Below, one piece after another: positions 1-64,000 of a DNA stretch of 64,000 nt (position 1 is its first letter; each line of letters starts with the position of its first letter). The notes beneath the pieces were generated by a model. It saw nothing but the letters and a program-made list of their open reading frames with translations, ran no database searches and was not told the DNA's origin. Both the position numbers and the translations under genes were made by a program. The stretch is from assembly GCF_947500795.1 (NCBI RefSeq), contig NZ_CANMTE010000003.1, positions 62,001-126,000 on the forward strand. Direction: 5' to 3'. Origin of the DNA: an uncultured Gelidibacter sp. GTDB taxonomy: Bacteria; Bacteroidota; Bacteroidia; Flavobacteriales; Flavobacteriaceae.

Positions 1-828
1 TACTACAAGCCTATCGACAAGAAAACCAATTATGTGAAGCGTGCCGTGGGTTTACCGGGGGATTCGCTCTCCATAAAAGATGGGTATGTGTATATCAACG
101 GAAAGCAAAATGCACTTAATGACCGCGCACGAATCCAGTTTTCATACAACATTACTTTTCAAGGTCAGATAGCGTCAAATGCTCAAGTTTATGAAATATT
201 GAAGCGTTTTGACATGACTGATGGTTTAGGTTATGATCAACAAAACGAAAAATGGATTATTCCTGCAGCTACTGAAGAAGCGGTGGCAAGAGCAAGAAAT
301 CATCCGAATATTGCATCCATCGAAATTAGAAAAGATTCTTTAGGTAATCGTGATGCCGGTATTTTCCCAATGAATTCGGCATATAACTGGAACAACGATT
401 ATTTTGGACCGTTATACATCCCGCAAGAAGGAAAAACCATCACATTAACGCCTGAAAACTTACCTTTATACAAACATGTTATTACGGCTTATGAAGGGCG
501 TGAGCTTTCTGTAAATGGCAATCAAATCAGTATTGACGGTCAAGTGACGAATCAATATACGTTTAAACAAGATTATTATTGGATGATGGGAGATAACCGT
601 CACAACTCACAAGATTCTCGCGTTTGGGGATTTGTTCCATTTGACCACGTCGTAGGGAAACCAGTCTTGGTTTGGATGAGCTGGGATGGAAAAAGTCCAC
701 GTTGGGAACGTTTTTTCACAACAGTTGGTGGTAATGGGAAACTCGTATCTTACTTTATTCCATTTCTTGTTCTCTTAGGTATTGTACTCGGTTTTAATGC
801 ATGGCGTAAACGAAGAGCTACTAAATAA
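1..828 (+). CDS. lepB: Signal peptidase I, C-terminal part (5' end outside window)
   Basis: Inner-membrane serine protease that removes signal peptides from exported proteins. The reading frame is open from base 1, so the start lies upstream; a GTG at 34 is internal. Visible are the lysine-base box (NYVKRAVGLPGD, codons 10-21), which supplies the general-base Lys, and the late conserved box GDNRHNSQDSR followed by WGFVP. A hydrophobic C-terminal segment (SYFIPFLVLLGIVLGF) precedes a basic tail. About 140 residues separate the two boxes, an insertion I recall as usual for Bacteroidota LepB. The catalytic Ser and the N-terminal anchors lie outside the window. The WbqC gene follows after 14 bp, probably in the same operon. 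Confidence 0.95.
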   Translation, partial: YYKPIDKKTNYVKRAVGLPGDSLSIKDGYVYINGKQNALNDRARIQFSYNITFQGQIASNAQVYEILKRFDMTDGLGYDQQNEKWIIPAATEEAVARARNHPNIASIEIRKDSLGNRDAGIFPMNSAYNWNNDYFGPLYIPQEGKTITLTPENLPLYKHVITAYEGRELSVNGNQISIDGQVTNQYTFKQDYYWMMGDNRHNSQDSRVWGFVPFDHVVGKPVLVWMSWDGKSPRWERFFTTVGGNGKLVSYFIPFLVLLGIVLGFNAWRKRRATK

Positions 829-842
829 GCAGCATTTCAATT

Positions 843-1463
843 ATGGACATTCTACTTCATCCCACCTATTTTCCGAGTATTGCGCAATGCGTCGCCATGG
901 TGCAAGCGAAAAAAGTGACCTTTGAAGTGTGCGATAATTATCAAAAGCAAACCTATAGAAACCGAATGACTATCTACGGTGCCCACGGCAGAATGCCACT
1001 CACCGTTCCTGTAGTCTATTCGCAAAAAAACAGACAACTGTATAAGGATATTGTCATCTCAAATGATGAAAAATGGCAGGATTTACATTGGAAATCAATT
1101 CAGTCAGCCTACAGCAGTTCTCCGTTTTTTGAGTTTTATGAACATGATCTTATACATCTTTTTCAAGAGGAAGTAACCAATTTGATGGCGTTTAACTTCA
1201 AATGTCTCGAGGCTGTTTTAGAATGCCTACAACACGATTTAAAGTTTGATAGGACTACTGAATTTGAACTACATCCGCAGTCCAAAACAGATTACCGCTA
1301 TTTGGTAGATCACAGAAAAGAAAAGGAACAACCATTAAAAACCTATGTTCAAGTTTTTGATGACAAACACGGCTTTATTCCAAACCTGAGCGTTCTCGAT
1401 TTGATATTTAATGAAGGTCCGAATGCATTGTTATATTTGGAACGTCAGCAACTACCTCACTAA
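843..1463 (+). CDS. WbqC-like family protein
   Basis: A 206-residue protein of the WbqC-like family, recognised from the N-terminal HPTYFPSIAQ segment and the following TYRNRMTIYGAHGRMPLTVP stretch. Family members occur in O-antigen and other gene clusters, but I know of no firm biochemical role. There is no signal peptide or membrane span, so it is probably cytoplasmic. It follows lepB by 14 bp and its TAA overlaps the ATG of the next gene by one base, indicating one transcript and coupled translation. Function is unassigned beyond the family. Confidence 0.85.
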   Translation: MDILLHPTYFPSIAQCVAMVQAKKVTFEVCDNYQKQTYRNRMTIYGAHGRMPLTVPVVYSQKNRQLYKDIVISNDEKWQDLHWKSIQSAYSSSPFFEFYEHDLIHLFQEEVTNLMAFNFKCLEAVLECLQHDLKFDRTTEFELHPQSKTDYRYLVDHRKEKEQPLKTYVQVFDDKHGFIPNLSVLDLIFNEGPNALLYLERQQLPH

Positions 1464-1783
1464 TGCTACAATCCTTTATACATTACGGAATTCATTTTGG
1501 CGTGCCTCTGGCAGTTGCACTTTTATTTTTTAAATCGGTTTGGAAACGCGCCTTTTTAATCATGATTGCTACCATGATTATCGATTTAGACCATCTTTTG
1601 GCAGTGCCACTTTTTGATCCTGGACGTTGTAGTATTAATTTCCATCCGCTACACACCTATTATGCGATGGTAGTTTATGTGGGATTCTTATTCTTCAAAA
1701 AAACTAGAATCATCGGTTTAGGACTGGTCATCCACATGATCGCAGATGCCACGGATTGTTGGATGATGATGAATTTTAATTGA
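1463..1783 (+). CDS. DUF6122 family small membrane protein
   Basis: A 106-residue membrane protein with about four hydrophobic segments, starting at the base where the WbqC gene ends. Conserved-looking polar motifs sit between the spans: DLDHLLAVPLFDP, with a following FHPLH, and a late HMIADATDCW. The acidic and histidine pairs resemble metal-dependent membrane hydrolases, but that is only an analogy. I assign DUF6122 from the motifs and the lepB-WbqC neighbourhood. Function unknown. A heptamer repeat array begins directly after its stop codon. Confidence 0.75.
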   Translation: MLQSFIHYGIHFGVPLAVALLFFKSVWKRAFLIMIATMIIDLDHLLAVPLFDPGRCSINFHPLHTYYAMVVYVGFLFFKKTRIIGLGLVIHMIADATDCWMMMNFN

Positions 1784-1785
1784 AG

Positions 1786-1861
1786 ATTGGTTGAGAATTG
1801 ATGATTGATGATTGGTGATTGGTGATTGGTGATTGATGATTGGTGATTGAAGATTGTTGAT
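1786..1861. repeat. Degenerate heptamer array, TGATTGR type
   Basis: About ten consecutive 7-bp units of the form TGATTGA or TGATTGG with occasional substitutions. They fill the space right after the DUF6122 stop and run into a second heptamer array of different sequence. No reading frame or hairpin explains them. Confidence 0.85.
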
Positions 1862-1868
1862 TAGCACC

Positions 1869-1940
1869 CGTCAACTGAATACTGCTTACTGAAAACTGAA
1901 AACTGCCTACTGCAGACAGAATACTGCCTACTGAATCCCC
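1869..1940. repeat. Degenerate heptamer array, ACTGNNN type
   Basis: Nine units in strict 7-bp register: ACTG followed by AAT, CTT, AAA, AAA, CCT, CAG, then one ACAGAAT unit, then ACTGCCT and ACTGAAT. The array ends six bases before the stop codon of the convergent gene at 1943. The same unit family recurs at 7204-7318, 31141-31182 (opposite orientation) and 34585-34633. Confidence 0.9.
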
Positions 1941-1942
1941 CC

Positions 1943-2965
1943 TTACTTCACCTTCACCTTACTCATAATCGGGAAATGATCCGAAAGCTTAACTTCAAAA
2001 GTCTTAAAACTATTGATTTCAAAGTTTTTATCAGCCATTATAAAATCGATTCTCACAGGGAAAAACTTAAAATTAAACGTACGCCCAAAACCGTTACCAG
2101 CTTCCACAAACGCATCGCTTAAATCGTCACCTTTAATTTTATTATACACATAAGAATAGGCCGTATTATTGAAATCGCCACAAACAATCACCTTGTATTT
2201 ACACTTTGCCTTATGTTCTAAAAACAAATCTGCTTGTGACTGTTGATGCCTAAAAGTGTTACCAACACGCTTAAATAAATTTTCAGAAGTTTCGTTTTTC
2301 AATGGATCAGAATTCGCATCAATTTTAAGCGATTGCAGGTGTACATTATAAATTCTGATGGTATCCTTTCCCTTTACCACGTCCACAAAAATAGCGTTGT
2401 TATAAGTGTTAGGAAACTCGATAGATCCTTTATTGATGATAGGAAACTTAGAAAAGATAGCCTGACCGTTCTTAATTTTTTTTCCTGAAAGCACTTCAAA
2501 CTTATAATACTCCTTTAACTGCAAATCGTTATCAAGACGATATTCCTGCATGCTAATAATATCAGGATTCTTATCGGCTATAAATTTACTGATTTCAGTA
2601 GTGACATTTTTACTCGGCAACCATTCAAACAGATTGAATAAGCGCACATTATAGTTCATGACCGCTAAGTTTTGATCATCTTCTACTTGTTTGGAAGATG
2701 ATACTTTATAGAGTGAACTCACGTAATTGAAGCCTATTAAAAGCACAATTAAGGACAATAACAGCTGCTTTTTAATATTTAGAAGCCAATAAATAACAAA
2801 GAGGATATTGACAATAATCAGAAATGGTACTGTCAGACTTAAAACAGAGATAAAAGCGGAGCGTTCCGGCTCAATATAAGGCAATATATATGACAGCAAA
2901 AGTGTAGTTGCTGCAATTGAATTTAAGAAAAACACAAACTTATTAAAGAGGTTGAGTTTTTTCAT
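1943..2965 (-). CDS. Endonuclease/exonuclease/phosphatase family membrane protein
   Basis: A 340-residue protein: three hydrophobic segments (about residues 10-30, 37-60 and 66-85), then an EEP-fold domain. Fold landmarks are NYNVRLFN (104-111), a metal-binding Glu in SMQEY (141), NVH (207-209), GDFNN (263-267), RIDFIM (305-310) and the terminal SDH (328-330). The family covers DNases, phospholipases and phosphoesterases; the membrane anchor puts the domain at the periplasmic face or in the periplasm, but the substrate cannot be inferred. It is the last gene of the operon that starts at 6964, five bases after the second rhomboid. Confidence 0.85.
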   Translation of the reverse strand: MKKLNLFNKFVFFLNSIAATTLLLSYILPYIEPERSAFISVLSLTVPFLIIVNILFVIYWLLNIKKQLLLSLIVLLIGFNYVSSLYKVSSSKQVEDDQNLAVMNYNVRLFNLFEWLPSKNVTTEISKFIADKNPDIISMQEYRLDNDLQLKEYYKFEVLSGKKIKNGQAIFSKFPIINKGSIEFPNTYNNAIFVDVVKGKDTIRIYNVHLQSLKIDANSDPLKNETSENLFKRVGNTFRHQQSQADLFLEHKAKCKYKVIVCGDFNNTAYSYVYNKIKGDDLSDAFVEAGNGFGRTFNFKFFPVRIDFIMADKNFEINSFKTFEVKLSDHFPIMSKVKVK

Positions 2966-2970
2966 CGCAC

Positions 2971-3843
2971 CTAGTCTTTAGCTTTAAATAAAAAAGCTTT
3001 TTCCTCCTCAGTCAGACTTTCATAACCACTTTTGCTAATTTTATCCAGGATAAGATCTATTTGCTTTTGCTTATTAAACTCTTTAAACTCATTTTTATTA
3101 TGACCTGCAACAGAATTAGACTTGCGCTTGTGTACGGTTTTTAAAGGCGATTTATTACTAGATTTAAAAAGATTGGAAACCCAGTCCATTAGCTTTTCAA
3201 AACCTTCACCAATATCATTCCCTTTAATCAGCTGTTTGGCATAGAAATACCCCAACGCTACACCACCTAAATGCGCAATAGTTCCACCTTGGTTGGCTCC
3301 GAAAAGTCCTATAAGATCAAAACCTACAAGTGCAACCCCCAAATGCCATAATTTGATATTAAACATCAATAACTTGACTTGAGTATTTGGCATATAGGCA
3401 CATAAGAAAATCAATAATGCCCTCACACCCACGGATGCTCCAACCAAAGCGCCTGCCGGTTTCAAAAAACTTAAAGGCAATACATTGTAAGCGAAAAGAA
3501 AAAAGAGTCCGCCCAAGATGATACCCAAGAAATAGATTTTTAGCGTGAGTTTAGATTCGAATAAATTAAGCATCATTTGAGATACGTAATACAGCACCAA
3601 CATGTTGAACAATATATGGAACAAGCCATAATGCGTAAATCCGTAGGTAATGATACTCCAAGGTTTAAAGATGAATTCTCCAAGATCTTTTGGCAACTCT
3701 AACCAATATAAGCTACTCCCCGATGTTACAATCAGCGACAGCACTAACCCAATTAAAAAAACCACCACATTGATAGCGATTATTTTTTCGAGCACATTGA
3801 GGTTTCTCAATTTCTCTTGAATATCTTGATTTAATGAGGTCAT
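2971..3843 (-). CDS. Rhomboid family intramembrane serine protease, atypical active site
   Basis: A 290-residue multi-span protein. The rhomboid HxxxN motif is at H76-N80, the nucleophile is in GASVG (Ser137) and the catalytic His is in IAHLGG (H191). Most rhomboids have GxSG; here the residue after Ser is Val. A basic cytoplasmic tail of about 85 residues follows the last span. Its ATG overlaps the stop codon of the other rhomboid by four bases (ATGA), so the two are translationally coupled. Protease activity is likely but less certain than for its neighbour. Confidence 0.88.
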   Translation of the reverse strand: MTSLNQDIQEKLRNLNVLEKIIAINVVVFLIGLVLSLIVTSGSSLYWLELPKDLGEFIFKPWSIITYGFTHYGLFHILFNMLVLYYVSQMMLNLFESKLTLKIYFLGIILGGLFFLFAYNVLPLSFLKPAGALVGASVGVRALLIFLCAYMPNTQVKLLMFNIKLWHLGVALVGFDLIGLFGANQGGTIAHLGGVALGYFYAKQLIKGNDIGEGFEKLMDWVSNLFKSSNKSPLKTVHKRKSNSVAGHNKNEFKEFNKQKQIDLILDKISKSGYESLTEEEKAFLFKAKD

Positions 3844-4589
3844 CTATCCCAACGGTTTTTATTGAATTGTGTTTTCTTCCAATACCACATCATCAAAAAT
3901 CCGGTTAATGCTCCACCAAGATGCGCTGCATAGGCGGTATTATTCGGGCTAAAAAACGACGTTCCTGTTAAAGCTGATATCAAATCTAAAGCGATAATTC
4001 CTGGAATAAAGTATTTCGCTTTAATAGGTACAGGTAAAAAGATAAGCATCAATTTCGCATCAGGAAATAACATTCCGAAAGCTACTAAAACCCCCATGAT
4101 AGCACCTGAAGCACCAACCATTGATGAATTAAAGATGTTGAACATGCTCTGTAATAAATCCCGTTGTGCCACATTAGCACCGTCCATAACTCTTCCTGTG
4201 GTCAGGGTTTCGTGAATTTCAGAAGATGTGAATCCCGCTGCAAGCATTTCAGATTCCATAGGTAAATACTGTAAATAATATACGCCCAACATCACTAAAG
4301 CAGCTCCTAAACCAGCTGATATATAGAAAAATATAAACTTTTTAGCACCAAAAACCTGTTCTACTGCGGTTCCAAACATCCATAAAGCTAGCATATTAAA
4401 GGCAATGTGCATCATATTACCATGCATAAACATGTGGGTGATGATCTGCCAAGGCTGAAATAAGTCGTTTTTAGGAAAATATAATGCGAACCAATTATAA
4501 AACACCCCATTTTGAATGGTAAGTGTACCTATAAACATCAACACATTTATAATGAGCAAATGCTTAACGGTATCTGTAATTCCTCTCAT
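3840..4589 (-). CDS. Rhomboid family intramembrane serine protease
   Basis: A 249-residue rhomboid with all catalytic signatures: HIAFN (H61-N65), GASG with nucleophile Ser161, and AAHLGG with His223. Between the second membrane span and the active-site Ser there is an insertion of about 45 polar residues (roughly 108-152). It cleaves transmembrane substrates inside the inner membrane; the substrate is unknown. It lies 28 bp downstream of mutL and overlaps the second rhomboid gene, a paired arrangement I recall as common next to mutL in Flavobacteriaceae. Confidence 0.92.
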   Translation of the reverse strand: MRGITDTVKHLLIINVLMFIGTLTIQNGVFYNWFALYFPKNDLFQPWQIITHMFMHGNMMHIAFNMLALWMFGTAVEQVFGAKKFIFFYISAGLGAALVMLGVYYLQYLPMESEMLAAGFTSSEIHETLTTGRVMDGANVAQRDLLQSMFNIFNSSMVGASGAIMGVLVAFGMLFPDAKLMLIFLPVPIKAKYFIPGIIALDLISALTGTSFFSPNNTAYAAHLGGALTGFLMMWYWKKTQFNKNRWDR

Positions 4590-4617
4590 GCTTCTTTGAT
4601 CTAAAGGTTAATTAAAA

Positions 4618-6468
4618 TTACATAAATTTTCTGTCAACCTCATCAATTGACATCGTAATAAATGTAGCGCGATTAGTAGGCGATACAGAAGGCTCCTTGC
4701 AGGCAAAAAGACTATTGACTAAATGTTCCTGCTCTAAATTTGATAAGGATTGCCCTGTTTTAATGGCCAAACTCTTCGCCATGGATTTTGCCAAGAGGTC
4801 CGTTGCGCTAAAATGACTATCAGGCACTTCCTGCTCTACATCGCTAATAAGTTGTTCTAAAATGATAGACACTTCACTGTCAGGCACATTTATTGGCAGT
4901 CCGGTAATCTCTACCTGCTCTTCATCAATCGCCGAAAACACAAAACCTGTAGCTTCCAAATCGCTTTGTAATTGCCTCAAAATAGTCAACTCTGCACCTG
5001 TAAAATGTAAATGTAGGGGAAACAACAACTGTTGACTTACAGCTTCCTTAACCGTCATGCTTTTCAACAGACCTTCGTACAATATACGTTGGTGTGCACG
5101 ATGCTGATCGATCATCAACATGCCAGATTTAATGGTGCTGATGATGTATTTATTTTGAAATTGATAAGTGCTTTGCGTGTTTTCGTGTTGTAATTTATCA
5201 CCAAATAGCGACACGTTTTCAGGCTCACTTTCAAATTCCACTTGACTGAAATCATGAGAATCACGAGTCCCTTTTGATTCCAAACCTACATACAAACTGT
5301 CCCAATTGTTGAGCGTTTGCTTTTTAAAAGCAGTAACCTGTTTGCCAGGTGTACGCTCTTCCCGAAACGGATTATAATTGCGATCGACCTCTACTGTTGG
5401 GGTTTGGGCGCCTTTATCTTTATAATCGTACGGCGTATCTAAATTGGTATCGTATTCAAAATCCAGAACAGGTGCAATGTTGAATTGGCCCAAACTATGT
5501 TTTACAGATGACCTTAAAATAGCATAAAGCGTATGTTCATCATCAAACTTAATTTCCGTTTTTGTCGGATGGATGTTGATATCAATCGATTTTGGATCGA
5601 CCGTTAAGTTTAAAAAATAAATAGGATGATTGCCGTCCTTGATCAGTCCCTCAAAAGCTGCGTTAATGGCATGATTGAGATATGGACTTTTAATAAATCT
5701 ATTATTGACAAAAAAGAACTGTTCTGATTTTGTTTTTTTGGCGAACTGTGGTTTTCCTACAAATCCTGAAATTTTCAAAACTTCAGTAGTTTCTTCAACA
5801 GGTACTAGTTTTTCATTAGTTTTTGAACCAAAAATATGAACCACACGTTGGCGGTAATTACTTTCGTACAAATTGAAAAGCTCACTCCCATTGTGGTACA
5901 TCGCAAAAGCAATATTAGGATGTGCCAACGCTACGCGATGGAATTCATCAATAATATGACGTAATTCAACTGTATTGGATTTCAAAAAATTGCGACGTGC
6001 AGGAATATTGAAAAACAAATGTTTTACAGCGATTGATGTTCCTGTAGGTGTAACGGTAACTTCCTGAGTTTTAATTTCACTCCCTTCGATAGCGATCAAG
6101 GTGCCGAGTTCATCATCTTCCTGTTTGGATTTCAGCTCCACATGCGCAATAGCGGCGATACTAGCTAAAGCCTCTCCTCTAAACCCTTTCGTATTTAAAC
6201 TGAACAAATCGTCAGCAGAGCGGATTTTTGAAGTCGCATGACGCTCAAAACTCAATCGAGCATCTGTTGGACTCATGCCTTTTCCGTTATCAATAACTTG
6301 AACAAGGGTTTTTCCTGAATCTTTTAGAATTAATTTTATGGATGTTGCTTCAGCATCAATGGCATTTTCAAGTAATTCCTTGACCACAGAAGCAGGACGT
6401 TGCACGACCTCTCCTGCTGCAATTTGATTAGCAACATGATCTGGTAAAAGTTGAATAATATCTGACAT
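4618..6468 (-). CDS. mutL: DNA mismatch repair protein MutL
   Basis: A 616-residue GHKL ATPase that links MutS mismatch recognition to strand processing. N-terminal motifs are intact: ELLENAIDA (catalytic E34, Mg-binding N35), DNGKGM (60-65), GFRGEA (95-100) and NIHPTK (299-303). The C-terminal dimerisation domain has DQHRAHQ (454-460) where endonuclease-type MutL has DQHAxxE, so the motif Glu is Gln here. The later ACK motif reads ACKEPSVSPTN, without a clear CPHGRP box. Nicking activity is therefore doubtful from sequence alone. The ATG overlaps the stop of the preceding small gene by one base. Confidence 0.97.
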   Translation of the reverse strand: MSDIIQLLPDHVANQIAAGEVVQRPASVVKELLENAIDAEATSIKLILKDSGKTLVQVIDNGKGMSPTDARLSFERHATSKIRSADDLFSLNTKGFRGEALASIAAIAHVELKSKQEDDELGTLIAIEGSEIKTQEVTVTPTGTSIAVKHLFFNIPARRNFLKSNTVELRHIIDEFHRVALAHPNIAFAMYHNGSELFNLYESNYRQRVVHIFGSKTNEKLVPVEETTEVLKISGFVGKPQFAKKTKSEQFFFVNNRFIKSPYLNHAINAAFEGLIKDGNHPIYFLNLTVDPKSIDINIHPTKTEIKFDDEHTLYAILRSSVKHSLGQFNIAPVLDFEYDTNLDTPYDYKDKGAQTPTVEVDRNYNPFREERTPGKQVTAFKKQTLNNWDSLYVGLESKGTRDSHDFSQVEFESEPENVSLFGDKLQHENTQSTYQFQNKYIISTIKSGMLMIDQHRAHQRILYEGLLKSMTVKEAVSQQLLFPLHLHFTGAELTILRQLQSDLEATGFVFSAIDEEQVEITGLPINVPDSEVSIILEQLISDVEQEVPDSHFSATDLLAKSMAKSLAIKTGQSLSNLEQEHLVNSLFACKEPSVSPTNRATFITMSIDEVDRKFM

Positions 6469-6749
6469 TAGCCTTTTGGAAAGAATATTGACAAATCAAA
6501 ACCGATGATTAAAAGGAAAATAAATATTAAAATTCCAACAATAATCAGGGTACGTTTGTTTGCGGCTTGGTCAGGCGTGTTTTTATAGTCGTCTAAAGCA
6601 TTTTCTAACGTGCCTTTTAAGCCAACTTTGCCTATGGTCTTTCTGTGATCATCAAATTTATGTTTGATCTCAAAAGGATTCCCCTCACCTTTATAGTGAC
6701 GCGGTACATAGTTAAATTTCTTATTTTGACGTGTTTTAAAGATGCCCAT
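6468..6749 (-). CDS. Small single-span membrane protein (paralogue A)
   Basis: A 93-residue protein: a basic aromatic N-terminus (FKTRQNKKFNYVPRHYK), a polar middle, and one hydrophobic span near the C-terminus (about residues 67-89). It aligns from residue 1 with the next gene upstream, so the two are paralogues. I recall such proteins being called riboflavin synthase subunit beta in databases, probably because they lie near ribH; nothing here supports an enzyme. It is one base overlapped with mutL. Function unknown. Confidence 0.8.
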   Translation of the reverse strand: MGIFKTRQNKKFNYVPRHYKGEGNPFEIKHKFDDHRKTIGKVGLKGTLENALDDYKNTPDQAANKRTLIIVGILIFIFLLIIGFDLSIFFPKG

Positions 6750-6754
6750 AATTT

Positions 6755-6964
6755 CTAAATTTCGTAGTTACTCAAAACATACCAAACACCAATTACCATA
6801 CCTAAAATGATTAAAAGTATGACTAACGTTGGCGCCTTTTTATTGCGCTGGTTTTTTTGACGCCATTTAGGATCAAATTCATAGGACTTGTCCTGATGCT
6901 GTTCTTTAAGATACCTTGGTGTGTAACTGAAACGTTTAGGTTGACGTTGTTTAAATAAATTCAC
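6755..6964 (-). CDS. Small single-span membrane protein (paralogue B), GTG start
   Basis: A 69-residue protein with one C-terminal membrane span (about 45-64). A longer frame opens at a TTG at 6994, but I choose the GTG at 6964. From there the protein begins MNLFKQRQPKRFSYTPRYLK, which lines up without gaps with the start of paralogue A. The TTG at 6994 also sits inside the TACATTTG promoter box at 6992-6999, upstream of the expected transcript start. First gene of the mutL operon, five bases before paralogue A. Function unknown. Confidence 0.75.
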   Translation of the reverse strand: MNLFKQRQPKRFSYTPRYLKEQHQDKSYEFDPKWRQKNQRNKKAPTLVILLIILGMVIGVWYVLSNYEI

Positions 6965-6991
6965 GGTTGAACGCTTTGCCTTTGTGAACTT

Positions 6992-6999
6992 CAAATGTA
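6992..6999 (-). promoter_or_regulatory. Promoter -7 box (TACATTTG) for the mutL operon
   Basis: Matches the Bacteroidota consensus TAnnTTTG on the minus strand, about 28 bases ahead of the GTG at 6964. It would drive the six-gene operon. I did not find a convincing -33 element. Confidence 0.6.
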
Positions 7000-7200
7000 C
7001 TTAAAATACGAGGAAAAACGATGTTTTAACTGCTAAAAAATGTTAAGAAGAAGCGCGAAACTCCAAGTATGTGGTTTGAAGCTCGAAGATATGTTAATAG
7101 GAAAATAGATGATAATTATCTCAATAATAAATATCACATATGCTATCACACAGAATAGCAATGACATAAAACGACAGCCATTCCTGAATTCGCAGTTGAC
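7000..7200. other. Upstream part of the 6965-7318 spacer, no feature seen
   Basis: AT-rich DNA upstream of the mutL-operon promoter, with no reading frame of note, no hairpin and no recognised element. The rest of the spacer is the heptamer array at 7204-7318. Confidence 0.5.
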
Positions 7201-7203
7201 ACC

Positions 7204-7318
7204 CAGCTCAACCTACTGCCAACTGAAACCTGCCTACTGCCTACCGAAGACTGCTTACTGAATACTGCCTACTGAAGACTGCCAACTGAAGACTGCTTAC
7301 TGCCTACTGGCTACTGAA
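7204..7318. repeat. Degenerate heptamer array, ACTGNNN type
   Basis: About fifteen units in strict 7-bp phase, mostly ACTG plus three variable bases (CCA, AAA, CCT, AAG, CTT, AAT, GCT). A few units have one change inside the core, such as CCTG or ACCG. The array ends at the base before the ribH stop codon. Confidence 0.92.
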
Positions 7319-7804
7319 CTAAGCGTTCTGACGCAAAACCGCCATCTTAATAGCAGCAACCGCAGCTTCAACACCTTTATTACCGTGTTTCCCGCCCGAT
7401 CTATCGATAGATTGTTGCATGGTATTATCAGTCAATACACAAAAGATTACTGGAGTGTCATGCATCACATTCAAGTCCTTAATCCCATTTGCAACCGCTT
7501 CACAAACAAAGTCGAAATGCTTAGTCTCACCTTGAATCACACATCCAATGGCAATCACAGCATCCACCATATGCTCTTGCATTTTTTTGCTACCATAGAT
7601 AAGCTCATAACTACCAGGAACATGCCAGCTAATGATGTTTTCAGACAGCGCACCGTGTTCTACCAACGTATTTAGCGCACCTTCGTAAAGGTTATCTGTG
7701 ATATTACTATTCCATTCTGAAACAACAATCCCAAACCGAAGGTTCTTCGCATTTGGGATTGTGTTTTTATCGTAAGCCGATAAATTTTGATTTTTTGTTG
7801 CCAT
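7319..7804 (-). CDS. ribH: 6,7-dimethyl-8-ribityllumazine synthase
   Basis: Condenses 5-amino-6-ribitylaminouracil with 3,4-dihydroxybutanone 4-phosphate to form lumazine, the penultimate step of riboflavin synthesis; the family forms pentamers or 60-mer capsids. At 161 residues it has family length. Signatures are VVSEWN (27-32), VPGSYE (62-67) and the GCVIQGETKHFDFV segment (87-100) with catalytic His97. It starts four bases after the TPR protein gene, so the two share a transcript. No FMN riboswitch is apparent upstream. Confidence 0.96.
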   Translation of the reverse strand: MATKNQNLSAYDKNTIPNAKNLRFGIVVSEWNSNITDNLYEGALNTLVEHGALSENIISWHVPGSYELIYGSKKMQEHMVDAVIAIGCVIQGETKHFDFVCEAVANGIKDLNVMHDTPVIFCVLTDNTMQQSIDRSGGKHGNKGVEAAVAAIKMAVLRQNA

Positions 7805-7808
7805 GTTT

Positions 7809-8576
7809 TTACAAACTTGCTTGCGCCTGTCCTATGAACACATCAATATTAGATGCTTCAGTAGAATTAGGATAATTTTCTTTTATCGTATTGAAATGAT
7901 CAAGAGCTTTTTCAGTCTTACCTAAAGTCAATGCAACAGTGCCCGCTTTAAACAAATACATTGGCGTTGTGTACTCGTTTTTATTTAAGCTCGCTGCTTT
8001 TTCATAGTAGCTCAATGCATCTTCTGGTTGATTCAATTGAACAAAAGCATCACCGATTCTTCCTTTTGCAATAGGTGCTAATATTTTATCATCACTTGAA
8101 AAATCACCTAAATATTTAACCGTATTTTGGTAGTCATTCAAATTGTAGTAAGCCATTCCAGCGTAGTAGTTAGCCAAGTTAGCAGCAGGTGTACCACCGT
8201 ACTCGTTGATGATATCCAACATACCAAACTTCCCTTCACCTCCGTTTAAAGACAATGTGTATAGAGAATCTTTAGCGTTAGTATCGTTAACTGCTTGTTC
8301 AAAATATTGCTGAGCTTTGAACATTTCGTTCATTGCCTCACTCGCTTTAGGTTCAGCAACAAATTTATTGTAGCCTAAGTACCCTAAAACAACTACAGCG
8401 ATAACCGCTACAGCACCAATAATATATTTTTGGTTTTTTACTGCCCATTCTTCCGTTCTAGAAGCAGACTCATCCAAGGTGTTAAATACTTCTGCTGTTG
8501 TTGAGTCATCCTCTAGAGCTTCAGTTTTTTCAGCTTGTGTTTTTGGTTTGTAACCTCTTTTCTTATAAGTTGCCAT
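7809..8576 (-). CDS. Single-span TPR protein (YfgM-like)
   Basis: A 255-residue protein with a charged cytoplasmic N-terminus, one membrane span (about residues 50-67, GAVAVIAVVVLGYLGY) and a periplasmic part with tetratricopeptide-like repeats. The layout resembles YfgM, a periplasmic chaperone partner of the Sec translocon, but that role is inferred. I start it at the ATG at 8576 (MATYKKRGYKP) rather than at 8600, because the -7 box at 8598-8605 would place the transcript start between them. Cotranscribed with ribH. Confidence 0.85.
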   Translation of the reverse strand: MATYKKRGYKPKTQAEKTEALEDDSTTAEVFNTLDESASRTEEWAVKNQKYIIGAVAVIAVVVLGYLGYNKFVAEPKASEAMNEMFKAQQYFEQAVNDTNAKDSLYTLSLNGGEGKFGMLDIINEYGGTPAANLANYYAGMAYYNLNDYQNTVKYLGDFSSDDKILAPIAKGRIGDAFVQLNQPEDALSYYEKAASLNKNEYTTPMYLFKAGTVALTLGKTEKALDHFNTIKENYPNSTEASNIDVFIGQAQASL

Positions 8577-8597
8577 ATCATTGTAATTTGTGCGCCG

Positions 8598-8605
8598 CAA
8601 AATTA
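8598..8605 (-). promoter_or_regulatory. Promoter -7 box (TAATTTTG) for TPR-ribH
   Basis: TAnnTTTG match on the minus strand about 20 bases before the ATG at 8576. It rules out the longer reading frame beginning at 8600. Confidence 0.6.
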
Positions 8606-8710
8606 TAATATTTATTGGTATATAAAAGGTAAATTATTTGTTATTTTTCAATAATTTGCACATCCTTTCGCACAGTTGATTAAAATCTTATTTAAAAGCG
8701 AAAATTTCAC

Positions 8711-9790
8711 ATGGTTTTAAACTCACTTTCCTTACTGAATTACAAGAATTTTGACAGTCAAGACTTCACTTTTGATAAGAAAATCAATTGTTTTGTGGGG
8801 GCCAATGGAATCGGAAAAACGAATGTCTTGGATGCCATTTATAACCTCTCTTTTGGGAAAAGTTATTTCAATCCTATCGCTTCACAAAATATTCGTCATG
8901 GAGAAGAATTCTTTGTGGTAGAAGGCCTTTTCGAGAAAGATGAGCGTGAAGAAAAAATCATTGTATCGCTTAAAAAAGGTCAGAAAAAGATGATCAAGCG
9001 CAATGGAAAGGCGTATGAAAAATTCAGCGATCATATTGGCTTTATTCCCTTAGTGATTATTTCGCCAGCCGATAGAGATTTAATTATTGAAGGCAGTGAA
9101 ACGAGACGTAAATTTATTGACAGTGTTATCTCACAAAGTGATAAAAATTACCTCAACCAACTCATTAATTACAACAAAATACTTCAGCAGCGTAATGCGC
9201 TTTTAAAGTATTTCGCATTAAATAACACTTTTAACGCGCAAACATTGGAAGTTTATAACGACCAATTGCATGATTATGGTTCTGAAATTTTCACCATAAG
9301 AAAAGCATTCTTGGAAACGTTTATTCCGATTTTTAAGGAACGCTATAACGCCATTAGTAACAAACAGGAACCAGTGAATTTAAGCTATAAAAGTGATTTG
9401 TTTGAAGCCGATTTAAATTCACTTTTAAAAAACAATATTAATAAAGACAAAGCGCTTCACTATACATCTGTAGGCATTCATAAAGACGATTTGAATTTTG
9501 AAATCGACGGGTTTCCTATTAAAAAATTCGGGAGTCAAGGACAGCAAAAATCGTTTTTGATCGCTTTAAAATTAGCACAATTTGATTTTATAAAAGAGCA
9601 AAGTGGCGTCTCTCCTATTTTATTATTAGATGATATTTTCGATAAATTAGATGAAAATCGAGTGGCGCAAATTATCGAATTGGTGGATAATGAAAATTTT
9701 GGACAGCTTTTTATCAGTGACACACATGCTGACCGTACCGAAAACATCATCAAACAAGTTCATCAATCGTATAAAATGTTTAAACTTTAA
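8711..9790 (+). CDS. recF: DNA replication and repair protein RecF
   Basis: SMC-like ATPase that loads RecA at gaps in single-stranded DNA together with RecO and RecR. At 359 residues it has family length. Walker A is GANGIGKT (30-37), the ABC signature is FGSQGQQKS, and Walker B is [13 protein letters not shown], followed by the FISDTHADR segment. Divergent from the TPR-ribH unit. Here recF is away from dnaA/dnaN and stands next to a lipoprotein and a DUF721 gene. Confidence 0.96.
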
Positions 9791-9827
9791 ACTAAAATAT
9801 ACTCGTATCACTATTTAATAATTCAAA

Positions 9828-10247
9828 ATGAAAAAATTATTAGTTTACAGCATCTTCTTCTTAGTAATGGCATGTGGCAAAAATCCGGAAAGTTTCATCC
9901 CGCATTTAAATGGGTATTGGGAAATTGACGAAGTGACCTTGCCAGATGGCTCTAAACGTGACTACACTTATAATGATACTGTCGATTATTTAAGCGTAAC
10001 GGACAGTTTAACTGGGTTCAGAAAAAAGATGAAACCAAGTTTTGACGGCACCTATACAACCTCTGATGACGCCGAAAGTTTAAAACTGAAAATAGAAAAC
10101 GATAGTCTCAACGTCTATTACACCACACCATACGCACAATGGAAGGAAACGGTTTTAAATGCGACGGAAGATGCACTTTTGATTGTAAACGAGCAAAATG
10201 TAAGGTATCTTTACAAGCGCTTTGAACCTATAACAGTTGAGAAATAG
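9828..10247 (+). CDS. Small lipoprotein, lipocalin-like
   Basis: A 139-residue protein with a lipoprotein signal peptide (lipobox LVMAC, Cys16). The mature part has a WxIDEVTLPDGS start and alternating beta-strand pattern typical of small lipocalin-like lipoproteins of Bacteroidota. Probably attached to the inner or outer membrane. It sits between recF and DUF721, 37 bp after recF. The function is unknown and the fold is inferred from pattern only. Confidence 0.7.
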   Translation: MKKLLVYSIFFLVMACGKNPESFIPHLNGYWEIDEVTLPDGSKRDYTYNDTVDYLSVTDSLTGFRKKMKPSFDGTYTTSDDAESLKLKIENDSLNVYYTTPYAQWKETVLNATEDALLIVNEQNVRYLYKRFEPITVEK

Positions 10248-10321
10248 GTTGTTAAACTATTTTCTAAAAATCAGAGCTTTTCATTTATCAAAACTACTAA
10301 TAGCAACTAAAACAATTCCCA

Positions 10322-10618
10322 ATGGCAAAACGCACTAAAGACAATCTTTCGATTAGCGAGCTTCTTCAAGAATTTGTGGACACCAATAAACTACAAACAG
10401 GACTGGACAAGGTGAACGTGAGAGATGCTTGGGCGAAAATGATGGGCAATGGAGTCAACAACTACACCACAGCTATTCAGTTGGAACGAGACACACTTTA
10501 TGTACAATTAAGTTCGAGTGTGTTACGCGAAGAATTGAGTTATGGGAAGGAGAAAATTATTACCATGCTCAACGAATCTTTAGGCAAGGACATTATCAAA
10601 AAATTGGTATTGCGTTAA
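10322..10618 (+). CDS. DUF721 domain protein
   Basis: A 98-residue cytoplasmic protein matching the DUF721 (DciA-like) domain: an N-terminal ISELLQEF helix, then VNVRDAWAKMMG and the late LYVQLSSSVLREELSYGKEKI segment. Distant relatives (DciA) load the replicative helicase, and the nearby recF fits a DNA-related role, but this short form has not to my knowledge been assigned. A second frame overlapping it (10429-10644) is a shadow. Confidence 0.85.
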   Translation: MAKRTKDNLSISELLQEFVDTNKLQTGLDKVNVRDAWAKMMGNGVNNYTTAIQLERDTLYVQLSSSVLREELSYGKEKIITMLNESLGKDIIKKLVLR

Positions 10619-10839
10619 TTTTGATGCCGATTCCTGGTTTTTAGGGTGTCATTTAAGAAAGCACACTCAGAAAATCAAACCACTTTTTTCACTGTCTTTC
10701 GTTCCGATATTTTAATTTCCAATCTAAAATTTAATTACACCACTTCTCTACCGTAATTGAAAACCCTCAATAAAATGGCATAATTCGGTCATTTAAAAAT
10801 AATTATGGCCCAAAAAGCACTTTGTATCCTTTTTGGCAT

Positions 10840-10847
10840 TATCTTTG
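10840..10847 (+). promoter_or_regulatory. Promoter -7 box (TATCTTTG) of the cold-shock gene
   Basis: Exact TAnnTTTG match 36 bases ahead of the ATG at 10883. It predicts a 5' UTR of about 30 AT-rich bases and shows that the in-frame ATG at 10805 lies upstream of the transcript start. Confidence 0.65.
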
Positions 10848-10882
10848 ACTTATTATTTACAATTAATTTAATATTTATTACA

Positions 10883-11074
10883 ATGAGTAGAGGAACAGTA
10901 AAATTTTTCAACGATGCTAAAGGCTTCGGTTTTATCGTAGAAGAAGGAAACAACAAAGAACATTTTGTTCACATTTCAGGATTAATCGACGAAATTCGTG
11001 AAGGCGATGAAGTTGAATTCGATCTTACAGAAGGAAAAAAAGGATTAAACGCAGTTAACGTAAAAGTTATCTAA
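10883..11074 (+). CDS. Cold-shock domain protein
   Basis: A 63-residue single-stranded nucleic-acid-binding OB-fold protein (RNA chaperone). The two RNA-binding motifs are visible: KGFGFI (RNP1) and HFVHIS (RNP2), after the GTVKFFNDA start. An upstream in-frame ATG would add 26 hydrophobic residues; I reject it because cold-shock proteins begin at MSRGTVKFF and the promoter box lies inside that extension. A strong terminator follows 22 bases after the stop. Confidence 0.96.
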   Translation: MSRGTVKFFNDAKGFGFIVEEGNNKEHFVHISGLIDEIREGDEVEFDLTEGKKGLNAVNVKVI

Positions 11075-11096
11075 TATATAAGCTTTTTTAAATGTT

Positions 11097-11127
11097 AAAG
11101 GCCCGCAACACTGTTGCGGGCCTTTTT
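11097..11127 (+). terminator. Rho-independent terminator of the cold-shock gene
   Basis: Perfect GC-rich stem (AAAGGCCCGCAAC against GTTGCGGGCCTTT) with a three-base loop followed by T residues. Confidence 0.93.
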
Positions 11128-11141
11128 GCTTTCAATGCTAT

Positions 11142-11183
11142 ACAAAAAAAAGCTTGGAACAATGTCCCAAGCTTTTTTTGTAT
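11142..11183 (-). terminator. Bidirectional terminator, mainly for ndk
   Basis: Inverted repeat CAAAAAAAAGCTTGG ... CCAAGCTTTTTTTG with an eight-base loop. T-runs on both strands let it end ndk on the minus strand and back up the cold-shock terminator on the plus strand. Confidence 0.9.
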
Positions 11184-11200
11184 GTAAAACGTTTTAAACC

Positions 11201-11620
11201 TTAAAACATTTCTCTTCCTGAAAAATGGAAAGCGCTTTCAATAGCTGCATTCTCATCACTATCACTTCCGTGAACAGCATTTTCACCAATAGAAGCTGCA
11301 TAAAGTTTACGGATTGTTCCTTCAGCTGCATCAGCAGGATTGGTTGCACCAATTAAAGTTCTGAAATCTTCAACCGCATTTTCTTTTTCTAAAACGGCAG
11401 CCACAATAGGACCACGCGTCATATATTCTACCAATTCGCCGTAGAAAGGTCTTTCGCTGTGTACAGCATAAAAAGCCTTTGCATCAGCAGTGGTCATGTG
11501 TGTTAATTTTAATGCTACAATTCTAAAGCCTGAAGCACTGATTTTTTCTAAGATAGCACCGATGTGTCCTTTTTCGACTGCATCTGGCTTAAGCATTGTA
11601 AATGTTCTGTTAGTTGCCAT
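11201..11620 (-). CDS. ndk: Nucleoside diphosphate kinase
   Basis: Transfers the gamma phosphate of ATP to nucleoside diphosphates through a phospho-histidine. At 139 residues it is family length. The active-site segment [12 protein letters not shown] holds the catalytic His, and the N-terminal [13 protein letters not shown] and [11 protein letters not shown] segments bind nucleotide. Single-gene unit with its own promoter box (11712-11719) and terminator (11142-11183). Confidence 0.98.
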
Positions 11621-11711
11621 ATTTGTAATTTAATTAATTTTAGAGGGTGGACTCGCATAAAACAAGCCCTTTAAGTGATTTACATTTTGTAAACCACTGA
11701 TAAATTTCGTG

Positions 11712-11719
11712 CAAAAGTA
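11712..11719 (-). promoter_or_regulatory. Promoter -7 box (TACTTTTG) of ndk
   Basis: TAnnTTTG match on the minus strand. It predicts an 85-90 base 5' UTR before the ndk ATG at 11620, long for this window. Confidence 0.5.
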
Positions 11720-11763
11720 CGGCATTTATCACTAAAAACCATATTATGGATATTAAAAAATTG

Positions 11764-11771
11764 TATCTTCG
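11764..11771 (+). promoter_or_regulatory. Promoter -7 box (TATCTTCG), almost leaderless
   Basis: One mismatch from TAnnTTTG. Its last base is six bases before the ATG at 11778, so the mRNA should start within a few bases of the start codon. Confidence 0.45.
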
Positions 11772-11777
11772 CAAGCT

Positions 11778-12794
11778 ATGACTGAACACGATATTAAAGC
11801 AATTAAGTCGCTATTATTGGCGCCAAAACACATCGTAATTGTTCCACATAAAAACCCAGATGGAGACGCCATGGGTTCTACTTTGGGGCTTTACCACTTC
11901 CTTACAAAGAACAATCATAAAGCAACAGTGATTGCTCCCAATGATTATCCTGATTTTTTAAAATGGTTACCAGGACATGAACATGTTATCATTCATGAAT
12001 CTGACAAAATAAATGCTGAGGCCTTAATTGAACAAGCCGACATCATTTTTACACTCGATTTCAATGCGTTCCATCGCTCAGGACAGATGGAACAGCACTT
12101 AGAAAATTCTAAAGCATTAAAAATCATGATCGACCATCACCAACAACCAGATGGTTACGCAACATATATGTATAGTGATGTTACCATGAGCTCAACCTGT
12201 GAAATGGTGTATCATTTTATTAATAAGCTTGACGCTGGGGAGGACATTGATACGAACATTGCCACATGTCTTTATGCAGGTATATTAACTGACACAGGCT
12301 CTTTCAGGTTTCCTTCATCTACAAGTACAACACATATTGTAGCAGCTGATTTGATTGACAAAGGCGCGGATCACTCAGAAATCTATAACGCGATATACGA
12401 CACCAACAGTTTTGAACGTTTGCAACTATTGGGAGTCGCTCTTAAAAATTTAAAGATCCTGCCTGAATATAGAACAGCCTATATTACATTGACTCAAGAA
12501 GAGTTGAATGCTGCAAATTTCAGAAAAGGCGATACTGAAGGTTTTGTCAATTATGGCTTATCTATTAAAGATATTGTTTTTGCTGCCATTTTTATTGAGC
12601 ATAAACAAGAGGGAATTATAAAAATTTCTTTACGTAGCAAAGGTGATTTTTCCGTTAATGAATTCTCTCGCGAGAACTTTGGCGGCGGTGGTCACACCAA
12701 TGCAGCAGGAGGCAAAAGCGACCTTGGTTTAAATGAAACTGTTGAAAAATTTATTAGTATATTGCCTAGGTATAAACACAACTTAAATTTATGA
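11778..12794 (+). CDS. DHH/DHHA1 phosphoesterase (NrnA-like)
   Basis: A 338-residue cytoplasmic phosphoesterase of the bifunctional oligoribonuclease/pAp-phosphatase type: it degrades nanoRNA and 3'-phosphoadenosine 5'-phosphate. Manganese-binding motifs are H24-x3-D28-x-D30 (HKNPDGD) and the signature D119-H120-H121. The C-terminal DHHA1 domain carries GGGGHTNAAGG near residue 310. It overlaps gldI by four bases (ATGA), so the two are coupled. The substrate is assigned by family only. Confidence 0.9.
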   Translation: MTEHDIKAIKSLLLAPKHIVIVPHKNPDGDAMGSTLGLYHFLTKNNHKATVIAPNDYPDFLKWLPGHEHVIIHESDKINAEALIEQADIIFTLDFNAFHRSGQMEQHLENSKALKIMIDHHQQPDGYATYMYSDVTMSSTCEMVYHFINKLDAGEDIDTNIATCLYAGILTDTGSFRFPSSTSTTHIVAADLIDKGADHSEIYNAIYDTNSFERLQLLGVALKNLKILPEYRTAYITLTQEELNAANFRKGDTEGFVNYGLSIKDIVFAAIFIEHKQEGIIKISLRSKGDFSVNEFSRENFGGGGHTNAAGGKSDLGLNETVEKFISILPRYKHNLNL

Positions 12795-13339
12795 TAAGAG
12801 CTATTCTTCTCATTTTCACTTTAGCGCTCAGCATCAGTAGCTGCAAGTCTCCTGAAGCTAGAAAACCAATATCTCAAAAAACTGGTTCTTTTATAAAAAT
12901 ATCGGCAGAGCGTAATAAGAAACTAAACGCAGAAGAGACTGCGAAGATTGAAAGCATCATCGCATCAGATACTACTAAAACTTATATAGCTTCAGAAAGC
13001 GGCTTTTGGTATTATTACAATACAAAAGTAGAAAAAGACACCATCACTCCTTCGTTTGGAGACATCGTTAACTTTGATTATGATGTGAAAGATTTTAATG
13101 GTAATGATATTTATTCTGATGAAGACATCCATCCTCGTGATTATGCGATGGATCAGGAAGAGCTATTTACAGGACTTCGAGAAGGTTTAAAACTCATGAA
13201 ACCAGGTGAAACTGTCACCTTTTTATTTCCTTCTCAAAAAGCTTACGGTTACTACGGTGACAAGAACAAAATTGGCACAAACACTCCCGTGATATGCGAA
13301 GTGACCGTAAATTCAATAATTCAAAACCAAAACGATTAA
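12791..13339 (+). CDS. gldI: Gliding motility lipoprotein GldI, FKBP-type prolyl isomerase
   Basis: A 182-residue lipoprotein (signal ends LSISSC, Cys18) with one FKBP-type peptidyl-prolyl isomerase domain, residues about 80-178: FGDIVNFDYDVKDFNG, then GLREGLKLMKPGETVTFLFPSQKAYGY. In Flavobacterium johnsoniae GldI is needed for gliding and is thought to help fold envelope components of the motility/T9SS machinery. It follows the DHH gene by overlap and precedes another prolyl isomerase by three bases, forming a small folding operon. Its presence agrees with the T9SS adhesin at 14998-25161. Confidence 0.9.
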   Translation: MIRAILLIFTLALSISSCKSPEARKPISQKTGSFIKISAERNKKLNAEETAKIESIIASDTTKTYIASESGFWYYYNTKVEKDTITPSFGDIVNFDYDVKDFNGNDIYSDEDIHPRDYAMDQEELFTGLREGLKLMKPGETVTFLFPSQKAYGYYGDKNKIGTNTPVICEVTVNSIIQNQND

Positions 13340-13342
13340 ACT

Positions 13343-14503
13343 ATGCGATTGATTAGAAAGGCTTTTGGCCTGTTAGTAGTAATGCTCCTTGTTACGGCAA
13401 CGGCTTGTAAGGACAAATATCCAGATTTAGAAGATGGATTGTACACTGAAATTATCACCAATAAAGGGACTATGGTGCTCCGTTTAGAATACCAAAAAGC
13501 ACCTGTAACGGTAGCTAACTTCATCTCTTTGGCTGAAGGCACCAACACGCTTGTAGACAGTGCTTATATTGGCAAAAAATATTTTGATGGCTTGACTTTT
13601 CACAGAATTATTGACGAATTTATGATTCAAGGTGGTGACCCAACTGGAACAGGAAGTGGTAGCCCAGGCTATAAATTCAACAATGAAATTTCTGAAGATC
13701 TTAAGCATGACAGAGTTGGTACATTATCTATGGCTAACTCAGGTCCGAACACTAATGGAAGCCAATTTTTCATTACAGAAGGTGCTACACCTAACTTAGA
13801 TGGAGGATACAATGTTTTTGGATACTTGGTTTTAGGAGAAGATGTTTTACACACGCTAGCAGGAGTTGAAACTGGCCCTGGAGACAGACCGGTAGACCCT
13901 GTTGTTATGGAAGAAGTAAACATTATCCGCAAAGGAAAAGATGCTAAAAGCTTTGATGCACCAGTAGTATTTAAAGAGCATTTTGCTAAAGCTGAAGAGG
14001 AAGAAAAAGAACGTCTTGCTAAAGCTGAAGCTGCTCAGAAAGAAAGAGAAGAAAAATCTGCTAGCGCTGCTGCAGACATGAAACCTGCTTTAGATACATA
14101 TGAAGGCAAGTCAAAAACTTTGGCTTCTGGTTTAAAAATGTACAATATTACCAAAGGTACCGGAGAGAAACCAAAAGCTGGCGATACTGCACAATTGTAT
14201 TATGAGGGTTACTTTACAGACGGACGCTTGTTTGACAGTAACGTAAAAAGTGTTGAAGAAAACTACGGCATGTATAATGAGCAAAAAGACGAAGAGCAGA
14301 TGTACAACCCAATGCCAACCAAGATTGGTCCAGACGCTCCAATGATTGCTGGCTTTAAAGAGGCGGCGGCACAAATGCGTGTAGGCGATAAATCATATTT
14401 CTTTTTACCATCTCATTTGGCTTATGGAGAGCGCGGTAACCGTATTATTCCTCCAGGAACCGACTTGATCTTTATCATTGAAATGGTAGGCATCGAAAAA
14501 TAG
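13343..14503 (+). CDS. Lipoprotein with fused cyclophilin and FKBP prolyl-isomerase domains
   Basis: A 386-residue lipoprotein (lipobox ending TATAC, Cys22). Residues about 33-197 are a cyclophilin domain (FHRIIDEFMIQGGDPTGTG, GPNTNGSQFFIT). An Ala/Glu/Lys-rich probable coiled coil spans about 208-250. Residues about 257-386 are an FKBP domain (FTDGRLFDSN, AYGERGNRIIPPGTDLIF). The FKBP part has a long insert after FDSN. Having both unrelated isomerase folds in one chain is unusual; such dual immunophilins are known in a few bacteria and protists. Cotranscribed with gldI; presumably a periplasmic folding catalyst. Confidence 0.92.
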   Translation: MRLIRKAFGLLVVMLLVTATACKDKYPDLEDGLYTEIITNKGTMVLRLEYQKAPVTVANFISLAEGTNTLVDSAYIGKKYFDGLTFHRIIDEFMIQGGDPTGTGSGSPGYKFNNEISEDLKHDRVGTLSMANSGPNTNGSQFFITEGATPNLDGGYNVFGYLVLGEDVLHTLAGVETGPGDRPVDPVVMEEVNIIRKGKDAKSFDAPVVFKEHFAKAEEEEKERLAKAEAAQKEREEKSASAAADMKPALDTYEGKSKTLASGLKMYNITKGTGEKPKAGDTAQLYYEGYFTDGRLFDSNVKSVEENYGMYNEQKDEEQMYNPMPTKIGPDAPMIAGFKEAAAQMRVGDKSYFFLPSHLAYGERGNRIIPPGTDLIFIIEMVGIEK

Positions 14504-14568
14504 TCTAAATATATATTATGAGTCTATTTTAAGGTCCAAGCGAATTTAAAATAGCCTATTTTAACATC

Positions 14569-14601
14569 AAACCGCCCTGAATATTCAGGGCGGTTTTTTT
14601 A
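14569..14601 (+). terminator. Rho-independent terminator of the gldI operon
   Basis: Perfect stem AAACCGCCCTGA / TCAGGGCGGTTT around an ATAT loop, followed by a T run. Confidence 0.95.
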
Positions 14602-14623
14602 TGTCTTATTAAAGGAACCACTT

Positions 14624-14742
14624 CTTACTTCTTACTTCTCACTCCTTACTTCTCTCTTTTCTATCCTCTATCCTCTATTCTCTATTCTAACTTCCAACTC
14701 CCCTCTTCCAACTCCCAATTCCCCTCTTCCAACCTCACAACG
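14624..14742. repeat. Degenerate pyrimidine-rich heptamer array
   Basis: About seventeen consecutive 7-bp units. The sequence drifts from CTTACTT through CTCTATC/CTCTATT to CCAACTC/CCCTCTT while the 7-bp phase never slips. It lies between the gldI-operon terminator and a REP-like palindrome, in the convergent gap before the giant adhesin gene. Different in unit from the ACTGNNN arrays but the same in period. Confidence 0.88.
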
Positions 14743-14755
14743 CACCACTCCCATA

Positions 14756-14790
14756 CGTCATTGCGAGGAGCGTAGCGACGTGGCAATCTG
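14756..14790. repeat. REP-like interspersed palindromic element
   Basis: Contains the core GAGGAGCGTAGCGACG bracketed by the inverted ends ATTGC (14760-14764) and GCAAT (14783-14787). I recall very similar CGTCATTGCGAGG...GGCAATCTG elements dispersed between genes in many Bacteroidota genomes. Only one copy is seen here. No transposase gene is nearby. Confidence 0.6.
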
Positions 14791-14924
14791 TCGATATGCT
14801 ATTGAATGTTGACTATACGATCCCTGCACAAGCAATAGTAATACTCCAATTCTATCATTCATTAATTATAATCCTACCACGGTGTACACCTTTACCAGAG
14901 AAAATCCATCAATTCTCCACCAAT

Positions 14925-14963
14925 AAAAAAACCGTTCCTATCCCTACGATAGAAACGGTTTTT
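14925..14963 (-). terminator. Terminator of the giant adhesin gene
   Basis: Inverted repeat AAAAACCGTT ... AACGGTTTTT with an inner CTAT/ATAG pair, about 35 bases past the stop codon. T-runs flank both sides, so it may work in both directions. Confidence 0.88.
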
Positions 14964-14997
14964 ACGCATTATAAATAGCGTCTATGAGATCGTCATA

Positions 14998-17900
14998 TTA
15001 GTCTTTAATAATGACCTTCTTATTTAAACTTCCTGAAGTGGTTTCTATTTTCACAACATAACTTCCATCAGGAACATTTTTAACTGGAATTCTCATTTCA
15101 GTAGACAAGGTCATATTGGTAGCATTCCATGCTTGAACTGTTTGACCAATAATATTGATTAAATACACTTGTTTTACATTTACATCATTTGGCGTTTGAA
15201 TAAAGATCTCATCCGTATTTTGTAAATATTTAACCACTACGTTTTCAAATTCTGAATCAATAACAGATAATGGTTTTTCTTCTTGAAACACTAAGAAGAA
15301 ACGTTTATCATAGTTCCCAGCCTCTAAAGTGATAGCAAAACTGGTATCGTTGATTTGGTGATACGTATCCAATGTAGAATCGTAAACAAATACATCTATA
15401 GCTTCACTGAAGTTTTCTAAATCTGTTAATTTAAATTCTACTTTACCTTCTTTTGCCAATTGCATTGCGAAAGGATACTTTTTAGCAGTATCAAATTGCC
15501 CGACGCCTTGAATCACGTATTTAGAATCATTGATTAACCATAGCAAATCGCTTGGGAAAGCGTCATTATTTAAAGCATCGTAACCATAATCTACGGCATC
15601 AGAAGCTTCATTGTTAGGTGTAAACGCTAACAACAAAGGTCGAGAAGCTCCTTCTGGTGTTTTAAATCTTAAACGAACCCGTTTTATAACGTCATCAATA
15701 TTGGGTGAGTTTGTAGAATTTGAATTTCTAAAAAATAGTGAGCCATCGTTAGCTGCTCCTGTTACTTTTTCCTTTTTAAATTCACGTTGACTATTATGAA
15801 AAACTACTTGTCCACCCATATCACTAGCTTTTACAAAAAAACCTTGTCCAACTGACACGTACCGTTCCGGTTTCCTTATACCATTAAGTTCCTGATCTTG
15901 CGCATAACCATCATCAGTGATTTTCGGTGTAACAGCTACAACTCCACCGCTTAAGGAATAGGTTGCATAACCCCCAACATATTCTCTTAAGATATGAGTG
16001 TTATTCGCTTCGTAATGCTCCCAAAAATATAAGATTCCAGTAATACTTCCCGAGGTATTTGGGTTGGCATTACTAGATTCACCGTCTGGATTAGTGGCTG
16101 GCATATTATCTCTAATGAATTCATTAGCATCTATAGCAGAAGCATATGGATTACCTACTAAAAGGTCATTACCTACGGGAATTTTATTCTTAATTGTACC
16201 ATTATTCGGTTTCCCAACAAAAACATAATTTTGAGTAGTACCACTACCTCTACCACTACCTTTCATAGTATACCCTAATCCTATTTTATTAGCCGTTTTA
16301 TCATTAATCCTCTTCCACCCTGTAAAATAATTAGAAATGGTATCGTAGGTTGTTAACCATCGTGTGCTTAATACAATTGGGGTGCCTGGTGCGCCATCAC
16401 GACCAGTTGTCCAGGTTATAGTGCCTGGATTTGCTGATACAGTTCCATCGTGTAGTACGCTCCCAATTTTAAAACTCTTTGAGTTAGCGCTACCTTCCAC
16501 TACCGGTGATCCCCAGTAGTTGTAGTTAAAGTGGTTGCCGGTACCTTGTTGATCACGTTCTAATTGTCCACTACTATCGTCATCCAAAATACTTCCTTCA
16601 GTCTGCACCATTTGTGACTCTCCTTTTAAATCAATAAGACCATTTAATTTTAGATAATGCGTAATCCATAAACCTTGACCAGTCCCCGTGCCATCAGCTC
16701 CAGTATTTCCTTCCATTGTTAATTCACCAGATTCTGAAATTAAACCTAATAAGGTGATGTCTCGTGCACCCGATGAAATATTATGCGCAGTTCTGACGAT
16801 ATTCCAATCAATTGGGTCACCATTCACACCAGTACTATTTGGGATACCCCAAACATCAGGTTCTAACCAGGTAGATTTAATATCCCAATCACTATTTGCT
16901 GCTGATTTATAAGGTAGTGGGGCCGTGTTTTCCTGTAGCGTTGTCATATTCCTCAACTTGCCATTTACAGTACCAGCCAGGTTAGGCGTATATCCACCAT
17001 TCAAAATATCGTTGGAAAGTAATTTATAATAACCCGCAAGGCTTGTATAAGGGAGTCCTGGTGCAGGCATAGGAATTTCTACACCAATATTTGGACCTGG
17101 TTGTAATCTCTGGTTCATTAAGAATCGAATTTGTTCTTGAGAAATATTTCCATTCCAAATGCGCACTTCTTCTATCCATCCGGAAAAAAAGTTTGTTGCA
17201 TTAGGAGGCGACCATTTTGCACCAATAAAGGATCGACTTGTTCCTGTGGTGCTAATTGTTGTACCGGTATCAATACCATCTAAATATAATTTTCCATTGC
17301 TATCAACAGCTATGTGATACCATCTGTTATTTGGAATAACACCTGGTAGGTCGGACATATTAATTTCCCTATTTTTAGTACTTATTATTGTACCTGTAGA
17401 AGCCTTAGGACGAATCCATGCTTCTATACTATAATCTCCAGTATAGTCACCAAGATCTACAAAATCATCTTTACCATCGAAATCAAGGGCAACACAATTT
17501 TGTACATTTATTGTAATTGCTGTAAAGTTAATTGGACATTTGCTCGCATCTCTACCATCGTTGACGCTGCGGCTCATTGTCCATCTTAGGGTATAAGCTC
17601 CTTCATTAGGTGCATTAAAAATTGCATTTGGATTTTTAATAGGATCCGAAGTATCATTTGGATCTGGATTGGAAAAAGAATATCCTGAATGTTCTGGACC
17701 TACAACTTCCCAGAATGGAGCGTCATAACCGTCTGGTGTTGGGAACGTAAGACTATTCCCCTGCTTCGATCCCTTTAATTCTGCTTTTAATTGGAAATTG
17801 TTTTTTCCGCATGCTGCTACAGGCGGCGCTGTAGCAGTTGACGTATAGTTGTCGAAAACGTAAACATTAACAGTTTCGGAGTTATTAGGATCTGCACTTC

Positions 17901-20900
17901 TACATTCCGTTCCATCATCTGTCACTAAAAAAGAGGTGATTTTAAATGTATTTAACCCAATTTTATCTGGTGTCACGGTTATATTTTGCTGGTTCTTTAC
18001 GGTTATTACCTCCCCCTGAGCATTGGTATAAGTCCAAACTGAGGAAATATTAAGCGGAGGATTTGGGAGAGCAATTTGGTCAATTGCCCAAGAGCTGGCA
18101 GCATTACCAATATATCTAAATCTAATTTTTAAATTAGTCTGACCTACATAATCTTGCAAATCAATCGTAGTCGGGTTTAAACCGTTATGATTCCCAGAAT
18201 CTGCGGCTCCCGATATTTTACTTAAAAGAACGTCATAATTTGCGCCACCGTCCAAAGACAATTCAATAATTGCTTGAGCACCGGCGGTCAAAACATAAGC
18301 TTGATTAAACTTGAGAGTAAGCTCAGATAATCCTAAAGTATTAAATACTGGGGTTTGCATAATAGAATTAAGATTACCCCTAACAATTGCGAATTTTTTG
18401 TCAGGTGAATCATATTCTGTACCATTAAAGGATTTTGGGCCATTTGTTAATGCCCATGGCCCTGGTTTGGTAGCATCGCCATTTGCAGGAAGGCAATTAC
18501 CACAACCGTCCACTAACCACCCGTCAGGATTTCCACTATTAAAAGAGCCACCATCAGCGATTTGAGTATTGGTAGAGTAGTTTAATTGCGAAGTTAATTG
18601 TACCGGTGTTCCAAAACAGACTTCTGAAAAACTAGCTTTAACGGGACTTGGTTTTATATCAGCAGGAATCACACTAATCACCGCAAATTTAGAGTAAGTT
18701 AAGCCGCAGGATCCACTGGAAATAACGGCTCTAAATAAGGTCGTTTTAGTTAAACCCGAATATCCAGAATAAGAGTAAGTATTCTCTGTATTTGGAATAT
18801 CTGTCCAAGAAGTTGCAACGGAAGGATTATCTGTTTTTTGCCATTTTAGAACTGTTCCAGTTGCACCAGTAAGTTCGATAGCTCTCGAAGTGCCTGAAGT
18901 TGCATTATGACACACTAAATATGTTGACTTGTTGAGACCATCAAAAAGCAATTGGCCTCCAACAGGTTTTGGATCTATTTTTATAGTCCCAGTTATAGGT
19001 TCTACACTGCATCCCCCGGTTAGTGTGATGGTATAAGTTGTTGGACCACCTGCTGCAGTTGGAGTTCCACTTATTTTAACTGTATTGTTTACCCAAGTAC
19101 CGGTAACACCAGCTGGTAATCCAGAAAATGTAGCTCCAGTAGCACCAGTGGTGGCATAGGTAATATCGGTAAGCGGTGAATTAATACAAACGGACTGTGC
19201 ATTCGTACCCGAAGCTGAAGTTAGCGTAATTGTATTAGAGGGTTTAACAGTAATTGTCCCCTTTGGCTTCTCTCCACTACATGCCCCAGTAAGAGTTACT
19301 GTATAATTAAATGAACCAACTTCAGTAGGCTTGCCACTGATGGTAACAACATTATCTGACCATGTACCTGTTACTCCTGCTGGTAATCCAGAAAATGAAG
19401 CACCAGTAGCATCAGTGGTGGCATAAGTAATAGCCGTAATCTGAGTATCAGTACAAACGGATTGAGCATTTGTACCCGAAGCTGAAGTTAGCGAAAATGT
19501 ATTAGTTGGATCGACATTAATTGTCCCTGTTATAGGTTCTATACTGCATCCCCCGGTTAGTGTGACGGTATAAGGTGTTGGACCAACTGCTGCAGTCGGG
19601 GTTCCGCTTATTTTAACAGTATTATTTACCCAAGTTCCGGTAACGCCAGCTGGTAATCCTGAAAATGTAGCTCCAGTAGCACCCGTGGTGGCATAGGTGA
19701 TATCAGTTAGCGGAGTATTTTTACAAACGGATTGTGCATCTGTACCCGAAGCTGAAGTTAGCGTAAATGAATTAGTTGGATCGACATTAATTGTCCCTGT
19801 AATAGGTTCTACACTGCATCCCCCGGTTAGTGTGACGGTATAAATTGTTGTACCTGCTGCAGTCGGGGATCCGCTTATTTTAACAGTATTGTTTACCCAA
19901 GTTCCGGTAACGCCAGCTGGTAATCCTGAAAATGTTGCTCCAGTAGCACCAGTGGTGGCATAGGTGATATCAGTTAGCGAAGTATTAATACAAACGGATT
20001 GTGCATCTGTACCCGAAGCTGAAGTTAGCGAAAATGTATTAGTTGGATCGACATTAATTGTCCCTGTAATAGGTTCTACACTGCATCCCCCGGTTAGTGT
20101 GACGGTATAAGTTGTTGGACCACCTGCTGCAGTCGGGGTTCCGCTTATTTTAACAGTATTGTTTACCCAATTTCCGGTAACGCCCGCTGGTAATCCTGAA
20201 AATGTAGCTCCAGTAGCACCAGTGGTGGCATAGGTAATATCAGTTAGCGGAGTATTAATACAAACGGATTGTGCATCTGTACCCGAAGCAGAAGTTAGCG
20301 TAATTGTATTAGATGGATCGACACTAATTGTCCCTGTTATTTCTACGTCACCACACCCCCCGGTAAGAGTGACCGTATAATTAAATGGACCACCAACTTC
20401 AGTAGGTATGCCATTTATTTTAACTGTATTGTTTGCCCAAGTACCGGTAATGCCTGCTGGTAATCCAGAAAACGAAGCTCCAGTAGCACCAGTGGTAGCA
20501 TACGTGATTTCGGTAAGTGATGTATTAAAACATATGTTCTGATTGTCTGTATTTACAGCTGAGGTAAGTGTTATAGTGTTGTTAGGATTTACTTTGAGAT
20601 AAGTAGGCTTTGATATGGTTTGTGGACACGCACCATCCGTAGCACTGACTACCACATCGTAACTTCCGGAATTGCCTTCTGTTGCATTGGTAAAAGTTAA
20701 GGTGTTGGTATTAACACCTGAAACAGCTCCACTATTAGAAATCGAAACCCCACCTTTCCTCCATTGATAACTGAGTCCTGTTCCTGTGGCTGCAACTGAA
20801 AGCGACGTGCTAGTACCTGCACAAATTTCCTTGTCATCCGGCTGAGTTGTAATTTCAATATCTTCATTCACATTAATTTCCGCATTAGCTGAAGTTACTT

Positions 20901-23900
20901 CTCCACAGGGCGCAGCTCCTTTTACGAGAACTGTATAGGTTCCTGCATCACCTAATGTTGCTTGGCTAATATTTAATGTAGCACCCATTACTCCAATAGA
21001 ACTACCATTCTTAAACCATTCATAGGTAAGACCTGTACCCGTAGTGGATACGGATAAACTCACAGGGAATCCGGAACAAACGGTTTGAGATTCTGTTGGC
21101 TGTGCTGTAATTGTTATCTCTTGATTTATTGTCAGCGTTTTGGTTGACACTGCATCTGCACAAGGGGTATTACCTGTAGCTGAAAGTATTAAGGTAACAG
21201 GGCCTTTTTCACCACTGCCAGGTGTGTAAGTCGCTGTAGTAAGAGAAGTAGGGTTTGTAATTGTTCCCGTGCCGTTAGATGTCCAGATAATGCCTGTATT
21301 ATTGGTAGCTGATGATCCTGTTGTAATATTAACTGCAACATTCGAACAGGTACTTATCGCTGTTCCCGCCACTGCCGTCGCAGCTTGTGATATTGTCAAT
21401 GTTTTAGTTGACACTGCATCTGCACAAGGGGTATTCCCTGTAGCTGTAAGTGTTAAAGTAACAGGGCCTGTTTCACCACTGCCAGGTGTGTAAGTGGCCG
21501 TAGTAAGAGAAGTAGGGTTTGTAATTGTTCCCGTTCCGTTAGATGTCCAGATAATGCCTGTATTATTGGTAGCTGATGATCCTGTTGTAATGTTAACTGC
21601 AACATTCGAACAGGCAGTTATGGCGGTACCGGCATCTGCCGTTGCAGCTTGTGATATTGTCAATGTTTTAGTTGACACTGCATCTGCACAAGGGGTATTC
21701 CCTGTAGCTGTAAGTGTTAAGGTAACAGGGCCTGTTTCACCACTGCCAGGTGTGTAAGTGGCCGTAGTAAGAGAAGTAGGGTTTGTAATTGTTCCCGTGC
21801 CGTTAGATGTCCAGTAAACTCCTGCATTATTGGATGCAGATGATCCAGCCGTAATATTAACTGCAACATTCGAACAGGTACTTATCGCTGTTCCCGCCAC
21901 TGCCGTCGCAGCTTGTGATATTGTCAATGTTTTAGTTGACACCGCATCTGCACAAGGGGTTTTCCCTGTAGCTGTAAGTGTTAAGGTAACAGGGCCTGTT
22001 TCACCACTACCTGGTGTGTACGTGGCTGTAGTAAGGGAAGTAGGGTTTGCAATTGTTCCAGTTCCGTTAGATGTCCAGTAAACTCCTGCATTATTGGATG
22101 CAGATGATCCAGCCGTAATATTAACTGCAGTATTAGAACACGATGCTACGGCTGTGCCAGCATATGAAGAGGCTTGCGGAATAACCGTTAAAATCATTTG
22201 ATCTGTATCGACACCACCATTGCATGAACCACCAACGGGGTTTGGAGTAAGCGTTAAAGTAACTGTCCCATTGGTAATATTAGGGGTATAAGTAGCCGTA
22301 GCATTATTGCTATTAACATTGGAAAATGTACCTGAACCTGCAGACCAAGTTCCACTAGAAGCCGCACCGAGTAAAGTTCCTGTTAAAGTTATTGATTCCC
22401 CTGAACATATGCTTTGATCAGAACCTGCATTAACTGCTGCGAATTTATCTATTTTAAATTTACCAGAATCTCTTTTACTACTTAAACCACAACTATTTTC
22501 AGCTTGCACTGAAACAATTTGATTAGGTGCATTTGCAGCGTTTCCTGTAATATCAACCGTTATAGACCTTGTGCCAGTTCCTGAAGTAATTACCCAACCG
22601 ATTGGCAAGGTCCATTTGTAGTTTGTAGCATTCGGTACGGCCGCAACTGAAAAACTATAGGTTGCTACAGGACAAATTGATGATGGAGCATTTGTTGTTA
22701 TTGCTCCCGGTGTTGCTGGGGCTCCGCTGTAGACGGTCATCAAAATACTATTAGTACTTGTAACTGTCGCCGGCGACGCACAAGTAGCATTTGAAGTCAT
22801 AGCAACAGTAATTGTAGAAGGATTTTCCAGTGATGTTGGGGTATATGTAGAGCTAGTTGCTCCAGGTATATTTATTCCATTTCTTTTCCATTGATAGGTT
22901 GGAGTACCTCCACCATTTGTAGGAGTTGCAGTAAACGTTACTGGAGTTCCAGAGCTTGAGCAGATAGAAGTTGAAGTTGAAGTTATTTCAACTGAAGGTA
23001 TTACCGTAGGATTAACAACAACATTTGTCGTTCCTACATTACTTGTACATCCAGACACAGTAGCTGTCACACTATATGTACCAGCCATCTTAGCTGTTGC
23101 ATTTGCAATGCTCGGGTTTTGAAGAGTACTTGTAAAACCATTTGGCCCGGTCCAATAATATGTGGCACCTGAAATGGTACTTGCTGATAGATTAATTATT
23201 CCTCCTGCACAGACTGGACCATTACTATTAGCAGTTGGCGCAGATGGAATTGGATTTACAACAACATTTGTTGTTCCTGCAGGACTTGTACATCCAAATA
23301 CTGTAGTTGTCACACTATAAGTGCCTGACTTCGCCACAGATGCATCTAAAATACTCGGATTTTGAAGAGTACTTGTAAAACCATTTGGCCCGGTCCAATA
23401 ATATGTGGCACCTGAAATGGTACTTGCTGATAGATTAATTGTTCCTCCTGCACAGACTGGACCATTACTATTAGCAGTTGGCGGAGATGGAATTGGATTT
23501 ACAACAACATTTGTTGTTCCTGCAGGACTTGTACATCCAGATACTGTAGTTGTCACACTATAAGTACCTGACTTCGCCACAGTTGCCCCTAAAATACTCG
23601 GATTTTGAAGAGTACTTGTAAAACCATCTGGACCAGTCCAATAATATGTTGCACCTACAATGGTAGGAGCTGTCAGGTTAATTGTACCGCCGACACACAC
23701 TGGACTATTACTATTAGCAGTTGGTGCAGATGGAATTGGATTTACATTAACATCTGTCGTACCTGCACTACTTGTACATCCCAATACAGTAGCTGTCACG
23801 CTATAAGTACCTGCCATCGCAGCAGTTGCGCCTGAAATGCTCGGATTTTGAAGAGTACTTGTAAAACCATTTGGCCCAGTCCAGGAATATGTTGCACCTT

Positions 23901-25161
23901 CAATGGTAGTCGCTGTTAGATTAATTGTACCTCCTGAACACACTGCACCATCATTATCAGCCTTAGGTGCAGGTGTAACTGGATTTACAATTACATTTGT
24001 CGAACCTGCCTCGCTTGTACATCCAGATACAGTAGCGGTCACACTATAAGCACCCTCCATCTCGGAAGTAACATTTGAAATGCTCAGATTTTGAGAAGTA
24101 CTTGTAAAACCATTTGGCCCGGTCCAGGAATATGTTGCACCAGTAATGTTGCTCGCTGTTAGATTAAAGGTTCCTCCTACGCACACTGGACCATTATTGT
24201 TAGCAATAGGGGTAGGTGGAATTGGATTTACAACAACGTTGGTGGTACCAGCATTACTCGTACATCCAGATACAGTAGCTTGCACACTATATGGACCAGC
24301 CATAGCAGCCGTTGCAGTTGGAATGCTCGGATTTTGAAGAGTACTTGTAAAACCATTTGGCCCGGTCCAATAATATGTGGCACCTGAAATGGGACTTGCC
24401 GCTAGATTAATTGTTCCTCCTGCACAGACTGGACCATTACTATTAGCAGTTGGCGCAGATGGAATTGGATTTACCTTCATTGTAAGTTGATCAGTTACAG
24501 TATTCTCTGTTCCACAGCCCGCGATATCAGATGTTAAAATCACACTAACAACAGACCCGTCTAACAATTTATTAGGGGGATTGTCGGAAGGCGAATACGT
24601 GTACGTAGAGCTATTAGTTCCAACAATCAGACCGTTAAGTCGCCATTGATATTTAGGATTACTACCTCCATTTTCTGGAGTTGCGGTAAATGTTACCGAA
24701 TCTCCTTCACAAATTGTATTTTCCGAAGCATCTGAGGAAATTTCAACAGAAGCGGTACAAACATAGGGCCCAGTGAACTCCTCTGTCATTAAATTAGAAC
24801 TCGAAACAGTAGACATTGCAGAGGCAAGAGAGTTTAATCCACTTCTATAAAGGAAATGCGTCTCCTGTTTATATAATTTCGTTTGAGCAAGATTTACAAA
24901 CAATTGTTGGGATGACGTAAAACCAGACACATCTAAATTCTTACTGACATGGTTTAACGCATTATAATCGAAACGTAAAGATTCAATCTTAGTTGGATTT
25001 TCAATAGTAAGAAAACCAGGAGACTCAAAATTCAGATAATACGTTCCCGCGACCTTATGTTGAGTAAAAAAATCATTATTATAAAATGAATTCCCTAAGG
25101 CTACATTACTCAGTAAAAGAAGTAATACACATTTAAAAAATTGGGAGTAGTAGTTTTTCAT
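14998..25161 (-). CDS. Giant repetitive T9SS-secreted surface protein (Ig-like repeats, LamG, sorting domain)
   Basis: A 3387-residue exported protein. A signal peptide (about 1-23, ending NVALG) leads to a unique N-terminal region and an Ig-like domain (about 145-230). Then come six copies of an 81-residue repeat (about 230-720: PVCAGG, YWTGPNGFTST, VSGCTS) and more Ig-like domains. Next are four copies of an 88-residue repeat (about 1000-1345), two Ig-like domains, and six copies of an 89/90-residue repeat (about 1520-2057: FSGLPAGVTGTW). A jelly-roll segment (about 2200-2370) and a LamG-type domain (about 2555-2720, LDFDGKDDFVDLGDY) follow. The end (about 3307-3387) is a T9SS type A sorting domain: YLINIIGQTVQAW, then VPDGSYVVKIET. 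It is probably a cell-surface adhesin. Most repeats hold paired Cys residues. Confidence 0.93.
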   Translation of the reverse strand: MKNYYSQFFKCVLLLLLSNVALGNSFYNNDFFTQHKVAGTYYLNFESPGFLTIENPTKIESLRFDYNALNHVSKNLDVSGFTSSQQLFVNLAQTKLYKQETHFLYRSGLNSLASAMSTVSSSNLMTEEFTGPYVCTASVEISSDASENTICEGDSVTFTATPENGGSNPKYQWRLNGLIVGTNSSTYTYSPSDNPPNKLLDGSVVSVILTSDIAGCGTENTVTDQLTMKVNPIPSAPTANSNGPVCAGGTINLAASPISGATYYWTGPNGFTSTLQNPSIPTATAAMAGPYSVQATVSGCTSNAGTTNVVVNPIPPTPIANNNGPVCVGGTFNLTASNITGATYSWTGPNGFTSTSQNLSISNVTSEMEGAYSVTATVSGCTSEAGSTNVIVNPVTPAPKADNDGAVCSGGTINLTATTIEGATYSWTGPNGFTSTLQNPSISGATAAMAGTYSVTATVLGCTSSAGTTDVNVNPIPSAPTANSNSPVCVGGTINLTAPTIVGATYYWTGPDGFTSTLQNPSILGATVAKSGTYSVTTTVSGCTSPAGTTNVVVNPIPSPPTANSNGPVCAGGTINLSASTISGATYYWTGPNGFTSTLQNPSILDASVAKSGTYSVTTTVFGCTSPAGTTNVVVNPIPSAPTANSNGPVCAGGIINLSASTISGATYYWTGPNGFTSTLQNPSIANATAKMAGTYSVTATVSGCTSNVGTTNVVVNPTVIPSVEITSTSTSICSSSGTPVTFTATPTNGGGTPTYQWKRNGINIPGATSSTYTPTSLENPSTITVAMTSNATCASPATVTSTNSILMTVYSGAPATPGAITTNAPSSICPVATYSFSVAAVPNATNYKWTLPIGWVITSGTGTRSITVDITGNAANAPNQIVSVQAENSCGLSSKRDSGKFKIDKFAAVNAGSDQSICSGESITLTGTLLGAASSGTWSAGSGTFSNVNSNNATATYTPNITNGTVTLTLTPNPVGGSCNGGVDTDQMILTVIPQASSYAGTAVASCSNTAVNITAGSSASNNAGVYWTSNGTGTIANPTSLTTATYTPGSGETGPVTLTLTATGKTPCADAVSTKTLTISQAATAVAGTAISTCSNVAVNITAGSSASNNAGVYWTSNGTGTITNPTSLTTATYTPGSGETGPVTLTLTATGNTPCADAVSTKTLTISQAATADAGTAITACSNVAVNITTGSSATNNTGIIWTSNGTGTITNPTSLTTATYTPGSGETGPVTLTLTATGNTPCADAVSTKTLTISQAATAVAGTAISTCSNVAVNITTGSSATNNTGIIWTSNGTGTITNPTSLTTATYTPGSGEKGPVTLILSATGNTPCADAVSTKTLTINQEITITAQPTESQTVCSGFPVSLSVSTTGTGLTYEWFKNGSSIGVMGATLNISQATLGDAGTYTVLVKGAAPCGEVTSANAEINVNEDIEITTQPDDKEICAGTSTSLSVAATGTGLSYQWRKGGVSISNSGAVSGVNTNTLTFTNATEGNSGSYDVVVSATDGACPQTISKPTYLKVNPNNTITLTSAVNTDNQNICFNTSLTEITYATTGATGASFSGLPAGITGTWANNTVKINGIPTEVGGPFNYTVTLTGGCGDVEITGTISVDPSNTITLTSASGTDAQSVCINTPLTDITYATTGATGATFSGLPAGVTGNWVNNTVKISGTPTAAGGPTTYTVTLTGGCSVEPITGTINVDPTNTFSLTSASGTDAQSVCINTSLTDITYATTGATGATFSGLPAGVTGTWVNNTVKISGSPTAAGTTIYTVTLTGGCSVEPITGTINVDPTNSFTLTSASGTDAQSVCKNTPLTDITYATTGATGATFSGLPAGVTGTWVNNTVKISGTPTAAVGPTPYTVTLTGGCSIEPITGTINVDPTNTFSLTSASGTNAQSVCTDTQITAITYATTDATGASFSGLPAGVTGTWSDNVVTISGKPTEVGSFNYTVTLTGACSGEKPKGTITVKPSNTITLTSASGTNAQSVCINSPLTDITYATTGATGATFSGLPAGVTGTWVNNTVKISGTPTAAGGPTTYTITLTGGCSVEPITGTIKIDPKPVGGQLLFDGLNKSTYLVCHNATSGTSRAIELTGATGTVLKWQKTDNPSVATSWTDIPNTENTYSYSGYSGLTKTTLFRAVISSGSCGLTYSKFAVISVIPADIKPSPVKASFSEVCFGTPVQLTSQLNYSTNTQIADGGSFNSGNPDGWLVDGCGNCLPANGDATKPGPWALTNGPKSFNGTEYDSPDKKFAIVRGNLNSIMQTPVFNTLGLSELTLKFNQAYVLTAGAQAIIELSLDGGANYDVLLSKISGAADSGNHNGLNPTTIDLQDYVGQTNLKIRFRYIGNAASSWAIDQIALPNPPLNISSVWTYTNAQGEVITVKNQQNITVTPDKIGLNTFKITSFLVTDDGTECRSADPNNSETVNVYVFDNYTSTATAPPVAACGKNNFQLKAELKGSKQGNSLTFPTPDGYDAPFWEVVGPEHSGYSFSNPDPNDTSDPIKNPNAIFNAPNEGAYTLRWTMSRSVNDGRDASKCPINFTAITINVQNCVALDFDGKDDFVDLGDYTGDYSIEAWIRPKASTGTIISTKNREINMSDLPGVIPNNRWYHIAVDSNGKLYLDGIDTGTTISTTGTSRSFIGAKWSPPNATNFFSGWIEEVRIWNGNISQEQIRFLMNQRLQPGPNIGVEIPMPAPGLPYTSLAGYYKLLSNDILNGGYTPNLAGTVNGKLRNMTTLQENTAPLPYKSAANSDWDIKSTWLEPDVWGIPNSTGVNGDPIDWNIVRTAHNISSGARDITLLGLISESGELTMEGNTGADGTGTGQGLWITHYLKLNGLIDLKGESQMVQTEGSILDDDSSGQLERDQQGTGNHFNYNYWGSPVVEGSANSKSFKIGSVLHDGTVSANPGTITWTTGRDGAPGTPIVLSTRWLTTYDTISNYFTGWKRINDKTANKIGLGYTMKGSGRGSGTTQNYVFVGKPNNGTIKNKIPVGNDLLVGNPYASAIDANEFIRDNMPATNPDGESSNANPNTSGSITGILYFWEHYEANNTHILREYVGGYATYSLSGGVVAVTPKITDDGYAQDQELNGIRKPERYVSVGQGFFVKASDMGGQVVFHNSQREFKKEKVTGAANDGSLFFRNSNSTNSPNIDDVIKRVRLRFKTPEGASRPLLLAFTPNNEASDAVDYGYDALNNDAFPSDLLWLINDSKYVIQGVGQFDTAKKYPFAMQLAKEGKVEFKLTDLENFSEAIDVFVYDSTLDTYHQINDTSFAITLEAGNYDKRFFLVFQEEKPLSVIDSEFENVVVKYLQNTDEIFIQTPNDVNVKQVYLINIIGQTVQAWNATNMTLSTEMRIPVKNVPDGSYVVKIETTSGSLNKKVIIKD
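18985..20600 (-). repeat. Six tandem 267/270-bp coding repeats in the adhesin gene
   Basis: Matching landmark bases recur near 19010, 19280, 19547, 19817, 20084 and about 20354, so the unit alternates between 270 and 267 bp (90 or 89 codons). Copies 2-4 in reading order are nearly identical over long stretches. Confidence 0.88.
21130..22165 (-). repeat. Four tandem 264-bp coding repeats in the adhesin gene
   Basis: The string GGTGTGTA recurs at 21221, 21485, 21749 and 22013, an exact 264-bp period (88 codons). The copies are almost identical in DNA, including silent positions, pointing to recent duplication or gene conversion. Confidence 0.93.
22990..24475 (-). repeat. Six tandem 243-bp coding repeats in the adhesin gene
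   Basis: A common landmark recurs at 23131, 23374, 23617, 23860, 24103 and 24346, an exact 243-bp period (81 codons). Copies differ more than in the 264-bp set, except for the near-identical pair covering about 23110-23490. Confidence 0.93.
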
Positions 25162-25429
25162 ATCATAGAATTATGGTAAATGACATTAATCTCTTAAATA
25201 TCATATAATTATTTAAAATAACCATGATATGTTAAAATTATTCGTCGAAATGCTAGTTAACCGTTAATGAGGGAGATACGAATTTATACTAATGCTGTAC
25301 GGGAAGGAAATTTTGTCGACAAAGTGCAATTATAGTCTTTAAATGTCACTATTTTACCCCTTATTTCTCAAAAATTTTAACATAATTTTTAATAATTGAA
25401 AAAGTTAGGATTCAGACTCTATAAAATAC
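25162..25429. other. Upstream region of the giant adhesin gene, no clear promoter
   Basis: AT-rich spacer between the pepD terminator and the adhesin start. I found no TAnnTTTG match on the minus strand. The adhesin promoter is therefore unidentified and may depend on another sigma factor. Confidence 0.5.
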
Positions 25430-25462
25430 AAAAAGAGGTTATAGCAACTATAACCTCTTTTA
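25430..25462 (-). terminator. Rho-independent terminator of pepD
   Basis: Inverted repeat AAAAGAGGTTATA / TATAACCTCTTTT with a five-base loop, 27 bases past the pepD stop; T-rich on the minus strand. Confidence 0.9.
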
Positions 25463-25488
25463 TACTTTAAAAATAGATATCGTCTATC

Positions 25489-26949
25489 TTATTTTTTTGG
25501 AATATGCTTTAAAATTTCCAGTACATAGTTCCAATATTTTTGTGCTGAAGAAATTTGCGCACGCTCATCAGGAGAGTGAGCACCTTTAATGTTAGGACCA
25601 AAACTGATCATATCCATTTCTGGATAGTTCTGACCTAAGATTCCGCATTCCAATCCTGCGTGGCACGCTGCTACGTGAGCGTCTTTACCATTCATCTTAG
25701 TATACAATTCTGAAAGGACTTTTAAGATGGCCGAATCCATATTTGGTTTCCAACCTGGATAGTCTCCTGAAAATTCTACTTCGCATCCTGTCAATTCAAA
25801 TGTAGCACGTAGCATGTTCGCTAAATCCCACTTTGAAGATTCTACCGAAGAACGTGTTAAGCAGCCAATTTTAATCTCACCTTCTTTTACAATGACGCGG
25901 GCAATATTATTGGATGTTTCTACCAAATCAGGAATATCCGGACTCATTCTATACACACCATTACAAGCGGCATAAAGCGCTCTGGTTAAACCTTCTTGAA
26001 CTCCTAAATCCATCATCATTTTTGGAGTTTCAACCTTTGTGATTTCAATGGTTAAATTAGGCTCAATTGTTTTATATTCTGTAGTAATATCGTTGATCAT
26101 TTCTTCCATTTCTGTAGCAAATGCATCTTCATTCATCGTATCAATCGCTACAATGGCATTACTTTCCCTCGGGATTGCATTACGGAGACTTCCGCCATCA
26201 ATTTCAGAAATACGCAATCCGAAGTTTTCAAATCCGTCAAAAAGCAAACGGTTCATCAATTTATTGGCATTCCCAAATCCTTTATGGATATCCATTCCAG
26301 AATGGCCACCTTGAAGTCCTTTTACCGTAATTTTATAACCCGTTTTAAATTCTGGCGTTTCCTCTTCATTATAAGTTCTTGTCGCGGTCACATCAATACC
26401 ACCGGCACAACCTACACCAATTTCATCATCTTCTTCAGTATCCAAATTCAGCAGAATCTCACCTTGCAATAAGCCACCTTCCAGACCTTTAGCACCCGTC
26501 ATTCCTGTTTCTTCATCAATCGTAAACAACGCTTCAATAGCAGGATGCGGAATCGTAGTACTTTCTAAAATTGCCATAATGGTTGCAACACCCAATCCGT
26601 TGTCCGCCCCTAACGTTGTTCCCTTAGCACGTACCCAATCGCCATCTACATACATCTCGATTCCTTGGGTATCAAAATCAAATGTGGTGTCGTTATTTTT
26701 TTGGTGCACCATGTCTAAATGCGATTGCATCACTACCGTTTTACGGTCTTCCATCCCAGCAGTTGCCGGTTTTTTGATGATAACATTGCCTACTTTATCT
26801 TCAAAAGTTTCAAGGCCTAATTTCTCACCGAATTCCTTCATAAATGCAATTACACGTTCCTCCTTTTTTGAAGGTCGCGGCACAGCGTTTAAATCGGCAA
26901 ATTTATTCCAAAGCTCCTTAGGCTCTAATTGTCTTATTTCTGTATTCAT
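25489..26949 (-). CDS. pepD: Aminoacyl-histidine dipeptidase (cytosol nonspecific dipeptidase)
   Basis: M20-family zinc dipeptidase of 486 residues, the usual PepD length. Metal-site segments are visible: VVMQSHLDMVHQK, the KGTTLGADNGLGVA segment with the bridging Asp, and TIDEETGMTGAKGL with the general-base Glu. The late ACHAGLECGILG segment completes the site. It hydrolyses Xaa-His and other dipeptides in the cytoplasm. Divergent from DUF3810 with a 74-bp intergenic region holding one promoter box for each gene. Confidence 0.95.
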   Translation of the reverse strand: MNTEIRQLEPKELWNKFADLNAVPRPSKKEERVIAFMKEFGEKLGLETFEDKVGNVIIKKPATAGMEDRKTVVMQSHLDMVHQKNNDTTFDFDTQGIEMYVDGDWVRAKGTTLGADNGLGVATIMAILESTTIPHPAIEALFTIDEETGMTGAKGLEGGLLQGEILLNLDTEEDDEIGVGCAGGIDVTATRTYNEEETPEFKTGYKITVKGLQGGHSGMDIHKGFGNANKLMNRLLFDGFENFGLRISEIDGGSLRNAIPRESNAIVAIDTMNEDAFATEMEEMINDITTEYKTIEPNLTIEITKVETPKMMMDLGVQEGLTRALYAACNGVYRMSPDIPDLVETSNNIARVIVKEGEIKIGCLTRSSVESSKWDLANMLRATFELTGCEVEFSGDYPGWKPNMDSAILKVLSELYTKMNGKDAHVAACHAGLECGILGQNYPEMDMISFGPNIKGAHSPDERAQISSAQKYWNYVLEILKHIPKK

Positions 26950-26971
26950 AGAAGTATTTTATGTTGTTTTA

Positions 26972-26979
26972 CAAAGGTA
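26972..26979 (-). promoter_or_regulatory. Promoter -7 box (TACCTTTG) of pepD
   Basis: Exact TAnnTTTG match on the minus strand, predicting a 5' UTR of about 19 bases. Confidence 0.6.
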
Positions 26980-27011
26980 CGGATTCGTGTATGTTATATA
27001 AAACTATTTTC

Positions 27012-27019
27012 TATTTTTG
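27012..27019 (+). promoter_or_regulatory. Promoter -7 box (TATTTTTG) of DUF3810, leaderless
   Basis: TAnnTTTG match whose last base is only five bases before the ATG at 27024. Transcription should therefore begin at or next to the start codon. Confidence 0.5.
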
Positions 27020-27023
27020 AAGG

Positions 27024-28091
27024 ATGCGCAAACACACCAAACTTATTATTGCCCTTTCCTTGCCCCTACAAATCGTACTTATTAAGGTATTGGCAAATTT
27101 CCCTGAATTTGTAGAACAGTACTACAGCAACGGGATTTACAAATGGATTTCTAAAGCGATGCACGTGGTTTTTGGGTGGATCCCATTTTCGGTTGGGGAT
27201 ATTTTTTATACCGTTGCTACCATCTATATATTAAGGTGGCTTTATAAGAACCGAAAGCGACTCAGAACCGATACCAAAAATTATGTTTTGGATATATTAG
27301 CGACGGTTTCCTTCGGCTATTTTGCCTTTCACATGCTTTGGGCGTTCAACTATTACCGCTTGCCATTGCATCAATCGCTTAAAATAGACAACGAGTATTC
27401 TACCGAACAATTGGTTCAAATTACTAAAGATTTAATCACTAAAACGAACCTCATCCACGGTATCATTAAAAAGAATGATACGAGCATGGTGATTATGCCC
27501 TATTCCAAAAGAGAACTTATTGCATTGGCACCAAAAGGTTACGAACAACTTTCTAAAGAATATCCAAACCTTACATACGGCACGAGCAGTTTAAAACGCT
27601 CTATTTATAGTCTGCCGTTGACGTATATGGGATTTAGCGGCTATTTGAATCCGTTTACAAATGAAGCTCAAATAGACGGCCTCATTCCGGCGTACAAATA
27701 TCCTACGACCACCAGTCATGAAATTGCCCATCAATTAGGTTATGCAGCTGAAAATGAAGCGAATTTTATTGGTGCGATGGCAGCGATGAAACATGAAAAC
27801 ATCTACTTTAATTATTCAGGTTATTCCTTCGCTTTGCGCCATTGTTTGAATGATATTTATTTGAGAGATCCAGCAACTTATGAAGCCTTAATCATGACCG
27901 TTAATATCGGCGTCCTTAGAAATTATGAGGAAACACGATTGTTTTGGCAGTCTTATGAAAACATATCAGAAACCTTTTTTAAAAACACGTATAGTGGTTT
28001 TTTAATGGCCAACAATCAAAAAGGTGGTATTGAGAGTTACAGTTATATTGTAGCACTTTTGGTGAACTATTTTGAATCGCACCCCATGTAA
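27024..28091 (+). CDS. DUF3810 putative membrane zinc metalloprotease
   Basis: A 355-residue protein with three N-terminal hydrophobic segments (about 7-24, 46-72, 88-110) and a zincin motif HEIAH (H232, E233, H236). ENEANF at 243-248 may supply the third ligand. I assign DUF3810 from this layout. The motif suggests a membrane-anchored peptidase, but no substrate is known to me. The ATG is fixed by the basic-hydrophobic start and lies right behind its promoter box. Confidence 0.85.
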   Translation: MRKHTKLIIALSLPLQIVLIKVLANFPEFVEQYYSNGIYKWISKAMHVVFGWIPFSVGDIFYTVATIYILRWLYKNRKRLRTDTKNYVLDILATVSFGYFAFHMLWAFNYYRLPLHQSLKIDNEYSTEQLVQITKDLITKTNLIHGIIKKNDTSMVIMPYSKRELIALAPKGYEQLSKEYPNLTYGTSSLKRSIYSLPLTYMGFSGYLNPFTNEAQIDGLIPAYKYPTTTSHEIAHQLGYAAENEANFIGAMAAMKHENIYFNYSGYSFALRHCLNDIYLRDPATYEALIMTVNIGVLRNYEETRLFWQSYENISETFFKNTYSGFLMANNQKGGIESYSYIVALLVNYFESHPM

Positions 28092-28172
28092 ACGTTAAAA
28101 AATTCTTAATATCAGGCTAAACTATACATAATATTTATCTTTAGAATTCATATACTAACTAATTTCAACCGT

Positions 28173-31136
28173 ATGATTAAACCATTATTAACCATCATGA
28201 CATTCATGTGCAGTTTTTCAATGCTCGCACAAGATTATTTCCCCAAAAACGACGGGGTTTCTACAAAAAACACGAATTACACCGCTATTACAAACGCCAA
28301 AATTTATGTAACGCCTACTCAAGTTATTGAGAAGGGGACCTTACTTATTAAAGACGGCAAGGTGGTTGCTTCGGGAACGTCAGTGAACATCCCTAAAAAC
28401 GCAACAAAAATTGATGCGACGGGCAAAAGCATTTACCCTTCTTTTATTGATATGTATTCTGATTTTGGTATTGAAAAACCAAAACGTCAAGGTGGCGGGA
28501 GAAGTGCACAATACGATCCATCACGCACTGGGTTTTACTGGAATGACCATGTGATGCCAGAAAACAATGCTATTGATGAATTTAAGTATGATTCTAAAAA
28601 GGCAGAAGACCTAATTAAAGCAGGATTTGGTGTTGTGAATACGCATATTCAAGACGGAATTGTGCGTGGCACGGGAACGCTAGTCGCTCTTAATTCTGAC
28701 GCTGATAATTCAATGCGTATTATTGATGCTAAATCGGCACAATACTTATCGTTCAGTAAAAGTGTAAAATCCAATCAGTCCTACCCTTCTTCAGTAATGG
28801 GAAGTATGGCGTTATTGAGACAGTTATATAATGATGCCGATTGGTATGCAAAAGGCCATTCTAAAACTAAAGATTTGTCTATTGAAGCGTTGAATAACAA
28901 CAAATCTATGGTTCAGATTTTTGAAGCAGGAAGCAGAGCCAATAACTTACGTGCTGATAAAGTTGGCGATCTTTTCAACATCCAATACATTATTTTAGGT
29001 GGTGGTGACGAGTATGAGCGTATTGATGAGATTAAAGCGATGAATGCGCCAATGATTATCCCTATCAATTTCCCAGATGCTTATGATGTTGAAAATGCAT
29101 TTTTGGCCTCTACGCTTTCCATTCAGGATATGAGAGCTTGGAATCAGAAACCGACCAACCCAAAACTATTGGCTGAGAAAAACATTCCGTTTGCCTTGAC
29201 GATGCACGACCTAAAATCGTCTAAAGAATTTAAAGCGAATTTACTGAAAGCCATTGAAGCAGGATTATCTAAAGAAAAAGCATTGGAAGCGTTGACAACT
29301 ATTCCGGCGCAACTTTTAGGGAAATCTGATCAAATCGGATCTTTAAAGAATGGCGCTTATGCGAATTTCCTGATTACTTCTGGTGATATTTTTGACAAGA
29401 AAACGACGTTATATGAAAACTGGGTTCAAGGTTACAAAAACACCATTGAAGACAGAAATACCATCGATATTACGGGTACGTATACCTTCACTTTAGCTGG
29501 CGATACTTATGAAATGATCCTTTCTGGGGAATTGAACAAGTTGAAATCAGAAATTACTGCCAACGACAAAAAACGTGGTTCGAAAGTTTCTTATGCTAAT
29601 GACTGGGTGAATATTGCGTTCACCACTCAAGACAGCACAAAACAGGAATTTGTAAGAGTTGTGGCGACAGTTGATGCCAATAAAAATCTTAATGGAAAAG
29701 CGATTCTTCCGACAGGAAATGAACTGAGCTTCTTCGCAAAACAAACGGAATCTAAGAAAGATACGCCATCTAAAAAAGAAGATGACGACGATAAAAAAGA
29801 GGCTACTGCTTCTGTATCGCCAATCACATTCCCAAATAATGGCTACGGATTTGAAACATTACCAAAAGCAGAAACATTATTGTTTAAGAATGCTACAGTT
29901 TGGACCAACGAAAATGACGGTATTTTAGAGAATACGGATGTGTTGATCAAAAATGGTAAAATTGCCAAAATTGGCAAAAACTTATCTGAAAGTGGCGCCA
30001 AAGTTATTGATGCAACTGGCAAACATTTAACCTCTGGAATTATTGATGAGCATTCACATATTGCTGCAGCTTCTATTAACGAGGGCGGACAAAACTCATC
30101 AGCAGAGGTGACTATTGAAGATGTCATTGATGAGACGGATGTCAATCTTTACAGAAACTTAGCTGGTGGTGTAACTTCCATTCAAATATTACATGGTTCT
30201 GCAAACCCGATTGGTGGACGTTCGGCTATTATCAAACCAAAATGGGGACATGCTGCCAAAGATTTGATCTTTACTAACAGTCCGAAATTTATAAAGTTCG
30301 CTTTAGGTGAAAACGTTAAACAATCTAATTGGGACGGTACGCGTTTCCCTCAAACAAGAATGGGTGTTGAGCAGGTTTATGTAGATTATTTTACAAGAGC
30401 GAAAGCTTACGAAGCGCTTAAGAAAAGTGGAAAACCATACCGTAAGGATGCTGAAATGGAAACTTTGGTCGAAATATTGAACGGTGAACGTTTTATCTCA
30501 TGTCACTCATATGTACAAAGTGAAATCAATATGTTCATGAAAGTTGCTGAACAATTCAACTTTAAGATCAACACGTTTACCCATATTTTAGAAGGCTATA
30601 AATTGGCGGATAAAATGGTGGAGCACGGTGTTGGTGGATCTACATTCAGCGATTGGTGGTCTTATAAATATGAAGTTAATGATGCTATTCCTTACAACGC
30701 TGCCATTATGCATGATGCAGGCGTCACTGTTGCGCTTAATAGTGATGATGCTGAAATGAGCCGTCGTTTGAATCAGGAAGCGGCTAAAACCGTTAAATAC
30801 GGTGGTGTTAGCGAGGAAGAGGCTTGGAAATTTGTTACGTTAAACCCGGCAAAATTATTACATATTGATGATCGTGTAGGTAGTATTAAAGTTGGTAAAG
30901 ATGCCGATGTTGTATTATGGACAGACCATCCACTTTCAGTATATGCTAGAGCTGAAAAAACAGTGATTGAAGGTGTTACTTATTTCGATTTGAAACGTGA
31001 TGAACAAATCAGAACACAAATCAAAAAAGAAAGAAGTCAACTGATCAACGATATGTTGCAGGCCAAGAATAAAGGTTTAAAAACACAACCGATTAAGAAG
31101 AAAGAAAAAGAGTTATTGCACTGCGATTCGGAATAG
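28173..31136 (+). CDS. Exported tandem amidohydrolase-family protein (one half lacks metal ligands)
   Basis: A 987-residue protein with a signal peptide (about 1-19, ending SMLAQ). Two amidohydrolase-type modules follow. The first (about 35-440) has the composite-barrel start but reads YPSFIDMYSD where active members have DxHxH. After a Lys/Asp/Glu-rich linker (about 528-548), the second (about 565-960) keeps DEHSH, SCHSY, FTHILEGY and NSDDAEM, so a metal site looks intact. It is probably periplasmic; the substrate (dipeptide, imidazolone or other cyclic amide) cannot be told. A related single-domain gene follows after a heptamer array. Confidence 0.87.
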   Translation: MIKPLLTIMTFMCSFSMLAQDYFPKNDGVSTKNTNYTAITNAKIYVTPTQVIEKGTLLIKDGKVVASGTSVNIPKNATKIDATGKSIYPSFIDMYSDFGIEKPKRQGGGRSAQYDPSRTGFYWNDHVMPENNAIDEFKYDSKKAEDLIKAGFGVVNTHIQDGIVRGTGTLVALNSDADNSMRIIDAKSAQYLSFSKSVKSNQSYPSSVMGSMALLRQLYNDADWYAKGHSKTKDLSIEALNNNKSMVQIFEAGSRANNLRADKVGDLFNIQYIILGGGDEYERIDEIKAMNAPMIIPINFPDAYDVENAFLASTLSIQDMRAWNQKPTNPKLLAEKNIPFALTMHDLKSSKEFKANLLKAIEAGLSKEKALEALTTIPAQLLGKSDQIGSLKNGAYANFLITSGDIFDKKTTLYENWVQGYKNTIEDRNTIDITGTYTFTLAGDTYEMILSGELNKLKSEITANDKKRGSKVSYANDWVNIAFTTQDSTKQEFVRVVATVDANKNLNGKAILPTGNELSFFAKQTESKKDTPSKKEDDDDKKEATASVSPITFPNNGYGFETLPKAETLLFKNATVWTNENDGILENTDVLIKNGKIAKIGKNLSESGAKVIDATGKHLTSGIIDEHSHIAAASINEGGQNSSAEVTIEDVIDETDVNLYRNLAGGVTSIQILHGSANPIGGRSAIIKPKWGHAAKDLIFTNSPKFIKFALGENVKQSNWDGTRFPQTRMGVEQVYVDYFTRAKAYEALKKSGKPYRKDAEMETLVEILNGERFISCHSYVQSEINMFMKVAEQFNFKINTFTHILEGYKLADKMVEHGVGGSTFSDWWSYKYEVNDAIPYNAAIMHDAGVTVALNSDDAEMSRRLNQEAAKTVKYGGVSEEEAWKFVTLNPAKLLHIDDRVGSIKVGKDADVVLWTDHPLSVYARAEKTVIEGVTYFDLKRDEQIRTQIKKERSQLINDMLQAKNKGLKTQPIKKKEKELLHCDSE

Positions 31137-31140
31137 TTTT

Positions 31141-31182
31141 CAGTTGGCAGTCTTCAGTCTTCAGACGGCAGTTGACAGTCAG
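31141..31182. repeat. Short heptamer array, CAGTNNN type (reverse of ACTGNNN)
   Basis: Six units in 7-bp phase (CAGTTGG, CAGTCTT, CAGTCTT, CAGACGG, CAGTTGA, CAGTCAG) beginning four bases after the amidohydrolase stop codon. It is the same family as 1869-1940 in opposite orientation. Confidence 0.88.
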
Positions 31183-31268
31183 TTAGAATTATTTTTTATT
31201 CGCGACAAAATAACACTTAAACATATTAATAAGATTTCCTCCTTCGAGGGAATGTAAACAGATTTCAA

Positions 31269-32567
31269 ATGAAAAAAAACATATATATAGTTCTCCTCGC
31301 ACTGTGCACCAGCTTTGGATTTGCACAACAAACACCCGCTTCCAAGCAATCTAAACCGATTGCCATTACGGGTGCTACCGCGCATTTAGGCAATGGCGAT
31401 GTGATTGAAAACAGCCTTATCATTTTTAAGGATGGAAAATTAACTACGGTTTCTAGTGCATCACAAACGGATCTTTCGGCAATGGAGGTTATCAAAGCTG
31501 ATGGAAAACATGTGTATCCTGGATTTATCGTGCCTTCTTCTACTCTAGGATTAGTAGAAATTGATGCTGTAAAAGCAACTTCTGATGATCGTGAGATGGG
31601 TGAAATGAACCCGCACATTAGAAGTATTATTGCTTATAACACGGAGTCTAAAGTGGTCGAATCTATGCGTCCAAACGGAGTATTGATGGGACAAATTGTA
31701 CCTCAAGGCGGCCGTATTTCTGGAACTTCCTCAGTAGTACAATTTGATGCTTGGAACTGGGAAGATGCTACCGTAAAAGTTAATGACGGCATTTACATGA
31801 ATTGGCCAAGTAGTTTTACACGTGGTAGATGGTGGCTTGGCGAAGACCGCGGATTAAAAAGCAATGAGAAATACAACGAACAAGTTGATGAAGTAGTATC
31901 ATTTTTTAACGAAACAAAAGCCTATGCTGCAGGAGATCAACCAGTAATTAATTTACCATACGCTGCTACTCAAGGGTTGTTTGATGGTACCAAAAAATTA
32001 TACATTAGAGTAGATGACGAAAAAGGAATCACAGATGCCATTCATTTTGCAAAAAACAATAACGTGCAACACATGGTAATTGTTGGAGGAAGTGAAGCTT
32101 ATAAAGTAGCCGATTTGCTAAAACAAAACAACATTCCTGTTATTTTACAACGTGTGCATTCCTTACCAAGTAGAGATGATGACGATTATGATATGGCCTA
32201 CAAACTTGCTAATTTATTAGTCGAAAAAGGCGTTTTAGTCGCATTAAATGCTAACGGACAAATGGAGCGTATGCATTCTAGAAATTTACCGTTTTATGCA
32301 GGTACCACAGTCGCTCACGGCTTAGACAAAGAAGAAGCTTTAAAACTGATCACTTCTAATACAGCTAAAATTTTAGGAATCGATAAAGATTACGGCACTT
32401 TGGAAGCTGGTAAAAGCGCAACCCTTTTTATTAGTGAAGGTGACGCTTTAGACATGCGTACCAACAGACTAACACATGCTTTTATTGATGGTCGTTTAGT
32501 GAGTTTAGAAACCCACCAAACAGAACTGTACCAACGCTACGATAACAAATTTAAAGCTGGAAAATAG
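31269..32567 (+). CDS. Exported amidohydrolase-family protein, degenerate metal site
   Basis: A 432-residue protein with a signal peptide (about 1-18, ending GFAQQ). It has the amidohydrolase composite-barrel start (AITGATAHLGNGDVIENSLI) and end (LGTLEAGKSATLFI type). Where the HxH motif should follow YPGF it reads IVPSSTLGLVEID, as in the first module of the gene before it. It may be a structural partner of the 987-residue protein or a pseudoenzyme. Same strand, 132 bp downstream, separated by a heptamer array. Confidence 0.85.
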   Translation: MKKNIYIVLLALCTSFGFAQQTPASKQSKPIAITGATAHLGNGDVIENSLIIFKDGKLTTVSSASQTDLSAMEVIKADGKHVYPGFIVPSSTLGLVEIDAVKATSDDREMGEMNPHIRSIIAYNTESKVVESMRPNGVLMGQIVPQGGRISGTSSVVQFDAWNWEDATVKVNDGIYMNWPSSFTRGRWWLGEDRGLKSNEKYNEQVDEVVSFFNETKAYAAGDQPVINLPYAATQGLFDGTKKLYIRVDDEKGITDAIHFAKNNNVQHMVIVGGSEAYKVADLLKQNNIPVILQRVHSLPSRDDDDYDMAYKLANLLVEKGVLVALNANGQMERMHSRNLPFYAGTTVAHGLDKEEALKLITSNTAKILGIDKDYGTLEAGKSATLFISEGDALDMRTNRLTHAFIDGRLVSLETHQTELYQRYDNKFKAGK

Positions 32568-32573
32568 TTTTAA

Positions 32574-32601
32574 GAAGTTGGAAGCATGAAGCCGGAAGTT
32601 T
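32574..32601. repeat. Short heptamer array, GAAGNNN type
   Basis: Four units in 7-bp phase (GAAGTTG, GAAGCAT, GAAGCCG, GAAGTTT), starting seven bases after the stop codon of the second amidohydrolase gene. Confidence 0.75.
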
Positions 32602-32629
32602 CATGTTTAAAACTCCAAAATCTATTACA

Positions 32630-32679
32630 AAAAAAATCTGTCAAGCCCAAAAGTCGGGAATGACAGATTTTTTTTATTT
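32630..32679 (+). terminator. Rho-independent terminator of the amidohydrolase genes
   Basis: Stem AAAAAATCTGTCA / TGACAGATTTTTT with an inner CCC/GGG pairing; T-runs on both strands. Confidence 0.9.
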
Positions 32680-32743
32680 CAATACGTATTTAGTGTTCTA
32701 CAAATTGATGAAACCATGAGGCCGCAAGCATTTACGAATCAAA

Positions 32744-32817
32744 TCTTAATTCTTAATACTAACAGCGCAGCAGTCTTAATACTTAATACTAAAAGCGCAG
32801 CGATCTCAATTCTCACC
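32744..32817. repeat. Two and a half tandem 30-bp repeats
   Basis: A unit beginning TCTTAAT and ending AGCGCAGC(A/G)(G/A) starts at 32744, 32774 and, truncated, 32804. It lies between the terminator and the stop of the convergent DUF6503 gene. The TCTTAAT word also forms the heptamer array at 57048. Confidence 0.75.
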
Positions 32818-33621
32818 TTACTGCACCAACTCCGCCCCTTCCGGTCTGCTATACACTCTAATGTCCATTTTAACTGGAGTCAACATCGGACTTATAAATT
32901 TCACTTCATTCTTTACCGTTGTTGGTTTGTTGTTTTCATAGTTATACCATACCATTGTTTCAGGCAATAGCAAACCTTCAACTTCTTGCCAGTTGCTATA
33001 TTTAATAAAATGATATTCTGTTGCTTTTTCGTTTTTGCCAAAGGTCACCGTGTAAGCTAACCAAGCCATTTTATTGGTATCAGCATCATAATACAGGATA
33101 TATTCATCGTCAGGCGATTCACCAACGCCACTTTCAAAAGAAATTTGGATTCCAGGATACGTTTTACCTTCAAAGACTAAAGGGTCAGCGTCAGCATACA
33201 TAATGCCATCATCAGCTAACACAAAAGGCATCGCATAAAAATAGAACATCAAATTATAGTAAAACTTCGGATTGCCTTCATATTTAGCATTAGCTGTGTT
33301 TTTTAACCAAAGTACTTCGCCATCATATCCAATGGTGTGTTTTGGCATTTCTATAAGCGAATAACGGTCTTTTAAATCGGTCGTAGTAATTTCATAACCA
33401 CCAGGTTTTTCCATAGAAAACTCCAAGGTGGCCATCTCATTCCAAGTATCAAGTCCGCCATGTGCATCAAAAATTTTGGTCATATTCTCAGGATAGACAC
33501 TTGTAGTCACATCCAATTCTTCTTCCGTATACGGTTCAGTTTCCGGTTTTGTTTCAGTGGTTTTATCTTTACAAGACACCATAACAGCAAGCATCAGTGA
33601 TAAATAAAGGATTCTTTTCAT
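32818..33621 (-). CDS. DUF6503-type lipoprotein
   Basis: A 267-residue lipoprotein (lipobox VMVSC, Cys17) with an acidic Thr/Glu-rich linker, then a domain starting AHGGLDTWNEMATLEF. The mature domain is rich in beta strands and resembles outer-membrane-lipoprotein-like folds (LolA-like half barrels), which I infer only from pattern. I assign DUF6503 from memory of this AHGG(L)xxW start. Single gene, no promoter box recognised. Function unknown. Confidence 0.7.
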   Translation of the reverse strand: MKRILYLSLMLAVMVSCKDKTTETKPETEPYTEEELDVTTSVYPENMTKIFDAHGGLDTWNEMATLEFSMEKPGGYEITTTDLKDRYSLIEMPKHTIGYDGEVLWLKNTANAKYEGNPKFYYNLMFYFYAMPFVLADDGIMYADADPLVFEGKTYPGIQISFESGVGESPDDEYILYYDADTNKMAWLAYTVTFGKNEKATEYHFIKYSNWQEVEGLLLPETMVWYNYENNKPTTVKNEVKFISPMLTPVKMDIRVYSRPEGAELVQ

Positions 33622-33753
33622 AAATTGATGGTATTAAAAAAGGTAAAGGTTAGTTATTAATTCTATCATAAAAATACATAAAAAAAGACGTCGATAATTA
33701 TTGGGTCTCCATGCAATTTCTCTAGAATACCACAATTCTACGCTCTTATTCAG

Positions 33754-33761
33754 TAAATTTG
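33754..33761 (+). promoter_or_regulatory. Promoter -7 box (TAAATTTG) of the SpoU gene
   Basis: Exact TAnnTTTG match, giving a 5' UTR of about 20 bases before the GTG at 33785. Confidence 0.6.
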
Positions 33762-33784
33762 TGCAAGCAAAATACTACTAATCT

Positions 33785-34582
33785 GTGAATAAAGAAATAA
33801 CAAGCGTTCAAAACCCGTATATCAAAGAATTGGTTCAGCTCAAGGAAAAATCTAGGGATCGTAAAAAATCAGGGTTATTTTTAATTGAAGGCGCACGCGA
33901 AATTAGTTTGGCCATAAAGGGAAACTATCAAATTGACACTGTGTTGTATTACCCTGAAGTGTTTTCTGATGCACAATTAAAAAGCTTAGACATACAACCA
34001 AAATCGGTGATAGAAATTTCTAAAGAAGTCTATCAAAAATTAGCGCACAGAGATACGACTGAAGGGATTATTGCGGTGGCTAAGACAAAATCGCACGATT
34101 TAAAGGATATCGTATTCAAATCTGAACACCCATTAGTACTTGTTGCGGAAGCTCCTGAAAAACCAGGAAATATCGGTGCGATTCTTAGAACGGCTGATGC
34201 TGCCAATGTAGATGCGGTTATTATTGCCAATCCAAAAACCGATTTATACAATCCGAATATCATCCGCAGTAGTGTAGGCTGTGTGTTTACCAATCAGATT
34301 GCTACAGGAACAACAGCTGATATTATTTCATTCCTAAAAGAACAACATATCGCCATCTATTGTGCGGCGTTACAAGCTTCAGAAATTTATACCACTCAAG
34401 ATTTCAACACTGCCAGCGCTATTGTTATGGGCACGGAAGCTACAGGCTTAAGCGATGCTTGGTTACAACAATCTACCCAAAACATCATCATCCCAATGCA
34501 AGGAGAAATTGACAGTATGAATGTTTCCGTAGCTGCCGGAATCCTTATTTTTGAGGCTAAACGACAACGCGATTTTAAGTAA
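33785..34582 (+). CDS. SpoU/TrmH-family RNA 2'-O-methyltransferase
   Basis: A 265-residue SPOUT methyltransferase using S-adenosylmethionine to methylate ribose in rRNA or tRNA. An N-terminal substrate-binding domain (KSGLFLIEGAREI) precedes the knotted domain with the conserved motifs APEKPGNIGAILRTADAA, IRSSVGCVF, MGTEATGLSDAWL and IPMQGEIDSMNVSVAAGI. The GTG start at 33785 is the only one that gives the family N-terminus. The target nucleotide is unknown. A heptamer array starts three bases after the stop. Confidence 0.93.
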   Translation: MNKEITSVQNPYIKELVQLKEKSRDRKKSGLFLIEGAREISLAIKGNYQIDTVLYYPEVFSDAQLKSLDIQPKSVIEISKEVYQKLAHRDTTEGIIAVAKTKSHDLKDIVFKSEHPLVLVAEAPEKPGNIGAILRTADAANVDAVIIANPKTDLYNPNIIRSSVGCVFTNQIATGTTADIISFLKEQHIAIYCAALQASEIYTTQDFNTASAIVMGTEATGLSDAWLQQSTQNIIIPMQGEIDSMNVSVAAGILIFEAKRQRDFK

Positions 34583-34584
34583 GA

Positions 34585-34633
34585 ACTGCCTACTGAATAC
34601 TGAGAACTGCATACTGAACACTGCATACTAAAA
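34585..34633. repeat. Heptamer array, ACTGNNN type
   Basis: Seven units in 7-bp phase (ACTG plus CCT, AAT, AGA, CAT, AAC, CAT, then ACTAAAA). It fills the 54-bp gap between the SpoU stop and the ATG of the protease gene at 34637, so it also overlaps where a ribosome-binding site would be. Confidence 0.9.
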
Positions 34634-34636
34634 ACA

Positions 34637-35869
34637 ATGACTGCTACTACCCTTTTCTATATCATAATTGCCATAATCATCATCGATTTTATAGTCGATA
34701 AAATATTGGATGCGTTAAATGCCAAACATTATAATGACCCAATTCCAGCGGAACTGAAAGATGTGTACGACCAAGAGGCGTATGAAAAATCACAGCGATA
34801 CAAAGCCACAAATTATAAATTCGGATTAATTACCTCAACATTTTCATTGGTATTGACCTTGTCATTTTTACTGTTTGATGGATTTGAATTTGTAGATACT
34901 ATTGCGAGAAGTTATAGTGACAACAATATTGTTATTGCATTGATTTTCTTCGGAATTATTATGTTGGGAAGCGATATTCTTACGACTCCTTTTTCCTACT
35001 ATCAAACTTTTGTGATCGAAGAAAAGTTCGGATTCAACAAAACCACGAAAAAAACATTTATCCTTGACAAACTAAAAGGGTTACTGATGATGGGCATTAT
35101 TGGCGGCGGACTCTTAGCTTTGATTATTTGGTTTTACCACGTGACAGGCACTCACTTTTGGCTCTATGCGTGGGCACTTGTAGCACTGTTTAGCATTTTT
35201 GCCAATCTCTTTTATGCACGACTTATTGTTCCGTTATTTAACAAACAAACCCCTTTGGAAGCGGGAGAATTAAGGGAAAAGATTTCAGCGTATGCTAACT
35301 CTGTTGGCTTTAATTTAGATAAAATTTTCATCATTGATGGCTCCAAACGCAGCACAAAAGCCAATGCTTATTTTTCCGGATTTGGAAGCGAAAAACGCGT
35401 GACGCTTTATGACACTTTGGTAAACGATTTAGAAGATGAGGAAATTGTAGCCGTGTTGGCACATGAAGTCGGTCATTATAAAAAGAAGCACATCATTTTT
35501 AATCTGATTGCCTCCCTACTATTGACAGGTTTGACCTTGTTTATTTTATCGATCTTTATTTCAAATCCGCTATTATCAAATGCGCTTGGAGTGACTATTC
35601 CGAGTTTTCATGTGGGATTGATTGCTTTTGGATTACTCTACTCGCCTATTTCGGAAGTTACAGGATTTGTAATGAATCATTTCTCACGCAAGTTTGAATA
35701 CCAAGCAGACGATTATGCTAAAAACACCTATAAAAGCGAACCTTTAGTAAGCTCCTTAAAAAAGCTATCAAAAAACAGTTTGAGCAACCTAACGCCACAT
35801 CCGGCGTATGTTTGGGTGCATTATTCTCATCCTACGCTATTGGAACGTGTCAGGAATTTAAGGAAATAG
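34637..35869 (+). CDS. M48-family CAAX-protease-like metallopeptidase (Ste24 type)
   Basis: A 410-residue multi-span zinc metalloprotease. HEVGH (276-280) binds zinc, the third ligand is in EYQADDYA (about 354), and about seven hydrophobic segments surround the site as in yeast Ste24. Bacteria lack prenylated CAAX substrates, so the role is probably membrane-protein quality control, as proposed for related HtpX. The start is fixed by the first hydrophobic helix. The leader consists of the heptamer array, with no normal ribosome-binding sequence. Confidence 0.93.
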   Translation: MTATTLFYIIIAIIIIDFIVDKILDALNAKHYNDPIPAELKDVYDQEAYEKSQRYKATNYKFGLITSTFSLVLTLSFLLFDGFEFVDTIARSYSDNNIVIALIFFGIIMLGSDILTTPFSYYQTFVIEEKFGFNKTTKKTFILDKLKGLLMMGIIGGGLLALIIWFYHVTGTHFWLYAWALVALFSIFANLFYARLIVPLFNKQTPLEAGELREKISAYANSVGFNLDKIFIIDGSKRSTKANAYFSGFGSEKRVTLYDTLVNDLEDEEIVAVLAHEVGHYKKKHIIFNLIASLLLTGLTLFILSIFISNPLLSNALGVTIPSFHVGLIAFGLLYSPISEVTGFVMNHFSRKFEYQADDYAKNTYKSEPLVSSLKKLSKNSLSNLTPHPAYVWVHYSHPTLLERVRNLRK

Positions 35870-35891
35870 CATCGTAATTTATTTCAAGTCC

Positions 35892-35912
35892 ATGCCAACG
35901 TTGGCGTTTTTT
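35892..35912 (+). terminator. Possible terminator of the M48 gene
   Basis: Twelve-base palindrome GCCAACGTTGGC (35894-35905) followed by GTTTTTT. The short stem makes this a moderate call. Confidence 0.55.
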
Positions 35913-36081
35913 ACCAACTATTCTCATTAGACAATTTGAATTTGACTGACGACATCAAAACCCACTCTAGCATTAACTATCGAGTGAATAGGAAATTACA
36001 ATCAGGTGTTGAAGAAACTAACTTTAACTGTAAATTTTCTCAAAAGTTTCGTAACTTATGCAGTCAATTAAAAAATTCATT

Positions 36082-36672
36082 ATGAGAAACTTACTATTAT
36101 TTTCGGTTCTAATCTCGTTTTCGTCTGCAATAGGTCAAACCACCATTCCATCAGCAGAAAGCCAAATTAAAACAGCACTTTATGCATGTCCTGAAATGTA
36201 TCAGGAAGGCGCAAAAGTTTTAGGCTACAATCAAAAAGAAGAGCTCGTGACGTTGCGTGAAGGCAATAATGGCATTATTTGCATAGCCAACAGTCCAAAG
36301 CGAAATGGCGTCAGTGTGTCTTGTTATAGTGATAAGTTGGAGGCTTTTATGGCTAGAGGTCGTGAGTTGGCTGCTAGCGGAAAAAATGAAGTCGAAAAAC
36401 GTGACCTTAGAAAAGAAGAAATCGATGCTGGAACTTTGGTAATGCCTAAAGAGCCTGCAGTAGCATATATTGTAACAGCCACTAAAGAAGATCACGATAT
36501 TGAAAGTGGCGAGTTAAAACACAGTAAAATGAGATACGTACTCTACAAACCATATATGTCAGGCGCTGAAACGGGTCTACCAACAAAGCCAGGAGCTCCA
36601 GGAATGCCTTGGCTAATGGATGCTGACACACATAGATCGCATATTATGATTACACCCGCAAGCGAGAACTAA
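36082..36672 (+). CDS. Exported protein of unknown function
   Basis: I do not recognise this protein. From the ATG at 36082 it is 196 residues with a cleavable signal peptide (MRNLLLFSVLISFSSAIGQ). An upstream in-frame ATG at 36058 would add eight residues and is possible. The mature part has Cys at ALYACPEMY, GIICIAN and VSVSCYS, a Lys/Glu-rich helix (about 100-125) and a Gly/Pro-rich late segment (TGLPTKPGAPGMPW). Probably periplasmic. It precedes an SMP-30-like lipoprotein by eight bases, so the two likely act together. Confidence 0.7.
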   Translation: MRNLLLFSVLISFSSAIGQTTIPSAESQIKTALYACPEMYQEGAKVLGYNQKEELVTLREGNNGIICIANSPKRNGVSVSCYSDKLEAFMARGRELAASGKNEVEKRDLRKEEIDAGTLVMPKEPAVAYIVTATKEDHDIESGELKHSKMRYVLYKPYMSGAETGLPTKPGAPGMPWLMDADTHRSHIMITPASEN

Positions 36673-36680
36673 ATCAACTT

Positions 36681-37523
36681 ATGAAATACATCACAATTTT
36701 GTTGCTTTCAGCCCTTATGACGGGTTGCGCTACGCGTATTAACAGTAAAGATTTCACAAAAGAAGGGAGATTTACCAGCGGCGTTGAAGGCCCAGCAACA
36801 GATTACACAGGCACTGTTTACGCGGTTAATTTTAAAGAACAAGGAACCATAGGTAAAGTCAGTCCGACTGGGGAAGGCTCTGTTTTTGTGAAATTACCCA
36901 ACGGCAGTATTGGTAACGGTATTCGGTTTGGAGAACAGCATCAGATGTTTGTAGCAGATTATGTTAATCATAATATCCTGGAAATTGATTTAATTACTAA
37001 AGACATTGAAATATTTGCCCATGAACCCACGGCGAATCAACCTAATGATATTGCCATTTCTCCAGACAAAACCATTTATGCAAGTGATCCTAATTGGTCT
37101 GACAACACTGGAAAACTATGGAAAGTGACCAAAGAGAAAGGCTTTGAATTATTGGAAGAAAACATGGGAACCACAAACGGTATTGAAGTGAGTCCTGATG
37201 GTAAAAAGTTATACGTCAACGAATCCGTGCAACGCAAAATTTGGGCGTATGATATTGCTGCAGATGGTTCCATAAAAAACAAAAAAGAATTTATGACTTT
37301 TGCCGATTTCGGATTGGATGGAATGCGTTGTGATCGCGAAGGAAACCTCTATGTAACCCGTTATGGTAAAGGGACCGTTGCTGTTTTGTCTCCTGCAGGA
37401 ACTGTATTAAAAGAATATAAACTTAAAGGACAAAAACCCTCCAATATCACCTTTAGCCCTGATTATAAAACTTTTTATGTAACCCTTGCCGATAGAGGCA
37501 ACATTGAAGCCATTAAATTGTAG
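36681..37523 (+). CDS. SMP-30/gluconolactonase-like lipoprotein
   Basis: A 280-residue lipoprotein (lipobox LMTGC, Cys16) with a six-bladed beta-propeller of the SMP-30/gluconolactonase/LRE family: GVEGPATDYTGTVYAVNF near the start, ANQPNDIAISPDKTIYASDP, GTTNGIEVSPDGKKLYVNES and DGMRCDREGNLYVTRYG. These match the metal-binding Glu/Asn/Asp positions of the fold. Family members hydrolyse lactones or phosphotriesters; the substrate here is unknown. Cotranscribed with the exported protein before it. Confidence 0.88.
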   Translation: MKYITILLLSALMTGCATRINSKDFTKEGRFTSGVEGPATDYTGTVYAVNFKEQGTIGKVSPTGEGSVFVKLPNGSIGNGIRFGEQHQMFVADYVNHNILEIDLITKDIEIFAHEPTANQPNDIAISPDKTIYASDPNWSDNTGKLWKVTKEKGFELLEENMGTTNGIEVSPDGKKLYVNESVQRKIWAYDIAADGSIKNKKEFMTFADFGLDGMRCDREGNLYVTRYGKGTVAVLSPAGTVLKEYKLKGQKPSNITFSPDYKTFYVTLADRGNIEAIKL

Positions 37524-37599
37524 AATCAGGATGCTATATCAAGTTTAAATTCCTTTTACAAAAACCCTTTTCAGCGATAAAATTTAATTATAAAAGCGA

Positions 37600-38574
37600 T
37601 TAAAATGGTAAGGCAATCGTTTCCGGATTAACAAATTCCTTCGTGTACGGATTTTCAAGAAAACTTAATGGTGGTCGTTGTGGTTGGAGAATATCATCCT
37701 TGGTAATTCCATAAACTGACCAATAGTTAGAAAGCAATTGAGAAAAAATGTCCTCATTCCAAAATCCGAACATTGGTTCTTTCTCCCCTTCTTTCACTTC
37801 AATAGTGATCTTGTCATTTAGATTTTGCACATCGTATTCTGGTTTATAATTTAAAATATAATCCGAATAATGAAACCTAGCGTACAACTCTTCAAACTGC
37901 AGTGGATGCAAAACATGACCTTCTATTTTCTGTAATACCTCCTTGTTTTTCTCCTTGATAACGCCGTTATCTTGTAAACAAGCTACGAATCCAAAACCAT
38001 TCACGCCAAACGAAAACATCAAATTGATGGCATCATCGCGATAACTAAAAATATCCGCTGAATATTTCAATGGGAACACCACAATACTCCATGGTTTCTT
38101 CCCGACAAAGGAAATCGGTTCAATTATGGACTGCATCATGAGGTGAAAGTTGGAAAAACGATCTTTTAGGGCTGGAGAAAGTTCAAACTCCTCACCTTTT
38201 TTTTGAAGTCGATTTCTTTCGTAAACCATTTCATAGTACAATAATCCGTAGACCATTCTACCTGTCCATTGAAAAATAAATAGTTCATCAAGCGCGGCCA
38301 TGCCTTCATAACCTTTTTCATAAGCCGCTTTAATTTTTACATCTAAAGCGTCAAACGCCTGTTTTACTTCAGGTGAACACGGCAATTCCAAATCTTCATA
38401 ATTATAAGACTTGGCTTTATCCATCATTTCAATACGTTCATCACCAAATTTGAAATGATCCATCAACCACTGTGGGAAAACAGTCATTTTCTCAGTGGTT
38501 AAAGTTCCTGAAAGAAAGCAAAAATGTTCGTCAAAAATTAAATCCTCAAATGGGTTATAAAGCGCTTGCGACAT
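37600..38574 (-). CDS. Conserved-looking protein of unknown function
   Basis: A 324-residue soluble protein I cannot place. It has no signal peptide or membrane span and is rich in aromatic residues (FSNFHLMMQSI, FGVNGFGFVAC, RFHYSDYILNY). It lies in the same direction as, and downstream of, the radical SAM/DUF4130 pair but 126 bp away with its own promoter box, so a functional link is not shown. Codon and base use look like its neighbours. Confidence 0.75.
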   Translation of the reverse strand: MSQALYNPFEDLIFDEHFCFLSGTLTTEKMTVFPQWLMDHFKFGDERIEMMDKAKSYNYEDLELPCSPEVKQAFDALDVKIKAAYEKGYEGMAALDELFIFQWTGRMVYGLLYYEMVYERNRLQKKGEEFELSPALKDRFSNFHLMMQSIIEPISFVGKKPWSIVVFPLKYSADIFSYRDDAINLMFSFGVNGFGFVACLQDNGVIKEKNKEVLQKIEGHVLHPLQFEELYARFHYSDYILNYKPEYDVQNLNDKITIEVKEGEKEPMFGFWNEDIFSQLLSNYWSVYGITKDDILQPQRPPLSFLENPYTKEFVNPETIALPF

Positions 38575-38607
38575 AAATAGTTCGAAAGTTTAGGTTGAAA
38601 TCTCCTG

Positions 38608-38615
38608 CAAAGTTA
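38608..38615 (-). promoter_or_regulatory. Promoter -7 box (TAACTTTG) of the gene at 37600-38574
   Basis: Exact TAnnTTTG match on the minus strand, about 30 bases before the ATG. Confidence 0.6.
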
Positions 38616-38700
38616 GCCATAATCTATCGCTTACTTTAAAGATTTAGAGGAGAAATTGAGGGAGGGTTCAAATATAATCCCAAAATTAAAACGAGCAACA

Positions 38701-39480
38701 TCAGCGTAACTTCTCACTCAAATATTTCCAATACCGCTTTGGAACGTGCTGCACATGGAGTTTCATATTTTTGCGCGATGCGATATTGGTACTCTCAAAA
38801 TAATCCTGCCATAAGGTTTGAAACTCAAGTTCTGAGGCCGTAAAATAATCGCTTTTGGTTTTGGTGGCATCGAAACCTTCCGGCAACGACAACTGCATCA
38901 GTTCCACTTTTTCCAAATCGTAATACAGCCCGTAACCGCGTTTCAAATCATAAATAATCCATTTCTGATCGGCATATCTACTCTTAAAATGTTTGGAAAT
39001 GAGTGGTAAAACATCAAAATCAGGTTCAACGGAAGCAAAATAAATGCCGTCATTAGTCAAACGGAATCGCACAAAGGCTTCCATTCTATGCTTCTCCCGC
39101 CCTACGCTTTTCGCTATCTGAGAAACTTTCAAAACGGTTTCATTCGAAAAATCGGAATCGATAGGCCTACTACTCTTAAACGCTTGCTGAATATATTTGA
39201 GAAGCAACGTTTCGATCTGTGGTTGTTCACTCAAAAATGCACTATATAATCTATAACTGCCCTTCGCACTGGTTTTGCTTTTGATGCCTTTCCAAACCCG
39301 ATCAGCTTTTTCTAAATCGGTAGTAATTTCAACTTTATTTCCAAAAAGTGACTCTTGAAGATTTTCAGGCTTTTGAAAAATGACCGTTTGTAATTTGAGT
39401 TCATATATATGAAACACACCAGTTAAAAACCCATCAAATGTGCCGTCATAAATAAGTGTATGTTCTTCCGGAATTACCAT
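38701..39480 (-). CDS. DUF4130 / TIGR03915-type DNA metabolism protein
   Basis: A 259-residue protein of the family that accompanies the TIGR03916 radical SAM protein: LIYDGTFDGFLTGVFHIYE at the start, then VGREKHRMEAFVRFRLTNDGIYFASVEPDFDVLPLISKHFKSR. The same domain is found fused to UdgX-type uracil-DNA glycosylases in other bacteria, which is the reason for the DNA-repair label. It starts on the base after the radical SAM stop codon, so the two are translated as a pair. No uracil-DNA glycosylase gene is in the window. Confidence 0.88.
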   Translation of the reverse strand: MVIPEEHTLIYDGTFDGFLTGVFHIYELKLQTVIFQKPENLQESLFGNKVEITTDLEKADRVWKGIKSKTSAKGSYRLYSAFLSEQPQIETLLLKYIQQAFKSSRPIDSDFSNETVLKVSQIAKSVGREKHRMEAFVRFRLTNDGIYFASVEPDFDVLPLISKHFKSRYADQKWIIYDLKRGYGLYYDLEKVELMQLSLPEGFDATKTKSDYFTASELEFQTLWQDYFESTNIASRKNMKLHVQHVPKRYWKYLSEKLR

Positions 39481-40743
39481 CTATCCGAATAGATTCAATT
39501 GTGGACTCAAAATAGTTTGATACTTACTGGTCGAGTTTTGTAAAATGATGGATTTCAATTGAGGCCCCGTTAAATCACGACGCTCAAAGTCTCTTGAGTC
39601 GCACACCAAAAAATATTTAGCCCTGTTTAAAGCAACACCCATACGTTTAAGATGATCCCAATTCAACTTCCTGAATTGTCGCGCTTGTATAATTTTATAG
39701 ACGGATTTCATCCCGAGTCCAGGAATACGTGCCAACATCAATTTATCAGCTTTATTGACATCTACCGGAAAAAAATCCATATTTCTTAAGGCCCAACCTA
39801 ATTTAGGATCGACATCCAAATCGAGATTCTGGTGCTCATTATTTAGAATCTCGTGGACTTCAAATCCGTAGAAACGCATTAACCAATCCGTTTGATACAG
39901 TCTATTCTCGCGTAACATCGGCACATCAGTCCCAATTTGAGGCAAGCGGGAATCATAGCTAATAGGAATATAGCCTGAATAGTACACGCGCTTCAAATTG
40001 AACTTCTTATAAAAATAATTAGAGGTCCACATGATTTGCTGATCGCTTTCTCCACTCGCACCAATAATCATTTGGGTACTTTGGCCTGCAGGAGCAAATT
40101 TTGGCGTACTTTTTATAATTTTCTTCTCAGATTGGTATTGAATAATTTCATTTTTAACCTTTATCATCGGTTTAATAAAATCCTCACGATTCTTTTCAGG
40201 CGCCAACAATTTCAGACCTTCCTTAGTAGGGATTTCTATATTCACACTCAATCTATCGGCATATAATCCCGCTTCTTTCATCAACTCATCAGAAGCTCCA
40301 GGAATGGATTTTAAATGGATATACCCGTTAAAATTCTCTTCCAATCGGAGTTTTTTCGCCACGGCAACCAAACGCTCCATCGTATAATCGGCACTTTTAA
40401 AAATACCAGAACTCAAAAACAAACCTTCAATATAATTCCGACGGTAAAAATTGATGGTCAAATCCACCACTTCCTGAACTTGAAATGCCGCACGTTTAAT
40501 ATCATTACTTTTTCGGGTGACACAGTATGCACAATCAAAAATACAATAATTGGTCAGCAAAATTTTCAGTAAGGACACACAACGCCCATCTTCAGTGTAA
40601 GAATGACAAATGCCCATGCCGGTGGCGTCACCCAAACCTTTGTTGGTATTGCTACGGTTACTTCCGCTGGAAGCGCAAGACACGTCATATTTAGCCGCAT
40701 CGGCAAGGATTTTTAATTTTTCTTGGGTACGTTCAAAAGACAT
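39481..40743 (-). CDS. Putative DNA modification/repair radical SAM protein (TIGR03916 type)
   Basis: A 420-residue radical SAM enzyme. The 4Fe-4S motif is C67-x3-C71-x2-C74 (NYCIFDCAYC). Further Cys at 23, 46 and 55 are in the conserved N-terminal region (AAKYDVSCASSGS, GICHSYTEDGRC). Near residues 340-365 is a helix-hairpin-helix (ARIPGLGMKSVYKII), a common nonspecific DNA-binding element. Together they suggest radical chemistry on DNA; to my knowledge the reaction has not been established. First gene of a two-gene unit with DUF4130; no promoter box was found. Confidence 0.9.
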   Translation of the reverse strand: MSFERTQEKLKILADAAKYDVSCASSGSNRSNTNKGLGDATGMGICHSYTEDGRCVSLLKILLTNYCIFDCAYCVTRKSNDIKRAAFQVQEVVDLTINFYRRNYIEGLFLSSGIFKSADYTMERLVAVAKKLRLEENFNGYIHLKSIPGASDELMKEAGLYADRLSVNIEIPTKEGLKLLAPEKNREDFIKPMIKVKNEIIQYQSEKKIIKSTPKFAPAGQSTQMIIGASGESDQQIMWTSNYFYKKFNLKRVYYSGYIPISYDSRLPQIGTDVPMLRENRLYQTDWLMRFYGFEVHEILNNEHQNLDLDVDPKLGWALRNMDFFPVDVNKADKLMLARIPGLGMKSVYKIIQARQFRKLNWDHLKRMGVALNRAKYFLVCDSRDFERRDLTGPQLKSIILQNSTSKYQTILSPQLNLFG

Positions 40744-40937
40744 AGAGGGGAAACTGGAGATGGATTATCTGAAATTTTTGATAAAATTACTCTGAATGGC
40801 GAACATCATTTAACAAAATAGATTTAAAGATTAACCTAAAAACTTCATATCCTGATAAATCCCGAATTCTTTGAGAAAATCATCCAAAATTTCTAAAAAT
40901 TATTGCCAAATCGCATTCTTTGTCTTACTTTTATTTT

Positions 40938-43142
40938 ATGACAGAAGTTGATATTGAAAAGGAAAATGCCGCTATTGCGAAGGCCTACAAACAGCTACTT
41001 AAGGTAAGTTATCAAACGTTAAGCGTAGATGACAAAAAACTGATAAGAAAGGCTTTCGATGTGGCTGTGGACGCACATAAAGATCAGCGTCGTAAATCAG
41101 GTGAAGCCTATATTTTTCATCCTATTGCTGTTGCAAAACTTGTGGCGCAAGAAATTGGGCTGGACGCTACGTGTATTGCTGCGGCCTTATTGCACGATGT
41201 AGTTGAGGATAATCCTGACTACACTTTAGAGTTTATTGAAAAAACCTTCGGTAAAACCGTTTCTAGAATTGTAGATGGTTTAACCAAAATTTCCTCGTTG
41301 AGCAAAGAAGCTGATGTCTCTACCCAAGCGGAGAATTTCAGAAAAATGCTCTTAACGCTCAATGATGATGTGCGTGTTATTATTATCAAAATTGCGGACC
41401 GTCTCCACAATATGCAAACCATGGATTCCATGCGTGCGGACAAGCAGGAGAAAATCGCTTCCGAAACCTTATACATCTACGCGCCTCTCGCGCACAGGAT
41501 TGGACTTTATAATATTAAAAGTGAACTTGAAGATTTAGGTTTAAAGTATACGGAGCCTGAAGTTTATCATGAAATTCACAATAAAATAAAGGAAAGTAAG
41601 GAAGAGCAGGATAATTATATCAATGCGTTTTCTCAGGTAATAGTTGATTCTTTGGATAAGGAAGGACTGACCTACTCTATTAAAGGACGGCCAAAATCCA
41701 TTTATTCCATCCGAAGAAAAATGCTGAAACAAGGCGTTTCTTTTGATGAAGTCTATGACAAGTTCGCGGTACGAATCATTTATAAATCTGATTTTGCCAA
41801 TGAGAAGTTTTTGGCTTGGAAGATTTATTCGATTGTTACAGATCATTTTATTCCGAATCCTATCCGTTTGCGCGACTGGATTTCTTCACCTAAATCAACC
41901 GGATACGAAGCGCTTCACATTACAGTGATGGGCCCTAAAGGCCGTTGGGTAGAAGTTCAGATTAGAAGTGAACGCATGAACGAGATTGCGGAAAAAGGTT
42001 ACGCTGCGCACTATAAATATAAACAAGGTAATGCTGAAGATGCTTTAGATACTTGGATTGACAAACTTCAGGAAGCATTGGAAAGCAATGAAACCAATGC
42101 CGTTGATTTTGTAGAGCAATTTAAACTCAATTTATATTCAAAAGAGATTTATGTTTTTTCACCAAAAGGTGATTTAAAATCGTTGCCAAAAGGTGCTACG
42201 CCACTCGATTTTGCGTTTAGCATCCACACTGAAATCGGCATGAAAACCCGTGGCGCAAAAGTGAATGGCAAATTAGTTCCGCTTAGCCATGAACTTCAAA
42301 GTGGTGACCAAGTAGAGATTTTAACTTCGGAAAACATCAGACCTAACAGTAACTGGTTAGATTATGCTACTACTGCTAGAGCACGAAGCAAGATAAAATC
42401 CTCATTAAAAGACGAAAAGAAAGTAGTTGCTGAAGAAGGCAAGGAAATTTTAAGACGAAAATTAAAGCAGCTTAAGATCAATTTGGACGAAAAATCCATC
42501 AACGAAATGGTGGTCTTCTTCAAACTAAAAACAAGTTTAGATCTATTTTATAGAGTCGGAATCGGTTCTATTGACAACCCTATGCTCAAAGATTATGCAT
42601 CATCGCGCAGCAATGCATTTATGAGCTATATCAAGAGTAAGATCCGTAAACCAACGGTAATTCAGAATATTGATAAGGATGAAATTACCGCCAAATATGA
42701 CATGTTGGTTTTTGGCAAGGAAGAAGAGAAATTAGATTATAAACTTTCGGCTTGCTGTAACCCTATTCCGGGTGATGACGTTTTTGGTTTCTTAACGATA
42801 AATGAAGGTATAAAAATTCATAAAAAAAACTGTCCAAACGCACTGAGTCTACAATCTAACTACGCTTACAGAATTATGCAAGCAAAATGGATAGACTCGT
42901 CACAACAAGAATTTGCGGCACAAATTACACTCTCTGGCATTGACAACATGGGCTTGGTAAATAACATCACCAAAGTTATTTCCAACAACATGCATGTTAA
43001 CATGAAAAGTATTAGTTTTCAAAGTGATGACGGTATATTTTCAGGTAAAATCAACGTTATCGTAAAAAATAGTACGATGCTTAAAAAACTCATGGAAAAT
43101 CTAAAAAAAATTAACGGGATTGATAAGGTTACAAGAGTTTAA
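40938..43142 (+). CDS. rel: Bifunctional (p)ppGpp synthetase/hydrolase
   Basis: Makes and degrades the alarmone (p)ppGpp. From the ATG at 40938 it is 734 residues; a frame from a TTG at 40920 adds six residues and is less likely. Domains in order: HD hydrolase (LLHDVVEDN intact, so hydrolysis is expected), synthetase (DKFAVRIIYKSD, LRDWISSPKSTGYEALHI), TGS (IYVFSPKGDLKSLPKGATPLDFAF), a Zn/helical region with CCNPIPGDDVFGFL, and a C-terminal ACT domain. Probably the only long RSH enzyme of the organism, as in other Bacteroidota. Seven bases ahead of the fur-family promoter box. Confidence 0.95.
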   Translation: MTEVDIEKENAAIAKAYKQLLKVSYQTLSVDDKKLIRKAFDVAVDAHKDQRRKSGEAYIFHPIAVAKLVAQEIGLDATCIAAALLHDVVEDNPDYTLEFIEKTFGKTVSRIVDGLTKISSLSKEADVSTQAENFRKMLLTLNDDVRVIIIKIADRLHNMQTMDSMRADKQEKIASETLYIYAPLAHRIGLYNIKSELEDLGLKYTEPEVYHEIHNKIKESKEEQDNYINAFSQVIVDSLDKEGLTYSIKGRPKSIYSIRRKMLKQGVSFDEVYDKFAVRIIYKSDFANEKFLAWKIYSIVTDHFIPNPIRLRDWISSPKSTGYEALHITVMGPKGRWVEVQIRSERMNEIAEKGYAAHYKYKQGNAEDALDTWIDKLQEALESNETNAVDFVEQFKLNLYSKEIYVFSPKGDLKSLPKGATPLDFAFSIHTEIGMKTRGAKVNGKLVPLSHELQSGDQVEILTSENIRPNSNWLDYATTARARSKIKSSLKDEKKVVAEEGKEILRRKLKQLKINLDEKSINEMVVFFKLKTSLDLFYRVGIGSIDNPMLKDYASSRSNAFMSYIKSKIRKPTVIQNIDKDEITAKYDMLVFGKEEEKLDYKLSACCNPIPGDDVFGFLTINEGIKIHKKNCPNALSLQSNYAYRIMQAKWIDSSQQEFAAQITLSGIDNMGLVNNITKVISNNMHVNMKSISFQSDDGIFSGKINVIVKNSTMLKKLMENLKKINGIDKVTRV

Positions 43143-43148
43143 ATAGTG

Positions 43149-43156
43149 TAAATTTG
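43149..43156 (+). promoter_or_regulatory. Promoter -7 box (TAAATTTG) of the Fur-family gene
   Basis: Exact TAnnTTTG match six bases after the rel stop codon, predicting a 5' UTR of about nine bases. Confidence 0.6.
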
Positions 43157-43168
43157 CCAACGTAAATT

Positions 43169-43630
43169 ATGAGTGCAAAAACAAAACATAACAATCAGGA
43201 AATAGTTAAAAACGTGTTTACCACATTTTTGGAAAGTAAGGGGCACCGAAAAACCCCTGAACGTTATGCTATTCTACAAGAAATTTATGATAGTGAAGAA
43301 CATTTTGATATAGAATCTCTCTACATCAAAATGAAAAACAAAAACTATCGTGTGAGTCGTGCGACACTTTACAATACCATTGAATTGTTATTGGAATGTG
43401 CGTTGGTGCGCAAACATCAGTTTGGTCAAAATCAGGCGCATTATGAAAAGTCCTATTTTGATAAGCAGCACGACCACGTCATCTTAACAGATACAGGAGA
43501 AGTTATCGAATTCTGCGATCCTAGGATCCAATCTATCAAAAAAACGATTGAAGAAGTTTTTGATATCTCTATCTCCAACCACTCACTTTACTTTTACGGA
43601 ACAAAAAACGAACAACCTAAAGAATCTTAA
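43169..43630 (+). CDS. Fur/PerR-family transcriptional regulator
   Basis: A 153-residue metalloregulator: N-terminal winged helix ([31 protein letters not shown]) and C-terminal dimerisation domain with metal ligands in [22 protein letters not shown]. The structural CxxC pairs seen in many Fur proteins are absent, as in other short Bacteroidota members. Whether it senses iron, zinc or peroxide cannot be told. Two bases separate it from purA, so purA is probably in the same transcript. Confidence 0.9.
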
Positions 43631-43632
43631 AA

Positions 43633-44904
43633 ATGGCAGTAGATTTACTACTAGGATTACAATGGGGCGACGAAGGCAAAGGAAAAATTGTCGATGTCTT
43701 GACCTCTAATTATAACATTATTGCACGCTTTCAAGGCGGTCCAAATGCGGGTCACACCTTAGTCTTTAACGGCAAAAAGCACGTGCTTCACACCATCCCT
43801 TCTGGAATTTTCCATGATGGGACCATTAACTTAGTTGGCAATGGTGTCGTAATTGATCCTGTCATCTTTAACAAAGAGCTCGACAAACTTGCAGAACAAG
43901 GCGTTGATTACAAAAAATCTTTATTGATTTCTCGTAAAGCTCACATCATTTTACCAACACACCGTTTGCTTGATGCTGCGAGTGAAGCCTCTAAAGGAAA
44001 AGCTAAAATTGGCTCTACCCTTAAAGGAATTGGTCCAACTTATATGGACAAAACCGGCAGAAATGGCCTCAGAGTTGGCGATATCGAAATGGCCGATTGG
44101 AAAGACAAATACCGCGCTCTTGCTGATAAGCACGAAACGATGATAGCCTTTTACAATGTAGACATCCAATACGATTTACAAGAACTTGAAAATGAGTTTT
44201 TCAAATCGATTGAAGTTTTAAAGTCGTTGACATTTATTGATTCTGAAGAATATTTACACCAAGCACAAAAAGAAGGAAAATCTATATTGGCTGAAGGCGC
44301 ACAAGGGTCTTTATTAGATATCGATTTTGGAACATATCCATTTGTAACCTCATCAAACACAACTGCTGCGGGCGCTTGTACAGGATTAGGTATTGCACCT
44401 AATAAAATTGGCGATGTTTATGGTATTTTTAAAGCATACACTACTCGTGTAGGTTCAGGACCTTTCCCAACAGAATTGTTTGATGAAGATGGAGAGATTA
44501 TGGGCCGCGTAGGTAATGAATTTGGCGCTACAACCGGACGTTCTCGTCGTTGTGGATGGTTAGATTTAGTTGCTTTACGTTATGCTTGTCAAGTAAATGG
44601 CGTGACTAAATTAATTATGATGAAAGGCGATGTGCTTTCAGGTTTCAAAACCTTAAAAGTATGTACGGCTTACAAATATAAAGGTGAGGAAATTCAGCAT
44701 TTCCCTTACAATATTGAACCAGAATATGTAACTCCCATCTATACAGAATTTAAAGGCTGGAATGAGGATTTAACTGGAATGACAGATGCTTCGGATATGC
44801 CACAAGCATTGGTAGACTATATTGAGTTTTTAGAAAAAGAACTTGAAACTCCAATTACTATTGTTTCTGTTGGTCCGGATAGAAAACAGACCATCATAAG
44901 ATAA
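43633..44904 (+). CDS. purA: Adenylosuccinate synthase
   Basis: Converts IMP, aspartate and GTP to adenylosuccinate, the first committed step to AMP. At 423 residues it is family length. Visible are the P-loop-like QWGDEGKGK with catalytic Asp, GGPNAGHTL with catalytic His, GIGPTYMDKTGRNGLRVGD, LAEGAQGSLLDIDFGTYPFVTSSN and VGPDRKQTI. It follows the Fur-family gene by two bases and ends before a strong terminator. Confidence 0.98.
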   Translation: MAVDLLLGLQWGDEGKGKIVDVLTSNYNIIARFQGGPNAGHTLVFNGKKHVLHTIPSGIFHDGTINLVGNGVVIDPVIFNKELDKLAEQGVDYKKSLLISRKAHIILPTHRLLDAASEASKGKAKIGSTLKGIGPTYMDKTGRNGLRVGDIEMADWKDKYRALADKHETMIAFYNVDIQYDLQELENEFFKSIEVLKSLTFIDSEEYLHQAQKEGKSILAEGAQGSLLDIDFGTYPFVTSSNTTAAGACTGLGIAPNKIGDVYGIFKAYTTRVGSGPFPTELFDEDGEIMGRVGNEFGATTGRSRRCGWLDLVALRYACQVNGVTKLIMMKGDVLSGFKTLKVCTAYKYKGEEIQHFPYNIEPEYVTPIYTEFKGWNEDLTGMTDASDMPQALVDYIEFLEKELETPITIVSVGPDRKQTIIR

Positions 44905-44911
44905 ATTATAT

Positions 44912-44950
44912 AAACGAACCTGCTTTACGCGAGTTAGGCAGGTTCGTTTT
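44912..44950 (+). terminator. Rho-independent terminator after purA
   Basis: Stem AAACGAACCTGC / GCAGGTTCGTTT followed by T residues, about ten bases after the purA stop. Confidence 0.92.
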
Positions 44951-45060
44951 AAATTTCATCATGATATTGCTGGTGAAATTCTTCATTGAGATGCTCATCA
45001 TAATAGAGTCCGCGGAACATAAATATATGTTAATGCAAAATAATGCTTAATTTAAAGAGT

Positions 45061-45068
45061 TACTTTTG
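45061..45068 (+). promoter_or_regulatory. Possible promoter -7 box (TACTTTTG) overlapping the OstA-like start
   Basis: Exact TAnnTTTG match whose last three bases are the TTG that opens the OstA-like frame. If active, translation must start further in, for example at the TTG at 45087. Confidence 0.4.
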
Positions 45069-46874
45069 AAAATCATTTGTCACACATTGAGAGCATTATC
45101 CCTTTTCTTAATCTTATTATTAAGCTTTAGTCTTTCAGTCACAGCACAAACTGAAAAGCTTAAAAAAATCCGAGTGGAATACGCAGGATTTGTCGATTCT
45201 GACAGTCTGAGAGGCCCTGGAGTTTCCGTATTTACCCGAGATAACACCCAACAAGTTCACTTTACGCATGAAGGCATCAATTTATGGTGCGATCAAGCCG
45301 TCTATTACGAAAAAGAAGATTTTATTGAAGCTTACAGTAATGTGATCATGCAACAAGGTGACACCATTAATATGACTGCAAAATATGCGGAATATAGTGG
45401 AAAAACGCAATTGGCTTTTGCAAGTGGTGATGTTGTCCTTAGAGAACCTAAATCGGTTTTAACCACAGACACCTTACATTTTGACCGCGTAAAACAACAA
45501 GCCTTTTACAGAAATAAAGGAAAGGTTGTAAGAGATACTTCAGGAACAATTACCAGCCAAATTGGTCGGTATTATATGAATACTAAAAAATATCAGTTTG
45601 TTCAAGATGTCGTTTTAGTAAATCCACAATACACCTTAACCACGAATCATCTCGATTTTTATACTGAAACAGGACACGCGTATCTTTATGGACCGTCCAC
45701 TATTGTAGGAGAATCTAACACAATTTATGCTGAGCGTGGTTTTTACAACACTAATAATGATACTGGCTACTTCGTCAAAAATTCGAAAATCAATTATCAG
45801 AATCGTGTATTTGAAGGTGATAGCATGTATTTTGATCGAAAAATTAGTTTTGCATCAGCAACCAACAACATCAAAGTTACAGATACAATCAATAATAGTG
45901 TAGCCCGCGGCCACTATGCAGAAATATGGCGCGCTAAGGATTCTGTGTTCATCACCAAACGCGCTTTAGCCATTACTGTTCAGGAAAATGATTCTATCTA
46001 CATGCATAGTGATATCTTAATGGTTACCGGTAAACCTGAGCACCGCATTACGAGAGCGTATTATAATGCTAAAATATTTAAAAGTGATTTGAGCGGAAAG
46101 GCAGATTCTATTCATGCCGATCATAAAACCGGACTCACGCAACTCATCAATCTGAAGCGTTTTTCAACTTCAGATGCATTTACGACTAAAAGAAGGCCTA
46201 TTCTTTGGAATTTGGACAACCAAATGACTGGTGATACCATTCATCTTATTTCCAATCCAAAAACAGAGCAATTAGATTCCTTAGTCGTTTTTAATGATGC
46301 GTTTTTAATTAGCAAGGACACCCTTGGCACAGGTTTTAATCAAATAAAAGGTCTGCGACTTATTGGACTTTTTAAAGACAATGATCTATATAACGTTGAT
46401 ATTATAAAAAATGCCGAAGTGATTAATTATTCCAGAGATGACAAGCAAGAATTAATCGGCATTAACAAATCGAAATCAGGAAAGATCAACCTCAAAATTG
46501 AAGACGGTTATAAAATAATCACTTTAATTGATCAGGTGGACGGCGATATTTATCCAGAATCGAAATTTCCTGAAAACGCAAGAAAATTAAGAGGTTTTGA
46601 CTGGCGTGAAGAAGAGCGACCAAAAAGTGTCGAGGATCTGTTTAGTGATGACCCACCGTTGGAGTTACCAGTAATTAAAGGTTTGGGTGAATATGTACCA
46701 CAAGAAGAATTCTTTGATGACGCCTTACTGAAACGTGTAGAGGACGCGAAACCAAAAGGCGCAAAAAAGGATGATCAACAAAAAGCATCTCGAAACATTC
46801 CTAAGGAAGCGCTTAAAAAAGCAGATTCATCAAAAGTAAAACCGGCACAAAAATCTCAGCAAAAGGACAATTAA
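45066..46874 (+). CDS. OstA/LptA-like periplasmic protein
   Basis: A 602-residue exported protein with repeated OstA/LptA beta-jellyroll units (EAYSNVIMQQGDTINMTAKYAEYSG, FASGDVVLREPKSVLTTDTLHFDR). LptA-type domains carry lipopolysaccharide across the periplasm; the family is also called organic solvent tolerance protein. A signal peptide ends SLSVTAQ. The C-terminal 60 residues are Lys/Ala/Gln-rich and disordered. The frame opens only at non-ATG codons: TTG at 45066 or TTG at 45087, both leaving a workable signal peptide. One base before the aminotransferase gene. Confidence 0.87.
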   Translation: MKIICHTLRALSLFLILLLSFSLSVTAQTEKLKKIRVEYAGFVDSDSLRGPGVSVFTRDNTQQVHFTHEGINLWCDQAVYYEKEDFIEAYSNVIMQQGDTINMTAKYAEYSGKTQLAFASGDVVLREPKSVLTTDTLHFDRVKQQAFYRNKGKVVRDTSGTITSQIGRYYMNTKKYQFVQDVVLVNPQYTLTTNHLDFYTETGHAYLYGPSTIVGESNTIYAERGFYNTNNDTGYFVKNSKINYQNRVFEGDSMYFDRKISFASATNNIKVTDTINNSVARGHYAEIWRAKDSVFITKRALAITVQENDSIYMHSDILMVTGKPEHRITRAYYNAKIFKSDLSGKADSIHADHKTGLTQLINLKRFSTSDAFTTKRRPILWNLDNQMTGDTIHLISNPKTEQLDSLVVFNDAFLISKDTLGTGFNQIKGLRLIGLFKDNDLYNVDIIKNAEVINYSRDDKQELIGINKSKSGKINLKIEDGYKIITLIDQVDGDIYPESKFPENARKLRGFDWREEERPKSVEDLFSDDPPLELPVIKGLGEYVPQEEFFDDALLKRVEDAKPKGAKKDDQQKASRNIPKEALKKADSSKVKPAQKSQQKDN

Positions 46875-46875
46875 C

Positions 46876-48063
46876 ATGACAAGCGATTTTTTACAGTACC
46901 AAGCACAAACATCACCACATCCTTTAGCTATGGAAGTTTCCCACGCTGAAGGCTGTTATGTTTATGACACCAATAACAAGGCGTATCTCGACTTTGTTGC
47001 GGGCGTTTCAGCTTGTAGTTTAGGACATCGACATCCTAAAGTGGTCAATGCTATAAAAAATCAGTTGGACAAGTACATGCACGTTATGGTGTATGGCGAA
47101 TATATTCAGGAACCAGCAGTGGAACTTGCCAAAATTTTGGCGAAACATCTACCGGAATCCTTAGACTGTACCTATTTGGTTAATTCAGGCACTGAAGCCA
47201 TTGAAGGCGCTTTAAAATTAGCGCGTCGTGCTACTGGCAGAAGTCAGATTATTGCTGCGCATAACGCCTATCATGGCAATACCATGGGTTCCATGAGTGT
47301 TATGGGGTACGAAGAGCGCAAACAAGCGTTTAGACCCTTAATTCCAGATATCAATTTCATTACGTTCAATAATACTGAAGATTTAAAACAGATTACTTAT
47401 AAAACGGCAGCGGTCATCTTAGAAACCATTCAAGGTGGCGCCGGATTTATAGAGCCACATGCCAATTATTTAACCAAAGTCAGAACACGATGCGATGAAG
47501 TTGGCGCCTTATTGATTTTAGATGAAATTCAACCAGGTGTTGGCCGTACAGGAAAATTATTTGGTTTTGAACATTACAACTGTATTCCAGACATATTAGT
47601 GACCGGTAAAGGTTTAGGTGGCGGAATGCCAATTGGAGCTTTTACAGCTTCCAAAGCGATGATGCAAACCTTACAAGACCGTCCAAAATTAGGACACATT
47701 ACCACGTTTGGTGGCCACCCCGTAATTGCTGCTGCCGCACTTGCAACCGTAAAAGAAATTACGGAAAGTAATTTGATGTCTGAAGCTTTAGAAAAAGAAC
47801 AACTTTTCAGATCACTTTTGGTACACCCTTTGATTACAGAGATTAGGGGACGCGGATTAATGTTGACGGCTTTAACACCATCAGCAGAAATCACGACGGA
47901 GGTCATTTTGAAGGCTCAAGCTAAAGGTTTGATTCTGTTTTGGTTGCTTTTTGAAACGAAAGGCATACGATTAACACCACCTTTGACCATTACAAACGAT
48001 GAGATCACTAAGGGTTGTCAGATAATCATTGAAATTTTAGACGAAATTTCAGCCAAACTCTAG
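46876..48063 (+). CDS. Class III aminotransferase (ArgD/ornithine aminotransferase-like)
   Basis: A 395-residue pyridoxal-phosphate enzyme. PLP Lys is K245 (LVTGKGLGGGMPIG), the N1-contacting Asp is D216 (LILDEIQPGVGRTGKLFG), and NSGTEAIEGALKLAR (103-117) binds the phosphate. Fold type I class III acts on omega-amino groups such as acetylornithine or ornithine. There are no arginine biosynthesis genes nearby, so ArgD is not assigned. It starts one base after OstA. Confidence 0.9.
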   Translation: MTSDFLQYQAQTSPHPLAMEVSHAEGCYVYDTNNKAYLDFVAGVSACSLGHRHPKVVNAIKNQLDKYMHVMVYGEYIQEPAVELAKILAKHLPESLDCTYLVNSGTEAIEGALKLARRATGRSQIIAAHNAYHGNTMGSMSVMGYEERKQAFRPLIPDINFITFNNTEDLKQITYKTAAVILETIQGGAGFIEPHANYLTKVRTRCDEVGALLILDEIQPGVGRTGKLFGFEHYNCIPDILVTGKGLGGGMPIGAFTASKAMMQTLQDRPKLGHITTFGGHPVIAAAALATVKEITESNLMSEALEKEQLFRSLLVHPLITEIRGRGLMLTALTPSAEITTEVILKAQAKGLILFWLLFETKGIRLTPPLTITNDEITKGCQIIIEILDEISAKL

Positions 48064-48227
48064 AGATCGTTATCGCCTGCAATCCCTTATAGGACACACC
48101 TTTCAACCATTACATTGAAGCGTGAAACTTGATGCTGTTAATTAATTTGTTGAAAACATTCGGCATAAAAATCACATTTCTCTAATGATAACGTTACATT
48201 TATTTCAACGAACAATACAAAGTGCTT

Positions 48228-49640
48228 ATGGAGTTCAGTCAACATGACGACGACAATAATTATTCGCTAACAAAGTTTGAGTCGATGCTTAAAACAAACA
48301 ATGTGTTGTTTTTTGATTCTGCTGAGTTTGAAAATATCATCCAATTCTATTTTGAAAATGGCCGAATTGCACTTGCAAAAAAAGCTGTCAAATTAGGACT
48401 GGAGCAGCACCCTTCATCCATTGTTTTAAGACTTTTTCAAGTAGAAATTTACATTCTTGAAGACAAATTACCACAAGCTGAAAAACTATTGGATGAGTTG
48501 TACATATTAGAACCTTCCAACGAAGAAATCTACATTCAAAAAGCCAGTATTTTATCTAAACGTGATGAGCACGAAAAAGCCATTGATACGCTAAAAATCG
48601 CCTTAAAATTGTCTGATGCTGATGAAGAAGATGCTGATTTATACGCGCTGATTGGAATGGAATACCTTTTCATGGATCAATTTGAGAACGCTAAAGACTA
48701 TTTTATTAAGTGTTTGGATCTTGACATGGAAGATTATTCTGCTTTGTATAACATTATCTATTGTTTCGAATTTTTAGATTTGAATGAGGAAGCGATTGAT
48801 TTCCTTAATCGTTATTTAGATAAAAATCCGTATTGCGAAGTGGCCTGGCATCAACTAGGCAAGCAATATTCTACCCTTAAAGATTATCCAAAAGCCTTAT
48901 CTGCATTTGAATTCGCCATTATTTCTGACGATACTTTTGTTGGCGCTTATCTTGAAAAGGGAAAGGTGTTGGAGAAAATGAAAAAGTATGAAGAAGCCAT
49001 TGAGAATTATAACGTCACCTTGGCGTTAGATGAACCGACTTCTTTTGCGTTGTTGAGAATTGGAAACTGTTATGAAAAATTAGGATCTGATGACTTGGCT
49101 GTACAGTATTACTTCAAAACTGTTCATGAAGACCCATTGTTAGATAAAGGATGGATTTCTATCACACGTTTTTATAACAAAAAGAAAGATTACCATAAAG
49201 CGCTCTATTATATCAATAAAGCGATTAATATTGATGCCGATAATGTGAAGTATTGGAAACTTTACGCGCAAATCAATCACCGTTTGAACTTTATTGAAGA
49301 AGCAGAACGCGGTTATAAAAAAACATTGGATTTAGGTAATTATGAATTGGACACATGGCTTGCAAGAACTGATGTGCTTATTAGTTTAGGTGAACATGAA
49401 GCATCTGCTCTAAACCTTATCCAAGCTGCTGAGTTTTATCCAGAAACAGCTGAAATTGAATACCGTTTAGCAGGCATCTATTTCACACTTCTGGAAAACG
49501 AAAAAGCCCAATACCATCTTAAAAATGGATTACTGCTTAATGCAGACTATCATTTTATTCTACAGGAATTATTTCCTTTAATTGCTGATCATCAAATGGT
49601 GGTCAATATTATTTCAAATTCCAAAAAGACCTCCAAGTAA
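48228..49640 (+). CDS. Tetratricopeptide repeat protein
   Basis: A 470-residue cytoplasmic protein built almost wholly of TPR helices (for example GAYLEKGKVLEKMKKYEEAI, LIGMEYLFMDQFENAKDYF). I start at the ATG at 48228; a GTG two codons upstream is also in frame. TPRs bind other proteins, but no partner can be named. There is no signal peptide or membrane span. It lies between the aminotransferase and the DUF368 pair, an order I recall from other Flavobacteriaceae. Confidence 0.88.
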   Translation: MEFSQHDDDNNYSLTKFESMLKTNNVLFFDSAEFENIIQFYFENGRIALAKKAVKLGLEQHPSSIVLRLFQVEIYILEDKLPQAEKLLDELYILEPSNEEIYIQKASILSKRDEHEKAIDTLKIALKLSDADEEDADLYALIGMEYLFMDQFENAKDYFIKCLDLDMEDYSALYNIIYCFEFLDLNEEAIDFLNRYLDKNPYCEVAWHQLGKQYSTLKDYPKALSAFEFAIISDDTFVGAYLEKGKVLEKMKKYEEAIENYNVTLALDEPTSFALLRIGNCYEKLGSDDLAVQYYFKTVHEDPLLDKGWISITRFYNKKKDYHKALYYINKAINIDADNVKYWKLYAQINHRLNFIEEAERGYKKTLDLGNYELDTWLARTDVLISLGEHEASALNLIQAAEFYPETAEIEYRLAGIYFTLLENEKAQYHLKNGLLLNADYHFILQELFPLIADHQMVVNIISNSKKTSK

Positions 49641-49678
49641 ATTTATATATATTTACGGCTCTTATATGTAAATTAAAA

Positions 49679-50689
49679 ATGCAAAGACGCTTATCAGATT
49701 ACCTATTTATTTCACTTAAAGGAATAGCAATGGGCGCGGCAGACGCTGTTCCTGGAGTTTCTGGAGGCACAATCGCTTTCATTTCCGGCATTTATGAAGA
49801 ATTGATTACCACAATTAGTGGCGTCAATTTAGATTTATTAAAAACCTTAAGAAAAAGTGGTTTTTCAGCGTTTTGGAAACAACTTAATGGCAATTTCCTA
49901 TTAGCACTTCTGACAGGTATTGTGATCAGTTTTGTGTCGTTTATGCGTCTTGCAAAATACTTAATTGAGCACCACCCAGTTTTAATATGGTCCTTCTTTT
50001 TTGGGCTCATTGTTGCAAGTATCTTTTTTGTCGGCAAACAGATAAAAACTTGGAATTTAGGAACAATCGTTGCTTTGATTCTTGGAACCCTTGCTGCATT
50101 TTACATCACTACCCTACCTTCAATGGCGAATAATGATAGTTCGTTATTCTTGTTCTTTGCGGGAGCTTTAGCGATTTGCGCCATGATTTTACCTGGAATA
50201 TCAGGTTCCTTTATTTTGGTGATTTTAGGGGCGTATAAAACATTAAGTGATGCGCTACACGATTTTGATTTCAAAAAAATAGCCATTTTTGCCATTGGAG
50301 CAGTCATTGGTTTATTAAGTTTTAGTCGGATTTTAAAGTGGTTGTTCAATAATTATAAGAACACAACATTAGCAGTCCTAACGGGATTTATCTTTGGCTC
50401 CTTGAATAAAATATGGCCTTGGAAGGAAACACTAACCGTTTTAGATAAAGCCACAGGGACCACAGTACCAATTGACACCATAACAGATTTTGGCACCATT
50501 GAAGTTTACCAAAGTCAAATCAATGATTTTGAGACCTTTAAAATGATTTCTGAAAAAAGCATATCCCCTTTCCGCTATTCAGAAATTAATAACGCGATAG
50601 ATCCACAAATAACAATGGCAATTGGATTGATGATTGTTGGATTTTTAACTATCTTCATTCTTGAAAAAGTAGGCTCCAAAACTCCGTAA
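49679..50689 (+). CDS. DUF368 (PopT-type) undecaprenyl-phosphate translocase, copy 1
   Basis: A 336-residue polytopic membrane protein of the DUF368 family, shown in Gram-positive and Vibrio work to recycle undecaprenyl phosphate across the inner membrane for cell-wall and glycan synthesis. The signature GAADAVPGVSGGTIAFISG (17-35) and the internal partner MILPGISGSFILVILG mark the two inverted halves. A second copy follows with no intergenic base. Assignment of activity is by family. Confidence 0.9.
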   Translation: MQRRLSDYLFISLKGIAMGAADAVPGVSGGTIAFISGIYEELITTISGVNLDLLKTLRKSGFSAFWKQLNGNFLLALLTGIVISFVSFMRLAKYLIEHHPVLIWSFFFGLIVASIFFVGKQIKTWNLGTIVALILGTLAAFYITTLPSMANNDSSLFLFFAGALAICAMILPGISGSFILVILGAYKTLSDALHDFDFKKIAIFAIGAVIGLLSFSRILKWLFNNYKNTTLAVLTGFIFGSLNKIWPWKETLTVLDKATGTTVPIDTITDFGTIEVYQSQINDFETFKMISEKSISPFRYSEINNAIDPQITMAIGLMIVGFLTIFILEKVGSKTP

Positions 50690-51709
50690 ATGCAAAGCAC
50701 GAGAACCTTTACCGATAGACTTTTCCTTGTCATTAAAGGCTTGGCTATGGGTGCTGCAAATAAGGTTCCAGGTGTTTCTGGTGGTGTCGTTGCCTTTGTT
50801 GCAGGATTTTATGAAGAGTTCATTTATTCGCTTCAAAAGGTCAATAAAACGGCCTTCAAACTCCTTTTTAACGGACGCTTTAAGAGTTTTTTCAATTATA
50901 TAAACGGCCGATTTTTAAGCTTGCTCTTCGCTGGAATGATTATCAGCTATTTTAGTATTTCTAAAATATTGGACTACTTTCTTGTCCATGCTGAACTGTA
51001 TGTATGGAGTCTTTTCTTCGGATTGATCATCGGCTCAATTTATTACATCAACAAAGATTTTAACGATTGGAACTATAGAACTATAATTGCGCTTATTATA
51101 GGTATTATCCTTGGCGTGGGCATTAGTTTTTTGGATCCCGCCAGAGAAAATGACAATCTCTTTTTTGTGTTTTTCTGTGGCATCATCAGTGTTTCAGGAA
51201 TGACATTGCCTGGTTTCTCCGGATCATTTATATTGATATTATTAGGGAACTATGTGCTTCTCTTGGTGGATTCCGTAAACGCACTTTCAGACACCTTTTA
51301 TGAAATTATTAAGGGCGATTTCAGTGTGTTCTATAATTCTGAACGTATAACCTTGTTGAAGGTATTAGTTGTTTTCACTTTGGGATCTGTAACAGGTTTG
51401 GTCACATTTTCGCACATATTAAGCTATATTCTTAAGCACTATAAAAGTATTACCACCGCCTCTATTATCGGCTTTATTGTAGGGTCATTAGGTGTGGTTT
51501 GGCCATGGAAAAAAACAATTTATCGATTAGCTCAAGATGGCAGTTACATCTACGACTCAACCGGTAAAAAAGTAGTCTCCAATTACGAACGATTTATTCC
51601 CGAATTACATAGTGAAACCTACTTGGCAATTGCGTATATTGTTGTAGGCATAGCAATTGTCTTAGCTTTAGAATGGTATGGCCACAGAACTAGAAAAGTC
51701 AAAGTCTAA
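50690..51709 (+). CDS. DUF368 (PopT-type) undecaprenyl-phosphate translocase, copy 2
   Basis: A 339-residue paralogue of the preceding gene, starting on the base after its stop codon. The two signature loops are GAANKVPGVSGGVVAFVAG and MTLPGFSGSFILILLG. The first charged position is Lys rather than the Asp of copy 1 (AANKVPG against AADAVPG), so the pair may differ in substrate or may form a heterodimer; both are inference. The end overlaps aroE by 32 bp. Confidence 0.9.
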   Translation: MQSTRTFTDRLFLVIKGLAMGAANKVPGVSGGVVAFVAGFYEEFIYSLQKVNKTAFKLLFNGRFKSFFNYINGRFLSLLFAGMIISYFSISKILDYFLVHAELYVWSLFFGLIIGSIYYINKDFNDWNYRTIIALIIGIILGVGISFLDPARENDNLFFVFFCGIISVSGMTLPGFSGSFILILLGNYVLLLVDSVNALSDTFYEIIKGDFSVFYNSERITLLKVLVVFTLGSVTGLVTFSHILSYILKHYKSITTASIIGFIVGSLGVVWPWKKTIYRLAQDGSYIYDSTGKKVVSNYERFIPELHSETYLAIAYIVVGIAIVLALEWYGHRTRKVKV

Positions 51710-52433
51710 ATTTGGACTTGTTGGTAAAAATATTGAGTATTCATTTTCAAGAGCCTATTTCACGGAGAAGTTTGAAAATGAAAACCTTTCAAATACGTAT
51801 GTCAACTTTGATATTGATGATATTTCAAAATTCACAGAAATTCTTAACCAAGGTGATTTACTTGGACTAAACGTCACGATTCCCTATAAAGAACAAGTTA
51901 TTCCATATTTAGACAAACTTGATCAGACCGCATCAGAAATTGGTGCCGTAAACACTATCAAATTCTTAGCTTCAGGAGAAATTGAAGGTTATAATACGGA
52001 TTATTACGGCTTCCAGAATTCCATTCAACCTCATTTAAAACCACATCATCATAAGGCACTAATTTTAGGTACGGGTGGCGCATCAAAAGCGATTGCATAT
52101 GCGCTAAAAAATCTAGATATCAACTTTGATTATGTGTCTCGAAATTCCAATCCAAAAGCTAAATATACCTATGCTGATCTGACTGAAGATATTATTAAAA
52201 ATCATCCACTCATTATCAACTGTACACCTGTTGGCACCTACCCTAACGTTAATCAGTGCCCTGACATTCCGTATGACGGAATTACACAGAACCACCTTCT
52301 TTATGATTTGATTTACAACCCGATTCAAACTAAGTTTTTAATCTGCGGTGAAATTAAAGGTGCGACTATTTGCAACGGCTCCAAAATGTTGGAATACCAA
52401 GCCGAAAAAGCATGGGAAATATGGCACCGATAG
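51678..52433 (+). CDS. aroE: Shikimate dehydrogenase
   Basis: NADPH-dependent reduction of 3-dehydroshikimate to shikimate in aromatic amino-acid synthesis. From the ATG at 51678 it is 251 residues; the first ten overlap the DUF368 gene in another frame. Signatures: KFGLVGKNIEYSFSRAYF (substrate loop), NVTIPYKEQV with catalytic K71, GYNTDYYGF with D108, and the nucleotide loop GTGGASK (131-137). The protein is at the short end of the family. The internal start may produce translational coupling. Confidence 0.95.
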   Translation: MATELEKSKSKFGLVGKNIEYSFSRAYFTEKFENENLSNTYVNFDIDDISKFTEILNQGDLLGLNVTIPYKEQVIPYLDKLDQTASEIGAVNTIKFLASGEIEGYNTDYYGFQNSIQPHLKPHHHKALILGTGGASKAIAYALKNLDINFDYVSRNSNPKAKYTYADLTEDIIKNHPLIINCTPVGTYPNVNQCPDIPYDGITQNHLLYDLIYNPIQTKFLICGEIKGATICNGSKMLEYQAEKAWEIWHR

Positions 52434-52527
52434 CCTAAATGTCCTAAAATCAAGTTTCTCTTTTGTAATCTAAAGCGTTGTTAGTATATTTACTTTTTAC
52501 AACAGCAAGAACTTTAAACATTACGAA

Positions 52528-54594
52528 ATGTCAGAGAAAGATAACCTGCATGATGCAGATGGAAACGAGGATTTAAAAGGCAAGGCTATCACTACTGAAG
52601 ATACAGTTGCTGAGAGCCAAAACCTATCAGAAGCAAATGCCAAATCAACAGATACAACTGAATCTTCAGATTCTGTTGAAGATAGCGCTACTACAACTCA
52701 AGCTCCCGAAACTACAGAAGAGGCCAAAAACACGGATACATCTGTAACAAGTGAATTTGAAAATACAACAACTGCGGAAGAAACTCCAGCTAAAAAGAAG
52801 GATGCCCACGTAGATGAAATTGAAGAATCTAATGCAGAAGATGCAGAAGATGAAGGCAATGTTGAGCGTCATTCCTTAGAGGACAAGGACTATCACGCCA
52901 TGTCTATGGAGCAGTTGGCAGATGAGTTTGAAGCCCTACTAAACAATAAAAAAGTACAGACTATAAAATCTCACGTTGATGAGATTAAAACGGAATTCAA
53001 TTCTAAGTTTTCAGAAATTCTGGAAGAAAAGAAAGAAGAGTTCTTAAGCGAAGGTGGAAATGAGATCGATTTCTTTTATTCCAGTCCGCTAAAAAAACGA
53101 TTCAATTCGCTTTATAAAGATTATAAAAATAATCTTACAGCATACTACAAAACTTTAGAGACCAATCTTAAATCTAACTTAGAAAACAGATTGCGCATTA
53201 TTGAGGATATCAAAGGCCTTATTAATGTTGAAGAAAACATCAATACAACCTACAAACATTTTAAGGATTTACAGGAAGAATGGCGTAATGCTGGTCCAAT
53301 CCCAAGAGATAAATACAATAATGCATGGAATACCTACCACCATCATGTGGAGATTTTCTATGACTTTTTACATCTTAATCGCGATTTACGCGATATGGAC
53401 TTTAAGCACAATCTAGATCAGAAGTTAAAAATTATCGCCCGTGCTGAGGAATTAGCAAAAGATGATAATTCAAACAGAGCCTTTAGAGAATTACAGGTGC
53501 TTCATAAAATGTGGAAAGAAGATTTAGGCCCTGTAGACAAAGAACATAGAGAAGCAATTTGGGAGCGTTTTAGCAACGCGACTAAAACAATTCATGACAA
53601 ACGTCAAGCTTATTATGCTGATGTCGATAAGGCTCATGAAGCAAATCTTGTGAAAAAGGAAGCCATTATTGCTAAGATTGAAGAAATTGCCAAAGATGAC
53701 GTGAGTTCTCATCAAGCATGGCAAAATAAAATTAAGGTGATTGAAGGATTGCGTACAGAGTTTTTCAATGCCGGTAAAGTGCCTATTAAAGTGAACGAGG
53801 CAACTTGGGCTAAATTTAAAAGTGCTGTAAGGACTTTCAATAAAAAGAAAAATTCGTTCTATAAAGGTTTAAAAAAGGATCAATATACCAATCTTCAGAA
53901 GAAATTGGATTTAATTAAAACCGCTGAAGAACACAAGGATAGCGACGATTTTGAAACGGTGACACCATTGATGAAGAAAATTCAGAATGAGTGGAAAGAA
54001 ATTGGTCATGTTCCAAGAAAAGACAGCGATAAAATTTGGAAACGTTTTAAAGCAGCATGCAACCACTATTTTGATAAACTCAATGCAGAGCGTAATGCCG
54101 CCAATAAAGGCCAAGTGGAAGCTTTTGAGAAAAAATCGAAGTTACTTGAAGACTTAAAAGAATTGCAATTAAGTGGTACACCTGAACAGGATTTAGAGAC
54201 CATTAAACAGAAAACAGAAGAGTGGAATGCCATTGGTCCAGTGCCACAAAACAAACGTTTTATTGAAGGTAAATTCAACAAAACGATAGATGGTTTATTT
54301 AACAACTTGAAATTGGATAAAACAGAAGTTGAAATGATCAAGTTTGAAAATAAACTCGAGCATTTATCGCAACCTGATGACACCCGATTGTTAGATAATG
54401 AACACCACTTTATCCGTAAAAAAATTGATGAAGTCCGTGGGGAAATCAACCAATTGGAAAATAACCTTCAATTTTTCTCAAATATTGACAAATCCAATCC
54501 TTTGGTAAAAGATGTATTGAACAACATTGAAAATCACAAGGAAAATTTAGCAGTATGGGAGGAGAAATTCAAGAAACTGAAGGAGTTATATTAA
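52528..54594 (+). CDS. DUF349 domain protein
   Basis: A 688-residue cytoplasmic protein. A disordered acidic Ser/Thr/Glu-rich N-terminus (about 1-125) is followed by several copies of the three-helix DUF349 repeat, each with a W..(A/I)G.(I/V)P core (WRNAGPIPRDKYNNAWNTY, WKEIGHVPRKDSDKIWKRF, WNAIGPVPQNKRFIEGKF). The end is a coiled coil. Function is unknown to me. A terminator follows. Confidence 0.92.
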   Translation: MSEKDNLHDADGNEDLKGKAITTEDTVAESQNLSEANAKSTDTTESSDSVEDSATTTQAPETTEEAKNTDTSVTSEFENTTTAEETPAKKKDAHVDEIEESNAEDAEDEGNVERHSLEDKDYHAMSMEQLADEFEALLNNKKVQTIKSHVDEIKTEFNSKFSEILEEKKEEFLSEGGNEIDFFYSSPLKKRFNSLYKDYKNNLTAYYKTLETNLKSNLENRLRIIEDIKGLINVEENINTTYKHFKDLQEEWRNAGPIPRDKYNNAWNTYHHHVEIFYDFLHLNRDLRDMDFKHNLDQKLKIIARAEELAKDDNSNRAFRELQVLHKMWKEDLGPVDKEHREAIWERFSNATKTIHDKRQAYYADVDKAHEANLVKKEAIIAKIEEIAKDDVSSHQAWQNKIKVIEGLRTEFFNAGKVPIKVNEATWAKFKSAVRTFNKKKNSFYKGLKKDQYTNLQKKLDLIKTAEEHKDSDDFETVTPLMKKIQNEWKEIGHVPRKDSDKIWKRFKAACNHYFDKLNAERNAANKGQVEAFEKKSKLLEDLKELQLSGTPEQDLETIKQKTEEWNAIGPVPQNKRFIEGKFNKTIDGLFNNLKLDKTEVEMIKFENKLEHLSQPDDTRLLDNEHHFIRKKIDEVRGEINQLENNLQFFSNIDKSNPLVKDVLNNIENHKENLAVWEEKFKKLKELY

Positions 54595-54613
54595 ACACCT
54601 AATTTTTAGATTT

Positions 54614-54657
54614 AAAAAGTCCAATTTTTCAATTTGAAAGATTGGACTTTTTTTTTG
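54614..54657 (+). terminator. Rho-independent terminator after the DUF349 gene
   Basis: Long stem AAAAGTCCAAT...TTTCAA / TTGAAA...ATTGGACTTTT with one mismatch pair and a T run. Confidence 0.92.
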
Positions 54658-54729
54658 ATACACCAATTATGCTGCCTTTTAGTTAAGCGTCTGAAGCAGA
54701 AATTATCCGGCAGAAGTAGTATTTTTAAT

Positions 54730-54737
54730 TACATTTG
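54730..54737 (+). promoter_or_regulatory. Promoter -7 box (TACATTTG) of the fucosyltransferase-like gene
   Basis: Exact TAnnTTTG match. It covers the start of a longer frame opening at 54735 and so supports the ATG at 54789. Confidence 0.6.
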
Positions 54738-54788
54738 CACACCCTATCGCTTAATTTAAAGCACACAATATTCAGAAAAGCCACAGCC

Positions 54789-55838
54789 ATGTACAAAGTT
54801 AAGTTCACGCCATACCGAGAAAGTTTAGGCAAAATAATGTTTCGACAAACCAAAGATGGAAAAGGAATTTCTTCTGATGGTCGTTATCAATTCTATATTG
54901 ATGAGCCCATTGAAGATCCTGATTTTTGGGTGGTTCAAGGAAAAGGCGTGAGAGGTTCAGAAAGCTGCAAAGTAGCTCCTGAAAACACAATATTACTAAC
55001 CACAGAGCCAAAATCTGTTCTAGTTTATCCTAAAGGGTACATTAAGCAATTTGGAACCATTTGTTCTTGCCAGGAGGAAACCAAACATAAAAATCTAAAA
55101 TTAGGCCCTGCCATTCTTCCTTGGTTTGTTGGATTTAAGAAATCAAAGGATAATGAAATCACATATTCGTTGACCTATGATGATTTAATGACGAATAAAA
55201 CCCCGGAGAAAAAGAAGTTAATTTCTGTCATCACAAGCAATAAGGCATTTACAAAAGGGCATCTTGAGAGAATCGAGTTTGTTGAAAAATTAAAGGCTTA
55301 TTATGGCGATCAATTAGATGTATTCGGACAAGGCTTTAACAGTTTCGATGATAAATGGGACGTTTTAGCACCTTATAAATATCATATCGCAATAGAAAAT
55401 TCATCTGAAAATTATTATTGGACAGAAAAAATATCCGACTGCTTCTTGGCGGAGACATTTCCTATTTATTATGGCTGTAAAAATCTATCTGATTATTTTG
55501 ACAAAGAGTCTTTTCAATCCATAGATATTCACAATTTTGATGCCTCTGTTGCCATCATAGATAAAATAATTAAGGAAGATACATTCGAAAATAAACTGCC
55601 TAAAATAAAAGAATCCAAAATGAAGGTGCTGCATGAGTATAACATGTTTGATTATGTGGCTCATTTATGTGATCAGATGAATCCAGATCTACCAAAGGAA
55701 ACGGTAACGATAAACAAATGTAACTCCTCAAAAGACTGGCACAATTTGTATAATTACGTGATTAAGAACTCGCTATTTAAATTGAAGCAAAAAACAAAAG
55801 AGCTCTTTAAAGGCAAGTCGGTATTGTATAAAGAATAA
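54789..55838 (+). CDS. Glycosyltransferase family 10 (alpha-1,3-fucosyltransferase-like)
   Basis: A 349-residue cytosolic or peripheral transferase. The GT10 donor site is clear: ISVITSNKAFTKGHLERIEF, DVFGQGFNSFDDKWDVL, then YKYHIAIENSSENYYWTEKISDCFLAETFPIYYGC. GT10 enzymes transfer fucose from GDP-fucose to GlcNAc units of O-antigen or capsule; sugar and acceptor are inferred. I start at 54789 (MYKVKFTPYRES) because a -7 box sits at 54730-54737, inside the longer frame that opens at 54735. It is isolated from other sugar genes. A basic tail may bind the membrane. Confidence 0.88.
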   Translation: MYKVKFTPYRESLGKIMFRQTKDGKGISSDGRYQFYIDEPIEDPDFWVVQGKGVRGSESCKVAPENTILLTTEPKSVLVYPKGYIKQFGTICSCQEETKHKNLKLGPAILPWFVGFKKSKDNEITYSLTYDDLMTNKTPEKKKLISVITSNKAFTKGHLERIEFVEKLKAYYGDQLDVFGQGFNSFDDKWDVLAPYKYHIAIENSSENYYWTEKISDCFLAETFPIYYGCKNLSDYFDKESFQSIDIHNFDASVAIIDKIIKEDTFENKLPKIKESKMKVLHEYNMFDYVAHLCDQMNPDLPKETVTINKCNSSKDWHNLYNYVIKNSLFKLKQKTKELFKGKSVLYKE

Positions 55839-55888
55839 AATGGATACAATTTTAGTATCCATAATCACGAAACCAAAGTTCTATAAAA

Positions 55889-55924
55889 AATCAAATCCTA
55901 TCTGTGAAAACAGATAGGATTTTG
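55889..55924 (+). terminator. Rho-independent terminator after the GT10 gene
   Basis: Stem AATCCTATCTG / CAGATAGGATT around a six-base loop, followed by TTTT, about 50 bases past the stop. Confidence 0.85.
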
Positions 55925-56074
55925 ACCCCTAACTAAACTAAATTTTTAATCTTAATTAATACCGCTTAAAATATAATTAAGACTACCTACTTATGATTAT
56001 GAAACTAAGTAAAGTTCCATTATATCATATATACGTGTTTAAACTCTTATTGGATTACCGGTTTACAAAAAAAA

Positions 56075-56851
56075 CTAAACTTTTTTTGCTTCCTCCCAAA
56101 ACACATCCATTTCCTCCAAAGTCATTTCAGATAAAGGCACGTTGATTTCCCGTGACTTAGCCTCTAAATATTGGAATCTTTTGATGAATTTCTTATTGGT
56201 TCTTTCTAAGGCATTTTCGGGATTAATTTTTAAAAACCGCGCATAGTTGATGATTGAAAAAAGCACATCCCCCAGCTCACTTTCCATTTTATCAGCATCG
56301 CCTTTGGCAACTTCCACTTTTAACTCCGCAAGCTCCTCCTCCACTTTTTCATAAACTTGTTCTGGATGTTCCCAATCAAAGCCAACACCCGCTACTTTGT
56401 CTTGTATGCGATTGGCTTTAACCATGGCTGGTAAACTTTTTGGCACTCCTTGTAACACACTCGTTTTCCCTTTCTCCTTCAGCTTAATTTGCTCCCAATT
56501 ACGTTTGACATCTTCTTCATTTTCCACTTTTACATCGCCGTAAATATGCGGATGTCTTTCAACCAATTTATCGCAAATACTGTTACAAACATCTGCAATA
56601 TCAAAACTATTGGTTTCATTACCAATCCTCGAATAAAACACGATATGCAACAACACATCACCCAATTCCTTTTTAACCTCATCCAAATCCTTATCCAAAA
56701 TAGCATCACCCAACTCGTATACCTCCTCAATAGTTAAATGTCGAAGGGATTCCATGGTTTGCTTTTTGTCCCACGGACATTGCTCACGCAATTCATCCAT
56801 AGTAGTTAAAAGTCGGTCAAAAGCTTGTAATTGTTCTTGTCTGCGTGTCAT
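56075..56851 (-). CDS. mazG: Nucleoside triphosphate pyrophosphohydrolase MazG
   Basis: Hydrolyses (d)NTPs to monophosphate and pyrophosphate, cleaning the pool and modulating stress responses. At 258 residues it has two MazG domains. The first (about 20-125) holds the metal-binding set CPWDKKQTMESLRHLTIEEVYEL / KKELGDVLLHIVFYS. The second (about 150-225) has EEELAELKVEVAKGD and ESELGDVLFSIINYAR. Single gene with its own promoter box. Confidence 0.96.
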   Translation of the reverse strand: MTRRQEQLQAFDRLLTTMDELREQCPWDKKQTMESLRHLTIEEVYELGDAILDKDLDEVKKELGDVLLHIVFYSRIGNETNSFDIADVCNSICDKLVERHPHIYGDVKVENEEDVKRNWEQIKLKEKGKTSVLQGVPKSLPAMVKANRIQDKVAGVGFDWEHPEQVYEKVEEELAELKVEVAKGDADKMESELGDVLFSIINYARFLKINPENALERTNKKFIKRFQYLEAKSREINVPLSEMTLEEMDVFWEEAKKV

Positions 56852-56871
56852 GTTGTTGTTTTTCTGAAATT

Positions 56872-56879
56872 CAAAATTA
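56872..56879 (-). promoter_or_regulatory. Promoter -7 box (TAATTTTG) of mazG
   Basis: TAnnTTTG match on the minus strand, about 20 bases ahead of the ATG. Confidence 0.6.
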
Positions 56880-56994
56880 CGAAAATCGATACTGCTTGTG
56901 TACTAAATTTTATAAGAATCAAACCCTTCGATAAACAGTGTGCTTCATTGCTTCCCTTGAAAATCATTATTTATTAACAATTGGAAATAAAATG

Positions 56995-57034
56995 AAACCC
57001 CCACATTCTGTAAAAGAAATTGTGGGGGTTTTTA
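56995..57034 (-). terminator. Terminator of the DUF5606 gene
   Basis: Stem AAACCCCCACA / TGTGGGGGTTT with T-runs on both sides, about 50 bases past the stop at 57081. Confidence 0.88.
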
Positions 57035-57047
57035 TTTTTGAATCAAG

Positions 57048-57080
57048 TCTTAATTCTTAATTCTGATATCTTAATTTTAA
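57048..57080. repeat. Heptamer array, TCTTAAT type
   Basis: Units at 57048, 57055, 57062, 57069 and 57076 (TCTTAAT, TCTTAAT, TCTGATA, TCTTAAT, TTTAATT) in strict 7-bp phase. The array ends at the base before the DUF5606 stop codon at 57081. Confidence 0.8.
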
Positions 57081-57626
57081 TTAAGTTTTTCTAGCACTTG
57101 TGTTCTTAGTAGCGCCACCTTTCTTAGAAGCTGAAGCCTTAGAACCTACGTTTTTTGCAGCGTTATTTGGCTTTGCAGCAGCTTTAGACTGCGCTTCTTC
57201 AACTTTAGCAGCTGTAGATTTATCTTCGTCTTCTTTATCTAAAGCAGACAACAAATCGTTAGATTGTAAAATATTATACCATTGGATAACCTTTTTGATA
57301 TCACTTGGGTACACACGATCTTCATCATAATCAGGTAATACTTCAAAGAAATACTCTTCAAGTTTATCTTTAGAGTCTTTATGGCTGATAGACGTTTGTT
57401 TGCCATCTTCCTTTTCACGAACCTTTTTGAAAACTTCGCGTAATGGCACTTCTTCTGTTAGTGTGTACATCGCGATTTCACTTAAAACACTCACATTACT
57501 GTGAATATTTACCGTAATACGCTTCTTATCAAGTAACGATTCTGCAACAAAACCGCTACGTGTTTGGGTTACAATTTTATATAGCCCAGGTTTCCCTGCA
57601 ATGGATAAAATCTTATCTAAACTCAT
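57081..57626 (-). CDS. DUF5606 protein with basic C-terminal tail
   Basis: A 181-residue protein. Residues 1-125 are the DUF5606 domain (MSLDKILSIAGKPGLYKIV, then SGFVAESLLDKKRITVNIH). The last 55 or so residues are a low-complexity Ala/Lys/Ser/Thr tail, similar in composition to histone-like tails, which suggests nucleic-acid binding by analogy only. The neighbours def, ruvX and mazG make a stable block in this family. Function is unknown. Confidence 0.88.
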   Translation of the reverse strand: MSLDKILSIAGKPGLYKIVTQTRSGFVAESLLDKKRITVNIHSNVSVLSEIAMYTLTEEVPLREVFKKVREKEDGKQTSISHKDSKDKLEEYFFEVLPDYDEDRVYPSDIKKVIQWYNILQSNDLLSALDKEDEDKSTAAKVEEAQSKAAAKPNNAAKNVGSKASASKKGGATKNTSARKT

Positions 57627-57659
57627 ATTCTTTATATGCTTTTTTTATTTTGACGGAGA

Positions 57660-57667
57660 CAAATATA
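57660..57667 (-). promoter_or_regulatory. Promoter -7 box (TATATTTG) of the DUF5606 gene
   Basis: Exact TAnnTTTG match on the minus strand, about 33 bases ahead of the ATG at 57626. Confidence 0.6.
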
Positions 57668-57694
57668 TGCCTTTGCCTTTAGGATTGTAAAAAA

Positions 57695-58285
57695 TTAACG
57701 TTTCTTTTTCATAGCTGGAAAACGCATCTTATAATCGACGCTGATGTTTCCTTTTGAAATATTATTCAATCTACTTTTAATCAAACGCTTTTTTAAGGTC
57801 GATAACTTATCCGTAAATAAGATACCGTCAATATGATCATACTCATGTTGAATCACTCTTGCAATCAGACCCTCAAACTCCTCAACATGGGTCTTAAAAT
57901 CTTCATCCTGATATTGGATTTTGATTTTCGGTTTTCTGAACACATCTTCCCTTACATCCGGAATGCTCAAACACCCTTCATTAAAAGCCCATTCCTCTCC
58001 AGTTTCTTCAAGAATTTCTGCGTTGATAAACGTGCGTTTAAAACCTTCCAATTGTGCCTTTTCTTCGCTGTTTAAATCCTCATCTTCAGAAAAAGGTGTG
58101 GTATCTATCACGAATAAACGAATAGCCAACCCAATTTGTGGCGCTGCTAATCCAACACCATAGGCGTCATACATGGTTTCGTACATGTTGGCAATGAGTT
58201 CCTTGAGTTTTGGATAATCGGCCGAAATATTTTCGCCTTCCTTTCTTAGAACTGGGTCGCCATAGGCAACAATAGGTAAAATCAT
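57695..58285 (-). CDS. def: Peptide deformylase
   Basis: Removes the formyl group from nascent-chain N-terminal methionine. 196 residues with all three motifs: GVGLAAPQIG (43-52), EGCLSIP (103-109, metal ligand Cys105) and QHEYDH (146-151, metal ligands His147 and His151, catalytic Glu148). A Glu/Asp-rich insert at about 66-80 is longer than in E. coli. Own promoter box at 58307. Confidence 0.97.
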   Translation of the reverse strand: MILPIVAYGDPVLRKEGENISADYPKLKELIANMYETMYDAYGVGLAAPQIGLAIRLFVIDTTPFSEDEDLNSEEKAQLEGFKRTFINAEILEETGEEWAFNEGCLSIPDVREDVFRKPKIKIQYQDEDFKTHVEEFEGLIARVIQHEYDHIDGILFTDKLSTLKKRLIKSRLNNISKGNISVDYKMRFPAMKKKR

Positions 58286-58306
58286 TAATCTTTAATTTTA
58301 AGAGTG

Positions 58307-58314
58307 CAAAAATA
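58307..58314 (-). promoter_or_regulatory. Promoter -7 box (TATTTTTG) of def
   Basis: TAnnTTTG match on the minus strand, giving a 5' UTR of about 18 bases. Confidence 0.6.
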
Positions 58315-58365
58315 CAATACTTATTTAGGATTTTAGAAACTTCAGTTAAAATTGTTAATCCACAA

Positions 58366-58776
58366 CTATTGGTTATACAAATAACTTTGAAGAATAATGG
58401 TCGCACTGATCTCATCTACCAAAGCTTTATTTTTCCGTTGCCCCTTACTAAGTCCGCTGTCAATCATGGTTTGGAACGCCATTTTTGAAGTAAACCGTTC
58501 GTCAACACGTTTAACTGGAATTTCGGGAATTGTTTTAGCAAGTTTTGTTAGAAAGGATTGAATAGATTCTTCACTTTCAGAAACCTCGTTATTCATTTGT
58601 TTTGGCTCCCCAACAAGAAACAATTCGACCTTTTCTTTAGAAATATAGTCCTTTAAAAAAGGTAAAAGCCCTTTGGTTGCAACAGTAGTCAGGCCGGAAG
58701 CGATGATTTGTAGTTCATCAGTTACCGCAATACCAGTGCGCTTTGTTCCGTAATCTATTGCTAAAATTCTTGCCAT
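58366..58776 (-). CDS. ruvX: Putative pre-16S rRNA nuclease / Holliday junction resolvase-like RuvX
   Basis: A 136-residue YqgF-family RNase H-fold nuclease. ILAIDYGTKRTGIAVTD holds the first catalytic Asp, LFLVGEPKQMN the second region, and the late KALVDEISATIIL the third acidic position. E. coli YqgF matures the 16S rRNA 5' end, while other members resolve Holliday junctions. Own promoter box 47 bases upstream. Confidence 0.93.
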   Translation of the reverse strand: MARILAIDYGTKRTGIAVTDELQIIASGLTTVATKGLLPFLKDYISKEKVELFLVGEPKQMNNEVSESEESIQSFLTKLAKTIPEIPVKRVDERFTSKMAFQTMIDSGLSKGQRKNKALVDEISATIILQSYLYNQ

Positions 58777-58822
58777 ACTACCTTCTTTAAAATCAGGAAT
58801 CCTATTAAAATTATATTTCCAA

Positions 58823-58830
58823 CAAAGTTA
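58823..58830 (-). promoter_or_regulatory. Promoter -7 box (TAACTTTG) of ruvX
   Basis: Exact TAnnTTTG match on the minus strand, predicting a 5' UTR of about 40 bases. Confidence 0.55.
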
Positions 58831-58983
58831 CTATTATTTAATTTCTAACTGAAGTGATTACTTTTAAATTACATAAGAAAATGTCTATTTAAACCATCAC
58901 TATGACCTCCCTTTTTCCTTGAATGTATATAGATTTGAAACAAATCAATGCCTTACAATATTTTCCAAAATGAATTATAGGTT

Positions 58984-58991
58984 TATATTTG
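58984..58991 (+). promoter_or_regulatory. Promoter -7 box (TATATTTG) of dapD
   Basis: Exact TAnnTTTG match, giving a 5' UTR of about 16 bases before the ATG at 59011. Confidence 0.65.
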
Positions 58992-59010
58992 TGTAAATTA
59001 AAATTAAGAC

Positions 59011-59826
59011 ATGGAACAACTCCGACAAAACATAGAGAAAGCTTGGGATAACCGCGAATTACTTTCCGAAAAAGTTACAATAGAAAGCATTAGAAGTGTC
59101 ATCGATTTACTTGATGAAGGCACCTTAAGAGTTGCTGAACCAACTGATAATGGTTGGCAGGTAAATGAATGGGTGAAAAAAGCGGTCGTACTGTACTTTC
59201 CTATCCAAAAAATGGAAACTTTTGAAGTCGGTATTTTTGAGTTTCATGATAAGATTCCATTAAAACGCGGCTATGCTGATAAAGGGATACGTGTGGTACC
59301 TCATGCTGTATCGAGACATGGCGCTTACATTAGCAAAGGCACCATTTTAATGCCGAGTTATGTAAATATTGGAGCGTATGTTGATGAAGGGACGATGGTA
59401 GATACTTGGGCAACTGTTGGAAGTTGTGCTCAAATTGGGAAAAATGTGCATTTATCTGGAGGTGTTGGTATAGGTGGCGTTTTAGAACCCTTACAAGCCG
59501 CCCCAGTAATTATTGAGGACAATGCCTTTATTGGCAGTAGATGTATTGTTGTTGAAGGTGTTAGAGTGGAATCAGAAGCCGTTTTAGGTGCGAATGTATG
59601 TTTAACTGCCTCTACAAAAATCATTGATGTTACTGGTGACGAGCCGGTAGAAATGAAAGGCGTTGTACCAGCACGTTCTGTTGTTATTCCTGGCAGTTAT
59701 GCTAAAGAATTTCCTGCAGGAACTTACAACGTGCCTTGTGCCTTGATTATTGGTAAGCGTAAAGAAAGCACCAATAAGAAAACATCATTGAATGATGCGT
59801 TGCGCGAATATAATGTAGCAGTTTAA
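59011..59826 (+). CDS. dapD: 2,3,4,5-tetrahydropyridine-2,6-dicarboxylate N-succinyltransferase
   Basis: Succinyl-CoA-dependent step of lysine and diaminopimelate synthesis. 271 residues, the usual length. N-terminal helical domain, then a left-handed parallel beta-helix built of hexapeptide repeats (ISKGTILMPSYVNIGAYVDEGTMVDT), the signature GVGIGGVLEPLQAAPVIIED, and a C-terminal tail. Single gene with its own promoter box and terminator. Confidence 0.97.
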   Translation: MEQLRQNIEKAWDNRELLSEKVTIESIRSVIDLLDEGTLRVAEPTDNGWQVNEWVKKAVVLYFPIQKMETFEVGIFEFHDKIPLKRGYADKGIRVVPHAVSRHGAYISKGTILMPSYVNIGAYVDEGTMVDTWATVGSCAQIGKNVHLSGGVGIGGVLEPLQAAPVIIEDNAFIGSRCIVVEGVRVESEAVLGANVCLTASTKIIDVTGDEPVEMKGVVPARSVVIPGSYAKEFPAGTYNVPCALIIGKRKESTNKKTSLNDALREYNVAV

Positions 59827-59864
59827 AACAAACTTTTAATCATTAATATTGATTGAACAGATAC

Positions 59865-59920
59865 AAAAACAGGATTATGAGTGTTAATTTGAAACCATTC
59901 AACCATAATCCTGTTTTTTA
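59865..59920 (+). terminator. Terminator of dapD
   Basis: Stem AAAACAGGATTATG / CATAATCCTGTTTT with a loop of about 24 bases and a T run. Confidence 0.85.
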
Positions 59921-59942
59921 AACTATTATATAAAATTAAAGA

Positions 59943-59971
59943 CCTCTTTTATATGGATGGATTAAAAGAGG
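59943..59971 (+). promoter_or_regulatory. Hairpin covering the purine-rich site before a 27-codon ORF
   Basis: Inverted repeat CCTCTTTTA / TAAAAGAGG with an 11-base loop. The right arm contains AAGAGG, six bases before the ATG at 59978, so the hairpin could hide it. A second imperfect stem (CCCAA...GTAAA / TTTAC...TTGGG, 59983-60018) follows inside the small ORF. Confidence 0.5.
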
Positions 59972-59977
59972 CTAATA

Positions 59978-60061
59978 ATGCGCCCAAATAAAAAAAGTAA
60001 AGTATCGTTTTACTTGGGTTTCTATCAATCCATCATTGTTTTTATACTGCTAACCATATGA
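59978..60061 (+). CDS. Possible 27-residue membrane leader peptide
   Basis: ATG at 59978, preceded by AAGAGG with six-base spacing. The basic start MRPNKKSK is followed by a hydrophobic stretch (FYLGFYQSIIVFILLTI). Its TGA overlaps the ATG of the glycosyltransferase-like gene (ATGA at 60058-60061), the classic coupling arrangement. It could be a leader peptide, a small membrane protein, or chance. Not proven to be translated. Confidence 0.35.
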   Translation: MRPNKKSKVSFYLGFYQSIIVFILLTI

Positions 60062-61161
60062 CTTACAAGTTTCTTATTTATATTTCCTACAGTTACGCGC
60101 TTCCAATTGGTGCACCTTTAGAGCAAGAAATTCTGCGCACCGGAAATACTGTAAAATGGTTTAGCGATACTGATAATGGCAAGGAAGGTTTAAGAGACAA
60201 TCCGAATTTACTCAACACTATTCAGGAAGTTGTGGCTTACAAACCAGACATTGTTTTAGTGGCCTCCGATGACGTTCCCGATTTTATAACCGGACTAAAA
60301 GTTCAAGTTTTCCACGGTTTTTTCGCAAAAAAAAGACCTTTACGAAATGGGAAATTCTATCATTTTAGAATCCGCGGAACTTATGACCTCTATTGTACAC
60401 AAGGTCCAAGTACGACGAGTGAGTTTAAGCGACTAGCGGAAAAATTGAAATATTTTGAGGTTATTGAAACTGGCTGGAGTAAAGTAGATCCTATGTTTCC
60501 ACTTGAAGAAAAGAAGAACTTATCGGAAATTTCAACATCTACTCTTCCAACCATAATGATTGCTTCAACATTTACTGAGCGCTTAAGTTTGGCATATGAC
60601 GATTCTGTCTTTAATGAAATAAAAAGGCTTTCCAACACAAATGCCTATAAATTCATTATGGTTTTGCATCCCAAATTACCAGCGCATATTGTTAAGAAAT
60701 GGCAGTCACTCACAAATGAGAATTTTACGTTTTTCAACACTACCGATCTCACGCCCTTATTTTTCAAGGCTGATATTCTTTTTGCGGATACCACATCGGC
60801 AATTCAGGAGTTTGTGCTTCAAAAAAAGCCTGTAGTCACTTTCAAACACAAAGTCCATGAGGATTTCTTAATCGATGTTGATACAGTAAATGCTATTGAA
60901 TCCGCTTTTAAAAACGCTTTAAATCCATCTAAAGAGTTGATGGATAAAATAGAAGCTTACATTCTTAATCTTCATCCCTATTTTGATGGCAAATCGAGTC
61001 AACGTGTTATTGAGGCTTGTATCAAGTTTTTACACCAAGATAAAAGTCATTTAAAAAGGAAACCTCTCAATCTTCTTCGTAAATATAAAATAAGAAAGCG
61101 GTTGGGATATTTCACTTTAAAAAGTTACAATAAACCATACCATCTAGAAAAAGATTCGTAA
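60058..61161 (+). CDS. CDP-glycerol glycerophosphotransferase-like protein
   Basis: A 367-residue protein of the TagB/TagF-type fold (GT-B). The C-terminal half has the family pattern: LPTIMIASTFTERLS, KFIMVLHPKLPAH, then LTPLFFKADILFADTTSAIQEFVLQKKPVVTF, which forms the nucleotide site. In Gram-positives such enzymes build teichoic acid; in Gram-negatives they add glycerol- or ribitol-phosphate-like groups, or act as plain glycosyltransferases, on surface glycans. The exact donor is unknown. The start overlaps the small ORF, and two GT2 genes lie next to it. Confidence 0.85.
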   Translation: MTYKFLIYISYSYALPIGAPLEQEILRTGNTVKWFSDTDNGKEGLRDNPNLLNTIQEVVAYKPDIVLVASDDVPDFITGLKVQVFHGFFAKKRPLRNGKFYHFRIRGTYDLYCTQGPSTTSEFKRLAEKLKYFEVIETGWSKVDPMFPLEEKKNLSEISTSTLPTIMIASTFTERLSLAYDDSVFNEIKRLSNTNAYKFIMVLHPKLPAHIVKKWQSLTNENFTFFNTTDLTPLFFKADILFADTTSAIQEFVLQKKPVVTFKHKVHEDFLIDVDTVNAIESAFKNALNPSKELMDKIEAYILNLHPYFDGKSSQRVIEACIKFLHQDKSHLKRKPLNLLRKYKIRKRLGYFTLKSYNKPYHLEKDS

Positions 61162-61197
61162 AATCAGGAAAACAGAGTGTTTGAATAACTGTCGGAA

Positions 61198-62022
61198 TTA
61201 ACTTGTGGCGTTGATTCCAAAATCCGTTGCCTTTATGTTGTTTTTCTTGGTAAATTTTCGAATAAGCTGATTCTGCTTTAATGCTTCTTCATCTTTATAA
61301 GGTCGGGAATGATGTAAATGCACGCAAATGGCCGAATACCTAATTTGCTTAAACTTCACACCAATATTCATCAAACGTTCACCTACTTCTCGGTCTTCAC
61401 CACCATATTTCATACGTTCATCAAATCCATTAACCCTTAAAATTAAAGCTTTCCATCCCGAAACATTCATTCCATCAAAAGTTGCTTTAGTTGGCGTAAA
61501 TGTGTTTAAAAACCAAGCTTTAAAACCCGATGCTGTTAATTTATTCGATTTAAAAGTTTTCTTAAGACCTTTTTCCTGCAACCATTCTAGGCTAAAACAG
61601 TTTTGGTTTTCAATATCATTTTTTGAAATGCTATTCGATATATCTTCTGGTAACTTAAAGTAACCTCCGGACAAAAATGTATGCTCTTTTCTTAGCTTTA
61701 AGTGAGTTGCCACAAAATCATTTCGAGGTATACAATCGCCATCTGTAAATATCAAATAATCGGACTTCGCTTTCAAAATGGCTTTATTCAAAATTTTTGT
61801 TTTCTGAAAACCATCATCTTCCTGCCAAATATGCTGTATGGATAATGAAGAAAACTTGATAAATGAATCGATGAGATGTTTTGTTGCTTCGCCAGAACCA
61901 TCATCCGCAATTAAAATTTCAAAATTTTTCTCGGTCTGTTGTTCATATCCCCAAAGCACCTTGGTTAACCATTCTGGTTGGTTATAAGTACTTATGATTA
62001 CTGACGATTTAAATGTATCCAT
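61198..62022 (-). CDS. Glycosyltransferase family 2, LPS-core type
   Basis: A 274-residue GT-A enzyme. NDP-sugar motifs: SVIISTYNQPEWL, LIADDGSGEAT, FTDGDCIPRNDF (DGD metal site), and a late GGEDREVGERL with the catalytic Asp pair region. The C-terminal galactosyltransferase-like extension (VHLHHSRPYKDEEAL) is typical of lipopolysaccharide-core enzymes of this phylum. Convergent with the gene at 60058 and divergent, 42 bp apart, from the next GT2 gene. Confidence 0.92.
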   Translation of the reverse strand: MDTFKSSVIISTYNQPEWLTKVLWGYEQQTEKNFEILIADDGSGEATKHLIDSFIKFSSLSIQHIWQEDDGFQKTKILNKAILKAKSDYLIFTDGDCIPRNDFVATHLKLRKEHTFLSGGYFKLPEDISNSISKNDIENQNCFSLEWLQEKGLKKTFKSNKLTASGFKAWFLNTFTPTKATFDGMNVSGWKALILRVNGFDERMKYGGEDREVGERLMNIGVKFKQIRYSAICVHLHHSRPYKDEEALKQNQLIRKFTKKNNIKATDFGINATS

Positions 62023-62037
62023 TATAGCGAAATTAGG

Positions 62038-62045
62038 TATTTTTG
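62038..62045 (+). promoter_or_regulatory. Promoter -7 box (TATTTTTG) of the GT2 gene at 62065
   Basis: TAnnTTTG match in the 42-bp gap between the divergent GT2 genes, giving a 5' UTR of about 16 bases. Confidence 0.55.
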
Positions 62046-62064
62046 TTAAAATCTAAGGAATTAA

Positions 62065-62841
62065 ATGATTAAACTATCTGGGGTTATAATTACTTTTAAT
62101 GAAGAACTGAAAATTGAAAAATGTTTAAAGTCTTTGGTTGGTGTCGTTGATGAAATTGTAGTGGTAGACTCATTTTCAACTGACAATACGAAGTCGATTT
62201 GCGCAAAATATAATGTGAAGTTTATTCAACAGACGTTTCTAGGTTATATCGAACAGAAAAACTTCGCACTCACGCAAGCGAGTTATGACCATGTTGTGTC
62301 GCTGGATGGCGATGAAGCCCTGTCGGAAACACTTCAAAAATCCATTGTAGCGTTAAAAAGTAATTGGACCTTAAATGGCTATTACTGCAATCGGTTTAAT
62401 AATTTTTGCGGACAATGGATAAAACATTCCGACTGGTACCCTAATAAGAAATTACGTGTTTTCGATAGACGTTACGCGGAATGGAAAGGCATTAATCCGC
62501 ATGATATGGTGGTTATGAATAGTCCTGACATGAAAGTTGGTCATTTAAAAGGTGACATTTTACATTGGACGTATCAATCGTATTCTGAGTTCAATTTAAA
62601 AACCGAACATTTTTCAACTATTGCTGCAAATGCATATTTCCAATTAGGAAAAAGATCCCGCTATTGGAACATACTATTAAATCCGTTTTGGGCTTTTTTC
62701 AAAGCCTATGTTCTAAGGCAAGGATTTTTGGATGGTTTAAATGGATTTGTTATTTGTGTACAAACAGCAAACATTACTTTTTTAAAATACACAAAGCTTT
62801 ATGAGCTTTCAAATAAGGAAAACAGTCATCTTAAACGATGA
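62065..62841 (+). CDS. Glycosyltransferase family 2, WaaE/KdtX-like
   Basis: A 258-residue GT-A enzyme of the lipopolysaccharide-core beta-glycosyltransferase group: GVIITFNEELKIEKCLKSL, VDEIVVVDSFSTDNT, SLDGDEALS metal site, then YPNKKLRVFDRRYAEWKGINPHD. The C-terminus has a hydrophobic stretch (NPFWAFFKAYVLRQGFLDG) that likely contacts the membrane. With its divergent GT2 partner and the gene at 60058 it forms a small surface-glycan cluster. Confidence 0.92.
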   Translation: MIKLSGVIITFNEELKIEKCLKSLVGVVDEIVVVDSFSTDNTKSICAKYNVKFIQQTFLGYIEQKNFALTQASYDHVVSLDGDEALSETLQKSIVALKSNWTLNGYYCNRFNNFCGQWIKHSDWYPNKKLRVFDRRYAEWKGINPHDMVVMNSPDMKVGHLKGDILHWTYQSYSEFNLKTEHFSTIAANAYFQLGKRSRYWNILLNPFWAFFKAYVLRQGFLDGLNGFVICVQTANITFLKYTKLYELSNKENSHLKR

Positions 62842-62896
62842 TTACGGGCTCCTGTAAATACACTCATTATCGTTTATAAACTAAATACATCAAGTT

Positions 62897-63454
62897 GTGC
62901 ATAAAGAAATTTCAAACGCGTTACAGGTTTTAAGAGATGGCGGACTCATCCTGTATCCAACAGATACCGTATGGGGAATTGGCTGTGATGCCACGAATCC
63001 CGAAGCCGTAAAAAAAGTATTTCAACTCAAAGAGCGTGAAGACAATAAAGCGCTCATTTGTTTGGTAGCCGATGATAGAATGTTGAGCAAATATGTAAAG
63101 GAAATTCCGAAGGTGGCTTATGATTTATTTGATGTGTCAGACGACCCGATGACCATCGTATATGACGATGCTCGAAATTTAGCTCCCAATTTAATTGCGG
63201 AAGACAATTCGATTGCCATTAGAATCCCGAATGATGATTTCTGCTTTCAGCTTATAAGACGTTTTGGCAAACCCATTGTTTCCACCTCAGCAAATGTGAG
63301 TGGCGAACCCACTCCAAAATCATTCAAAGAAATAGGGCCCCATATTTTAAAAGGTGTGGACTATGTCGTAAATTTGCATCGCGAAAAAATCTGTACCAAA
63401 CCCTCGTCAATTATTAAGTTGAGTGTCAATGGGAAAATAAAAATTATTCGCTAA
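62897..63454 (+). CDS. L-threonylcarbamoyladenylate synthase (Sua5/YrdC family)
   Basis: Makes threonylcarbamoyl-AMP from threonine, bicarbonate and ATP for the t6A37 modification of tRNA. 185 residues, a YrdC domain without the Sua5 C-terminal extension. Signatures are GLILYPTDTVWGIGCDAT, KEREDNKALICLV, IAIRIPNDDFC and IVSTSANVSGEPTP. The GTG at 62897 is the only start that gives the family N-terminus. No promoter box was recognised. Confidence 0.95.
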   Translation: MHKEISNALQVLRDGGLILYPTDTVWGIGCDATNPEAVKKVFQLKEREDNKALICLVADDRMLSKYVKEIPKVAYDLFDVSDDPMTIVYDDARNLAPNLIAEDNSIAIRIPNDDFCFQLIRRFGKPIVSTSANVSGEPTPKSFKEIGPHILKGVDYVVNLHREKICTKPSSIIKLSVNGKIKIIR

Positions 63455-63464
63455 TTAGATTTTA

Positions 63465-63483
63465 GCCACGAATACACCAATTA
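63465..63483 (+). repeat. Left inverted repeat flanking the GxxExxY gene
   Basis: GCCACGAATACACCAATTA. It matches the reverse complement of the element at 63936-63953 at 15 of the first 18 positions. It ends three bases before the ATG of the GxxExxY gene. Confidence 0.7.
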
Positions 63484-63485
63484 TT

Positions 63486-63860
63486 ATGGCAAATATTCTT
63501 TATAAGGACGAAAGTTACGCTATTGTTGGTGTTCTATTTGATGTTTATAATAATCTAGGAAGCGGATTTTCTGAAATTGTGTATAAAGATGCTTTGGAAT
63601 ATGAATTTACACAACTTCACATTCCATTTGAGAGAGAAAAAGAATACCAAGTAGCCTATAAAAACGTGTATTTGAAACATAAATTTTATGCTGATTTTGT
63701 TCTTTTTGATAAGATCATTTTAGAAATCAAATCTATTTCAAATTTGAACGATGCTCATACGTCGCAATGCATTAATTATTTAAAGGTTTCAGATTGTAAA
63801 TTAGCTATTTTGGCTAATTTTCATAAAAACTTATTAGATCATAAAAGAATCGTCTTGTAA
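63486..63860 (+). CDS. GxxExxY family protein
   Basis: A 124-residue cytoplasmic protein with the motif G-F-S-E-I-V-Y (GSGFSEIVYKDALEYEF) that names the family, followed by FEREKEYQVAYK, FYADFVLFDKIILEIK and a late KLAILANF. The DxxxxxKIILEIK strand pair looks like the acidic-lysine core of PD-(D/E)XK nucleases, and I believe the family has been linked to them; activity is unproven. The gene is enclosed by inverted repeats, as if it were a movable unit, but no recombinase is present. Confidence 0.9.
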   Translation: MANILYKDESYAIVGVLFDVYNNLGSGFSEIVYKDALEYEFTQLHIPFEREKEYQVAYKNVYLKHKFYADFVLFDKIILEIKSISNLNDAHTSQCINYLKVSDCKLAILANFHKNLLDHKRIVL

Positions 63861-63935
63861 ATTGTATAAGACACTTATGAATACATAAAACATTCACGGT
63901 ATTACGATGTTTAATCTACAGATTAGAAATAAAAA

Positions 63936-63953
63936 CATTAGTGAATTCGTGGC
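63936..63953 (-). repeat. Right inverted repeat flanking the GxxExxY gene
   Basis: CATTAGTGAATTCGTGGC; its reverse complement GCCACGAATTCACTAATG pairs with the left element at 63465. A small palindrome (TAATCT ac AGATTA, 63912-63925) lies just inside it. Confidence 0.7.
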
Positions 63954-63962
63954 AAAATAAAA

Positions 63963-64000
63963 ATGAACTTACAAGTAGCATTAACTCATCCAATTTTCAA
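63963..64000 (+). CDS. Start of a CDS cut by the window end, possibly CCA tRNA nucleotidyltransferase
   Basis: ATG at 63963 opens a frame reading MNLQVALTHPIF to the last base. The short start resembles Bacteroidota CCA-adding tRNA nucleotidyltransferases, which I recall next to YrdC genes in this family, but twelve residues cannot prove it. Confidence 0.4.
   Translation, partial: MNLQVALTHPIF

Follow-up and report, generated by a model that had tools for sequence, protein, structure and literature searches.

Orientation of seven-base repeat arrays at gene ends in Gelidibacter

The 64,000-nucleotide stretch of DNA analysed here (the window), which comes from an uncultured Gelidibacter sp., contains a set of intergenic spacers built of consecutive heptamers. 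These spacers raise the question of what is kept in such arrays, how they are placed relative to genes and how they might arise. Heptanucleotide repeats are familiar from cyanobacteria, where they are termed STRR.

Period and core of the arrays

The initial annotation claimed a real 7-bp periodicity for eight spacers, and all eight were found to stand apart from their own shuffles. Identity at lag 7 is 0.60-0.80 in each array, while the means of 1000 dinucleotide shuffles of the same array are 0.24-0.39 and p is 0.001-0.002 per array. This level of identity is too low for the near-identical units that mark the STRR/LSSR class. The phase had also been described as never slipping, which is not the case at the first array, where ATTG occurs at 1786 and 1797, a spacing of 11 bp. 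The array at 14624 was singled out beforehand as the one lying away from stop codons, and its distances to the called ORFs confirm this (Table 1). The CTTAAT repeats at 32743-32793 are a member of the set that was missing from the first list.

Table 1. Heptad arrays in the window, with strand and gene context
Array	Position	Strand	Context
GATTGNN	1779..1862	+	begins on stop codon of DUF6122 gene (1463..1783 +); one 11-bp step near edge
ACTGNNN	1874..1933	+	equals CAGT after the stop when read from convergent gene 1943..2965 (-)
ACTGNNN	7212..7316	+	15 heptads, some altered; sense CAGT 2 nt past stop of lumazine synthase (7319..7804 -)
ACTTCTY/CTATYCT/TTCCAAC	14620..14748		in register; mid-spacer, 116 and 249 nt from ORFs
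CAGTNNN	31135..31179	+	in register with TAG stop (31134-31136) of gene 28173..31136
GAAGNNN	32574..32601	+	downstream of stop of 31269..32567
(T)CTTAATA	32743..32793		convergent spacer, before stop of 32818..33621 (-)
ACTGNNN	34585..34629	+	fills 54-bp spacer that separates SpoU methylase (33785..34582) from M48 peptidase (34637..35869)
TCTTAAT	57045..57071		9 nt past stop of 57081..57626 (-)

The signal is not confined to these spacers. In a sample of the genome made up of the window and 20 spaced 20-kb stretches (464 kb, with 266 intergenic pieces of at least 30 nt that total 43.9 kb), intergenic identity was 0.310 at lag 7 versus 0.299 at lag 6 and 0.298 at lag 8, with more local peaks at lags 14, 21, 28 and 35; coding DNA of the same sample has no lag-7 peak (identity 0.260). 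Nineteen intergenic segments of period 7 were observed at a score of at least 14, versus a mean of 0.2 and a largest count of 1 in ten shuffles, and periods 14 and 21 contributed 14 and 13 segments, respectively. A much weaker excess was seen at period 8 and its double (4 segments each versus 0.2 and 0.1 in shuffles), and the remaining periods from 3 to 22 gave 0-2 segments each. The lag-7 excess by which the initial annotation had proposed to judge the class is therefore present in the 464 kb and absent from the shuffles. Twenty of the 22 period-7 segments at this score fall entirely or for the most part between called ORFs, and 90% of the DNA sampled is called coding. The class is genome-wide and, as had been stated, largely non-coding.

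The arrays had been described as keeping a period but not a sequence. This description does not suit the main family, ACTG/CAGT, where a constant four-base core is joined to three variable bases. A search of the 3.46-Mb genome found three consecutive ACTGNNN units 98 + 123 times and its reversed-letter control 0 times. Mismatches were found to be concentrated outside four adjacent columns in 52 of the 97 arrays tested, and 39 of these 52 core-bearing arrays have the core ACTG or CAGT, in a set of tested loci that was fetched in part by an ACTG pattern. The cores vary among arrays and among genomes.

Orientation at gene ends

The arrays follow a polarity rule in which CAGT lies after stop codons and ACTG before start codons. 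The rule is obeyed by 88 of 104 arrays in the window's genome (G000) and two other Gelidibacter genomes, G013 and G244 (p 3e-13). It holds for 66 of the 70 arrays located within 30 nt of a gene end and more weakly (22/34) beyond that distance. Among orthologue groups, 35 of the 39 with a majority obey it (45 groups in total, six without a majority), and in three other genera (G157, G248 and G279) it is obeyed by 61 of 66 arrays and by 52/52 within 30 nt. The usual sharing of one orientation relative to the nearest gene end indicates that array direction is non-random. The strength of the rule within 30 nt is similar at starts (38/39), stops (63/67) and convergent spacers (17/18, and 7/8 for other cores); beyond 30 nt, convergent spacers give 5/10 for ACTG and 3/4 for other cores.

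These counts derive from a search with the B pattern, which overlooks arrays with A at -7 and gave 95 matches in the three Gelidibacter genomes, five of them left out (one in G000, three in G013 and one in G244). The 104 arrays are 109 minus five, namely two ties, one inside an ORF and two without a flanking ORF. Eight of the 34 matches in G248 were left out, 5 of 27 were covered in G279 and none of the 65 in G211 was fetched; loci L001-L034 and L195-L215, which were fetched automatically, stand outside the polarity counts. The counts hinge on a simple gene caller, since an ORF that ran open across an array was cut back to the first start codon past it, and array-spanning ORFs shorter than 900 nt (600 at a locus edge) were discarded. 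An ORF-calling artefact was rejected as the source of the rule because TGA in ACTG-sense arrays would put stops beside ACTG, and the reverse is observed.

Sense-CAGT arrays lie within 20 nt of a stop in 32 of 41 cases versus 7.5 expected under uniform placement, and of the 38 sense-ACTG arrays whose spacers leave 40 nt of room, 18 have a start within 20 nt and 0 have a stop that close. Three further ACTG arrays in tight spacers are within 20 nt of both. Five of 84 co-directional arrays had too little room around them and were dropped from these distance counts; three are ACTG arrays, including the one at 34585, with a stop 2, 16 and 16 nt away, and two are CAGT arrays with a stop 12 and 11 nt away. 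The proposed tie of the arrays to stop codons thus passes the distance check. It extends beyond the transcript ends that had been suggested, as both gene ends are involved, on opposite strands.

For arrays with other cores, the G-richer strand faces away from the gene in 43 of 57 by the G>C strand, with 14/57 violating the rule, and 36 of 47 agree by the G+T strand, orthologues being counted separately in both cases. When the 125 ACTG arrays no more than 30 nt from a gene end are scored by composition, 82 have more G than C on the outward strand, 26 have less and 17 have equal amounts, so the rule of this family is better put by its core than by its composition.

Several causes of the rule were considered and rejected. 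Leaders are G-poor (G 0.083 and C 0.167 over the 20 nt that precede 206 starts), yet the sequence after 186 stops shows no preference for G (C 0.169, G 0.132); the stop side of the rule is therefore unexplained by ordinary composition, which argues against strand composition alone. Replication-strand bias is at odds with single spacers that contain both strands, and expansion driven by R-loops predicts one strand for both starts and stops, which is not seen. Shielding of downstream operon genes from Rho predicts that convergent spacers are relaxed, whereas the rule holds in them within 30 nt. Arrays might also act as stop-codon arrays, given that 7 = 1 mod 3 places stops in all frames; sense-ACTG arrays do have 180 sense versus 14 antisense stops, but sense-CAGT arrays have 57 versus 87, and the idea is therefore not general.

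Facing arms, turnover and a proposed origin

At three strict units, 60 of 75 spacers have a single arm and 15 have both; these 15 share one arm order, and every one of them separates co-directional genes. The facing order CAGT then ACTG was observed in 32 of 299 family genomes and the reverse order in 1/299; in G351, which belongs to another family, each ACTG arm order occurs once. With the core GTCA/TGAC, G542 and G579 use opposite tetramer orders, and the first-lying arms (GTCATTK in G542, TGACRGA in G579) contain the G- or G+T-richer units, an agreement at the level of arm order. This comparison took in 29 genomes, 22 chosen for reversed-pattern matches and 7 for ACTG matches. The triplets of two facing arms are independent of each other.

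Facing arms could be read as intercistronic RNA hairpins acting as a terminator, stabiliser or processing site, of which one-arm arrays would be decayed forms. The shared order between co-directional genes accords with this, as does the predicted folding of two-arm spacers (median z -4.1, n=14, versus -0.95 for 117 spacers without arrays; folding covered 45 of 59 co-directional spacers, of length 40-260). One hairpin is kept in an orthologue pair, all 27 pairs being retained across two species with three of four substitutions as G-U and the fourth in the loop; the shuffle control matches the two-sequence hairpin count in 500/500, so that the count is uninformative. We nevertheless consider this reading improbable. 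Most spacers are one-armed. Taken together, the one-armed spacers that were folded lack structure (median z -0.24, n=31) and do not surpass other spacers, so the general function is not that of a hairpin. Several one-arm states are common to more than one species, the 15 two-arm spacers, when read by eye, become A-rich ahead of the start codon and lack the U-tract of an intrinsic terminator, and arm order is immaterial to a hairpin alone, yet one order prevails among genomes.

Several arrays are fixed in place and strand across Gelidibacter species while their units and copy number vary, and array length was found to differ between species. The 31135..31179 array has counterparts of identical core, strand and location in G. 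sediminis, G. algens, G. maritimus and G013/G. salicanalis and none in Aquaticitalea, and GAAG units occur at the place of 32574..32601 in the first three of these species. The 32743..32793 repeats are present in G. sediminis and G. maritimus and absent from G. algens. The G. sediminis (G244) spacer orthologous to 1874..1933 also has CAGT and CAATC arrays. Four named Gelidibacter have ACTG units at the 34585 site, which adjoin the M48 start in those with a longer spacer; the array is missing in Aquaticitalea and in two Aestuariibaculum species with a short spacer. In 22 of 45 orthologue groups the array spacer was found in a single species. Orthologous spacer lengths differ by a multiple of 7 in 7 of 30 comparisons versus 4.3 expected by chance, and the case for whole-heptad slippage is therefore drawn from reading single groups and not from this count.

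The reading that we favour, tentatively, combines slippage in place with selection on RNA. Slippage by 7 nt, with the core as its anchor, would create the arrays where they lie and would propagate only those units whose core is intact; as seven is not a codon multiple, arrays would survive solely outside coding frames. Selection at the RNA level would filter polarity: the transcript may tolerate the G/T-richer strand directly downstream of a stop and, directly upstream of a start, where flavobacterial leaders are already G-poor, the strand that is A/C-richer and poor in G. With arrays on both sides, the intercistronic mRNA may fold into a zipper of short helices separated by small internal loops, which perhaps stabilises or processes the transcript.

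Polarity might instead be mutational, if 3' ends were extended at DNA ends beside genes by a telomere-like process or by broken-end slippage. The extended strand would then always read outward, and the joining of two extended ends would produce facing arms. This would account for the facing order, the independent triplets of the arms and the one-arm arrays, and it fits the similar strength of the rule at starts, stops and convergent spacers. Ku is present in the three Gelidibacter genomes, but the array-rich G211, G248 and G279 have no Ku match, which led us to reject a requirement for Ku, and it occurs in 5/25 array-rich genomes, three of them of one genus, versus 1/25 array-free ones (p 0.19). 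No repeat-adding enzyme was identified in this analysis, and end extension alone gives no reason for arrays to hug gene ends; we regard it as unlikely, if still a serious competitor of slippage with RNA-level selection.

A single-strand RNA- or DNA-binding protein, such as the cold-shock protein or S1 proposed for TAACTGA repeats, might also read the arrays near start and stop codons, one core in each heptad. The constant core, free triplet and strict spacing suit such a platform, and CspB binds as one protein per heptamer, as cited in PMC4679880. Cores differ, however, between arrays and between genomes, and the core strand before starts is opposite to that after stops. RRM_1, one candidate type, had no match in any of the 50 genomes searched. 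We give this reading little credence.

Relation to known heptad repeats

The present arrays belong to a broader type of short tandem heptad array that is already on record for cyanobacteria, Beggiatoaceae and Xanthomonas. The period of seven is common to them, to STRR and to the long simple sequence repeats with 7-nt units of Mrazek et al. 2007, as cited in PMC4679880 and PMC4692102; the available text of these two papers states no core/variable structure or polarity rule for the long simple sequence repeats. The preference for seven is unexplained there, slippage tied to the polymerase footprint being a cited proposal.

GGGAATC and GGGGA(T/C)T heptads are known from Xanthomonas and Nostoc (Rehm et al. 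2015, PMC4692102). Like the present arrays, they are described as mostly intergenic, under-represented between divergent genes, and found on the sense strand near or overlapping stops and antisense upstream of ORFs. The Xanthomonas heptads also have inverted pairs, and two Xanthomonas mostly share gene context while length varies. The present arrays differ in their tetramer core and variable triplet. The known heptads are G-rich and form quadruplexes in vitro, and their shared polarity could be taken to favour a quadruplex function, as emphasised for GGGAATC; their functional role is still to be elucidated according to the same source. In our arrays, the G3 motif occurs in 0 of 109 and the G2 motif in 4 of 109, 7-nt flanks included. 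Quadruplexes are therefore unnecessary for the polarity rule, and such a function is very improbable here.

Direct repeats of TAACTGA have been reported in Beggiatoaceae, cyanobacteria and five Bacteroidetes (MacGregor 2015, PMC4679880). TAACTGA is a rotated ACTG+ATA of the present family. In Flexibacter litoralis it lies forward upstream of starts in 12 of 14 sets, like ACTG here, and one reverse set lies just past a stop codon, like the present rule. The TAACTGA heptamer is fixed, with related heptamers rarely repeated in the orange Maribeggiatoa genome, whereas our triplet varies freely, and here, unlike those repeats, arrays are equally common on the stop and start sides. Tandem exact units (TAACTGATAACTGA) gave 0 matches in the window, and G. 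sediminis has one two-unit TAACTGA run in the array orthologous to that at 34585. The same paper reports longer arrays of other heptamers in Gramella forsetii and A. sublithincola, and shorter-spacer relatives without them. The initial statement that no such account was known from Flavobacteriaceae is therefore wrong in part; for polarised, non-quadruplex heptads in this family none was found in the open-licence literature among the matches listed.

REP/BIME-type elements spread by a RAYT transposase are likewise extragenic, partly palindromic and present in many copies, and Y1_Tnp matches occur in 116 of 299 family genomes, with one weak match in G013. The window's genome has no RAYT or RRM proteins and, like G244, no Y1_Tnp match. 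A past RAYT may have been lost, but core and units change from array to array, unlike copies of a single element, which makes this origin hardly plausible.

Seven-base repeats are thus known from scattered bacteria, and PMC4679880 and PMC4692102, in their available text, offer no settled cause. Quadruplex formation cannot be the general reason, as the same placement rule is seen in arrays without quadruplex motifs. Heptad arrays in Bacteroidota, Cyanobacteria and Gammaproteobacteria, though unrelated in sequence, might even all obey one general bacterial law, though we think this rather doubtful, where the G-richer strand reads outward from the nearest gene end through a common 7-nt strand-extending process or an RNA-level filter at gene ends, quadruplexes being incidental. 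The rule is a countable property that every mechanism must yield: opposite strands at starts and stops and facing arms in one order, together with a core beside a freely varying triplet and a register that the repeats share with stop codons.

Period and core sequence

The initial annotation had claimed an exact 7-bp period for eight intergenic stretches of the window. This periodicity was found to be significant in all eight, and arrays at seven of these places are also present in TRF output. The predicted lag-7 excess between genes was likewise observed in 464 kb (the window and twenty spaced 20-kb stretches of the same genome), where lag 7 and its multiples stand out as local peaks in intergenic DNA, which contains 19 period-7 segments versus 0.2 in dinucleotide shuffles. 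The second-ranking base period is 8 (4 segments versus 0.2 shuffled), a slight surplus beside the heptads that is accompanied by 4 segments at period 16.

The further claim of a period without a sequence was refuted for the largest family, ACTGNNN (CAGTNNN on the opposite strand), in which the sequence is kept. Twelve distinct period-7 arrays of this unit occur in the 464 kb, and it is not among the tetramers listed there at other periods from 4 to 12. Genome-wide, ACTGNNN x3 gives 98+123 matches and its reversed-letter control none. Clustering of lag-7 mismatches outside four adjacent columns was observed in 52 arrays among the 97 examined, and ACTG or CAGT is the core in 39 of the 52; some loci of this set had been fetched with the ACTG pattern. 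The remaining 45 show no such clustering at p<0.05. Other arrays have GATTG, AGG, GAAG, CTTAAT or CTTC-like units.

Orientation relative to gene ends

CAGT reads outward from the nearest gene end, that is, after stops with ACTG before starts, in 88 of 104 arrays (p 3e-13; 104 of the 109 arrays in the window's genome, G. salicanalis and G. sediminis were counted). This rule is followed by 66 of 70 arrays within 30 nt and 22 of 34 beyond, and by 35 of the 39 orthologue groups having a majority (orthologues are not independent). Where co-directional spacers offer at least 40 nt of room, 32 of 41 sense-CAGT arrays are found no more than 20 nt from the stop (7.5 expected) and none of the 41 that close to the start. 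Of 38 sense-ACTG arrays, 18 are that close to the start and none to the stop (7.1 expected); five arrays in tighter spacers were omitted, including the window's 34585 array, which fills its spacer. In convergent spacers the rule is followed by 17 of 18 arrays at up to 30 nt and by 5 of 10 at greater distances, and in three other genera by 61 of 66 arrays (52 of 52 within 30 nt). Among arrays with other cores, the G-richer strand points outward in 43 of 57, orthologues unmerged. Divergent-gene spacers are rarer among array spacers (4/75) than in the background (38/228, p 0.012).

Of 48 stops that precede a sense-CAGT array by no more than 35 nt, 27 are TAG, compared with 66 of 331 background stops (p 4e-7); per orthologue group, the TAG share is 17.0/28. 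Seventeen of the 48 stops are in register with the array and 14 of these are TAG, so the stop codon often resembles one altered CAG of the array. Frame-covering stop codons were tested and found unsupported, as were ordinary composition at stops and operon polarity as causes.

Facing arms and RNA folding

Both strands occur in 15 of the 75 array spacers of the three Gelidibacter genomes, and CAGT precedes ACTG in all 15. The same order was found in 32 of 299 family genomes (28 genera) and the reverse in one of 299, which also holds the usual order. A search of 29 genomes for GTCA/TGAC arms found GTCATTK then AAATGAC in one genome (G542) and TGACRGA then TCYGTCA in another (G579), the tetramers there standing in opposite order; in both, the first-lying arm is the G-richer or G+T-richer one. 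In the ACTG controls of this search, genomes G351 and G522 have the usual order, with one reverse case in G351. The arms of these two genomes, G542 and G579, suggest that composition rather than one tetramer may set polarity.

When folded as RNA, two-arm spacers (14 of 15) have a median z of -4.1. One-arm spacers (31 of 44 co-directional) have a median of -0.24, no different from array-free spacers (-0.95, n = 117, p 0.14), and a hairpin was therefore ruled out as a general function; nor does it account for arm order. Six of seven singly folded two-arm sequences form short helices interrupted about every seven bases by small internal loops, a split-helix fold that the seventh (the L144 spacer) lacks. 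In one orthologue pair all 27 pairs are kept, the four differences being three G-U exchanges and one in the loop, although covariation cannot be shown from two sequences. The window's T-tract hairpin is flanked by the GAAG array and the CTTAAT repeats, so this terminator-like element is separate from them.

Other features in and around the arrays
Feature	Location	Remark
T-tract hairpin	window 32628-32676	ATCTGTCA...TGACAGATTTTTTTT; kept in four Gelidibacter compared
3387-aa ORF	window 14998-25161 (-)	three blocks of 243-270-bp tandem repeats; large repeat protein
Core change in one register	L047 5814-6009; L158	TAATNCT to ACTGNNN and back
GC-rich palindrome	array spacers of L153, L154, L168, L185	CCCGCCCGTACC...CGTTCGGGCGGG type; within or adjoining heptad arrays
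GTCATT[AG]CGAG-type repeat	L058 10793-10941; also L062, L065, L070, L075	directly 3' of SpoU stop, G. maritimus and other genera; facing copy in several
Ku gene	G000:C9:49141-49671 (window's genome)	matches in G. salicanalis (G013) and G. sediminis (G244)

Turnover, origin and relatives

The closest listed relative of the window's genome is G. sediminis (88% identity in the SpoU methylase comparison). In the SpoU region, the 31135 and 34585 arrays share place, strand and core with G. sediminis, G. algens, G. maritimus and G. salicanalis, and the GAAG units at 32574 recur in the first three. Triplets and lengths vary between species, and CTTAAT repeats are absent at the G. algens region. Aquaticitalea has no arrays in the spacers compared, and at two Aestuariibaculum loci the place of the 34585 array is taken up by just a few bases. 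The spacer after the SpoU stop looks as if repeats were attracted there.

The 75 array spacers form 45 orthologue groups, of which 22 are represented by a single spacer and 23 by two or three; spacer lengths are 71, 64 and 57 nt in one group and 93 and 93 in another. Arrays would arise by heptad slippage anchored on the core, and the reading ranked first, that polarity is filtered by selection at the RNA level, is quite possible. Our confidence in it was slightly lowered after a recount of orthologous spacer lengths, which seldom differ by multiples of 7 (7 of 30 comparisons, 4.3 expected by chance). End extension, ranked second, is an unlikely mechanism. RAYT, RRM proteins and a requirement for Ku were tested and not supported. 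Ku is encoded in all three Gelidibacter genomes and was found in 6 of 50 family genomes searched.

ACTGNNN x4 occurs in 114 of 299 Flavobacteriaceae genomes and 116 of 296 sampled from the phylum; some genomes have many reversed-pattern matches instead, so the ACTG tetramer is not universal. Among described repeats, the closest are the Xanthomonas and Nostoc heptads GGGAATC/GGGGA(T/C)T, which lie near or across stop codons in sense orientation and ahead of ORFs in antisense orientation; their authors emphasise that they form quadruplexes and assign them no definite role (PMC4692102). A G3 motif was found in none of the 109 Gelidibacter arrays, and the polarity rule therefore holds without quadruplexes. 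TAACTGA repeats, which are ACTGATA rotated, are described with the same orientation at starts, and one set that follows a stop is reversed (PMC4679880). That heptad arrays of unrelated sequence across phyla generally turn their G-richer strand outward seems rather doubtful, and was judged slightly less probable because of cases with G<C and because G351 shows the reverse order once. Judged by feature, the Gelidibacter arrays are heptad repeats of a wider class, in neither named family.
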